This document shows positions 1 to 36,918 of a stretch of 36,918 nt of DNA, in pieces; position 1 is the stretch's first letter, and each line of letters opens with the position of its first letter. The stretch spans positions 1 through 36,918 of IMG/VR virus record IMGVR_UViG_3300036772_000222; one strand, written 5' to 3'. This DNA comes from a virus. Below the pieces are notes generated by a model that ran no database searches, was not told the DNA's origin, and saw only the letters and a program-made list of their open reading frames with translations. The position numbers and the translations under genes are program-made.

Positions 1-1
1 C

Positions 2-154
2 GTGATTGATCTGGGTAACGGCAAGCTGGGTTACCAGATAGCGGTGGATTCCTCGGTCTTTGGCAATAACAAGACAATACTGAACCAGGACGTGGTGATT
101 AAGGCCACCGTCAGTGCGCAAGACAATTGTAACGCGGCGGCCTATTTTGCATAG
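2..154 (+). pseudogene. Giant Ig-like-repeat adhesin, 5' part, truncated by prophage
   Basis: The frame is open from the window edge and has no start inside the window. Host codons run to position 127, after which the phage end adds eight codons and a TAG (152-154) that lies inside the transposase-site motif TTTTGCATAG. The host residues include a stretch ending KATVSAQDN. Joined to the right flank this becomes the Ig-like pattern DNAGNEVTTTTEHTVHVDN, typical of the tandem domains of BapA/SiiE-type type I-secreted adhesins. Such proteins mediate surface attachment and biofilm formation. The family call is by pattern only, because fewer than 45 host residues are visible here. The gene is inferred to be inactivated by the insertion. 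Confidence 0.7.
123..127. repeat. Target-site duplication, left copy (ACAAT)
   Basis: ACAAT directly precedes the phage end and recurs at 36792-36796 directly after the other end. A 5-bp duplication is what Mu-type transposition makes. Removing one copy restores the adhesin reading frame. Confidence 0.8.
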
Positions 155-217
155 TTTTGCGATATATTTTGCATGCTGCATCGGGGTGAAATAAGGTGGG
201 TTTTGCACAATGCAAAA
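128..217. repeat. Phage end with transposase-binding-type repeats (tail-fibre side)
   Basis: The terminus starts TGTAACGCGG and carries several copies of a TTTTGCAT-like motif: TATTTTGCATAG at 143-154, TTTTGCG at 155-161, TATTTTGCATGC at 165-176, and the inverted pair TTTTGCA/TGCAAAA at 201-217. The same motif occurs in opposite orientation at the other end of the element. In Mu, each end carries three MuA-binding sites, and these repeats are the obvious counterparts. Binding itself is inferred. Confidence 0.75.
201..217. repeat. Inverted repeat TTTTGCA-CAA-TGCAAAA
   Basis: Perfect 7-bp arms separated by CAA. It is a back-to-back copy of the end motif and may be an extra transposase or regulatory site. 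From here to about position 321 there is no gene; the stretch is AT-rich and shows nothing else recognisable. Confidence 0.6.
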
Positions 218-321
218 TTGATCGCTTAAGTAATATAAGCTTCATTTAAACGTTGATTTATCGTTGATACGGAAATACGCCGGAATGACCCGACGCATTT
301 CGTTAATGGTTTTGAACTATA

Positions 322-702
322 TCAAGCTACCGAAGTACCGCCAGCGTCCTGGCCGTTATCAATGCTGTGCTTGTACTGCAAGTTATTAACATAGGTCTGT
401 ACCTGCGTTTCCACCTCGGCCTTATCCGCTACAATCAGGGCTTCAGCCAGTTTCTCAGCGATAGTCTGAGCCTGACTGTCGAATGCTGCCTGGATTTTAT
501 CGAAGTTATCGCCACAGGCGGTTTTGACGGTATCCGCGTTATGCAGCGTCAGGTGAGCCACAAAACTGGTCGCTGCTGTTGTCGCATCTTCTGTCGTCGG
601 GCCGGTATAAATAGCCGCAAGAATGCCATCGGTGATGACCTTGCTGCGCAACTGGGTAATAGCGGCTTTCTGGATGTTACCGGTGATGTTAATGGTGCTC
701 AT
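322..702 (-). CDS. Hypothetical protein, last gene of the late region
   Basis: The product is about 126 aa and I do not recognise a family. The start at 702 (MSTINITGN) is preferred over one 20 codons upstream because a good ribosome-binding site, GAGGATAAAACA, lies just before it. The protein is acidic and looks mostly helical after a short beta-like start, with no signal peptide, membrane segment or cysteine cluster. It follows the tail-fibre assembly gene after about 160 bp and is the last gene before the phage end. Mu carries gin, com and mom in that region, but this protein resembles none of them. A role in the virion, in lysogenic conversion or in host interaction is possible, but nothing in the sequence decides between these. 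Confidence 0.7.
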   Translation of the reverse strand: MSTINITGNIQKAAITQLRSKVITDGILAAIYTGPTTEDATTAATSFVAHLTLHNADTVKTACGDNFDKIQAAFDSQAQTIAEKLAEALIVADKAEVETQVQTYVNNLQYKHSIDNGQDAGGTSVA

Positions 703-859
703 TGTTTTATCCTCATTGGATTTTAAGGTAAATAGAGTCCTTATCCATGTGGGTATTTTCATGGATTATCGCTCCTGTTATTTATTCGGGTTACTCTGCC
801 CGTCAGTAAAATATGTAGCTGGCAATTAGTTTATGCTGCCAGGAAACGTTTAATGCTGA

Positions 860-1390
860 TTAATCAGGCCAGTCAATATCTGGTGCTTTAGATAAATCAA
901 GACGGCGAAACTTAGTACGCCGTTCGCGCTGAGCGGCAAGTTCGGCTAACTCCTCCACCGTTATATCCCCGTCGTCCTGAGCCTCCATCAACGCAGTTAT
1001 TCGCGTACTGATAGCTGCCATTTCTTTCTCGCGGCGACGAGTGGCAACCTGCACCAGGTCGATGGGGGCAAGCACTATTTTCCCGTCCTGATACAGCCAT
1101 TTCCCCATTGAGTTCTGATCAGGGCGGGTAAAGTCTTTCGGTACGGCGTCAGCCTCGATTTCCGACACTGACAGGCCCCACGGCCAGAGTTTTGCTGCAT
1201 CATTGTTTGCATCGACAATGACAGAGCGGGAGTCATACATCACCTTGAGTGTATCGGGTGCAAAATGAATCAACGCCTGATACCAGTCGGCTCCCTCGTC
1301 GGTTTTGAGGAAAAACGCGCTTTCTGGGGCTGAGGCTGGGGTTTCTGGTGTGTACTGCATCAGGTTTTTAAGTGTGATTAATGCGCTCAT
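860..1390 (-). CDS. Tail fibre assembly protein (Tfa family)
   Basis: The 176-aa protein has the layout of the caudoviral tail-fibre assembly family (Mu gpU, lambda Tfa): an N-terminal part containing SAFFLKTDEGADWYQ, a middle WPWGLSVSEIEAD segment, and a charged helical C-terminal part ending in DIDWPD. Tfa proteins are chaperones that fold or trimerise the receptor-binding tip of the tail fibre, and some stay attached to it. The gene lies directly downstream of the fibre gene, with 9 bp between them, as expected for a matched pair. The initiator methionine is the first in frame and is followed by a typical start (MSALITLKN). Confidence 0.85.
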   Translation of the reverse strand: MSALITLKNLMQYTPETPASAPESAFFLKTDEGADWYQALIHFAPDTLKVMYDSRSVIVDANNDAAKLWPWGLSVSEIEADAVPKDFTRPDQNSMGKWLYQDGKIVLAPIDLVQVATRRREKEMAAISTRITALMEAQDDGDITVEELAELAAQRERRTKFRRLDLSKAPDIDWPD

Positions 1391-1399
1391 GATTTGCCC

Positions 1400-2806
1400 T
1401 TAATTGTGTGCCACGGTGTACCAGGTACCGTTAACGTTTTTCTGCACCGCAGCGTAACCATAGCCGCCGTTATCGGAGCCAAAGTCACCGCCACTGACGA
1501 ATACACATCCGGGAGGTGCATCAATGCCGCCATCGTGACTAATCCAGGTGCGACCCAGCAGGCGAAAGTCCATCACAAAATTGAGCCTTACCCAGTCCTC
1601 ACGAGCAAGTTGTACTACGGTATTTGATGACGTATGAAGCATGTACGGCATAGCGACATTGTTGCTGTTAAAACCAGCGGTCGAACATGAGTCCAGGTGA
1701 ATAAAATTACCCCCTGTCCAGTTCATCACTTCTTGCTTCTTAGTATCGGCATAGTTCGCAAGGTCGGTCCTGGTATGGTCATCATCAGCTTTCTGCATCT
1801 GACGCTGCCAGGCAGTCCAGGGGGCGATGTTAGTTCGGGTGCGAAAATACACTCCATCAGACGTGGAGAAGTAAAGTTGCTGATACCATGCCTGGTCACC
1901 TGCTGGTGGAACATTTGGCTCTCTATTCGTACCACCAGTGCGTACGGTGAGAACAGTTCCATAGGCATCAGCCATCGGGAAATTTAACGATCCATGCGAT
2001 ACCATCGACCATCCATACGGTGCGCTATCTGCATCGGCGCATACAGGCATGTATTGTTGAAGGGTCCCAGGAAGAATTGTCCCAAAAAGATTGTACGCAT
2101 TGGCATTAATTGAAGGCCCATTTACGGTTACTTCACCCGTTCCACTAACGTCCAGTGACGGGCCACCATTCGAACGTAGGTGGATAGTATTGTCATCTGA
2201 GGCATAGACAAGCCCGACTTCTTTGCCTTCTGGAGAATAGAACCATAGGTGTTTATTGCCCGTGCCACGCACATAAATTGCGTTTTGTGCGAGTTCAGTT
2301 GCCCCATTAAAGGCCGTGACGCCACCAGGTGATGCAAAAGTCCCGCTTCCCCCAAACTTAAAATCAGCGCCCCCAGCACGCATTTCTACCTGGTTAGCGT
2401 CAATAACAAAGGTTCCGCCATTGACCAAAACCCGCTCGGGTGCAACATCGTCCTTCGAGGTTTGAACATCGTGTGTGGCGGCAGTTCCAAGTGCAAGAGC
2501 CTCACGTGCCAGTGCCTGAGCTGATGTTCCGGCTGCTTTGATTTCTGACAGGTTACCGGTTGACGACAGTGTTTGTTTTTTGACAATGGCTTTAATCGCA
2601 GCGGTCAACTGAGCAGCCTGACCGGCATCTGGCGCGAGACCCGCCTCCGTCAGAACGGCGATACATTCCTGCTGCAGGTCGCGTGTGGCACCCTGCGTAT
2701 CATTCAGCCATTGGGCTGTGACGAGTGTGCCAAGTTCACCCGTCTCAGGGTCACCATCGTGAAAAAGATAGTCTGGTGTGCCGATGGGGGAAATGACTGT
2801 GCGCAT
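1400..2806 (-). CDS. Tail fibre protein (Mu gpS-like)
   Basis: The product is about 468 aa. The N-terminal 60-70 residues (MRTVISPIGTPDYLFHDGD, then an AQWLND segment) are of the type found at the base of Mu/P2-like fibres. The middle is rich in Gly, Asn and Thr with repetitive beta character. The C-terminus has a Gly-rich tip ending with NGTWYTVAHN. Fibres bind the host surface receptor. The start at 2806 is chosen because SD AGGAC lies just upstream and the preceding gene stops 2 bp away; an in-frame start 10 codons upstream has no such support. The C-terminal half is inferred to be the receptor-binding part. No invertible alternative copy is seen. Confidence 0.88.
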   Translation of the reverse strand: MRTVISPIGTPDYLFHDGDPETGELGTLVTAQWLNDTQGATRDLQQECIAVLTEAGLAPDAGQAAQLTAAIKAIVKKQTLSSTGNLSEIKAAGTSAQALAREALALGTAATHDVQTSKDDVAPERVLVNGGTFVIDANQVEMRAGGADFKFGGSGTFASPGGVTAFNGATELAQNAIYVRGTGNKHLWFYSPEGKEVGLVYASDDNTIHLRSNGGPSLDVSGTGEVTVNGPSINANAYNLFGTILPGTLQQYMPVCADADSAPYGWSMVSHGSLNFPMADAYGTVLTVRTGGTNREPNVPPAGDQAWYQQLYFSTSDGVYFRTRTNIAPWTAWQRQMQKADDDHTRTDLANYADTKKQEVMNWTGGNFIHLDSCSTAGFNSNNVAMPYMLHTSSNTVVQLAREDWVRLNFVMDFRLLGRTWISHDGGIDAPPGCVFVSGGDFGSDNGGYGYAAVQKNVNGTWYTVAHN

Positions 2807-2808
2807 AG

Positions 2809-3360
2809 TCAGATGTCCTGAAACGTGAAGTAACACAAGGTGTGAGCGGGCTTCAGATCTTCAAAGAGCGCCTGAATCACCGGGTCAGCAAAGAAACACA
2901 ATCGCTCGCCCGCCGTAGACTGCCCGGCACGAAACCGGTACACACGGATTTTGTCAGCATGGACATTCACCCGCCACACCCAGTGAATGTCCGGCTCCGT
3001 CAGGTTCTGGCCGGGAGGACTAACGTCCTCATCAATGGTGATGGTGTAGCCGATGCTTTTCGCCAGACGGGTAAAATAAGGAATACTTAGCCCGCCGGTT
3101 TCGGAGAGCTTGAAAAGGATGCGCTCAAGGCGCTGTTGGTAGCTTTGTGTCTCTGTGGGGGCGACATCCAGCACCCGTTCCCAGTCCATCAGCAGTGACT
3201 GCGCCAGGAAAGGGGTTACCCCGTTCCGGATAAGATTGTTATGCAGATAAAGTTGCTCTGCGGTATTACCCTCCGCCGCCAGCTCCGCACTCAGGCGCGG
3301 GCCGTTTGCGTTATAGCTGACAGGTGGCAACAATCGTCCAAGGATTGCGGCTGATTTCAT
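2809..3360 (-). CDS. Baseplate/tail protein, Mu gp48-like (DUF2313)
   Basis: The 183-aa protein begins MKSAAILGRLLPPVSYN. Recognisable family features include a YLHNNLIRNG-type stretch, a central SYQQRLERILFKLSETGGLS segment, and a C-terminus with RVYRFRAGQSTAGERL. Proteins of this YmfQ/gp48 family sit between the gp47-type wedge and the fibre gene and are tail or baseplate components thought to join fibres to the baseplate. The start at 3360 overlaps the upstream stop as ATGA, which implies translational coupling. An upstream ATG at 3411 lies inside gp47 and is less likely. Confidence 0.85.
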   Translation of the reverse strand: MKSAAILGRLLPPVSYNANGPRLSAELAAEGNTAEQLYLHNNLIRNGVTPFLAQSLLMDWERVLDVAPTETQSYQQRLERILFKLSETGGLSIPYFTRLAKSIGYTITIDEDVSPPGQNLTEPDIHWVWRVNVHADKIRVYRFRAGQSTAGERLCFFADPVIQALFEDLKPAHTLCYFTFQDI

Positions 3361-4433
3361 GGTTGTGTGACCTGAGCAAGACTGACGGTGATGATGCCCG
3401 GACGCAGCCACTCCCAGTGCGTGGAATCCACAATGGCGGTGACGTTAGCGGCAGGGTCGTTAAGGGTGCGGTCTTTGATGCCGGGCGTGAGGGATACCAT
3501 CATTTCCACCTGGCTACGGATAAGGGATTCACCTGGCGACAGGCGATTAACAAAGTCCGTGATGGCGACAGAGATAGCCTGCTGCGCCATTTCGATAGTG
3601 ATACCATCGAGTTCCACGTGCAGCGTAAAATCGACTTTACGAATCGAGGGTGAAACGACCAGTGAGCTTTTGGCGGTCACCGGTCGCACATCATCGATAT
3701 GGGCCTGTACGCGGTCAATAATAGCCTGTGATGGCAGCGCCTCACCGGAGGTAATAGCCACATCCACCGTACCCAGCCCCCGACGCAGCGGGTAAACGTA
3801 AGCGCTGCTCACGCCCGGCACTTCGAGCGCCCAGCGGCGGTAATCGTACTTATTCCCCCCCGCTGGCGGACGGCGAATGATATCCAGCAGGCGCTCCAGA
3901 AGCGCTGAGTCAGACTCATTATCTGTTCCCCCCGTCATGGGCTGTACCACAACCCGGCTGCTGATGCCGAAGGGGGCAGAGACCAGTGCCGCCTGGACGG
4001 CTACCACGCTATTCCCCGACGCTCCGGTACTGCTGGCCTGGACGGCAACCCGCGCCTTGCCATCGGAGCCAATCGTGGCATCTGCCGTGGTCATGCAGGC
4101 GACACCGTCCCCCTTAATCTGACTGCCTGCCGGAAGCTTCGCATTTGCGGTGCCAGTGATATCGGCGTAGCCGGATGCGGTGGTGGCCGGTTTTCTCAAC
4201 AGGCCACGGGTGCGGGCATGTAACACCAGATAATCGGTATCAGCGGTGTCAGGGAAAATCTGGCGGACTATCCAGCCCTGGTGCTGATACAACCCCTCGG
4301 CTACGCTTGCCACCGCTGAGGCGCGAATAAAATAATCGCTGTCGGGGCCCACATCGGCGTCGGTGAGCTGGTTTTTGATATCGCGCAGCAACATGTCGCG
4401 GATATCGGCCACAACTGGAGTGATAAACGCCAT
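3357..4433 (-). CDS. Baseplate J-like protein (Mu gp47)
   Basis: The 358-aa protein is a member of the baseplate J/gp47 family (P2 gpJ and T4 gp6-like wedge proteins). Visible family signs are an N-terminal helical part, a central segment with TGGTDNESDSALLERLLDIIRR, and a following RRWALEVPGVSSAYVYPLRRG region. Wedge proteins surround the central spike and change shape when the tail contracts. The gene overlaps gp46 upstream by 1 base and gp48 downstream by 4 bases, as in a tightly coupled baseplate operon. Confidence 0.92.
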   Translation of the reverse strand: MAFITPVVADIRDMLLRDIKNQLTDADVGPDSDYFIRASAVASVAEGLYQHQGWIVRQIFPDTADTDYLVLHARTRGLLRKPATTASGYADITGTANAKLPAGSQIKGDGVACMTTADATIGSDGKARVAVQASSTGASGNSVVAVQAALVSAPFGISSRVVVQPMTGGTDNESDSALLERLLDIIRRPPAGGNKYDYRRWALEVPGVSSAYVYPLRRGLGTVDVAITSGEALPSQAIIDRVQAHIDDVRPVTAKSSLVVSPSIRKVDFTLHVELDGITIEMAQQAISVAITDFVNRLSPGESLIRSQVEMMVSLTPGIKDRTLNDPAANVTAIVDSTHWEWLRPGIITVSLAQVTQP

Positions 4434-4783
4434 TATGCGACCCTCACCGGATGTTCAAAGGTCTGGGGCTGGCCCAGCGCATCCGTCAGAGATATCAGCA
4501 AATTAAGCCAGCCGGGTTCACCCTGCTGAGCGGTCACCACCAGGTCACGCGCCCGCCCGTCGTCCATCAGCGGCCGCAGAGCCTGTTCGGTGTATTGTCG
4601 GGCCAGGAGTTGTACGCGGGAAACGTCTTTTTCCCGCGTCAGTTCATGCAGGCGGGAACCCAGAGTACGGTCAGCCCAGTAGCTACCCAACGGTGTCATC
4701 AGGCGCAGGTAAACCGGGTTCTCAAGAGACCGGGTGCGGGTTCCGGTGTAGTCACCGGTGGCGGGAGAAAGTAATGTATCCAT
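4433..4783 (-). CDS. Baseplate wedge protein, Mu gp46 (gp25/W-like)
   Basis: The 116-aa protein begins MDTLLSPATGDYTGTRTRSL and contains TPLGSYWADRTLGSRLHELTRE, typical of the phage GP46 family, the Mu counterpart of P2 gpW and T4 gp25 wedge subunits. No convincing Shine-Dalgarno sequence precedes the ATG. Instead an activator-type promoter (-10 box at 4790-4795) lies so close that the seventh base after the -10 is the A of the ATG. A leaderless mRNA is therefore predicted. It is the first gene of the transcript that continues through gp47, gp48 and the fibre genes. Confidence 0.9.
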   Translation of the reverse strand: MDTLLSPATGDYTGTRTRSLENPVYLRLMTPLGSYWADRTLGSRLHELTREKDVSRVQLLARQYTEQALRPLMDDGRARDLVVTAQQGEPGWLNLLISLTDALGQPQTFEHPVRVA

Positions 4784-4789
4784 GTCACC

Positions 4790-4832
4790 AGTATGGGGAC
4801 ATGGACAGTCAACAGACAGATGAAGAGGTTCA
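4790..4832 (-). promoter_or_regulatory. Predicted activator-dependent late promoter upstream of gp46 (PP-like)
   Basis: On the minus strand, the dyad TGAACCTCTTCA (4821-4832) is followed after exactly 25 bp by a -10-like box, CATACT (4790-4795). The same dyad and spacing occur in front of gene I, the lysis cassette and the C-like gene. The preceding GCTGAAC and following TCTGT are also shared with the other two late copies. There is no consensus -35, as expected for a promoter needing a Mor/C-type activator. The predicted start is about 4783. Confidence 0.72.
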
Positions 4833-4839
4833 GCAGGGT

Positions 4840-5493
4840 TTATGCTATGGGCTTACCGGTCGGTTTGCCGTCATTGCCGTTCGGGTGCTCATGGTCTGTC
4901 AGAGAAACAGTTCCAGCTTTGACATCGCCGTCAGTCTGGTAGCTGCCGCCACTTTGTTTGACGTTACCTTCAAAGGCGGCACCGCTGCCCCCTTTAATCG
5001 CCAGACCGCCGTTACCGCTGATTTGCCCCTGAGCGATAACCTGCGCACTGGCGGTCAGCTCCGGGGTGGTGTATGCAGCCTGCGTTTTCGCACTGACCAG
5101 ATATTTATCACAGTTCACATGATATTCCGTGCATTCCACCTCGACAATCTTACCGCGCTTAAGAACGATATGCGCACCTTCGTCGGTGTAGAGCGCGACT
5201 TCGCCGGGTTTGAGGGAGGCCAGTCGGTATGCCCCGTGCTCGGTGGCAATGATAATACCGTGGGAAGAGTGGCCACCCAGGGGCAGGATAATCCCCATCG
5301 TGCCCGCCAGCGGAACGGAAGTAAATCCGTAATGCTGAAACAGCTCCGCATCCTGCACCAGCTCCCCCAGCAACCCTTTAGCCTGTACCGTCTGTACCCG
5401 GGCGCTGCTGTCCACGGTGCCAATCACCGCCCTGAAGGCTTTTCGGATACCGTTTAATGCCTGGTTAATACGCCGGTTAACATCATTCCACAT
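4840..5493 (-). CDS. Baseplate spike protein, Mu gp45
   Basis: The 217-aa protein matches the Mu gp45 family, equivalent to P2 gpV: a trimeric central spike that pierces the outer membrane. The N-terminal part contains the OB-like domain, including TSVPLAGTMGIILPLGGHSSHG. The C-terminal half carries short beta-helix-type segments (SAQVIAQGQISGNGG and following) and a late SLTDHEHPNGN segment whose HxH pattern recalls the metal-binding tip of such spikes. It overlaps the hub gene by 11 bp. The promoter for gp46 lies in the 56 bp downstream. Confidence 0.9.
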   Translation of the reverse strand: MWNDVNRRINQALNGIRKAFRAVIGTVDSSARVQTVQAKGLLGELVQDAELFQHYGFTSVPLAGTMGIILPLGGHSSHGIIIATEHGAYRLASLKPGEVALYTDEGAHIVLKRGKIVEVECTEYHVNCDKYLVSAKTQAAYTTPELTASAQVIAQGQISGNGGLAIKGGSGAAFEGNVKQSGGSYQTDGDVKAGTVSLTDHEHPNGNDGKPTGKPIA

Positions 5494-6721
5494 TGCTGTT
5501 CTCCACGGGCACGATGGTCAGTGCATTATTCTTATGACGCCGGTGTTGCCCCTTCTCTTTAGGGTAAGCGTCAGGTATCCAGATACCGTCTTCTTTAAAG
5601 CGCAGCGTGGTCGTCTGGCCTGTCGGACGACCACCGTTAAACGAGCGCCCCATCAGGAAAAATACCTCATCGATGCCATGCAGTGCGCTCTTGATATGCA
5701 CCCGCTGCCCGGGCTGCCAGAGCACACCGTCCGGCGTCCGGTGGCCCCGAACTTCAACGACAATATCCAGCCCGGTGAGCCGCGCATCTGCCATCGCTTT
5801 ACGGGTTTTGTACTGAAGGTGCTGCTGGCTGTTAACATCACCTGCCACCAGAATTTGCGGCCGGTAGTACGGCACGGAAGGGTCACGAACGGTGTAATGC
5901 CAGTCATGATGACCGGTCTGCGCTGTGTCGGTGTCATCACCGGCAGGAGCGTCGGACTGCTCGCCATCGACAGGAGGCGCGGGTGATTCTGGTGATACAT
6001 CCGTGGGCGTACTGACATCCACCACGGCCAGATTATCACCGTGGTGAGCGTGCCCCTGTGCCAGCATGGACAACTCAGAAAAGCAGCCGTTAATGCTGCG
6101 GGTATCGGACAGCGACAACACGTTATTACCCGTACCCTGAGCATTCAGGGTCAGTGTGGCCACCGGTGGGCGGGAGTAATCAGGCCCACCAATCACCAGC
6201 GTCCCATCCGGATCGAACCAGGGCCACAATCCCCGACCGGCCGCTGTTTTCACCAGTGAATCCCAGGCGCGTTCTCCTGGTTCAAGGTGTGTTTTGTCAT
6301 CGCGGGTCACGCCTTCGGCCTGAATTCTGATACGGGTAAATCCGAACGGCCGGACTATCGAGGCGATGGCCTGGTCAAGCCCGAGCTGACTTGCGCTAAA
6401 AATCGGTGCGGCACAATCGACCAGCACACCGGCACCGTCACGCCCACTCAGGGTCAGTATCAGCCCATGGCGGGACGCGTCACGCTGGACTCTGTCCACC
6501 CGCCCGGATAACACCGTCTGGGTGCCCACGCGAACCTGAACCGTGGCTCCCCGTACCGCGTCGGCCGGAAACACGGCTTCAGGCAATCCAAGCGTCAGTT
6601 GCCAGGCGTCGGCGGGGATCAGAAAGTCAGAATCTATCCGGTAACTTTTCCAGTCACTGTGCTGTGAACCCGCCAGCAGCAGGGTGATTTTCTCCCGGGT
6701 TACATTATCTGACGTAGGCAT
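5483..6721 (-). CDS. Baseplate hub protein, Mu gp44 (gpP)
   Basis: The 412-aa protein is of the Mu gpP/gp44 family, structurally related to T4 gp27 and P2 gpD hub proteins. It begins with a beta-rich domain (KITLLLAGSQHSDWKSYRID) and contains VRVGTQTVLSGRVDRVQRD and LVVGWP-type hub motifs further on, then a Pro/Asp-rich linker around residues 225-260 and a C-terminal domain. The hub trimer connects the tail tube to the gp45 spike. It overlaps gpN by 17 bp and gp45 by 11 bp. Confidence 0.9.
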   Translation of the reverse strand: MPTSDNVTREKITLLLAGSQHSDWKSYRIDSDFLIPADAWQLTLGLPEAVFPADAVRGATVQVRVGTQTVLSGRVDRVQRDASRHGLILTLSGRDGAGVLVDCAAPIFSASQLGLDQAIASIVRPFGFTRIRIQAEGVTRDDKTHLEPGERAWDSLVKTAAGRGLWPWFDPDGTLVIGGPDYSRPPVATLTLNAQGTGNNVLSLSDTRSINGCFSELSMLAQGHAHHGDNLAVVDVSTPTDVSPESPAPPVDGEQSDAPAGDDTDTAQTGHHDWHYTVRDPSVPYYRPQILVAGDVNSQQHLQYKTRKAMADARLTGLDIVVEVRGHRTPDGVLWQPGQRVHIKSALHGIDEVFFLMGRSFNGGRPTGQTTTLRFKEDGIWIPDAYPKEKGQHRRHKNNALTIVPVENSNVE

Positions 6722-8108
6722 TGAGCAGGTCTCCGGGCATCAGGGCGTTGGGGTTGCGGATTTGCGGATTAAGGCGCAACAACTCAGCGGCACGGGTGTA
6801 GTCCTGATACCACAGGTGCGCCAGCAGGTGCAGGTTCGTCTCACCCGGCACCTCACGGCGGGTCAGTACCGGCCGATGGGACATTACCGATATGGCCATG
6901 CGCTGGACATTGAGCGCCACGCTCTTGAGTTGTGCCACCACCGGCTGCCACAGCACACCGATGGCGCTGCTGTCGGTGCTGACCGTCTGCATAAAGGGGG
7001 TGTAGTTATCACGGGTTAACGTAATGGCCTGCTGAATGACGGTTCTCACATCTCCGGTGATACGCTCGATATCTGCCGGTGACAGTGTGACCATCAGGGT
7101 TTTATTGCTGAAGATTGCCACTGCCATACTGACGCATTCATTGACAGCGAGCACCTGGTGCAGGCTCTCCAGCTCGGCCATATCCTCCACGGTCGCATTG
7201 TGAGGAAGGGGAACATGAGCAGGCGTATCGCCTTTTACCAGCGCGGCAGGCAGTCGGGGTAACGTGTTGAGCAGTGACACTGATTCTCCCCAGGCAGAGA
7301 GCAGCACCGGTGTGCTGATCACCTCACTGGTGATGTTCCCGCTGCTTTGTCCTGTCAGTGCAGACGGTGACGGGCCTGACGGGGTGAACGTTATCTGAAC
7401 GGATGGGGAAGACGAACGCGACTGGGGCGGATCGATAAGCTGCCATAGTGGACTGGTGCGCATATCCAGAACCGCCAGCAGGTCGTTCACATAACGACGC
7501 GGCATCGCGAGATAATCGGTGCCGTCACTGACCAGGGCATCGACTTCTGATCGCATGATCGTCATGGTATTAAGCATACCGGACAGCACGGTTTTACCTT
7601 TGACGAGCTGTTTTTTCACCCGGCTCACGGGCTCCATTGCCGACTCAAAAAGCGTCCTGGCATTATCGGTGAGCGATGAGAGAGAATCCAGGATGCCGTC
7701 GCCCAGTTGCTCGGGGTACATTCCACTGTCCAGGGCCGTGCCAAGTCCGGTTTCCAGAAAGACCAGCTCAAGTGTGCAACTGTCGGGATTTTCGGCATCG
7801 TGGGCAATCTGGTATTCGATGAGCTGGACGCGTGGCACAGAGCCATAGACCGGGTGAATGAGTTCCCCGGCCCCCGGGGTATCCAGTGCGCGGATAAACG
7901 CATCGCGGCGTACATCATAATCGTCACCCCAGAAAAGGGCAGAAAGCCGGAAATTACGCGGCTTACGACCAAGGTCGTTAATATCACCACCGTCCAGGAA
8001 GGGGTATTCATGGTCGTCATGGTCGCGCCCGACACTTTCCTGGGTACGCAGAACGTCAAAGCGGACGCCCCTGAAGGTGGCATCCTGAAGATTATCCAGC
8101 CAGCTCAT
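6705..8108 (-). CDS. DNA circularisation N-terminal domain protein (Mu gp43, gpN)
   Basis: The 467-aa protein starts MSWLDNLQDATFRGVRFDVL, the hallmark of the DNA_circ_N domain, which occupies about residues 1-95. The C-terminal 50 residues, with TNLHLLAHLWYQDYTRAAEL and ALMPGDLLNAYVR, look like a LysM/tail-hub X-type module. In Mu this is a tail component despite the historical DNA circulation name. The start shares one base (8108) with the stop of the tape-measure gene (8108-8110). Confidence 0.9.
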   Translation of the reverse strand: MSWLDNLQDATFRGVRFDVLRTQESVGRDHDDHEYPFLDGGDINDLGRKPRNFRLSALFWGDDYDVRRDAFIRALDTPGAGELIHPVYGSVPRVQLIEYQIAHDAENPDSCTLELVFLETGLGTALDSGMYPEQLGDGILDSLSSLTDNARTLFESAMEPVSRVKKQLVKGKTVLSGMLNTMTIMRSEVDALVSDGTDYLAMPRRYVNDLLAVLDMRTSPLWQLIDPPQSRSSSPSVQITFTPSGPSPSALTGQSSGNITSEVISTPVLLSAWGESVSLLNTLPRLPAALVKGDTPAHVPLPHNATVEDMAELESLHQVLAVNECVSMAVAIFSNKTLMVTLSPADIERITGDVRTVIQQAITLTRDNYTPFMQTVSTDSSAIGVLWQPVVAQLKSVALNVQRMAISVMSHRPVLTRREVPGETNLHLLAHLWYQDYTRAAELLRLNPQIRNPNALMPGDLLNAYVR

Positions 8109-10363
8109 CAGGAACCTCCGCCCGTGCCCCGGCTGCCATCCATGACGTTATGGCGATTGACACTCTCAGCGACCACCTGACCATCAAGCATGACCTGGGT
8201 GGTGATGTTCAGCGGGCCAAACGGTGACGGGGCCTGGCCGTTCAGGTAAGACGGTACGCCGGTTTTGGCTGGGTTGTGGGCGTCGAGTACGTCTTTCGGG
8301 TTCAGAATATCGCTGGTTGCTGGAGTTAAGAGCCATCGGCGCAACATACCGGGCAAATCGATATCAAATAAAGGTTTATTGATTTCCGGGTGCTGTTGTT
8401 GCATGTATTCCGGATAACTCATTCCCGAATCACGCGCTTTGTTAATTGCATCGAGCGTCTCTTGCCGCGCTTTATTCATGTCGTCTTTTAACGCCATCAT
8501 GACGTTGGCCACCGACGCCGCAGCACCCACTGGCCCGGGTAAACTCGACGCTTTATCAAGCAAATCACTGCCCTTATCCTGACCTTGCCCCTGCCAGTTC
8601 GTGACGTAGACAGGCAACGCACCCGCTGACCCGACACCTGACATACCGGGTAAATCAGACAGCCCGGGTATTTTCCCTACGCCTCCGGGGAGTTTGCCGC
8701 CTTTAACAAACTGTGTGAGGAACGCTATGCCGGAGAAGGCGGCGGCTGCAGCGGTCATCGTTTCGATGGCTATTTTTGCCCCAGCGGCAGCGGTCGCCAG
8801 TCCCGGGAACTCGACGGCAAGATCTGCCGCTTTCTGTGCGGCATCACCTAACTCATTTGTCAGTCCTTTCACTGCGGCATTTTCGGAAAAGAACTTTTCA
8901 TTATCCAGCTGTTCCGCTTTATAAGCAGGTTCGTTTTTTATGACGTCATAGGAGGCGTCTGTCGCCCCTGCTGAGTTTTGAGTGCCCTTTATTTGGTTAG
9001 CGATATAATCCTTTTGCATTATCGTCGTGGTTAATGCGGCGTTAGCCTGCGCATCCGGAATATATTGACCAAGAATGGCTGATGCTCTTAATTGAAGGGC
9101 ATTCTGATAATTTTGTTCTTTATCTGTACCTTTATATTTTTTTACGTCAGCTTTAATTTTTTTATATTCGTTATCATTATCTACCAGTGAGCGCATGGCA
9201 TTCATAAAGGCATCGGGGGCCCGAATGCCTTTTTCCTGCTGGGTCACCATGTATTGAGAATAAGTTTCTGTTTTACCGTTAGCCTCACGAAAACGGGTAT
9301 TCTTCATATTATTGATGGTGTCAGCACTGTTAATTTTACTGAGTAAATTGCTGTAATTGGTTGCTGCCTGGCTATTATCCCCCGCCGTCATTGAGTTAGC
9401 CTGAAGGTTTGCAAACAATAAATCCGTATCAGCAAGGCCGCCAAGACCTTGCTTAGCGGCTAAAGACAGTACGCCGGGCAATGACTTTGCCATATCAGCG
9501 ATTTCCATACCGCCCAGTTCCCCGGAGCGCTGGAGCTTATCCAGAAACTTAGGGATATCTTCTACCTTGATTTTAAATACGTTCATTGCCGTACTGACCG
9601 TTCTTGCAATATCTCCCGCATCAGCCCCTGTGGCAGTTGAAGACTTCATAATGGCGGGCAGCACCTTCATCACCGACTGCGGAGCAATGCCGCCTTTACC
9701 GTACAGAACCCCCGTTGCCGCCATCGCCTGGTCTGGTGTCCCACCGCCATAACGCACGGAATCCTGGATGCCGGTGTTAATTTCATCCTTCATTTTGATA
9801 CGTTCTTGCGGAGATTTGTCGTTAAAGCCGGTGTTCACCAGCCGGGCCAGCGACTGACTGTAACCCGCGTAGGTCTTGACAGGTTGAGCCACGACCGCCG
9901 CACCCGCCACAACACCGCCAACAACCGCCGCCGTTCTGCCCCAGGCATTACGCGCACCGCTCAGGCGGCTTGCGCTCTGTAGCCCCTGCATTTCCTGTTT
10001 GACAGCGGCAACCTGTGTGCGCATGGTGCTGTAAGCACGGGCCTGCTCGCGGGCTGACATCACACCACTGCGGGCAAGACGGTTATAACTGGCGATGGAG
10101 CGATCCATCTCACGTTGCAGGCTCTGTTCAGATTTGACACCCAGCGTCTCACGGGCGCGGGCATTGCGGCGGAACTCTTCTGTCTGGCTACGCGACGCCT
10201 TGGCGGCTTCAGCTGATGCCGCTTTCTCGGTATTCCCCAGACGGGCCGACGCTTTCTCCGCATCATTAAAGCTTTTAATCGAGTCTTTGAGGGCTTTTGC
10301 AATCTGTTTTGATGCGTCGTCGCGGGCAGAGAGCTCCAGCGAGACCTTCATATTTCTGGCCAT
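8108..10363 (-). CDS. Tail tape measure protein (Mu gp42)
   Basis: At 751 aa this is the largest protein in the window, and it lies directly after the tail chaperone pair, as tape measures do. The first 130 residues form a charged coiled-coil. A membrane-like Ala/Gly/Val segment follows around residues 135-160, then the TP901-type core with GVLYGKGG and SLPGVLSLAAKQGLG. A second hydrophobic stretch lies near residues 525-550. The C-terminus is short, polar and Gly-rich. The protein sets tail length and is ejected during infection. Residues about 320-480 (9000-9400) are clearly more AT-rich and lysine-rich than the rest, which suggests a mosaic central segment. Confidence 0.92.
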   Translation of the reverse strand: MARNMKVSLELSARDDASKQIAKALKDSIKSFNDAEKASARLGNTEKAASAEAAKASRSQTEEFRRNARARETLGVKSEQSLQREMDRSIASYNRLARSGVMSAREQARAYSTMRTQVAAVKQEMQGLQSASRLSGARNAWGRTAAVVGGVVAGAAVVAQPVKTYAGYSQSLARLVNTGFNDKSPQERIKMKDEINTGIQDSVRYGGGTPDQAMAATGVLYGKGGIAPQSVMKVLPAIMKSSTATGADAGDIARTVSTAMNVFKIKVEDIPKFLDKLQRSGELGGMEIADMAKSLPGVLSLAAKQGLGGLADTDLLFANLQANSMTAGDNSQAATNYSNLLSKINSADTINNMKNTRFREANGKTETYSQYMVTQQEKGIRAPDAFMNAMRSLVDNDNEYKKIKADVKKYKGTDKEQNYQNALQLRASAILGQYIPDAQANAALTTTIMQKDYIANQIKGTQNSAGATDASYDVIKNEPAYKAEQLDNEKFFSENAAVKGLTNELGDAAQKAADLAVEFPGLATAAAGAKIAIETMTAAAAAFSGIAFLTQFVKGGKLPGGVGKIPGLSDLPGMSGVGSAGALPVYVTNWQGQGQDKGSDLLDKASSLPGPVGAAASVANVMMALKDDMNKARQETLDAINKARDSGMSYPEYMQQQHPEINKPLFDIDLPGMLRRWLLTPATSDILNPKDVLDAHNPAKTGVPSYLNGQAPSPFGPLNITTQVMLDGQVVAESVNRHNVMDGSRGTGGGS

Positions 10364-10374
10364 TCAGGGCTCCA

Positions 10375-10892
10375 TCAACGACGTTTCTGGCGAAGGGATT
10401 TCACTTTTTTATGCAACCTGCGGGTCTTCGGTTTGTGGCCGTTAAGGATACCCAGCGCCGCAATATACCCGTCCAGTTGCGGACGGGTCATTTGCATTAC
10501 TTGTTGTTCGCTGAAGCCGCATCGTCCGAGGGCAAGGGTGACGAGGCAGAGCCCGGCGCGGCGTTCTGTGGCAATATGCGCTTTTTTTTAAGGTCGTCTG
10601 TCGCCGCCTTCAGACGGTCGTAATCCTCGGCCGTCAGCCCGTCGAGCAGCAACTGACCGGTGATGTCCTCCTTCGGAATATCCCCCAGGGCGATAAGTGA
10701 ACGGGCAAGCAGTGCCATGCGGTAATACAGATCAGCCTCATTGCCGTCCGATGTGCCCAGCGCCGCTTCCGTTTCATCCAGCGCCTCGTAGGTGTGCCGC
10801 ATCAGCGGCAAACCTACGGTAAAGCGGTAATGCACCTGCCCGTTATGGCTGACGCCGTAGAGCAGCAAGTCGGTGTGTGTGTTGTCCATCAC
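10375..10892 (-). CDS. Frameshifted tail assembly chaperone (gp41-gp41* type), -1 slip
   Basis: The 0-frame chaperone gene contains a run of eight A followed by G (10589-10581 on the minus strand), which reads A AAA AAG in the 0 frame, a classic -1 slippery heptamer. A -1 slip there joins 104 residues of the 0-frame protein to 68 residues that end in a Lys/Arg-rich tail with a stop at 10375-10377, just 11 bp before the tape measure start. The extension contains FSEQQVMQMTRPQLDGYIAA, a real-looking coding sequence in an otherwise unexplained gap. Such G/GT-type pairs are conserved in long-tailed phages, where the long form binds the tape measure. The Mu pair is reported to use a -2 slip, so a -1 slip is a difference. 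Confidence 0.75.
10497..10892 (-). CDS. Tail assembly chaperone, short form (Mu gp41-like)
   Basis: The 131-aa protein lies between the tube gene and the tape measure. It begins MMDNTHTDLLLYGVSHNGQ and carries a GLPLMRHTYEALDETE segment typical of phage tail chaperones such as Mu gp41 and P2 E. It overlaps the stop of the tube gene by 4 bases. After the slippery A8 run the 0 frame continues for only 27 residues, to a Ser/Ala/Pro-rich, low-complexity end. The first or second methionine could be used. Confidence 0.85.
   Translation of the reverse strand: MMDNTHTDLLLYGVSHNGQVHYRFTVGLPLMRHTYEALDETEAALGTSDGNEADLYYRMALLARSLIALGDIPKEDITGQLLLDGLTAEDYDRLKAATDDLKKKRILPQNAAPGSASSPLPSDDAASANNK
10582..10589 (-). 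other. Slippery A8 tract for programmed -1 frameshift
   Basis: Eight T on the plus strand give AAAAAAAA on the message, followed by G, so that A AAA AAG is in frame. Downstream GC-rich sequence could form a stimulatory stem, but I could not fold it. The -1 frame stays open to 10375. Confidence 0.75.
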
Positions 10893-11266
10893 TCAATAAC
10901 CTCACGCAAAGCATTCATTTTAATATCGCGTTTCGCTTCATTATCCACGGTGTATTTGGCCCCTACGTCGGTGCTGAAGCAGTCCAGATACGAGGTACGC
11001 TTGCCCCCGCTGCCGCTGACCGGATACTGCGTGACCTTCACGCCTTCAAGGCTGCCCCAGTCCAGATCGCCGGTGAGCGGAATAACCACCGACAGCGTCA
11101 GCTCATACGTCCCGATACCGCGCATAAAGCCTTTGGCGCGTCCGGTTTTATTCATGGTTTTGACCAGTTTGCGACCCGTGGAAATCTGCACATCAAGGTC
11201 GGTCACCTCAATCTCCTGACCGTCAATTTCCAGGACGACGGCTCCCACATATTCATCAAGTGCCAT
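10889..11266 (-). CDS. Tail tube protein (Mu gp40, gpM)
   Basis: The 125-aa protein matches the Mu tail tube family (gpM). Signs are the N-terminal GAVVLEIDGQEIEVTDLDV beta hairpin, a central KTMNKTGRAKGFMRGIGTYEL loop, and a C-terminal DIKMNALREV. Hexameric rings of this protein stack to form the inner tube of the contractile tail. The gene sits right after the sheath gene with a 17-bp gap. The ATG at 11266 is preceded by a purine-rich SD (AAGGAG) in that gap. Confidence 0.93.
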   Translation of the reverse strand: MALDEYVGAVVLEIDGQEIEVTDLDVQISTGRKLVKTMNKTGRAKGFMRGIGTYELTLSVVIPLTGDLDWGSLEGVKVTQYPVSGSGGKRTSYLDCFSTDVGAKYTVDNEAKRDIKMNALREVIE

Positions 11267-11283
11267 GGTGTCGGCTCTCCTTA

Positions 11284-13038
11284 TTACAGTTGCAGATCGA
11301 TACGACCGGCAAAGACATGCAGGCCATTGACCACATCCGCCGGAATGGCGGCGTTAAGACGGTTACTGTCCTGCAAATCACGCTCGACGATCAGCGCATC
11401 TTTGTTGGCCATCACGTTTTCCACAATCTCCAGCTCCTCAAGTTTGAGCAGGACATCCAGCAACTCGCTCTTCACTTTTGGCCCGGTACGCGTGGACAGT
11501 TTGTCGCGCGGAAAACGCAGGGAAATGCGCTCACGACAGGCTTTTCGTACATAGTCCAGTGTGCGGATGGTGGTGAGATCCAGCAGCGCCACATCGTCCA
11601 CCCCTTCAGCATTCTTCGTACTGGTGGTGATGGCACGGACAATCTGCACACGGTCACCCGGGCCCATTTCAAGCGGCGTCACCCCGTTGTGCAGGGCATT
11701 TTCCTGTTCGGTACGCCCGGGACGGGACTCAATCGGAGTGATATCCAGCGTGTTAAGCGGCAGTCCGTTCAGTGGTCGGGCCGGATCTTCTTCGCTGGCA
11801 ATCACCGCCGCATAAGCCGCTGCAATCTCGCAGGGTAGTTTTGCCGAGCCGTTATGCCAGGCAAGCGTTATTCGCCCTGAATTGAGCGTATCGGCAAGCG
11901 TGGTGGCAGTGGACAGGGACTTTTTCCAGCCCGCCACCCCGAGGGCTCCACGCTGCTCGATGGCCCCACTGACGGCATCCAGGTGGGTACGCAGTGCCGT
12001 CAGCGAGGTGTTATCACTGAACGGCGACACAATAATGTTATGACCTCCGGCAAAGGCAGCCGCCAGTGCAGGGGCAATATCCGGATCGGTGGCACCGCCA
12101 CTCATCGCCACCACGGCGGTTGTGACGCCGGTTGCCGTGGTCAGCAGTTGCAGGTCGATATCGTTGCCGGTGGTGCCTTTTGTGCGGGCGGTCACGGTAA
12201 TGGTTCCGGCCACGTTCACAACGGTGACCGGCAGTTCAGGACGGGAAGCCAGCGCAGTGACCAGCGCACTCCCCATCGCATCCGCCGAGTCTCCGGCGAC
12301 CACAGTGGCATCGGTGCGTATACCGCCCACCAGGACGCTCAGTGTTCCGCTGCCAGTGGCAGGCCCGGTGAGGGTGAGCTTACCGGTTGCTGCCACCGCA
12401 CCCGGAAGGTCGCTGAGGTTATCACTTCCGCCACTCATTACTGTGGCCGTGGCGGTCATGCCTGTTGCCGTCGCGCTGGACACCAGCGTGATGGTGTTAC
12501 CCGCAGGCCCGGCCACTTTCGCGGTCAGCGTCACCACCTCAGCGGCGGCACTGGCGGTCACGGGAAGCGTGGCCTGAGCCGTAATGGCTGCCGCTAATGC
12601 GGTGGCGGTTTTAGCCGCTGTGTCGGCAATCGCCACCTGCACGGTAATATCGGTGCCCCCAATCGTCGCTTTAACTGTTCCCGCAGCGGTTGCCGGGCCG
12701 GTCAGCGTAATTTTACCGGTCGCCGCCACGAGGGTTCGCTTACCTCTCAGACCGATGATCTGGAGTGACAGATAAGGGTTGCAGCCAATGGCTGCTTTGG
12801 TCATCAGATGGCCCAGGGAACCCCGCCCAAACAGAACGGCCGCCTGCTCATCCGAGTACACATCCAGGATTTGCAGGTTTTGTGCTGTACCGGCAGGCAA
12901 TACAGGGACAATCATCAGCACCCGCTGAGGATTACCGGGCAGTGTGCGCACGGCCAGTCGGGTGTTTAACTCGAAGTATTTACCCGGTTTGCGGATACTT
13001 CCGCCAATTTCATAGAACTCAACGTTGGGACTTGACAC
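11284..13038 (-). CDS. Contractile tail sheath protein (Mu gp39, gpL)
   Basis: The 584-aa protein is the Mu-type sheath, recognised by an N-terminal YEIGGSIRKPGKYFELNTR region and the C-terminal DLTTIRTLDYVRKACRERI and VERDLQDSNRLNAAIPAD blocks that form the conserved inner core. Mu gpL is about 495 aa. The extra length comes from a tandem repeat of about 98 residues, at about 107-205 and 218-315. Each copy starts TGK(I/L)TLTGPAT and ends at MSGG, and each looks like a beta-sandwich inserted in the surface-exposed domain. Sheath contraction drives the tube through the envelope. The ATG at 13038 has an AGGTG-type SD. Confidence 0.93.
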   Translation of the reverse strand: MSSPNVEFYEIGGSIRKPGKYFELNTRLAVRTLPGNPQRVLMIVPVLPAGTAQNLQILDVYSDEQAAVLFGRGSLGHLMTKAAIGCNPYLSLQIIGLRGKRTLVAATGKITLTGPATAAGTVKATIGGTDITVQVAIADTAAKTATALAAAITAQATLPVTASAAAEVVTLTAKVAGPAGNTITLVSSATATGMTATATVMSGGSDNLSDLPGAVAATGKLTLTGPATGSGTLSVLVGGIRTDATVVAGDSADAMGSALVTALASRPELPVTVVNVAGTITVTARTKGTTGNDIDLQLLTTATGVTTAVVAMSGGATDPDIAPALAAAFAGGHNIIVSPFSDNTSLTALRTHLDAVSGAIEQRGALGVAGWKKSLSTATTLADTLNSGRITLAWHNGSAKLPCEIAAAYAAVIASEEDPARPLNGLPLNTLDITPIESRPGRTEQENALHNGVTPLEMGPGDRVQIVRAITTSTKNAEGVDDVALLDLTTIRTLDYVRKACRERISLRFPRDKLSTRTGPKVKSELLDVLLKLEELEIVENVMANKDALIVERDLQDSNRLNAAIPADVVNGLHVFAGRIDLQL

Positions 13039-13049
13039 ATTTCACCTCG

Positions 13050-13256
13050 TTATTTTAACGGTGCCACCGGCAGCGGTTTGTCGATGGTTTCAGCAACGGA
13101 GGGCTGTACCTCTGTCAAATCACCGGCCATCAGCTGGCGTTGATAGTAGGCGGTTCGGTTGACCGTCACCGCCGTCAGTTCGTCGATATAGCGGCGCGGG
13201 GCGTCTTCTACCGGCACCCGTACACCGGGTGCTGCTTTAACGGTCAGTGTGTTCAT
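13050..13256 (-). CDS. DUF2635 protein (Mu gp38)
   Basis: The 68-aa protein begins MNTLTVKAAPGVRVPVEDAP and contains RRYIDE and YYQRQL, which match the DUF2635 family always found just upstream of the Mu sheath gene. The function is unknown; it is presumed to be a small tail-associated protein. It overlaps the gp37 gene by 20 bp and precedes the sheath by 11 bp. Confidence 0.85.
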   Translation of the reverse strand: MNTLTVKAAPGVRVPVEDAPRRYIDELTAVTVNRTAYYQRQLMAGDLTEVQPSVAETIDKPLPVAPLK

Positions 13257-13890
13257 GTCTAATCACATCCGTGGCATCCGGGGTTTCATCGCCAGGCCTG
13301 AGCACATAGCTCACCTGAGTGGTCAGCCAGTCCGGAGCGTCAGGACTGGTCGCGCCGTGGAATTTTGTAAACAGGTGATCGCAGTGGCCGACCGGGGCGT
13401 TCTCCAGTGGGAACATCCCGTTCTCCAGTGCCTCTTCAATCCAGGCGGTTTCAAACTCGCAGGCGAAAACGGAGACCGCCTTGCCCGCCAGCTGCGTGTT
13501 AAAGAGCGTTCTGACCCGACCGGGCCGCAGGTTTTTTATTTTGAGCGCCAGATCCTGTCCGGTCAGCAGGCGGCGCACCGCCGTCACCAGGTCATTGGTT
13601 CCGGGCCGGTTAATCGACGCCTGACCCTGGCGGGTAAACGCTTCCTGGCCCGCGTTGTAAGTGCCGACCATCACGACAAAATTGCCGGTGCTCTTCCATT
13701 TTTGCTGCGATGTGCTGTACGGCTCGGTGCCGGTGATGCCGCCAAATGTCACCCAGGCGGCCGGTAACGAGGGGATGATTTTGCCGAGGTCATCGTCCAG
13801 TTCACCGCCATAGCTGGTGACATTACGCACCATTTTCCCCAGCCCGGCGCTCAGCCGGTCACACAGGGCTTTCTCTATGAGCGTTATCAA
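13237..13890 (-). CDS. Mu gp37-like protein (DUF1834)
   Basis: The 217-aa protein begins MITLIEKALCDRLSAGLGKM, with VTSYGGELDDDLGK and PSLPAAWVTFGG following, the signature of the Gp37/DUF1834 family. In Mu-like phages it lies between the head-completion genes and the sheath and is thought to be a tail terminator or neck protein. That role is inferred from position. It overlaps gp36 by 4 bases and DUF2635 by 20. Confidence 0.88.
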   Translation of the reverse strand: MITLIEKALCDRLSAGLGKMVRNVTSYGGELDDDLGKIIPSLPAAWVTFGGITGTEPYSTSQQKWKSTGNFVVMVGTYNAGQEAFTRQGQASINRPGTNDLVTAVRRLLTGQDLALKIKNLRPGRVRTLFNTQLAGKAVSVFACEFETAWIEEALENGMFPLENAPVGHCDHLFTKFHGATSPDAPDWLTTQVSYVLRPGDETPDATDVIRHEHTDR

Positions 13891-14312
13891 AATGCACCTC
13901 CCCCCGTGGCATCCCGGCCAAACTGTCGTTCACCGGAATACAACCGCATTTGTGCCGTGGTCTGAACCGCAGCTCCGGTGGTGGCCGTCAGGCCAATCCT
14001 GCCATTGGCCACCTGCACCAGATAGGTGATGGCATCCTCATAGCGCAGGCGAATGTCTTCGGACAAAATGCGGTACGACGTGGCCAGATGATAACGGGCA
14101 ATATCGCAGCAGCGCCCCGTAAGAACCCGGGACACATCCGCAAACGGCAGTGCGTAACGGGCCACCAGGTAGCCATCAATTTCTGAGCTGGCACGTTCCA
14201 GTGCGCCATTCATCACCGCCATATCGACGGTGCCGAGTTGCGTCGGATCACACAGTGCCACGCACTCGTCGTGCCCGAACGTGGTGTCCATATCCTGCGG
14301 GGTTGCATACAT
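13887..14312 (-). CDS. Head-tail connector protein, Mu gp36 (DUF1320)
   Basis: The 141-aa protein begins MYATPQDMDTTFG and contains ERASSEIDGYLVARYALP and RCCDIARYHLA, the conserved core of the DUF1320/gp36 family. These small helical proteins resemble head-tail adaptors such as SPP1 gp15 and are placed at the neck. It shares 4 bases with the gp37 gene start (ATGA). Confidence 0.9.
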   Translation of the reverse strand: MYATPQDMDTTFGHDECVALCDPTQLGTVDMAVMNGALERASSEIDGYLVARYALPFADVSRVLTGRCCDIARYHLATSYRILSEDIRLRYEDAITYLVQVANGRIGLTATTGAAVQTTAQMRLYSGERQFGRDATGGGAF

Positions 14313-14324
14313 GGTGGCCTCCGG

Positions 14325-14711
14325 TTACTTGCGCTTGAGTTTGCTGGCGGTCAGTTGCTCCGCCAGTTTGTCATGGTCGGCGAGAGCCTGATTTAACTCG
14401 GCCTGCAACCGGGATACCTGCGTGTCGAGTGTGCTGCTGCGGGCTTTTTCCTCTGACAGTTGTTGCAACAAAGAGGCGTTCTCCTGCTGTGACAGCGTCA
14501 GCGCTTCACGTAGCCCGGCAATCTGTTCGTCGGCCGCCTGAAGCCTGGGAGCGTCGTCCTGCACCTGGATAACGATGAGCTGCGGATCAGCCTTCAGCGC
14601 CGCCAGCTCCTGTGCCGTAAAATGGTCGTCCGGCCAGAGGGTGGCGCGGGCGCTGTGCTCAATGCCAAAACGGCGGAAACCGTCACGACGTGCGGCGATA
14701 TGTAGCGGCAT
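14325..14711 (-). CDS. Mu gp35-like protein with coiled coil
   Basis: The 128-aa protein starts MPLHIAARRDGFRRFGIEHS, followed by a HFTAQELAALKADPQLIV segment like the HI1506/gp35 fold of Mu-like phages (about residues 1-50). The remainder, residues 55-120, is a long amphipathic coiled coil. It overlaps the major capsid stop by 1 base. It is probably a minor head or connector component, inferred from position between gpT and gp36. Confidence 0.8.
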   Translation of the reverse strand: MPLHIAARRDGFRRFGIEHSARATLWPDDHFTAQELAALKADPQLIVIQVQDDAPRLQAADEQIAGLREALTLSQQENASLLQQLSEEKARSSTLDTQVSRLQAELNQALADHDKLAEQLTASKLKRK

Positions 14712-15619
14712 TATGGAACACTCCCGTCTGAGCCAAACGCCATCTGCCAGAAGCCATAACCGCCATTTGCCCGGGCTTCAGCCCCGAACAGGAACATCTT
14801 ACGCATAAAGACGTTTTCGCTGTTGTAGTCCGTTTGTTCCACAAACGAGGGCTTCTCACGCTCCTGATAAATCAGTGGTTTGACCGGCTTGCTGGTATCA
14901 AGCAGGAACCATGCCGAGTCGGACGTCAGCTCCGGCACCGCCAGAACCTCCGCCGTATTACGGTACGGATTGGGTGTGCCATCCGGGAATTTTTCCGCCG
15001 TCATCAGGTAGTTGGCATCATCTTCCAGTGCGGTAGGAACGACCAGGATAGTCGGGCGGATCTTCAGCGATGCCCCTTCATCATCCTTAAACCCACGCAT
15101 GGCGGTACGCGCCATCCCGTAAGACGCTTTGGCGGCGGCCAGTGTCCCCACGCTCAGTTTTTTGGTGCCCTTGTTGGACACCGATTTTCCCTTCACCAGG
15201 TGGTCGGTATCAAAGAAAGGCTGGCCGTCATAGCACAGGTTGGTAAAGCCACCGTTGAGCAGGGCGAACACAATGTCGGCGGGCAGCTCTGCGGCAGACT
15301 GACCGGCCTGTTGCGCCTGCAGGGCATACCCCATCAGCTGGTCGTCTTTAATATCATTACGATCAACCTCAATGGTCGCTTCCCAGTCCTTGTTGCGGAT
15401 GGTGTAGTTAAAGGCACCCAGCGCTTTAACGACTTTGTCACCAATCCACTCGCGCATTTTCGGAAAACGGCTTAACCAACTGTAGTCGTTTTCTTTCCCC
15501 GTAGAGGGCACCACCATGGCCACTTTTTGCCAGTCTGACGGCGTTTGTTCGAACGCCTTCTGGAAAGTGGCTTTCAGGTTGACAAAAATCTGCCTGACGT
15601 TTTTGACATTCACTAACAC
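14711..15619 (-). CDS. Major capsid protein (Mu gp34, gpT)
   Basis: The 302-aa protein has the gpT family start (MLVNVKNVRQIFVNLKATFQ), then AMVVPSTGKENDYSWL and FPKMREW, and a C-terminal EVLAVPELTSDSAWFLLDTS segment. Its length matches Mu gpT (about 305 aa). It forms the icosahedral shell with an HK97-like fold. A strong SD (AAGGAG) precedes the ATG at 15619 in the 11-bp gap after the preceding gene. High expression is expected, driven from the promoter upstream of gene I. Confidence 0.95.
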   Translation of the reverse strand: MLVNVKNVRQIFVNLKATFQKAFEQTPSDWQKVAMVVPSTGKENDYSWLSRFPKMREWIGDKVVKALGAFNYTIRNKDWEATIEVDRNDIKDDQLMGYALQAQQAGQSAAELPADIVFALLNGGFTNLCYDGQPFFDTDHLVKGKSVSNKGTKKLSVGTLAAAKASYGMARTAMRGFKDDEGASLKIRPTILVVPTALEDDANYLMTAEKFPDGTPNPYRNTAEVLAVPELTSDSAWFLLDTSKPVKPLIYQEREKPSFVEQTDYNSENVFMRKMFLFGAEARANGGYGFWQMAFGSDGSVP

Positions 15620-15630
15620 GATAATTCTCC

Positions 15631-16026
15631 TTATTCGAAATAGACCCAGACGCCGTCGCTTTCGATCCCGGCAACTTTTCCGGCGTAGGGCCGGGCTTTG
15701 TTATCATCGGTTTTGGCAACCGTAATGCTGTCCTGCACAAAACAGTCCTGACCGACACGCGCCTGCGTGATGGGGTCGGTCGTGCTGTTGACCATCAGGA
15801 AGAACTTGTCACGCCGCACCAGTACCTGAGCACCACCGTCAGCGCCTGCAGAGTTATCCACCCAGCCTGCGGAAATACCGATTGTCAGAAGGGCTGCCGT
15901 CGCCGTGGCGGGAACGGCAAATCCCGTCGCGTTGAGGGCGACTATATGGCCACCAAATATCTCTGTTTTCGCCGCCACCGGCGTCGGATTCAGCAGGCCA
16001 TCGCGAAAGGGGGTATTACGATCCAT
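15631..16026 (-). CDS. Small capsid (cement/DUF2190-like) protein
   Basis: The protein is about 131 aa from the start MDRNTPFRDGLLNPTP, which has SD AGGAG just upstream. An ATG 14 codons earlier lies within gene I and lacks that support. It is rich in Gly, Ala, Val and Thr and predicted to be all beta (GHIVALNATGFAVPATATAA, then a C-terminal AGKVAGIESDGVWVYFE). The composition and position between the protease/scaffold and the major capsid gene resemble DUF2190-type decoration proteins. In Mu this is the gp33 position. Capsid stabilisation is inferred. Confidence 0.75.
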   Translation of the reverse strand: MDRNTPFRDGLLNPTPVAAKTEIFGGHIVALNATGFAVPATATAALLTIGISAGWVDNSAGADGGAQVLVRRDKFFLMVNSTTDPITQARVGQDCFVQDSITVAKTDDNKARPYAGKVAGIESDGVWVYFE

Positions 16027-17137
16027 GGTTTTCTCCTGCGTATTTCGCCACATCAGCCGGGTCAACACCCATCATGGAGCAGATGCCCACGTCAACATCG
16101 TCAGGCATATTATCGTCAGGCGTCGTGACAGAACGGGCTCCTGCAGGCGGCTTCCCGCCAGACTGGAGACTGTTCAGTGCGGCAATCGCCGGGGCTTTAT
16201 CGAGATGGGCCCTGAGTGCGGCTATGTCGCTGCGACCTAAATCTTTAGCCCAGTCTTCCAGTGCGGGGATGAGGCGGCCATCCGAGAGTGCCGCGACAAC
16301 CAGCGTGTCCACTTCGGCGTGTTGTTGTGTGCCCTGAAGCGCCACAATCTGAGCCTGTGTCTGGATCAACGCCTCCACTGGGACATATTTTGCAGGGTCG
16401 TAGGCTTTCGCACTCAGTTCAGCAATCCGGGTATCTTTGTCGGTGAGCAGCGTCAGCAGACCCTGGCTGGTCGCGGCAACGCCCTGGCCTCCGGAGACGG
16501 CATCGATGACTTTTTGTAGTTCAGCCTTAATCTCTTCCGCCGTCGAGGTGACCGGCAGGTTGAGCGTCCAGCGTAGTGAGCTGAGCAGGTCAGCCAGCAT
16601 TTCTTCATCCAAGGGGGTATCCTCCAGAACAGGTTGAGAAAGGCCCGCGATAAGGGATGCAGCAGCGACAGCTACCTCACCCAAATCATCGAGAGCCGGT
16701 AAATTGGTGAGCGCGACATTAATCAGCCCCAGCACCTCGCCGGTATTCGGGTTATAAGGAAACAGCGGCGAGACATAGCGGTACTCGCGGGCTTCAATCA
16801 TCGCCTGTGCGGCGGCCGTCCATTCCACATCGACCGCATACAACCCGTCGCCCTCACGCCATTCCAGGGTATGGAACCAGGCTGACGCCGGGGCAGGCTG
16901 TCCGTTAGATTTCGCCCGCAGTACCTGATGTTCATAGTCAAAGTGCAGATCGGTTTTACGGGTGCTGATGGTGGTAATGAGGTTTTGTGCCAGTGCAGCG
17001 TTCATCACCCAGGCTGCACATTCAGCGGGGCGGCTGTCACTGGAACGAAACTCACCGGCCGGGAAGATTTTCACTTCCCGGGATGCGCCGGTGGTGGCGG
17101 TGATTTCAAGTGTCAGTGCAGCAATTTGTGTTTTCAT
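16016..17137 (-). CDS. Head maturation protease and scaffold (Mu gp32, gpI; includes gpZ-like part)
   Basis: The 373-aa protein is the Mu I protein: KIFPAGEFRSSDSRP near residue 24, LHFDYEHQ around 64, and SPLFPYNPNTGEVLG around 143 are family blocks. The C-terminal half, from about residue 185, is helical and scaffold-like. In Mu an internal start yields the Z scaffold, and MLADLLSSLRWTLN near residue 180 could serve here. No Shine-Dalgarno precedes the first ATG, and the predicted transcription start falls on its A, suggesting a leaderless message. It overlaps the downstream capsid gene by 11 bp. Confidence 0.92.
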   Translation of the reverse strand: MKTQIAALTLEITATTGASREVKIFPAGEFRSSDSRPAECAAWVMNAALAQNLITTISTRKTDLHFDYEHQVLRAKSNGQPAPASAWFHTLEWREGDGLYAVDVEWTAAAQAMIEAREYRYVSPLFPYNPNTGEVLGLINVALTNLPALDDLGEVAVAAASLIAGLSQPVLEDTPLDEEMLADLLSSLRWTLNLPVTSTAEEIKAELQKVIDAVSGGQGVAATSQGLLTLLTDKDTRIAELSAKAYDPAKYVPVEALIQTQAQIVALQGTQQHAEVDTLVVAALSDGRLIPALEDWAKDLGRSDIAALRAHLDKAPAIAALNSLQSGGKPPAGARSVTTPDDNMPDDVDVGICSMMGVDPADVAKYAGENHGS

Positions 17138-17143
17138 GACCGC

Positions 17144-17186
17144 AGCGTAACGCCACGGGAATACCCGTTACAGATGAGGGGGTTCA
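17144..17186 (-). promoter_or_regulatory. Predicted activator-dependent late promoter upstream of gene I (PI-like)
   Basis: On the minus strand, the dyad TGAACCCCCTCA (17175-17186) is followed after exactly 25 bp by the -10-like box TACGCT (17144-17149). The flanks GCTGAAC and TCATCTGT match the lysis and gp46 copies. The DNA between operator and -10 contains the hairpin ACGGG-TATT-CCCGT. The predicted start is about 17137. The whole gap between gene I and the G gene (17138-17355, 218 bp) contains this promoter and a terminator but no gene. Confidence 0.72.
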
Positions 17187-17314
17187 GCAGTAAGTTGAGG
17201 ATATGCAGTGAGGCGGGCAGGAACGCACGAAGTAAACATCATCAGGAAGGCATTTAAACACCCTTTAAAAATCGCGCAACGGGGTGTGGTCGTGGCAGTG
17301 TGACACAAAAACAT

Positions 17315-17347
17315 AAAAACGCGCCACGGGCTTCTGAGCGCGTTTTT
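17315..17347. terminator. Rho-independent terminator after the G gene
   Basis: Arms AAAAACGCGC (17315-17324) and GCGCGTTTTT (17338-17347) form a stem with a U-tract on either strand. It lies 9 bp beyond the stop of the virion morphogenesis gene and would end the lysis/terminase/portal transcript before the separate promoter for gene I. Confidence 0.8.
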
Positions 17348-17355
17348 AACCATCG

Positions 17356-17895
17356 TCACTCCGTGAGCGATTTAAGGTAGGTCAGCGTCGTGTATTCCAG
17401 TGTGGTGATATCGGTGTCAGCAAGCGTCAGGAATGGACGGGCGGGCATTGTGATGGTGTACTCCGGCAGGGTATGCCACTCGCTGTAGTTGGCGCGGGAT
17501 TTTTTCACAAACCGGTTACCCACCTGTCCATTCTTGCCCTGACGGTAATATGCCTGCTGACTACGCGAAGGGATGGTGATAGTGCCACCTTCCTGGTGAA
17601 TGGCCGCATATTTCACGTTCGTCCCCACCAGTGCCACCGTGTTACTGCTCCAGGGAACAATGCTGCTGGCGAGCCGTCCGGATTTCTGAAGGATTTTTCC
17701 CCCTTTGCGCCGCCGGGCATACGACGGACTCCAGCCAAGCCAGGCGGGGCGACCTTCCTGTTTAAAGTTCTCTTCGACCGCATCGGCCATATCCGCCGCC
17801 AGCGCTTTCATCAGGGGGCGGCGGTCTTTGAGACCGCGAATGAGCGCCATCATGCTGTCTTCGAGGGCCCGGGTGTCCACCTTCAGCTTTATCAC
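17356..17895 (-). CDS. Virion morphogenesis protein (Mu gp31, gpG)
   Basis: The protein is about 179 aa with GTG start at 17895 (VIKLKVDTRALEDS). This start is preferred because it lies just after the stop of the F gene, whereas the longer ATG frame would intrude about 50 bp into F. The family blocks LGWSPSYARRRKGGKILQKSG, a central AAIHQEGG, and MPARPFLTL near the C-terminus mark it as the phage virion morphogenesis/gpG family. It is needed for head and tail joining in Mu. A terminator follows directly, making it the last gene of the transcript from the lysis promoter. Confidence 0.88.
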   Translation of the reverse strand: MIKLKVDTRALEDSMMALIRGLKDRRPLMKALAADMADAVEENFKQEGRPAWLGWSPSYARRRKGGKILQKSGRLASSIVPWSSNTVALVGTNVKYAAIHQEGGTITIPSRSQQAYYRQGKNGQVGNRFVKKSRANYSEWHTLPEYTITMPARPFLTLADTDITTLEYTTLTYLKSLTE

Positions 17896-17896
17896 G

Positions 17897-19069
17897 TTAT
17901 GCCGCCTGTCGAGTTGTCGTGCGCAGCAGCTGCACCAGTTCGCCATCCTTCACGATGGCCACAATCTGCTCACCGTCCCGATGGATAAGATAACGCACAC
18001 CCTGAGCCGTGACCGTCACCCGCTCCGGTGACTCAATAGCCTGCTGAGCCAGCAGATAATCCGCTGCTGTCACACCGCTTGTCGCCAGCGTCTGCATCAC
18101 CGGTGCGGAAACCGTGACGGTCTGCTGTGCTATGGGCTCCGGGGTGGTGACCGGTGCCAGCACAGCCACCGGCCAGCGCTGTGCCGGTACAGGTTGCGCC
18201 GTAATGGCCGTGGCCTGCGAGAAACCGCGCAAAAAATCCGGCCCGGTCAGTGAGCCGGTGACATACTGGCGGGCCGCCGTCGTCGGGTATTTGTCGAGGT
18301 CTGGTTGCCAGGCCACTTCGCCCGGGTTAATGCCAAAGCCCGGATCGGGTAAAAACAGCGTACCGGTTTTGGGATCGCGAAAACCGGTTGCCGGACGGGT
18401 CTGGCCGGGAATGCCGTATTCCTGATTGATGGTTTCCAGCCATCCCTCACTGCTTTCAAGGCCAATAGCGTGTCCGTCGAGCTGAACCTGGTTGAGTGCG
18501 CGAACGCGGCACCGGCAGCGGTAACCATTGGGCGGAAAGATAACCGCCCATATCGGATCATCCCAGCGAAAGACGCGCCCGTTCAGTGCGGCATGTGCCG
18601 GACGGGTGCGATTGTCCATGACCGCCACATACTCCCAGTACGGTCGGGTATCCACGTTCTCACGCAGTGACTTCCAGCGCCCGGCCATATAAGACGACTG
18701 CATATTCGTCCGGAAAATCGTCTCCAGCCGACGTGGAAGCAACTGCTTACCCTGCAATTCGCCGGTCTGCGGCGAGGCGACCAGCGCGTTCCCCAGCCAG
18801 CCTTTTTGCGCCAGCACCGGCAGCAGGCGACGGGCAAAATCAGTCTCTGTCCCGCCGTCGTGCAGCATCGCTGTCTGAGCCGCGCGGATGTCCTGCAGGA
18901 TATCGAGCTTCAGAACCCCGGCGACCGTAAAACTGCGGGCGTGAGCCTGGGCTTCCACATCGTGCCAGTTAAAGCCCATGACGTAGCCCTTGCGCTCAAA
19001 GTACGCAATGGCTTCCGCAGGCGGCAGCCCGATAGCATACGACAGGTCTACTGCTTCAGGTGTTGCCAT
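17897..19069 (-). CDS. Minor head/morphogenesis protein (Mu gp30, gpF)
   Basis: The 390-aa protein belongs to the SPP1 gp7/Mu F family of minor head proteins. It has the N-terminal YAIGLPPAEAIAYFERKGY, a central RLETIFRTNMQSSYMAGRW, and a RPAHAALNGRVFRWDDPIW block followed by FPPNGYRCRCRVR, which are the defining motifs. The protein associates with the portal and is ejected or acts in DNA packaging. The C-terminal 100 residues are more variable. Its start overlaps the portal stop by 14 bp. Confidence 0.93.
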   Translation of the reverse strand: MATPEAVDLSYAIGLPPAEAIAYFERKGYVMGFNWHDVEAQAHARSFTVAGVLKLDILQDIRAAQTAMLHDGGTETDFARRLLPVLAQKGWLGNALVASPQTGELQGKQLLPRRLETIFRTNMQSSYMAGRWKSLRENVDTRPYWEYVAVMDNRTRPAHAALNGRVFRWDDPIWAVIFPPNGYRCRCRVRALNQVQLDGHAIGLESSEGWLETINQEYGIPGQTRPATGFRDPKTGTLFLPDPGFGINPGEVAWQPDLDKYPTTAARQYVTGSLTGPDFLRGFSQATAITAQPVPAQRWPVAVLAPVTTPEPIAQQTVTVSAPVMQTLATSGVTAADYLLAQQAIESPERVTVTAQGVRYLIHRDGEQIVAIVKDGELVQLLRTTTRQAA

Positions 19070-20642
19070 TCAGACGCCCCCAAACGTCGGCCACGAACAG
19101 GGCCTGCCCGACCAGACCACGCAGCGCATTATCATCCAGAAGAGGGAAACTGGCGGCCACTATCTCCGTTGCCTCGTCAGGGGTTTTACCCTGAGAAAGC
19201 GCCGCCACCATCGGTGCCATCAGCTTTTCCATCGCGGTACTGACGGTATCGACGGACGGGGCGGTATCATCCAGGCTTAACTGCGCAGGATCGTCATCAT
19301 GGCCTGCGTCAGTTTGTTGACTGAGGGCGGCGATCCGCTGTATGGCCAGCGTACTGAGTGCCTGTGTGGCGGTGACGCCAGTCTGTTTTATGGGCTTCAG
19401 CACGGCGTCACCCTTTGCGGCCACCGGAATACCCGACTTCTCGTGCAGCCAGGCGACCGGGATCGTGTCCATGCCCAGTTCGTTCACCATCACCGACACT
19501 GCGGTCGTCAGTGGAGTCAAATCCACCACCTCCCGGGTATCAAACATCAGACGCGGCAGGCGACGGCGACTGACATTGCTGTAGCCGTTGAGGGTCAGCA
19601 GCATAAAAATAAGCTGGCGGAAGGCTCCCTCGATCTGGCGGGCATCGGCTGTCATCAGGTCATGGCGGACTTCGTTATGCACATTCCCCAGGGCATTCGT
19701 CGAGGTTTTCCCGTCAGCCTGAGTGGTCAGTGTGCCACCGAGTATTACCTTGGATTCCGTCAGCTCCGCCCAGCGGATCATCTGCGTGAAGGGATCACTG
19801 CCGCCACTGGCGGCATTCTCAAACTTGATGTCCGTTCCTTGCGGGAGAACGGCAACCGCTTCATGACCGAGGCGTACCAGCATCGCCAGAATGCGGTCGC
19901 GTTCTTCGTCAGTGGTGCCAGCGGCATAGGTGGCAATACGGGCAGGCAGACCGTAAATTTCCAGGAACTCTGCCCAGTCACGCAGGGCATAGTTTTTAAA
20001 CAGATAGGGCCAGACCAGTACGCGGTAAATCCCACTGGTGGCCACGAAGCCGGAGCGGGCATTGTGACGATGTACCAGCCAGCCGAACGGCCAGAGCTCG
20101 CTGCCCTCCATCGAACCGTCATTGAGCCGGAGCTGATCGCCTTTTTCCGGCAGTGTGGAGAACCAGTAATGCGGTCGAAGATGGAGCGACCGGGGCAACC
20201 AGATTTTTTCACTGAGCTCCCAGTCGATTTCCTGGCAACTGAAACCGTGGCCAACGGCGTCCATCAGATTGAGGATGACATCCTCCATTTCCGGGATACT
20301 GCTGAACCAGTCCTGCACAGCGGCGGTCATATTCTTTTCGTCTGCCGTGGCATTCAGGGGCGGCACTATCGACCAGGACAGCGTCAGTAGCGCATTTTTG
20401 CGCTTGTTCATCTCGGCAAAGATATGGCCGTCGCGCTCCTGCATATCCGCGAATAAATGCGCCTGGGCGCTGAGGTCACCCTGTTCCGCCGCCTGAAGAA
20501 TACGGGGCATCTTACGAATATTGAGCCCGAGTGACGGGTGTTCAGGGTATAAACGCTGAATATCAGCCTGTGCGACAGTCTGCGGGGTTTTGAGGGCATC
20601 CCGCACCAGCGGGTTACCGTGAATATCAACAAGAGTGGCCAT
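19056..20642 (-). CDS. Portal protein (Mu gp29, DUF935)
   Basis: The 528-aa protein is a DUF935 portal. Recognised blocks are KRKNALLTLSWSIVPP, DWELSEKIWLPRSLHLRPHY, FLEIYGLPARIATY and a C-terminal helical arm. Portals form the dodecameric DNA channel at one capsid vertex and bind the terminase. The length is near the 512 aa of Mu gp29. The gene follows the large terminase by 6 bp, and the order TerL, portal, F, G is that of Mu. The ATG at 20642 is followed by MATLVDIHGNPL, a typical family start. Confidence 0.95.
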   Translation of the reverse strand: MATLVDIHGNPLVRDALKTPQTVAQADIQRLYPEHPSLGLNIRKMPRILQAAEQGDLSAQAHLFADMQERDGHIFAEMNKRKNALLTLSWSIVPPLNATADEKNMTAAVQDWFSSIPEMEDVILNLMDAVGHGFSCQEIDWELSEKIWLPRSLHLRPHYWFSTLPEKGDQLRLNDGSMEGSELWPFGWLVHRHNARSGFVATSGIYRVLVWPYLFKNYALRDWAEFLEIYGLPARIATYAAGTTDEERDRILAMLVRLGHEAVAVLPQGTDIKFENAASGGSDPFTQMIRWAELTESKVILGGTLTTQADGKTSTNALGNVHNEVRHDLMTADARQIEGAFRQLIFMLLTLNGYSNVSRRRLPRLMFDTREVVDLTPLTTAVSVMVNELGMDTIPVAWLHEKSGIPVAAKGDAVLKPIKQTGVTATQALSTLAIQRIAALSQQTDAGHDDDPAQLSLDDTAPSVDTVSTAMEKLMAPMVAALSQGKTPDEATEIVAASFPLLDDNALRGLVGQALFVADVWGRLNGNT

Positions 20643-20648
20643 AGTTCC

Positions 20649-22283
20649 TCACCATGCACCCGACCCGAACCGGCTGTCTTCATTGTGCCGGGGGACGGTA
20701 TAACACTGAAACGGGGCGCTGCGCGACACGGCAAGCGACCAGAGCATATGTAAACAATCCGGGCCGTCATCGTGATCGGCTTTCGGAAAATGACGCAGCT
20801 GATCAATCAACGTCTGCTGGCTGTTATGCAGCAGGATCAGATGGTTCTTCATGTGGGGCTGCAGGGACTCAATACGCAGCAGTTTGTCGGTCGAAGGGGT
20901 GACAGCCACAGCAGGCACCGGGACGCCCAGTATGGCCGAGCGTTTCACCAGTTCGGTGCGTAAAAACTCCTGGAACTGCACCGACTCAATAGCCCAGGCC
21001 AGGCAGCCATATTGTCGCTGAAACTCAATAATATCCGAGATGATAAGGTCGGGAACGCGCTTGCGGATGGCGGCTTCCACCACGTTCAGTACGCCGGTAA
21101 AGCGGTTAAATCCGCCCACCAGAATAGCGGACGGGTCGCGCCGTTTGCCGAATTTCCCGAGACTCGGGTCACAGGCACCGTAGAAAATCCACTCGGCCAG
21201 CCGGTTAACCCAGAAGTGAATACACCCGGTAAAGATAGCGCCATCACCACTGACGGGGTCGTTCTGGTATTCGCTGTCGAAGGTGTCGTGCCCGTCACGT
21301 ACACGGATTTGCATCAACGCCAGCAACGGTCGGGCCGCCCAGGAGACGACGGAACCTTCGAGCATCGCAGCCTCATTCTCAAGATAAAACTGCGCCGCCG
21401 CGTCAGGCTCTTTATTGACGATGTACGCTTCCCACGTATCCCACAGCGACATGTGCAGTGGCCAGCGCAGGACGGATTTAAACCGGTGTGTGCGCCACAT
21501 CGGATTGTTGAGGGTTCGGGACAGCACCGAGTCATAATGCAGGATGGTGCCGATATAGATAATGTCGAGCTTGCCTCCGGCTTCCCCCAGCGGCATGACG
21601 GTTTTTTTCAACCATCTGTCGAGTTTGTCACGTTGCTCAGGGTTGGCCACGTTCTCGTCGTTCTCGATATCATCCAGGATAACCAGGTCAGGACGATACG
21701 CACCGTGACGCAGACCACGCAGTTTTTTCCCGCTCCCGGCTACGGTCACCTTGATGTTATTACGGGTCACGATGGTGCCCATCTGCCAGGTCCGACCCTG
21801 CCCGCAAATATCGGGATAATCGTTCTTTAAACGGGGGTTAAACTCCAGTTCCGCCTTGATGGCTTCCAGCATCGGATACGACTGCTCGATGGAATCCATA
21901 ATGATGACAGGGTAATGCTTGAGCGCCCGGATGATGCACCACAGCGTAAACAGCTGGCTCACCAGCGTGGACTTGGCTTCACCACGCGGAGCGGCTATCG
22001 CATCATTCTGGCTCTGGGGGCTGGCTACTATCTCTGGCAGACGGGCAAACAGGCAGTGATGCAACTCACTACGCGAGGCGTGACGGATATAGTGCGGAAA
22101 ATAGGTGGCGACAAAATAGTCATAGCCGTCTTTTACATGTGCCACCTGGTCACGCCGGGCCTGCGCGGCCGTTTCGTCCACCGCAAATCCCAGACACTCG
22201 GCCTCAATGGTCTGGCGCAGACTGGCGATATACCACTGCAAGGATGCCCGAAATTCTTTACGGGAGAATTTTTCACCGCTCAC
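20649..22283 (-). CDS. Terminase large subunit (Mu gp28)
   Basis: This is the DNA-packaging motor: an N-terminal ATPase with Walker A-like APRGEAKST (about residues 98-106) and Walker B LVILDDIEND (about 200), and a C-terminal RNase H-like nuclease starting near YGACDPSLG. The GTG at 22283 is preferred as start because AAAGGA sits 6-7 bases upstream, giving about 544 aa against 551 in Mu gp28. An ATG at 22379 would overlap the methyltransferase gene by about 70 bp. The Walker A is a variant (RGEAKST), as in other Mu-type terminases. Confidence 0.93.
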   Translation of the reverse strand: MSGEKFSRKEFRASLQWYIASLRQTIEAECLGFAVDETAAQARRDQVAHVKDGYDYFVATYFPHYIRHASRSELHHCLFARLPEIVASPQSQNDAIAAPRGEAKSTLVSQLFTLWCIIRALKHYPVIIMDSIEQSYPMLEAIKAELEFNPRLKNDYPDICGQGRTWQMGTIVTRNNIKVTVAGSGKKLRGLRHGAYRPDLVILDDIENDENVANPEQRDKLDRWLKKTVMPLGEAGGKLDIIYIGTILHYDSVLSRTLNNPMWRTHRFKSVLRWPLHMSLWDTWEAYIVNKEPDAAAQFYLENEAAMLEGSVVSWAARPLLALMQIRVRDGHDTFDSEYQNDPVSGDGAIFTGCIHFWVNRLAEWIFYGACDPSLGKFGKRRDPSAILVGGFNRFTGVLNVVEAAIRKRVPDLIISDIIEFQRQYGCLAWAIESVQFQEFLRTELVKRSAILGVPVPAVAVTPSTDKLLRIESLQPHMKNHLILLHNSQQTLIDQLRHFPKADHDDGPDCLHMLWSLAVSRSAPFQCYTVPRHNEDSRFGSGAW

Positions 22284-22308
22284 AACATATCCTTTCTGGT
22301 CAATCAGG

Positions 22309-23043
22309 TTAATGTCCTGTCGCCAGTGCCCGTTCGATACGGGCGCAGGCGATATCAAAATACACGGGTGACTGCTCAATCCCGGTGAAACTGCCGCCGT
22401 TCTTCAACACCGGCAACGCGGTTGTTCCGCTCCCCATAAAGGGATCGAGTACCCGACAGGGTGTCGGCAACGGCTTGATCAACATATCCATCACCTCCAC
22501 AGGTTTGCCTGTCATGTGCAGCTTCAGTGCAGGGTTGACCCGTTGTGTGATGAGACCCGGCCACGGGCCACCGTGAGCGCACTTAGGCAGCGGGCCAATG
22601 CTGCCCCAGATAACGTATTCGCACTGATGCCGGAAATAACCGGTATGAGGTGCACGACTGGACGCGGTTTTATCCCAGGGAATGATGCCCCGCCACAACA
22701 CCCCACCGCCCTGAAGACTGTCTGTGGTGGCGGGTAACTGTCGCCAGTCGGAAAAAATCATGACGTAGCCACCCGGTACGACGAGCCGCGCGGCCTGTCC
22801 AATCCACAGCATCGACCAGTACGCCCACGAACGGGCATCCCGGTTATCCCCGCCAAACTCCGCATACGGGCCGGTCACGGCATATTTATTCCCGGGGGCC
22901 TGCATTCTGGCGGAAGCATGTAACCCGCCACTGCTGTAAGGCGGGTCGGTGATAAGGGCATCAAACCCCGGTGACAACGTGGGTAAAATCTCCAGTGCAT
23001 CACCGCAATACAAGGTTGCCTGACCAATCTGCTGCTTTTGCAT
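22309..23043 (-). CDS. Site-specific DNA methyltransferase (DPPY, beta class)
   Basis: The 244-aa protein has the catalytic DPPY motif at residues 33-36 and the S-adenosylmethionine-binding DPFMGSGT at 200-207. The order catalytic motif, then target recognition, then SAM motif marks the beta class, and DPPY points to N6-adenine, though N4-cytosine cannot be ruled out. No restriction endonuclease lies nearby, so it is an orphan phage enzyme, probably protecting phage DNA from host restriction, as Mom does by another chemistry in Mu. It sits between the small and large terminase genes, which suggests late expression just before packaging. The target site is unknown. Confidence 0.92.
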   Translation of the reverse strand: MQKQQIGQATLYCGDALEILPTLSPGFDALITDPPYSSGGLHASARMQAPGNKYAVTGPYAEFGGDNRDARSWAYWSMLWIGQAARLVVPGGYVMIFSDWRQLPATTDSLQGGGVLWRGIIPWDKTASSRAPHTGYFRHQCEYVIWGSIGPLPKCAHGGPWPGLITQRVNPALKLHMTGKPVEVMDMLIKPLPTPCRVLDPFMGSGTTALPVLKNGGSFTGIEQSPVYFDIACARIERALATGH

Positions 23044-23058
23044 GTCACCCCCGGACGG

Positions 23059-23256
23059 TTATTTTTCGTGCGCCAGTGAAAACTCCAGAAACGCTATCAA
23101 CACCCCGACGACGGCTTCTCCTCTGGTCGATGAAAACAGCTCGACCACCTGTTGACGTGCTGATTCAGTCACCCGTTGTTCCTCTGGCGTCGCTGAGACT
23201 ACCGCCCCCCGGAGCTGGTAAAGCAGCGCCTGCATTTCCTGTTTATCCGACAACAT
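23059..23256 (-). CDS. Small hypothetical protein between terminase and methyltransferase
   Basis: The protein is about 65 aa from the ATG at 23256 (MLSDKQEMQALLYQLRG), which has a GAGAGG ribosome-binding site. An in-frame ATG 13 codons upstream lies inside the preceding gene. It is helical with a C-terminal hydrophobic stretch (AVVGVLIAFLEFSLA) that could be amphipathic or a weak membrane segment. No family is recognised. It overlaps the small terminase gene by 14 bp, so coupled translation is likely. Confidence 0.7.
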   Translation of the reverse strand: MLSDKQEMQALLYQLRGAVVSATPEEQRVTESARQQVVELFSSTRGEAVVGVLIAFLEFSLAHEK

Positions 23257-23743
23257 GTTCAAGCCTCTCACTGAAGGCTTCCAGCACCTCAACAAACACC
23301 GTGTTGTGTTGCGGGAAGCGTTGATTAATAAAATCGCCCAGCTCTTTGATAACCGTCAGTGCGGTAGCTAGTTCGCTGGTCTGTGGCAGTATTTTTTTGT
23401 TGGCGGAGGTAGCTTTGCTGAGTGCATCGCTGAGACTGGCCAGTAAATCCACCCGTTTCTCCGCTGACAGGCTGGTGTCGGTATTGAGCTTTTCCGTGGC
23501 TGTCTGAAACTGAATAATCAGGCTTATCAGCATCTCGCGCCCGGCTGCCTCCAGACTGCCGCCCGCCATCACCTGAGCGGCGCGGACACGATCCCAGTCA
23601 TCGCCTGCATCCTGTGCCTCTTTTTTCCACCGACGGGCTGTACCAAACGACACGGCCATCATGGCCGCCACCACCTCAAGGGACATCTGGTTAAACACAT
23701 AGGTGCGCCGTATCTTGTCGCGCATCTCTGGCGGGTACGCCAT
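23243..23743 (-). CDS. Terminase small subunit (Mu gp27, DUF1804)
   Basis: The 166-aa protein begins MAYPPEMRDKIRRTYVFNQM, followed by a helix-turn-helix (LEVVAAMMAVSFGTARRWKK, about residues 22-41), the DUF1804 signature. In Mu-like phages it recognises phage DNA for packaging. The C-terminal half is helical and probably makes the oligomer. About 64 bp separate it from the Rz1 gene upstream. Confidence 0.9.
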   Translation of the reverse strand: MAYPPEMRDKIRRTYVFNQMSLEVVAAMMAVSFGTARRWKKEAQDAGDDWDRVRAAQVMAGGSLEAAGREMLISLIIQFQTATEKLNTDTSLSAEKRVDLLASLSDALSKATSANKKILPQTSELATALTVIKELGDFINQRFPQHNTVFVEVLEAFSERLEHVVG

Positions 23744-23807
23744 ATTTCACTCCTTTAAACCGCGTTTAACCCCGGCCTGAATACTGTTTAAATTTGCCGC
23801 TATCGCC

Positions 23808-24140
23808 TTACGGGTTCTCACCATCAGGTAACAACCGACATTCAGGTGGTTGTGGCAGCGGATCATTCAGTGCCTCCACGGCCATGCGCGTCTGTTCAAT
23901 CTGACGAATGAGTGCCTTGTCACAGTTACTTTGCCGCAGCACTTCCAGCAGATCGGTGCTCCACAGCAGCGCCTCACCGTAGCTGAGTCTGCCCGGCGTG
24001 GCTCCCGGTAGTGGTGGCAGGCGCGACGCCGTCAGGTTCGCGGGCAGTGGCCGGTAAGGCACTGGCACGGGCGAAGGTGGTAAGTTTCCACACCCGGTCA
24101 GCAGCGCCATCAGGCACAAACTGACTGGCGCACGGCTCAT
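23808..24140 (-). CDS. Outer-membrane spanin lipoprotein (Rz1-like)
   Basis: The protein is about 110 aa from MSRAPVSLCLMALLTGCGNL, a lipoprotein signal with lipobox LTGC at residues 14-17. A Pro-rich stretch (PPSPVPVPYRPLP) follows, typical of Rz1. The start lies inside the Rz gene in another frame, giving the overlapping spanin arrangement. Most Rz1 proteins are shorter; the C-terminal 60 residues here are an extension with two cysteines. Together with Rz it would fuse the inner and outer membranes in the last step of lysis. Confidence 0.8.
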   Translation of the reverse strand: MSRAPVSLCLMALLTGCGNLPPSPVPVPYRPLPANLTASRLPPLPGATPGRLSYGEALLWSTDLLEVLRQSNCDKALIRQIEQTRMAVEALNDPLPQPPECRLLPDGENP

Positions 24141-24393
24141 GAATAATTTTTTCACGGATTTCAATTTTCGTTTTCCCCTGTTGCACATCACCGCGCTGGC
24201 TGCTGACAAGCCCGGTCTGGCTGATCCCCAGCTCGATACGATCCTGCTGTAGTTGACGTTTCAGCGCCTTGCTCAGTCCGTCTCGTTCGGTCGTCAGACG
24301 GGTGACGTCTGCCTTCGCGTCCCCCAGTTCGTGCCAGAGCAACAGCAAAGCCCCACCCAGCACAGCATAGAGAACAAGGATGTATTTGTTCAT
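23974..24393 (-). CDS. Inner-membrane spanin (Rz-like)
   Basis: The protein is about 139 aa from MNKYILVLYAVLGGALLLLW, an N-terminal membrane anchor (residues about 4-20) followed by a periplasmic coiled coil (KADVTRLTTERDGLSKALKR). This is the i-spanin layout. The longer in-frame ATG at 24474 lies inside the lysozyme gene and is rejected. The gene starts 5 bp after the lysozyme stop. Its last 170 bp or so overlap the Rz1 gene in another frame. Confidence 0.8.
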   Translation of the reverse strand: MNKYILVLYAVLGGALLLLWHELGDAKADVTRLTTERDGLSKALKRQLQQDRIELGISQTGLVSSQRGDVQQGKTKIEIREKIIHEPCASQFVPDGAADRVWKLTTFARASALPATAREPDGVAPATTTGSHAGQTQLR

Positions 24394-24398
24394 CCGGC

Positions 24399-24857
24399 TT
24401 ACCCCTGACGAAGAAACAGGTCGCGCTCGGCCGCACGACGTCGGGTGAGGCCTGGCAGCTTCTGCTTGTTCCACTTCGGAAACTCAGCTGCTGCCCCCTC
24501 AACGTCACCGGCGTTGAGCTTGTGCAGCAACGTACTGTCGCCCAGGCCTTCCGCGATATTGTCAGCATCGATATCGCTGCCAACGTTGTAGGCAAAACTC
24601 ACCAGTGCATCGAACTGATTCTGGCTGATAACTACTGTGACGAGCTGCGTCACATCGCGCTCGAATCGCGCCACATCAGCCAGCAAAGCCTGGTCTGCTT
24701 GCGCCTGCGTCCAGCGCAGACCCGGCCTGACCTCCGGGCCGGTATGGCCGTAGCCGATAGTCCAGGGAGCCGCGCCCGTGGCCGGATCAGGGTAGGCGTC
24801 GAGTTTCACACCCTCGAACTGTTTAATCAGTGCCAGACCGTTATTGCTGATTTTCAT
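24399..24857 (-). CDS. Endolysin, T4-type lysozyme (GH24)
   Basis: The 152-aa protein begins MKISNNGLALIKQFEGVKLD. The GH24 triad is visible as Glu15 (FEG), Asp24 and Thr33 in the WTIGYGH block. It hydrolyses the beta-1,4 bond of peptidoglycan between MurNAc and GlcNAc. No signal or SAR anchor is present, so it should depend on the holin for release. Its start overlaps the holin stop by 17 bp. Confidence 0.95.
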   Translation of the reverse strand: MKISNNGLALIKQFEGVKLDAYPDPATGAAPWTIGYGHTGPEVRPGLRWTQAQADQALLADVARFERDVTQLVTVVISQNQFDALVSFAYNVGSDIDADNIAEGLGDSTLLHKLNAGDVEGAAAEFPKWNKQKLPGLTRRRAAERDLFLRQG

Positions 24858-25179
24858 CGTGTTTATCCTCTCCGGTTTTACGGGCTACCATTGCCAGGAT
24901 GGTGTCGCGAATTTTGTCAGCACCGACAAATCCCACCGCAGCCCCTGCAAAGGCGGCACCGTTGCCAGGCAGACCGAAATGTTCGAGTACGCCTGAAAGC
25001 GTGAGTGCAAAAATGCCGCACACACAGCTGCCGGTAATAATGAGTTTTTTCGGTTTACTGTCACGGATACCCATCAGACCGGAAATACCGAGGGCCGCCG
25101 CGCCGGAATAGACTGACGGCAGGTACTCTTTCAGCCATCGGACAGATGCACCCAGCAAATCCGGATCAGCACCGCCCAT
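24841..25179 (-). CDS. Holin (three predicted membrane segments)
   Basis: The protein is about 112 aa from the ATG at 25179 (MGGADPDLLGASVRWLKEYL), chosen because GGAG lies 6-7 bases upstream. Three hydrophobic segments follow (around SGAAALGISGLMG, LIITGSCVCGIFALTLSGV and GAAFAGAAVGFVG), and the C-terminus is short and charged with many Lys, Asp and Glu. This is the class I holin plan. Its place directly before the lysozyme supports the role of making the inner-membrane hole that times lysis. Confidence 0.85.
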   Translation of the reverse strand: MGGADPDLLGASVRWLKEYLPSVYSGAAALGISGLMGIRDSKPKKLIITGSCVCGIFALTLSGVLEHFGLPGNGAAFAGAAVGFVGADKIRDTILAMVARKTGEDKHDENQQ

Positions 25180-25276
25180 GACAGGCTCCAGAGCCGCGCA
25201 GCGGGCAACGGCTACAGTCAGAGCGACAGAGTCGAATTGTGGCCACCAGGACGACAATCATTAAAAAGGTGTTCAT
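25166..25276 (-). CDS. Possible 36-aa membrane mini-ORF at the head of the lysis transcript
   Basis: An ATG at 25276 follows the strong ribosome-binding site AAGGAG at 8 bp. It opens a 36-codon frame beginning MNTFLMIVVLVATIRLC, a hydrophobic segment, followed by a Cys/Arg-rich tail that stops just inside the holin gene (14-bp overlap). It would be the first gene of the transcript from the lysis promoter. It could be a holin regulator, a second small membrane protein, or a leader that couples translation to the holin. I do not recognise a family. Confidence 0.45.
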   Translation of the reverse strand: MNTFLMIVVLVATIRLCRSDCSRCPLRGSGACHGRC

Positions 25277-25277
25277 T

Positions 25278-25305
25278 GAGACCACTCCTTGTATCAGGTG
25301 GTCTC
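25278..25305. repeat. Hairpin next to the ribosome-binding site of the lysis transcript
   Basis: Perfect 8-bp arms GAGACCAC (25278-25285) and GTGGTCTC (25298-25305) with a 12-base loop. On the message the loop and 3' arm abut the AAGGAG site of the mini-ORF. Six bases of the 5' arm lie between the predicted -10 box and the expected start, so only read-through RNA would contain the full stem. Confidence 0.6.
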
Positions 25306-25348
25306 AGAATAAATTCAGGGGAAAAAGACTGACAGATGAAGGGGTTCA
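25306..25348 (-). promoter_or_regulatory. Predicted activator-dependent late promoter of the lysis operon (Plys-like)
   Basis: On the minus strand, the dyad TGAACCCCTTCA (25337-25348) is followed after exactly 25 bp by the -10-like box TATTCT (25306-25311). Flanks GCTGAAC and TCATCTGT are shared with the promoters upstream of gene I and gp46. The predicted start is about 25299, with a 23-base leader to the mini-ORF. The transcript would run through lysis, terminase, portal, F and G genes to the terminator at 17315-17347. Confidence 0.75.
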
Positions 25349-25400
25349 GCAGGGTAACAAAGAGGACGATGTGCCAGACGCAGCATAAAACAAAAGCCCG

Positions 25401-25871
25401 TCAGTTATCAAACAAACTCCCCTGGTGTTGGACAACCGACCCCGCCTGGTGCCGCGCGAGCAACTTCCAGGCGATACGGTCGCTGAAACCATACCGGGGG
25501 CAGAGTTCAGCCATGGCTTCGCGGATGGATGCGCCCCCCTGACAATGGTCAGCCAGTTCAGCGAGAAAGCGGGTATTACGCAGGGTGCGCAGCGCCTGTT
25601 CGCACCGTGGAATATAGAGGGGCGCACCGCCGAGAGTGCGAAACAGCAAACTAACGTCCTCCTCGCTCAGCGCATCACATAACATCCGGTAAATACTGCG
25701 CTCGCTGAGGCTGTCGCGCCCGTTGTGCAGGTACAGCGTGACGCCACCAAAGCGGGCTATAAGCCGGGCGGTGGCCGCAAACCCCAGCACCCGAATAAGC
25801 TCATGAGTCGCATCGGGTAATAAGCGGGAAAGCTGTTGTAATTCATCCTGGCTGATGGAAGGCAGCGTCAT
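25401..25871 (-). CDS. Late transcription activator, Mor/C family (C-like)
   Basis: The protein is about 156 aa from MTLPSISQDELQQLSRLL. The Mor/C family core is visible: an N-terminal dimerisation part with TARLIARFGGVTLYL, a GGAPLYIPRCEQAL segment, then a helix-turn-helix (GGASIREAMAELCPRYGFSDRIAWKLL, near residues 108-135). The start at 25871 is used because a GGGGG element precedes it; a start 7 codons upstream lies in the terminator T-tract. By its position next to the lysis cassette it corresponds to Mu C, which activates late promoters. It is paralogous to the gene at 26661-27089. Confidence 0.9.
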   Translation of the reverse strand: MTLPSISQDELQQLSRLLPDATHELIRVLGFAATARLIARFGGVTLYLHNGRDSLSERSIYRMLCDALSEEDVSLLFRTLGGAPLYIPRCEQALRTLRNTRFLAELADHCQGGASIREAMAELCPRYGFSDRIAWKLLARHQAGSVVQHQGSLFDN

Positions 25872-25880
25872 AAAACCCCC

Positions 25881-25911
25881 AAAAAAAAGCACCCACAGAA
25901 ACGTTGGGTGC
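25881..25911 (-). terminator. Rho-independent terminator in front of the C-like gene
   Basis: On the minus strand, GCACCCA (25911-25905), a 9-base loop and TGGGTGC (25895-25889) are followed by eight T (25888-25881). It would stop transcripts arriving from the early region before the C-like gene. The first arm lies directly after the predicted -10 box of the local promoter, so RNA started there would lack most of it. Confidence 0.82.
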
Positions 25912-25954
25912 AGTGTGTCAGGATTAAAAATCGCTGTCGGTCTGAAGGGGTTCA
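25912..25954 (-). promoter_or_regulatory. Predicted activator-dependent promoter of the C-like gene (Pm-like)
   Basis: On the minus strand, the dyad TGAACCCCTTCA (25943-25954) is followed after exactly 25 bp by the -10-like box CACACT (25912-25917). The dyad core equals that of the lysis promoter, but the flanks differ (CACTGAAC and GACCG instead of GCTGAAC and TCTGT), which may reflect activation by the Mor-like rather than the C-like protein. The predicted start is about 25905. It overlaps the stop of the gene at 25952-26263. Confidence 0.68.
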
Positions 25955-26263
25955 GTGGTTAACAACAGATTGGTTTTTGCAGACAGGGCAGACAAAAAAT
26001 ACATCCGCACGTTTTCTGCGTAACACAATAATGATAAGGCTCGCCACGATCCCCGGGATAATGCTAAGGACAATAATCAAAATGATTGATAACCACCAGA
26101 ATTCCGGTGAAGCATACCAGGGTGTCAGCTTTTTTTTTCGCCGCATAACGCCAGTAAATCCACACTCTGGGCAATATCCATTCTGGTTATTATCGGTGAA
26201 CTTATTGAGCTGATAAGGATCGGATATTAAAGCGTTATTATCAGTCTGTACGGGTTCCATCAT
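25952..26263 (-). CDS. Zinc-ribbon/membrane-segment protein (LITAF-like layout), copy 2
   Basis: The protein is about 103 aa with a CPECGFTGVM knuckle at about residues 31-40, a KLTPWYAS segment, a long hydrophobic stretch (WWLSIILIIVLSIIPGIVAS and beyond), a short RRKR stop, then FVCPVCKNQ. Two CxxC knuckles separated by a hydrophobic segment are the layout of the LITAF domain, a membrane-associated zinc ribbon. The gene is AT-rich and is paralogous to its upstream neighbour. It is inserted between two transcription activators and looks like an accessory (moron) gene. The function is unknown; membrane-level superinfection exclusion is one possibility. Either of the first two methionines could be the start. 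Confidence 0.75.
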   Translation of the reverse strand: MMEPVQTDNNALISDPYQLNKFTDNNQNGYCPECGFTGVMRRKKKLTPWYASPEFWWLSIILIIVLSIIPGIVASLIIIVLRRKRADVFFVCPVCKNQSVVNH

Positions 26264-26295
26264 TCATTCCTTGCGACCTGGATATAAAACCAGAG

Positions 26296-26625
26296 TCAAT
26301 AAAGTTTGCAATTCAGTCTTATTTCGCAAGAAGGACAACACAATATCACTTTGGCGGTGTTGTAACGGATACCCCAGACAATGATTGCCACTGCCAGTCC
26401 TACTATCCATGGAGCCCAGAACAACGACATAACGATGCCCAATCCCCAAGCTAAAATCAGTGCAAATGGGATACTGGCGTACCAGGGAATCAATTCCTTA
26501 ACTACCCCCATCAAACCAATATATCCGCATTTAAGACAGGTGCACTGCCGCGTCCCAGTATACATATTAAGATTTTTAAGAATCTCAGGTGGTATTTTGT
26601 TAATCGCATTATTTTCATGACTCAC
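26296..26625 (-). CDS. Zinc-ribbon/membrane-segment protein (LITAF-like layout), copy 1
   Basis: The protein is about 109 aa with a GTG start at 26625 (VSHENNAINKIPPEIL), chosen because GGAGG lies 8 bp upstream; an ATG five codons earlier overlaps that site. It has CTCLKCGYIGLMGVVKELIP and PWYAS, then a hydrophobic region of about 45 residues, then CCPSC. The shared pattern CG(F/Y)xGxM, K-x-L-x-PWYAS and CPxC shows that it is a paralogue of the next gene, despite little other identity. It follows the Mor-like gene by 35 bp and would be made on the early transcript. Confidence 0.75.
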   Translation of the reverse strand: MSHENNAINKIPPEILKNLNMYTGTRQCTCLKCGYIGLMGVVKELIPWYASIPFALILAWGLGIVMSLFWAPWIVGLAVAIIVWGIRYNTAKVILCCPSCEIRLNCKLY

Positions 26626-26660
26626 AGTTAATTCCTCCATAAAAACAAACGTAAAATATA

Positions 26661-27089
26661 TTAAAACAATGAACCTTGTTTTGTTGTATCCGGTTGGTAT
26701 CTGCCCAGCACAACCCATCCCCAGCGCATCGAAAAACCATAGTGCGGACACAGCTCAGAGAGTGCCAGTGACAACGATGTGCCTTGCGCGTTACGTGCCA
26801 ACACATCAGAAACAAACTGCTGATCACGCCATTTACGCAATGCCACACTAGCACGAGGGATATAAACATCGCCGCAAAAATGTTCACACAAAATATGTGC
26901 ATTCTGAGAACCCACAGCCTGAATCAGCATACCGAATCGCTGATCCGCTCGGGTACTGAAGGTAAAATCAGTGCCCCCGAGCGCATCAATGAGCCGAATC
27001 ATGGCGGGGAAGCCAATAAGGTCGGTAACCTCCTTGAGTACCGGAGGCAGCAAATCGTCCGTATTTGAATCGATATCTTGCGGAAACAT
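26661..27089 (-). CDS. Middle transcription activator, Mor family
   Basis: The 142-aa protein belongs to the Mor/C family. It has PPVLKEVTDLIGFPAMIRLID in the dimerisation domain, GDVYIPRASVALRKWRDQQF in the middle, and a C-terminal helix-turn-helix around GTSLSLALSELCPHYGFSMR. SD AAGGGGG precedes the ATG. Like Mu Mor it lies at the end of the early operon just after the GemA region. It should turn on the promoter of the C-like gene; this target is inferred from the Mu cascade. Confidence 0.9.
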   Translation of the reverse strand: MFPQDIDSNTDDLLPPVLKEVTDLIGFPAMIRLIDALGGTDFTFSTRADQRFGMLIQAVGSQNAHILCEHFCGDVYIPRASVALRKWRDQQFVSDVLARNAQGTSLSLALSELCPHYGFSMRWGWVVLGRYQPDTTKQGSLF

Positions 27090-27121
27090 CGCGCCCCCTT
27101 GTGATTGTTACCCGTGAAACG

Positions 27122-27406
27122 TCAGCGATAAACTGCGAGCAACCGACGGAGGGTAAGCTCCGACTCACCACACAATGCGGCCGCCTGATTTGCCACATCC
27201 AGAGCGGCCCTCATCTCTTTATCAGCTTTCACGATATCCAGCATTTTTGCTGACAGTGTTGTCTCTGTTATGGCGCTTTCCGGTTCATCTTTAAGGCGCA
27301 TCAGTTCATTAGCGAGATTATTAAGTAAGGCATAACGACATGTTGCGGCATCCTGCGCCTGTTTCTTATACGCGGTGTATTCACCCAATTTTGCATAGTT
27401 AGTCAT
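27122..27406 (-). CDS. Hypothetical early protein
   Basis: The protein is about 94 aa from MTNYAKLGEYTAYKKQAQDA, with SD AGGA just upstream. An in-frame start 41 codons earlier overlaps the GemA gene and would add an unlikely hydrophobic leader. It is highly helical with heptad-like spacing and two cysteines, and has no recognisable family. It lies between the GemA-like and Mor-like genes on the early transcript. Confidence 0.7.
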   Translation of the reverse strand: MTNYAKLGEYTAYKKQAQDAATCRYALLNNLANELMRLKDEPESAITETTLSAKMLDIVKADKEMRAALDVANQAAALCGESELTLRRLLAVYR

Positions 27407-27458
27407 GGTCTTTTCCTGTTGATAAGCAATTAATAAATAGAGATAAAAAACTAACAGA

Positions 27459-27872
27459 CTATCCGTTATTATGCCCGCGACGCCTGGCATCATAAATAAG
27501 CGCCTGCATAATTCCGGTAACCTGTTCATCCGTTAGCCACTCAATCACCGGCTGCTGGTACATTTTCTTCGCCATTCCCTCGGCATAAGCCCAGGTTCTG
27601 TCAGCTTCAGCCAGCAGCGCCTCGATTTTGCCCAGCACCGCCTGCCGCCCCTTGGCTACACGCGGCCTGCGTCCTCGTTGACTGGTTCGGGGAAAACCGA
27701 GTTTGTGCATGTGCTCTTTAATGTCTATCAGTTCATTAAGAGAGCACTTTGCTGCACTGGTTTTACCGTCAGTTAACCGGGCAATTAATGCCCGGTAAGT
27801 CGCATCATCCAGCTCGAGGAAAGCCTGACCAGCCTTGACCGCACCGATGATTTTTTTAGCGTTTGGCGTCAT
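27459..27872 (-). CDS. GemA-like regulatory protein (Mu gp16, DUF1018)
   Basis: The protein is about 137 aa from MTPNAKKIIGAVKAGQAFLE, with AGGAGG 6 bases upstream. The DUF1018/GemA blocks are visible: DDATYRALIARLTDGKTSA, LIDIKEHMHKLGFPR, and a C-terminal IEWLTDEQVTGIMQALIYDARRRG. In Mu, GemA affects host DNA supercoiling and cell division and is linked to Mor expression. The start overlaps the preceding gene by 17 bp. Confidence 0.88.
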   Translation of the reverse strand: MTPNAKKIIGAVKAGQAFLELDDATYRALIARLTDGKTSAAKCSLNELIDIKEHMHKLGFPRTSQRGRRPRVAKGRQAVLGKIEALLAEADRTWAYAEGMAKKMYQQPVIEWLTDEQVTGIMQALIYDARRRGHNNG

Positions 27873-28107
27873 TCGATACCTCCTCATTTTCAGTATTTAT
27901 CGGCTCCAGATGGCTCACCGAGACAAAACCCACCCGACCTTCAATACTGACCACCACGCGCCCGTTGGGTAAATCCCATGCGGCTGAACGGGTGGTCACC
28001 ATGACGGAATCCGGAATACCTGGCACCAGGTAATACCGAAACTGACAACCTACCGGCCATCTGGCATTAAATTGCGCCACGCTGCACCGCCGTAATAAGC
28101 CATTCAT
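27856..28107 (-). CDS. Small hypothetical protein upstream of GemA
   Basis: The protein is about 83 aa from the ATG at 28107 (MNGLLRRCSVAQFNARW), with GGGAG 8 bp upstream; the start shares one base with the preceding stop (TGATG). The central part looks like a small beta barrel (YYLVPGIPDSVMVTTRSAAW, then GRVVVSIEGRVGFVSVSHL). No family is recognised. The overlap with both neighbours shows that it belongs to the coupled early operon. Confidence 0.75.
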   Translation of the reverse strand: MNGLLRRCSVAQFNARWPVGCQFRYYLVPGIPDSVMVTTRSAAWDLPNGRVVVSIEGRVGFVSVSHLEPINTENEEVSNDAKR

Positions 28108-28331
28108 CAGCTCCACTCCCGGCCATGACGCGCCTTATAACGTTCAATCGCCTGTTTCATTGCCGTTTTGACCGTGGGTTTACAGATGCGGTAACCCCGG
28201 ACGTCATAAAAACGGAACCTGGATTTCACAGGATAATGCGGGTATTCCGTTGCCACGCTGGCATTAGTGAAGGTATAAACCCGCTTATTACCACACTCCT
28301 GATAGTCGCAATGTTCAACACCCAGCAACAT
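28107..28331 (-). CDS. Small hypothetical protein
   Basis: The protein is about 74 aa from the ATG at 28331 (MLLGVEHCDYQECGNKRVYT), with GGGAGG 5 bp upstream. An earlier in-frame start is inside the DUF4406 gene. It has two N-terminal cysteines and a basic C-terminal helix (AMKQAIERYKARHGREW). It could bind nucleic acid, but nothing decisive is visible. It overlaps the DUF4406 gene by 17 bp. Confidence 0.72.
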   Translation of the reverse strand: MLLGVEHCDYQECGNKRVYTFTNASVATEYPHYPVKSRFRFYDVRGYRICKPTVKTAMKQAIERYKARHGREWS

Positions 28332-28827
28332 GATTGCCTCCCATTGCGCACAGGTGCGCAAGATAGGTTTCACAGTAATGCAGGGCATCGGTGCATTCAT
28401 CGACGCTAATTTCGCACAGCTCCTGACAGGACTGATCAAGCAATGCCTGGTAATGCGCCATCATAGCCCGCACACCCACCGCAATCCCCCGGTAAGGTGC
28501 AGCGGGGGAGTCGCTGCTGACAGCGCTTTTGAGTGCATCCCAGCTCTCATAAATGATGCTCAGTCCGACAGAACGCGCCTGTTCGTACTCAATGACAGCC
28601 CCCTTACTGTCCTGCCAGCCTGTCAACATATAGATGGCATCAGCCTGTGCCAGCATGGCCAGCGTGATATCCATGTACTGCTCATGCGCCAGACCATCAG
28701 GCAGCGCGGCTGGATTAAGGACGGTAAACCCCTGTTCCCGCAGCATTTGCTCAACGTCATTAAATACCGGGCGGTTTAATTCAGGCAGACCAGACATGGG
28801 GCCTGAGATAAAGACGACTACGCTCAT
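28315..28827 (-). CDS. DUF4406 protein (nucleoside deoxyribosyltransferase-like)
   Basis: The protein is about 170 aa from MSVVVFISGPMSGLPELNRP. Residues 1-100 match the DUF4406 layout: a GPMSG loop near residue 9, ALPDGLAHEQYMDITLAML, then MLTGWQDSKGAVIEYEQARS with a glutamate where related N-deoxyribosyltransferases have the catalytic one. A role in nucleotide or nucleoside modification is inferred. The C-terminal 70 residues form an extra helical, cysteine-rich part. The start overlaps the preceding stop as ATGA. Confidence 0.82.
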   Translation of the reverse strand: MSVVVFISGPMSGLPELNRPVFNDVEQMLREQGFTVLNPAALPDGLAHEQYMDITLAMLAQADAIYMLTGWQDSKGAVIEYEQARSVGLSIIYESWDALKSAVSSDSPAAPYRGIAVGVRAMMAHYQALLDQSCQELCEISVDECTDALHYCETYLAHLCAMGGNHVAGC

Positions 28828-29339
28828 ACCGTCACCTCGCCGCGAAACCAGCCCCGGACTTGTGCGTTTTCGCAAAACTCAGCCCGACAGGTGTACCAGG
28901 TGATATTTTCAGCCCGCAGGGAAAGATGAGCAGCTTCACGCCACAGCAAAACCGCATCGCTGTATGCCTCACGTTGCTCAGCACTGACCGCAAGCCCAGC
29001 AGGCTCCATGCAACGAGCGGGTATTCCCATTTCACGGTGAGGTTTAACCCAGGTCGCGCGCTCCGGCTCAGCCCATGATGAGCCTTTAGCCCTGTGCGGG
29101 GCTGTTTTCTCTCTGACCGGTGCGGACATTTCCAGCGCCGTCAGCGTGCCCGGCAAACCAAAAATGCGTTTCTTTCCCCGCCAGCCCCGGATAATGTCCC
29201 CTTTGTTGATATCGTTCCCAAGCAATGCCGCCACCGTCGCTATCGGTATTCCGGTGTAATCGCCCAGCGCCTGACTGGTTGATGGCCCATGTATCCGCAG
29301 GGACTGGCGCAAAGATTCGGCCTTAGAGAGATTTTCCAT
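28824..29339 (-). CDS. Putative helix-turn-helix protein, early region
   Basis: The protein is about 171 aa from the ATG at 29339 (MENLSKAESLRQSLRIHGPS), with AAGGAG 7 bp upstream. An upstream in-frame start lies inside the neighbouring gene. Residues about 5-55 look like a winged helix-turn-helix (GPSTSQALGDYTGIPIATVA, then a GDIIRGWRGKKRIFGL wing). The middle is a Pro/Lys-rich linker, and the C-terminus (SDAVLLWREAAHLSLRAENI) recalls small phage proteins with an aromatic/cysteine end (TCRAEFCENA). A DNA-binding role is inferred only from the N-terminus. Confidence 0.75.
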   Translation of the reverse strand: MENLSKAESLRQSLRIHGPSTSQALGDYTGIPIATVAALLGNDINKGDIIRGWRGKKRIFGLPGTLTALEMSAPVREKTAPHRAKGSSWAEPERATWVKPHREMGIPARCMEPAGLAVSAEQREAYSDAVLLWREAAHLSLRAENITWYTCRAEFCENAQVRGWFRGEVTV

Positions 29340-29877
29340 CGGTATGCTCCTTAACGCTGCATGTCGTGAGCAGCAGACCTGACAGCACTTTCCGCGCCTG
29401 CAGGGGAGCCGCCGACATTTCATGAAGACAATGCGCATCATAAAAACTTGAGCCAATATCGGTTTTAGCCATCATCAGGTCATGCATAACCACCATCCGG
29501 CGCAGAGCGCAACTCAGCTCATCCACGACAGGCGGATACCCACCGGCAGGGAGTAGCGCCCTGAATTGTGCATCGGCGGCGTCCTGAATCGCTTTTTCTT
29601 CCGGTGTAAACCCGGCCCGCTCTTTAATACGCTCAGCCCGACGAGTGAGTGCGGACAGTAACATCATGACCGGCACACCTTTCCCCAACCTGAGCCCGGG
29701 AACCAACCACACATCACAGGGCAGATATTCAGGAGTGTCACTCCTGACGAGCATCCGTGACCGCTCACGATGGCGCTTCAGCTCTGTGAGCCACATGACA
29801 AGCTGCTCTTCACCCCCCATCCCCTCACAGGTTTCAATCATTTCCGACAGCGCGTTATCCTGCTCTGGTGTGCTCAT
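29323..29877 (-). CDS. Hypothetical early protein
   Basis: The 184-aa protein begins MSTPEQDNALSEMIETCEGM. It is mostly helical with no signal or membrane segment; GVPVMMLLSALTRRAERIKE is its most hydrophobic part. No family is recognised. It overlaps the small membrane protein gene by 4 bases (ATGA) and the next gene by 17. Confidence 0.78.
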   Translation of the reverse strand: MSTPEQDNALSEMIETCEGMGGEEQLVMWLTELKRHRERSRMLVRSDTPEYLPCDVWLVPGLRLGKGVPVMMLLSALTRRAERIKERAGFTPEEKAIQDAADAQFRALLPAGGYPPVVDELSCALRRMVVMHDLMMAKTDIGSSFYDAHCLHEMSAAPLQARKVLSGLLLTTCSVKEHTDGKSL

Positions 29878-30083
29878 GAGCGCTTCACTCCTTTTACCCT
29901 AATCATCTGCCCGAACACCCAGGGGGCGAATCGCCCCAGCCCAATACCGGAAAACTCACTGAACCACCACACGCGCCCCCAGAATCCCTGCCAGATGCGA
30001 CGGGCGACCTCCGGAAACAACAGACTGGCGATAACCAGCCAATCCAGCACCACGAGAACGCCAATCAGAATATGTTTCAGCAT
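29874..30083 (-). CDS. Small membrane protein
   Basis: The protein is about 69 aa from MLKHILIGVLVVLDWLVIAS, one clear N-terminal membrane segment, followed by an aromatic and basic region (RRIWQGFWGRVWWFSEFSG). SD GAGGG lies upstream. It overlaps the DUF2786 stop by 7 bp. It could be an early host-interaction or exclusion protein; no family is recognised. Confidence 0.7.
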   Translation of the reverse strand: MLKHILIGVLVVLDWLVIASLLFPEVARRIWQGFWGRVWWFSEFSGIGLGRFAPWVFGQMIRVKGVKRS

Positions 30084-30805
30084 GATGTTCCCTCTGTCAG
30101 TGCCGCCGGGGGACAAGTCGCAGTTCCGGTCACGCCATGGTTCAACGTCACCTGCTGACCAGCCAGGAATCCTGCCTGGGCCGCATCATCACCGCCGCGT
30201 ACATCGCGAGCTTTGCGGGCCGAAAGGTCTTTCATCTCGCGATTATCGACAATCTTCTGACGGTACGCTGCCATCAGGGTCTGCTCCGGCTCTGTGACAG
30301 CAAAATGAGTGACAGCCTGATACACACCCAGCACCCAACCCTTGCAGAACAAATCGGCCCGCGCGGTTCGGGTGGCCGCTTTCAGGCGTTTTTGCTGCGT
30401 GGCGATATACTCACGGCGGGCACGGGTTAGCTGGCGGGACAACACATCAAAGGCATAGGCGGCAATCTGAGGACGTTCGGCAGGGCCATAGAACATCACG
30501 CACCGCACAGGAACTCCCCGAAGGTGGGTATATCGCCAGGTGAAATAGCATTTCACACCGAATGCACGATTAATAACGCCCGTCAGCATCATCATATATT
30601 CTGGTGGTTGCTGCGCATCGGACGGTGCCCCTTTGCTGCTGAATTCAATGATATCCGTGAGGAGAACATCCGTTTCAGTCAGGCTGTGCTCGCGCATCAG
30701 TGCCTGCGCCATTTTCAGGGCAACAGAAGCTTCTTCCGGGCTGCTGTTATTTCGGGCTTTATTGAGCAGTTTTTTAATTCGGGCTAAATACTTTTCTTTA
30801 TTCAT
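30077..30805 (-). CDS. DUF2786 protein
   Basis: The 242-aa protein starts MNKEKYLARIKKLLNKARNN, followed by PEEASVALKMAQALMREHSL, the N-terminal DUF2786 signature common in Mu-like phages. A middle domain has YFTWRYTHLRGVPVRCVMFY and a long basic helix (RARREYIATQQKRLKAATRT). The function is unknown; it may interact with nucleic acid. SD AGGAG is 10 bp upstream of the ATG. Confidence 0.88.
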   Translation of the reverse strand: MNKEKYLARIKKLLNKARNNSSPEEASVALKMAQALMREHSLTETDVLLTDIIEFSSKGAPSDAQQPPEYMMMLTGVINRAFGVKCYFTWRYTHLRGVPVRCVMFYGPAERPQIAAYAFDVLSRQLTRARREYIATQQKRLKAATRTARADLFCKGWVLGVYQAVTHFAVTEPEQTLMAAYRQKIVDNREMKDLSARKARDVRGGDDAAQAGFLAGQQVTLNHGVTGTATCPPAALTEGTSC

Positions 30806-30889
30806 CTTTATAGCACTCCTGAATTTTGGCGTAGCGCCGCCCCGGCGGGTTTACGCCATATTTAATTAAAGGGTTATTTCGGTATTAAA

Positions 30890-31081
30890 TTAATTAACGG
30901 GTGTCAGTGATTTAATATTAACGAAATAAGGTTCAACGTTAATTTCCACCACGGTAACCTTCGTTAAATCCCGGGCCACATCAACTGTTCTGACGACTCT
31001 GCCACCTCGAATGGCCTGATCGGGTTTATGCATAAATGTATCGCCCACCCCATGCTGGTGATTGAAAGAAGCGGCATTCAT
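30890..31081 (-). CDS. Small hypothetical early protein
   Basis: The protein is about 63 aa from MNAASFNHQHGVGDTFMHKP, starting 1 bp after the DUF3164 stop. It has a beta-type C-terminus (VDVARDLTKVTVVEINVEPY). A longer frame running upstream is only a shadow of DUF3164. About 84 bp to the next gene are AT-rich without a clear signal. Confidence 0.65.
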   Translation of the reverse strand: MNAASFNHQHGVGDTFMHKPDQAIRGGRVVRTVDVARDLTKVTVVEINVEPYFVNIKSLTPVN

Positions 31082-31082
31082 C

Positions 31083-31709
31083 TCACACCCCGGCAATATC
31101 AAGCGGAATGGCCACCAGTTTTCCCTGGCTGTCCTTTTCGCGAAAGTTGATATAGGTCTTTGAGACTGCGACCTGCAATGACTCACTGATGGCATCCTGC
31201 GCCAGTTTCCAGCGTGGGTCGTCAATTTTGACGCGGCGCAGGGAGAGAATGCGGGACATACTGAGGTTGCCTTCTTTATCGACCACAAAGGCATCCGCTA
31301 CCAGAGCGCGAAAATTGGGGTTAGCACCTTCAGACCATTCCATCACGCACTCATCAATAATGTCTTTCGCCACCTGCAACTCCGGCCCGAAGGTGAAAGA
31401 GTCCTGCACCTTAATTGAAATCTGCATTGAGCCGTCAAACGACGGGAACGTGACATTACCTTTAACACCACCAGGTTCGCGCCCGAATTTCTCGGCCAAC
31501 AAATCCATGCAGGCATAGCATTCATCAAAGGATTTGGTTTTAAACGCCACCAGTAATTCACAGATTTTGTGGGCTTCAGCCACCTGACGACGAACAAAGG
31601 CATCCATCTCGATATCGTAATCGGACACCTGATCAAGCGGCACCAGACGGCCCTTGCGGTCTTTCATATAGCCTTCAGGCACAATAACTTCATGATTATT
31701 AATGGACAT
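31083..31709 (-). CDS. DUF3164 protein
   Basis: The protein is about 208 aa from MSINNHEVIVPEGYMKDRKG, with SD AGGA upstream; a longer start overlaps the previous gene. It carries the DUF3164 family pattern: DYDIEMDAFVRRQVAEAHKI, FPSFDGSMQISIKVQDSFTF, and NMS-type C-terminal RILSLRRVKIDDPRWKLAQD. The family is common in the early regions of Mu-like phages; some members have been mislabelled as sulfate transporters. Its role is unknown. Confidence 0.9.
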   Translation of the reverse strand: MSINNHEVIVPEGYMKDRKGRLVPLDQVSDYDIEMDAFVRRQVAEAHKICELLVAFKTKSFDECYACMDLLAEKFGREPGGVKGNVTFPSFDGSMQISIKVQDSFTFGPELQVAKDIIDECVMEWSEGANPNFRALVADAFVVDKEGNLSMSRILSLRRVKIDDPRWKLAQDAISESLQVAVSKTYINFREKDSQGKLVAIPLDIAGV

Positions 31710-31908
31710 GCTTACTTTCCTCGTCATAAATAATGTGATTGCTAAGTTGATATTCAACGCTTTTGAGATGGGTACTAATAACTTCACGCAAATTATCCAT
31801 CATCGTGGACTCACAGGTGCAACACCCGTCGTCAGTAGCCTTGCAATGAACGCTGACATCCACACCACTGTCATTGTGCTGAACAGTAATCACCATTTTT
31901 ATAGCCAT
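31699..31908 (-). CDS. Small cysteine-containing early protein
   Basis: The protein is about 69 aa from MAIKMVITVQHNDSGVDVSV, with AGGGGA upstream. It contains CKATDDGCCTCESTMMDN, four cysteines in a short loop, so metal binding is possible. A longer frame upstream is a shadow of the neighbouring gene. It overlaps DUF3164 by 11 bp. Confidence 0.7.
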   Translation of the reverse strand: MAIKMVITVQHNDSGVDVSVHCKATDDGCCTCESTMMDNLREVISTHLKSVEYQLSNHIIYDEESKHVH

Positions 31909-31921
31909 ACTTTCCCCTGGA

Positions 31922-32206
31922 TTAATGTAAGGATTCAGACCAGACAATGCGGCACTCGTTAAGGGCATAAACCCCCTGACGATATCGCCCTTGCTGGTCA
32001 CTGCCGAACTGCACATATAACGCATGCCCGTTTCGGACAAGCAGGTCACACCATGCACAGGGACGCACCCGAATCACCGGTTTACCTCCATGCAACACGA
32101 TACTGGTCACGGTCACGCCTTCACTGGAAAGTGTCGCAATCACCGCTTCGATTTTCTCCAGGCTACACAGCAGCCCGGTATTGGATAAAATGGTTTTCTG
32201 TTGCAT
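31922..32206 (-). CDS. Hypothetical early protein downstream of MuB
   Basis: The 94-aa protein starts MQQKTILSNTGLLCSLEKIE and contains VIRVRPCAWCDLLVRNGHAL. The fold looks alpha/beta. No family is recognised. It lies 9 bp after the ATPase gene and before a small cysteine protein, so it is part of the early operon. Confidence 0.75.
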   Translation of the reverse strand: MQQKTILSNTGLLCSLEKIEAVIATLSSEGVTVTSIVLHGGKPVIRVRPCAWCDLLVRNGHALYVQFGSDQQGRYRQGVYALNECRIVWSESLH

Positions 32207-32215
32207 AACAACCTC

Positions 32216-33154
32216 TTAATGAATCAGCATTTCTGCAAATTTTTGAATGGCCGCAACGCTAATATCAGTTTTGCTGACGTCGCACATACGGCGAACGCCG
32301 CGAGACAACTTATACAGACGCCGTGCATTTCCTCTGGCCCCTTCATACAGGGCATAGCTGATTTCTTCGATACTGGCTTCCGGCAACAGGTCTGCGGCAA
32401 TCAGGCTAAAATCTTCACGCGGCAGGGTTTCTGACGGATTAACCGGGCGCACTTTACTGGCGGCAGACTTCACCTGTACACCCAGGCAAAATGCCAGGGC
32501 GACACGGCTGTAGAGCTGGGAATATTCCCCTTTACGCCCTGTCAGATTGACAATTAAACGAGGCATACCCGCCAGTACCACACCCACACCGGTTTTGTCA
32601 TGCAACCGGCGCAGCACTTCCAGCGAGCGGTAATGCAGCATCTCAGCCTCATCAATCATGACCAGACGTCCCGAGTCTTTCAGTGCCTGAACGCAGGTGT
32701 CCGTCATATCGTGAATAGTGCCCCTGCGGGTAAGACCCAGATGGCGACACAATTCTTCCAGAAGAACGCGGGCGGTATAGCCGGGGTCAGCTTCAATCAG
32801 AATAACTTCGGGGTTCTGGCGGGCGTATTCCTTGAGTATCATTGTCTTACCCAGCCCCGCCGCACCATGCAGCACACAGATTTCGCCTTCGGTATGTGCA
32901 TAATCAATCACCGTAAGCCCTTTACTGGCGCTGTCCGTTTTAACGAAATGGTACTTTTCCTGGTGGCTCTCACGCTGACGATCACGGCGCAAAAATTTGG
33001 CAATCAGCTCATGAATACCGGACTGGTCACCGTTGTACTTACGCTGCAACAGTTGGTTAACGGTTGCGGACGAGTAACCAATGGCACGGCCGATATACGC
33101 CTGCGAGTAGTCACGTTTCTCCATAACCTGCTGGAGTTCATCAATAATATCCAT
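32216..33154 (-). CDS. MuB-like transposition ATPase
   Basis: The 312-aa protein has an N-terminal helix-turn-helix (YIGRAIGYSSATVNQLLQRK, residues 20-39), Walker A GAAGLGKT (97-104), Walker B LVMIDEAE (164-171), and a C-terminal helical domain ending MCDVSKTDISVAAIQKFAEM. Like MuB it would bind target DNA in an ATP-dependent filament, deliver targets to the transposase and give target immunity. It lies 11 bp downstream of the transposase gene. Identity to the Mu protein itself is not needed for the call: the domain order and position are diagnostic. Confidence 0.95.
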   Translation of the reverse strand: MDIIDELQQVMEKRDYSQAYIGRAIGYSSATVNQLLQRKYNGDQSGIHELIAKFLRRDRQRESHQEKYHFVKTDSASKGLTVIDYAHTEGEICVLHGAAGLGKTMILKEYARQNPEVILIEADPGYTARVLLEELCRHLGLTRRGTIHDMTDTCVQALKDSGRLVMIDEAEMLHYRSLEVLRRLHDKTGVGVVLAGMPRLIVNLTGRKGEYSQLYSRVALAFCLGVQVKSAASKVRPVNPSETLPREDFSLIAADLLPEASIEEISYALYEGARGNARRLYKLSRGVRRMCDVSKTDISVAAIQKFAEMLIH

Positions 33155-33165
33155 AGCAACCTCGT

Positions 33166-35211
33166 TTATTTATGGTCTTCAGTTCCGGTCTTTTTTAAAT
33201 ATTCGTTCCGATCTTCTTCAAAGAAGAACAACGCTTCTTCTTTCTCACGCACCGGCAGTTTCAGACCCAGATCAAAATCGGGCTTATGCTCGATAGCTGG
33301 GGTACTTTGCTCGATAACTTTGCGTTTTTTCTTGTCCAGTAAAGCGACCTGACGACTGGTACGGGCCTGAATCTGACGCTCTATCTCGCTCACAGGCACT
33401 GCCGCCCGGGTGTTACCGTTCCAGATGGCTTTGCAGATGAATGCACCATCCATCTGTCGGACAATAACTTCATCAGCATTGCGCGTGTCATAAGCCACCC
33501 GCACCTCAAGACCATCGAAATCACTCAGAGAATCGGAGAAATAGTGGTTATTACTGAGTTGAATCCAGCCGCGCCCTACGATGCGGGTTTCTTCCGGCAT
33601 AAACATTTCCCTCAACTCAATTTCCGCCAGATATTCAATATCATCCCCCTCAGTGGCCAGAACGGCATCGCGGTAGCGGGCAGGGGTCAGATATTTTCCC
33701 TTATATTTTGGTAACTCACTGTGTTCATGGGTGTTGTTGTATGCGTCGATCTCTTCCTGAATTATCGCCTCAACCACATCCCATTCCGGCACCGCTTCCA
33801 GAGCTTTACGCTGGCGGTTATCAAGCTGTTTACCGTTGTGCTGTGCTTCTTCGGCGGATTCGACGGCCAGCATCAGTTTTCGGAGATTCTCCCGGTCGAC
33901 ACCGCGCCCGTTATAGGTTGGTGCCCGTTGCGCGATGGCATAGGGAATAACGCCGTTAAGCCGTTCAATTATCCCGCGAGCCTGCGGGTTACCGGGAATA
34001 CCGGTCATGTGGTCAACGCCAAGACGGGGGAAAATACCGGTCGTCTCTGCATCCAGCTTTTTGTTCTTTTGCCCCGGGCCGTTATCGGTGTACACGAATA
34101 ATGGCAAACCGTATAACTGCATGGCGTGGCGATAAGCATCAGATACCCCGCGCACGTTCTCGGAATACGACATACTCCAGCCGACCACAAACCGGGTGCG
34201 TCCGTCGATAATCAGCGTCAGCTCCGGGGTAAAGGCATGTTTACTGACCGGGTGTTTCACCTTCATATCCAGCGATTTACCGTCACATATCCAGCAACCA
34301 TTCACCGGCATCATTGACCAGTCGCGGCGGCTGTAGGTTTCCAGCGCCCGGGCAACAGAACCACTCACCCGACCGCGAGCCAGAACCCGTGGGGGTAGCT
34401 TATGCATCGCCCGGCAAATGGCATGGTAGGACGGCATTACCGCCAGCATGGCAGGCTGGTCGTGATATTCCTGCTGCCAGTCTTTTGAGAATTTGCGGTA
34501 ACAAAACTTCATGGTTGGCCCCTTTGGGTCGCGCCAGTAAGTGAGGAAGCGCGGTAGCCAGGAAATGTCTTCAATTTTCTTCGCTTTGTGATGACCAGGA
34601 GCCAGCAGCGTCAGTCGTTCCACGCTGTTATCAGCCCGCAGATAGTCCAGCACCCAGGTATTAAGCGAACGCGAGCCAATCCCGACACGCTTACCCTTGC
34701 GGGCATTCGCCACATCCACCATTGCCTGCAAATGAGTGGGTAATCGGCCACTCCTGGATTGTTCACAAATCATGTTAATAGCCTTCAGGCGGGATAACTT
34801 CGCATCTTCGATCGCCAGCACTTCGCACACCAGACCCATGCGGGCATCGGCAATAGCGCGTTGCTGAGAGGTCAGCTCACCCAGTTTGCTCTCAAGGAGG
34901 GCGGGACACTGGCGCATGATCTCCAGCTCCTGCTTCACCTTAAGCGCCCCAGACACAGAACGAATGGCCGGTACTTTTTTGCTCTTTGAAACGTCGTTTA
35001 AAATGGCATTAAGGTGCCGTTCACGAAGGGTGGCCTGAGCAGCTGATGGCAGGCAGTCGATGTGATATTCAAAAGCTTTGGTGCCTTCGCGGCGGCGACG
35101 TAATTCCGAATTACCCTCAACACATTTATCTAACTTGTTACGTATGTTGTGCTCTCTGCCAGGTAAGCCGGGCAACAATAAGCATTCTTTAGCAGTTAGC
35201 CAGATAGACAT
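33166..35211 (-). CDS. MuA-like DDE transposase
   Basis: The protein is about 681 aa (MuA is 663) from MSIWLTAKECLLLPGLPGRE. The N-terminal end-binding domain holds a winged-helix start. The catalytic core has Asp310 (CDGKSLD), Asp376 (TDNGPG) and Glu416 (RGIIERLNG), the DDE triad. The C-terminus is basic and Lys/Glu-rich, where MuA contacts MuB and ClpX. The start at 35211 is preferred over one 11 codons upstream because GCGGGG precedes it and it leaves the Ner-like gene clear. It would integrate and replicate the phage by transposition using the end sites at both termini. Confidence 0.96.
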   Translation of the reverse strand: MSIWLTAKECLLLPGLPGREHNIRNKLDKCVEGNSELRRRREGTKAFEYHIDCLPSAAQATLRERHLNAILNDVSKSKKVPAIRSVSGALKVKQELEIMRQCPALLESKLGELTSQQRAIADARMGLVCEVLAIEDAKLSRLKAINMICEQSRSGRLPTHLQAMVDVANARKGKRVGIGSRSLNTWVLDYLRADNSVERLTLLAPGHHKAKKIEDISWLPRFLTYWRDPKGPTMKFCYRKFSKDWQQEYHDQPAMLAVMPSYHAICRAMHKLPPRVLARGRVSGSVARALETYSRRDWSMMPVNGCWICDGKSLDMKVKHPVSKHAFTPELTLIIDGRTRFVVGWSMSYSENVRGVSDAYRHAMQLYGLPLFVYTDNGPGQKNKKLDAETTGIFPRLGVDHMTGIPGNPQARGIIERLNGVIPYAIAQRAPTYNGRGVDRENLRKLMLAVESAEEAQHNGKQLDNRQRKALEAVPEWDVVEAIIQEEIDAYNNTHEHSELPKYKGKYLTPARYRDAVLATEGDDIEYLAEIELREMFMPEETRIVGRGWIQLSNNHYFSDSLSDFDGLEVRVAYDTRNADEVIVRQMDGAFICKAIWNGNTRAAVPVSEIERQIQARTSRQVALLDKKKRKVIEQSTPAIEHKPDFDLGLKLPVREKEEALFFFEEDRNEYLKKTGTEDHK

Positions 35212-35224
35212 TATTATTCCCCGC

Positions 35225-35494
35225 TTAAGCAGTTTGTCGCTCATCAGAGCTATAACGGCTTGGCCAAATGATGTCTGGAGTTACACCGATTTTTTGTGCG
35301 ATCGTTTCTTCATAAGATGGGCAATCACGATAAAAAACATTCCTCGCAGTTCCTTTTCCGACGCCAAGTTCATTTTCAATATCCTCAATAGTGATGCCTT
35401 TGTTCTCGAGGGCTAAACGGATCGCTTTTTTTGACCAGTCATGGCCAGGCCTTATGAACAGGTGGGTCAGGTCTTGTCTATGCGAGCTAATCAT
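35225..35494 (-). CDS. Ner-like HTH regulator
   Basis: The protein is about 89 aa from MISSHRQDLTHLFIRPGHDW, with AAAGGA 6-7 bp upstream; an ATG eight codons earlier has no such site. The Ner/SfsB pattern is clear: HDWSKKAIRLALENKGITIE, DIENELGVGKGTARNVFYRD. Ner proteins bind the early operator and damp both early and repressor transcription. It is the first gene of the early operon. Confidence 0.92.
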   Translation of the reverse strand: MISSHRQDLTHLFIRPGHDWSKKAIRLALENKGITIEDIENELGVGKGTARNVFYRDCPSYEETIAQKIGVTPDIIWPSRYSSDERQTA

Positions 35495-35516
35495 GTGGTA
35501 TCCTTTATCGTTTAAC

Positions 35517-35541
35517 ATAACCGATAATCAAAAGCGGTTAT
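35517..35541. promoter_or_regulatory. Operator palindrome 1 (ATAACCG...CGGTTAT)
   Basis: Perfect 7-bp arms with an 11-bp gap, located downstream of the early start and just before the Ner-like gene. It shares the CCG/CGG half-site with two other palindromes in the same intergenic region, so it is a likely site for the repressor or Ner. Confidence 0.65.
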
Positions 35542-35553
35542 TGCTTTCGTTAA

Positions 35554-35582
35554 AATATACGATCACAAAAAACCGAAGTCAA
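35554..35582 (-). promoter_or_regulatory. Early promoter (Pe-like)
   Basis: On the minus strand, TTGACT (35577-35582), a 17-bp spacer and TATATT (35554-35559) form a strong sigma-70-type promoter. The start would be near 35547. The -35 sits inside an inverted repeat, as expected for repression during lysogeny. Confidence 0.85.
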
Positions 35583-35590
35583 CGGTTTTT
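35568..35590. promoter_or_regulatory. Operator palindrome 2 (AAAAACCG...CGGTTTTT)
   Basis: Eight-bp arms with a 7-bp gap, covering the -35 box of the early promoter. Binding here would block RNA polymerase. The CCG/CGG half-site matches its neighbours. Confidence 0.68.
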
Positions 35591-35604
35591 CGGATATATA
35601 TCCG
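35591..35604. promoter_or_regulatory. Operator palindrome 3 (CGGATATATATCCG)
   Basis: A perfect 14-bp palindrome immediately next to palindrome 2 and 29 bp before the repressor ATG. Its TATATA core could also be the -10 of the repressor promoter, allowing autoregulation. Confidence 0.65.
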
Positions 35605-35632
35605 AATCCGGGGTTTTACAGAGAATTAGATA

Positions 35633-36217
35633 ATGAATTCAAATGATTGCCACGAAAAAACCGAGGTGGAAGAAAAAAACCGTGAACAGTTTTTTCTCCA
35701 GTATGGAATAAACCGTTTTCCTGAAAGACTGAAGGAGGCGATGGCCAGGGCGCACATCCCTAGTAATAACCAGCTAGCTAAGTTAACTGAGTTATCTGAG
35801 GCAACCATACGGAAGTACCTGAAAGGTGAAACTTATCCGACGCTTGATCGTCTTGCTTTACTTGCTGACGCCTGTTCGTGCTCTTTAGCATGGTTAGCAA
35901 GTGGAGAAGGGAAAGGTGATATGGATACAATAAAAACAAACGAGGGCTTCGGTAAAATAAACGAGAAAAAGGACTCCGAGTTCGAGAATATATTATCGTA
36001 TTTAACTGATGAACAAAGAGAAAAGCTACTTAAGGTCATTTATACGCAAGGGATAGCTACGATTTTACGGCTTGATGATAGTTTAGGAACACAGCTGTTA
36101 GCTCTTCCAGATGAAGAAAAGGAACGCCTGCTGACTCTGCACGAAGCTAAAAAAGGGGCATCTGATGCTGGTGATAGGGGCGAGTCTGGTTCCCCCACCC
36201 AACAACGAGCAGGATAA
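35633..36217 (+). CDS. Phage repressor, XRE-type HTH
   Basis: The 194-aa protein is divergent from the early operon. Residues about 25-90 form a helix-turn-helix of the Cro/CI type: RFPERLKEAMARAHIPSNNQ, then LAKLTELSEATIRKYLKGET, then YPTLDRLALLADACSCSLAW. The remainder is charged and helical and ends in a polar tail, possibly for oligomerisation or proteolytic control as in Mu c. There is no LexA-type serine/lysine protease domain. The gene is AT-rich compared with the late genes. Its ATG follows AGAGAATTAGATA. Confidence 0.9.
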   Translation: MNSNDCHEKTEVEEKNREQFFLQYGINRFPERLKEAMARAHIPSNNQLAKLTELSEATIRKYLKGETYPTLDRLALLADACSCSLAWLASGEGKGDMDTIKTNEGFGKINEKKDSEFENILSYLTDEQREKLLKVIYTQGIATILRLDDSLGTQLLALPDEEKERLLTLHEAKKGASDAGDRGESGSPTQQRAG

Positions 36218-36579
36218 GCCTTAAGCGCTTGTCATGCTGACTGATATAGGGTTAGAAGTTGATTTGGTGGGCGGGGGGAAGTTATGGCCAGTACGTCATA
36301 TTCACCTCTACTACACATCGTTAAAACGGCTTAGTTTCGGTAACCTAGCAACGCGATACTGCTAAACCAAAAGAACCTAAAACAAAAAAACATGTTCTTT
36401 TCTCATACAGAGAATGATTGTTTTTTTAAGACCACTTTCAAGTCTAATCAATGAGTTAATATCAAAAGAAAGCAACAACAGAAAAGAACCTAATTTGCTT
36501 TTGCTCAGGAAAGAAAAAAACTAATTTGGTGTTTGGAAATGCAAATTTTCATTTAGAAAATGAAATATCAACTACCTGA

Positions 36580-36605
36580 TGGATAAGATTATTTAAACTT
36601 ATCCA
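36580..36605. repeat. Inverted repeat TGGATAAG...CTTATCCA
   Basis: Perfect 8-bp arms with a 10-base AT-rich gap. It may be a weak terminator for repressor transcripts or a protein site near the phage end. The role is not clear. Confidence 0.55.
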
Positions 36606-36642
36606 TAAAACGCTCATTCCTGATTGTTATCTGCTTAAAGTT

Positions 36643-36791
36643 GCGCAAAATAGAATGCAAAAAACGCTATTTTTGCTCATTTTCTCCCGAGCTATGCAAA
36701 AGCACAGAACTCGCCTGTAACCATTGCCAGCTCTGGCCTCACAAATAAAATCGACGCTCGATCCGCTATGCAATATTGATCACTACCCCAC
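36643..36791. repeat. Phage end with transposase-binding-type repeats (immunity side)
   Basis: Motifs GCGCAAAATA (36643-36652), ATGCAAAAAA (36655-36664), TATGCAAAA (36693-36701) and TATGCAATA (36767-36775) are reversed copies of the TTTTGCAT motif found at the other end. The outermost copy lies at the same distance from the tip as its partner. They fit MuA-type end sites. Confidence 0.72.
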
Positions 36792-36796
36792 ACAAT
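36792..36796. repeat. Target-site duplication, right copy (ACAAT)
   Basis: It matches the copy at 123-127. The exact phage boundary may be one base further right, because the A is shared with a CA terminus. Confidence 0.75.
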
Positions 36797-36918
36797 GCGG
36801 GTAACGAGGTCACCACCACGACCGAACACACCGTGCATGTTGATAACCACGCCTACAACGGCCTGACGATTAACACCGTGGCGCATGATGATGTGGTGAA
36901 CCACGACGCATCATTGCG
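36797..36918 (+). pseudogene. Giant Ig-like-repeat adhesin, 3' part, cut off by prophage
   Basis: The frame is open from position 36797 to the window edge and continues the left fragment exactly: GNEVTTTTEHTVHVDNHAYN, then GLTINTVAHDDVVNHDASL. This is the Ig-like repeat pattern with a VD linker and an LTINTVA-type start of the next domain. Upstream in the phage the same frame meets TAA at 36746-36748, so this part has no start and is inferred not to be translated in the lysogen. Confidence 0.7.

Follow-up and report, generated by a model that had tools for sequence, protein, structure and literature searches.

Which activator turns on which promoter in a Mu-like phage that encodes two Mor/C-family proteins and whose operators do not resemble the one known for Mu C? 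The question is raised by a 36,918-nt stretch of viral DNA (IMGVR_UViG_3300036772_000222, positions 1 to 36,918), here called the window. Read on the minus strand, where the operators also lie, the window has a Mu-like order of genes: transposase, B protein, GemA, two genes of the Mor/C activator family (defined here by Pfam PF08765 and phrog_836), lysis genes, gene I, and baseplate. The Mor-like gene (27089-26661) comes after GemA and one small gene, and the C-like gene (25871-25401) is downstream of two small genes and a Pm-like site. Profile comparison of the window activators with Mu Mor and C gave a probability of 96 and an E value of 1.8e-9. A Foldseek search of the PDB with a single-chain activator model gave no significant match; the solved Mu Mor (1rr7) and C are dimers, and PDB entries for Mu C and Mor are 9l0x/9l0y. 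The genes that matter here are the following.

26661 to 27089, minus strand: Mor-like activator, 142 aa (phrog_836, 5.5e-32; Pfam Mor 22.2 bits, just short of the 24.9 cut-off)
25401 to 25871, minus strand: C-like activator, 156 aa, with Arg117 (Pfam Mor 40.7 bits, cut-off 24.9; phrog_836, 1.7e-32)
16016 to 17137, minus strand: gene I, Mu-like capsid protease (Pfam Mu-like_Pro, 5e-92)
4433 to 4783, minus strand: gp46 baseplate gene (Pfam GP46, 1.5e-16)

The two small genes between Mor and Pm (25952-26751, minus strand) encode proteins with CxxC pairs flanking a hydrophobic stretch. In other two-activator phages the Mor-to-Pm interval is about 320 to 710 bp, contains different genes, and ends at the Pm operator, resembling a variable cargo slot. 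The first open reading frame after Plys (25166-25276, minus strand) is tiny, about 36 codons, hydrophobic, and upstream of the holin gene. Coding sequence at both ends of the window (1-165 and about 36700-36918) does not look phage-derived, and these ends are perhaps host flanks.

The original prediction was that one TGAA-N4-TTCA operator recurs at four promoters, exactly 25 bp from a -10-like box. The spacing to CATACT, TACGCT, TATTCT, and CACACT is indeed exact at all four. The dyad itself is exact at 4821-4832, 25337-25348, and 25943-25954 (three found against 0.55 expected, a number reached in 1 of 100 shuffles), and the site at 17175-17186, which reads TGAGGGGGTTCA on the plus strand and TGAACCCCCTCA on the promoter strand, departs from it by one base. 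With +1 taken as the seventh base after the -10 box, the four predicted promoters are laid out as follows.

25943 to 25954, minus strand: Pm operator, CAC class, cacTGAACCCCTTCAga
25912 to 25917, minus strand: Pm -10 box CACACT, 25-bp spacing; predicted +1 is A at 25905, leader 34 nt
25337 to 25348, minus strand: Plys operator, TGC class, tgcTGAACCCCTTCAtc
25306 to 25311, minus strand: Plys -10 box TATTCT; +1 predicted at 25299 (A), 23-nt leader before the ATG at 25276
17175 to 17186, minus strand: PI operator, TGC class, tgcTGAACCCCCTCAtc
17144 to 17149, minus strand: PI -10 box TACGCT; +1 predicted at 17137, on the A of the gene I start codon
4821 to 4832, minus strand: gp46 promoter operator, TGC class, tgcTGAACCTCTTCAtc
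4790 to 4795, minus strand: gp46 promoter -10 box CATACT; +1 predicted at 4783, on the A of the gp46 start codon

The predicted +1 is thus an A in all four cases, and the centre of the dyad falls at -43.5, the position at which the dyad bound by the Mor dimer is centred on Mu Pm (PMC4287176; PMC4390567). Mu Mor protects about -56 to -36. The dyad would occupy the place of the -35 box. By gene context the sites at Pm, Plys, and PI correspond to their Mu namesakes. The fourth had been equated with Mu PP, an assignment that we dropped, since Mu PP lies inside gene N (27287-27353) and the window site directly precedes gp46.

A minus-strand pattern, CTGAACCYCYTCA, matched four times in the window (4821, 17175, 25337, and 25943) against 0.00 expected from 100 shuffles; it was derived from these same sites, so independent support comes from conservation in relatives. 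That the window holds no further copy, as already noted by eye, was borne out, the four sites scoring 17.0 to 20.2 bits and the next best 10.4. That the dyads are chance occurrences might be argued from the bare pattern, which, with one mismatch allowed, is found in the window about as often as expected (19 against 13.8). However, the same places and the same spacing recur across dozens of diverged relatives, and we dropped this explanation as vanishingly improbable.

Those relatives comprise 96 loci found with the activator profile and another 80 found through gp46. Near-DNA searches for close relatives of the window returned short matches only, and a scan of viral contigs with a single protein returned none, so an alignment was used instead. 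In these relatives the dyad is conserved and keeps its spacing, contrary to the loss or irregular spacing that had been named in advance as a refutation, and both properties can be read directly from the sequences. In most enterobacterial relatives and some others, the lysis genes, gene I, and gp46 are preceded by the operator. Its gap to the -10 box is 25 bp in 91 of 101 distinct classified sites, 26 in nine, and 24 in one, a tidiness favored by taking as the box the best-scoring one within 23 to 27 bp of the operator. Pasteurellaceae phages such as SuMu have tgtGGAA-N4-TTCC-like sites, and SuMu gene I, read by eye, retains the 25 bp to TATTCT. In three loci (L118, L126, and L130), which lie on fragmentary contigs and for that reason yielded no activator, the core of the gp46 promoter operator, TGAAACGTTTCA, is a perfect palindrome.

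Most relatives have one activator and no Pm. In four single-activator phages, Klebsiella ST405-OXA48phi1.1, Pseudomonas VW-6B, SuMu, and Mannheimia 3927AP2, a phrog_836-like activator is encoded next to GemA and operators precede lysis, gene I, and gp46, as in the window; unlike the window, these phages lack Pm and C. The lack of C was noted in the Mannheimia phage paper, where late activation was left open (PMC4553209). The operator is not particular to this phage, as had been supposed, and is general among phages with phrog_836-like activators. The further idea, that a different operator serves the same cascade as in Mu, holds in that the sites look like Mor/C-type activator sites of a sequence unlike Mu's; the cascade itself is confined to two-activator phages.

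The notion of one shared operator has to be revised: the sites fall into two classes, and the split follows the activator. They differ at -52/-51, with CA at window Pm and TG at the three late promoters. Of 12 Pm sequences from two-activator phages, 11 have the CAC flank, and the late sites of these phages have TGC or CGC in all cases; in single-activator phages the flank is mostly CAC. The covariation with the activator is observed directly. Among 88 activators with assigned operators, Arg at residue 117 accompanies G at -51 in 33 and a non-Arg residue accompanies A in 55, without exception; the window's Mor-like protein has Ser where residue 117 aligns. Activators of further gp46 loci provided a fresh test, matched by eye, in which seven non-Arg proteins went with CAC and one Arg protein with a CGC-like flank. 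On the activator tree, residue 117 and base -51 each need three changes. With so few, other linked residues, such as 118, may carry the class difference, and the independent evidence for the rule is thin in number. The mirror position, -36, is mostly C in both classes, which makes the rule asymmetric in a supposedly symmetric site. In a confident structure model, residue 117 is in the first helix of the helix-turn-helix (HTH; 116-127), and the recognition helix (131-150) holds residues common to both activator classes, which fits a shared core with a differing flank.

One phage makes the strongest individual case. The L033 Mor is 94% identical to the L010 Mor over its first 90 residues and thereafter has a C-type DNA-binding end, 58% identical to the L010 C and 42% to the L010 Mor. 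Both L033 activators have Arg117, and the L033 Pm is the sole Pm with TGC, hence G at -51. The match between residue and base, together with this swap, suggests that residue 117 and base -51 distinguish middle from late switches, and most likely Mor drives Pm and C drives the late promoters. In another group, L031 to L047, an Arg117 activator and TGC late operators are present, yet there is no Pm site before the activator gene; a terminator-like repeat and a TATAAT box lie ahead of that gene.

Two other assignments of the activators have to be weighed. C alone might use all four sites, with Pm autoactivated and Mor acting elsewhere or vestigial, and the 12-bp core is in fact identical at window Pm and Plys. 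Yet C has Arg117 in every two-activator phage, whereas base -51 of Pm is A in 11 of the 12 sequences; each of the 12 Mor proteins, even the swapped one of L033, has a residue that suits its Pm, and C could not start its own synthesis. We dropped autoactivation as the main reading and regard this arrangement as very unlikely. Slightly less improbable, though still unlikely, is that all four sites serve Mor and C alike, with no real discrimination, and that order comes only from the timing of synthesis. The shared core and the tolerance of natural variation in the right half-site would suit such a scheme, and it may be right for L033, where both activators have Arg117, but the strict split at -52/-51 matching the activators argues against it elsewhere. 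Division of labor between Mor and C is thus the reading that we carry forward, with binding and activation inferred from these sequence patterns.

Inverted repeats lie across three of the four window start sites; none was found at the window's PI.

25881 to 25911, minus strand: terminator-like repeat GCACCCA-N9-TGGGTGC-T8, left arm at -6 to +1 of Pm
25278 to 25305, minus strand: Plys inverted repeat GAGACCAC / GTGGTCTC, left arm at -6 to +2 (shuffle p 0.002)
4779 to 4805, minus strand: gp46 inverted repeat TCCATGTC / GACATGGA, enclosing the -10 box (shuffle p 0.003)

The repeats can be read from the sequence itself. That at Pm has a shuffle p of 0.21 in the window and a matching layout in other two-activator phages. 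At window Plys the ribosome-site region ahead of the ATG ends within the right arm. In the set at large the Plys repeat starts directly downstream of the -10 box, at -6 to about +3, and ends at the ribosome site or start codon; shuffle p is up to 0.02 in 32 of 47 distinct sequences, and in 39 of 47 the arms pair better with each other than, on average, with arms from other phages. Compensated arm changes are seen in GACGCCATC/GATGGCGTC, GGCACCATC/GATGGTGCC, and GAGACCAC/GTGGTCTC. Most of the other two-activator phages lack the Plys repeat, as does the L031-like group. At gp46, 21 of 28 sites have p<0.05. The right arm there contains the start codon, which is fully paired in the window's read-through fold, and in L002, where gp46 starts with GTG, the left arm is correspondingly GTCCAC. 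By folding only, the gp46 start codon is unpaired at 0.11 in read-through RNA against 0.67 in RNA from +1, and it is freer in the latter in all 28 sequences. The average effect at Plys goes in the same direction and is smaller; in the window Plys fold the start codon is no freer when the left arm is absent.

Since the repeats straddle start sites, mainly read-through RNA should form the hairpin or terminator, which suggests that most of these start sites are built to silence RNA running in from upstream. There is a tested precedent in T4, where early read-through RNA of genes e, soc, and I-TevI forms a hairpin that hides the ribosome site and late RNA, with its start farther downstream, cannot form it (PMC2988022). 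The same layout, with the left arm at or before +1 and the right one at the ribosome site or start codon, occurs at window Plys and gp46. T4 is an unrelated phage with unrelated promoters, and silencing in the window is predicted from sequence; unlike in T4, the start codon itself lies in the gp46 repeat, and the repeat at Pm resembles a terminator. Alternatively, the repeats may be by-products of another protein's binding, DNA melting, or pausing. The gp46 repeat encloses the -10 box, and left arms would exist as DNA only if +1 is as predicted, both of which suit that explanation. Against it stand the compensated arm changes, the coincidence of right arms with ribosome sites or start codons, the T-tailed repeats at Pm, and the T4 precedent, and we consider a by-product origin possible though rather doubtful.

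The predicted starts have a further consequence. The gene I start codon follows the operator end by 37 bp in 14, 38 bp in 29, and 39 bp in one of 47 distinct sites (44 in all), and that of gp46 by 36 to 39 bp. These distances place both start codons at or within two bases of the predicted +1, and the gene I and gp46 mRNAs are accordingly predicted to be leaderless. Single leaderless phage mRNAs are known, among them lambda cI and P2 gene V. In the literature searched, with most subscription papers outside it, we found no description of a leaderless Mu-like late mRNA, of start-straddling repeats in Mu-like phages, or of an operator of the window type.

In Mu, Mor acts at Pm and C at Plys, PI, PP, and Pmom. 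Mu shares with the window homologous Mor/C activators, the dyad centre at -43.5 of Pm (PMC4287176), a -10 box without an evident -35 box, and middle and late promoters in a similar gene order. Its Pm region likewise has a predicted terminator and a start-straddling repeat (p 0.003) laid out as in the window, and its Plys has a start-straddling repeat, GCCATCA/TGATGGC (p 0.001), like that at window Plys. An inverted repeat, CTGCTCA/TGAGCAG, is close to the gene I start at Mu PI (record positions 18022-18060). In contrast, the Mu C operator is TTAT-N6-ATAA, a form present perfectly in Mu Pmom, and its half-sites do not occur in the TGAA-N4-TTCA-like window operators, as originally noted; the fourth promoter is before gp46 in the window and inside N in Mu; and gene I starts at the predicted +1 in the window and has an annotated ribosome site in Mu. 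On the activator tree, the Mor proteins of two-activator phages all cluster together (100/88 with the window's), their C proteins make up a second cluster (88/97), and Mu Mor and Mu C stand apart, together (99/99). AU tests weakly rejected joining Mu Mor to the Mor group and Mu C to the C group (p 0.033 and 0.036). The window-type Mor and C thus most likely arose by a duplication separate from that in Mu, and the two-tier design may have arisen twice, tentatively, given the long branches.

Taken together, the four sites most likely work as Mor/C operators, unlike Mu's in sequence and divided into two classes matched to the two activators. Mor, made from the early operon, would bind the CAC-class site and turn on Pm and thereby C, which would bind the TGC-class sites and turn on the operons of lysis, gene I, and gp46. 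Both proteins would read the shared core with the conserved recognition helix and distinguish the two classes by the bases at -52/-51, with the beginning of the first HTH helix, Arg117 going with G and other residues with A. At every start site but that of PI, a repeat across +1 or the -10 box would turn read-through RNA into a terminator at Pm, or into a hairpin near the ribosome site (Plys) or over the start codon (gp46); promoter-born RNA would lack the left arm, and gene I and gp46 mRNAs would begin at or next to their start codons. We hold this whole reading to be quite probable, with the roles of the start-site repeats and the leaderless starts as its predictions.

The operator would then be valid family-wide for Mor/C activators outside Mu and would suggest, in testable form, how late genes are controlled in Mu-like phages that lack C, and the residue-base pair could explain how two related activators stay apart. 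The repeats point to a possible layer of read-through silencing, not described in the literature searched and visible even in Mu. A wider reading seems to us evenly balanced: that Mu-like phages as a group, Mu included, insulate their middle and late operons by start-straddling repeats, and that their Mor/C activators obey a one-residue, one-base code, rewired by swaps of DNA-binding ends. With such insulation, only promoter-born RNA would be translated, some of it leaderless.
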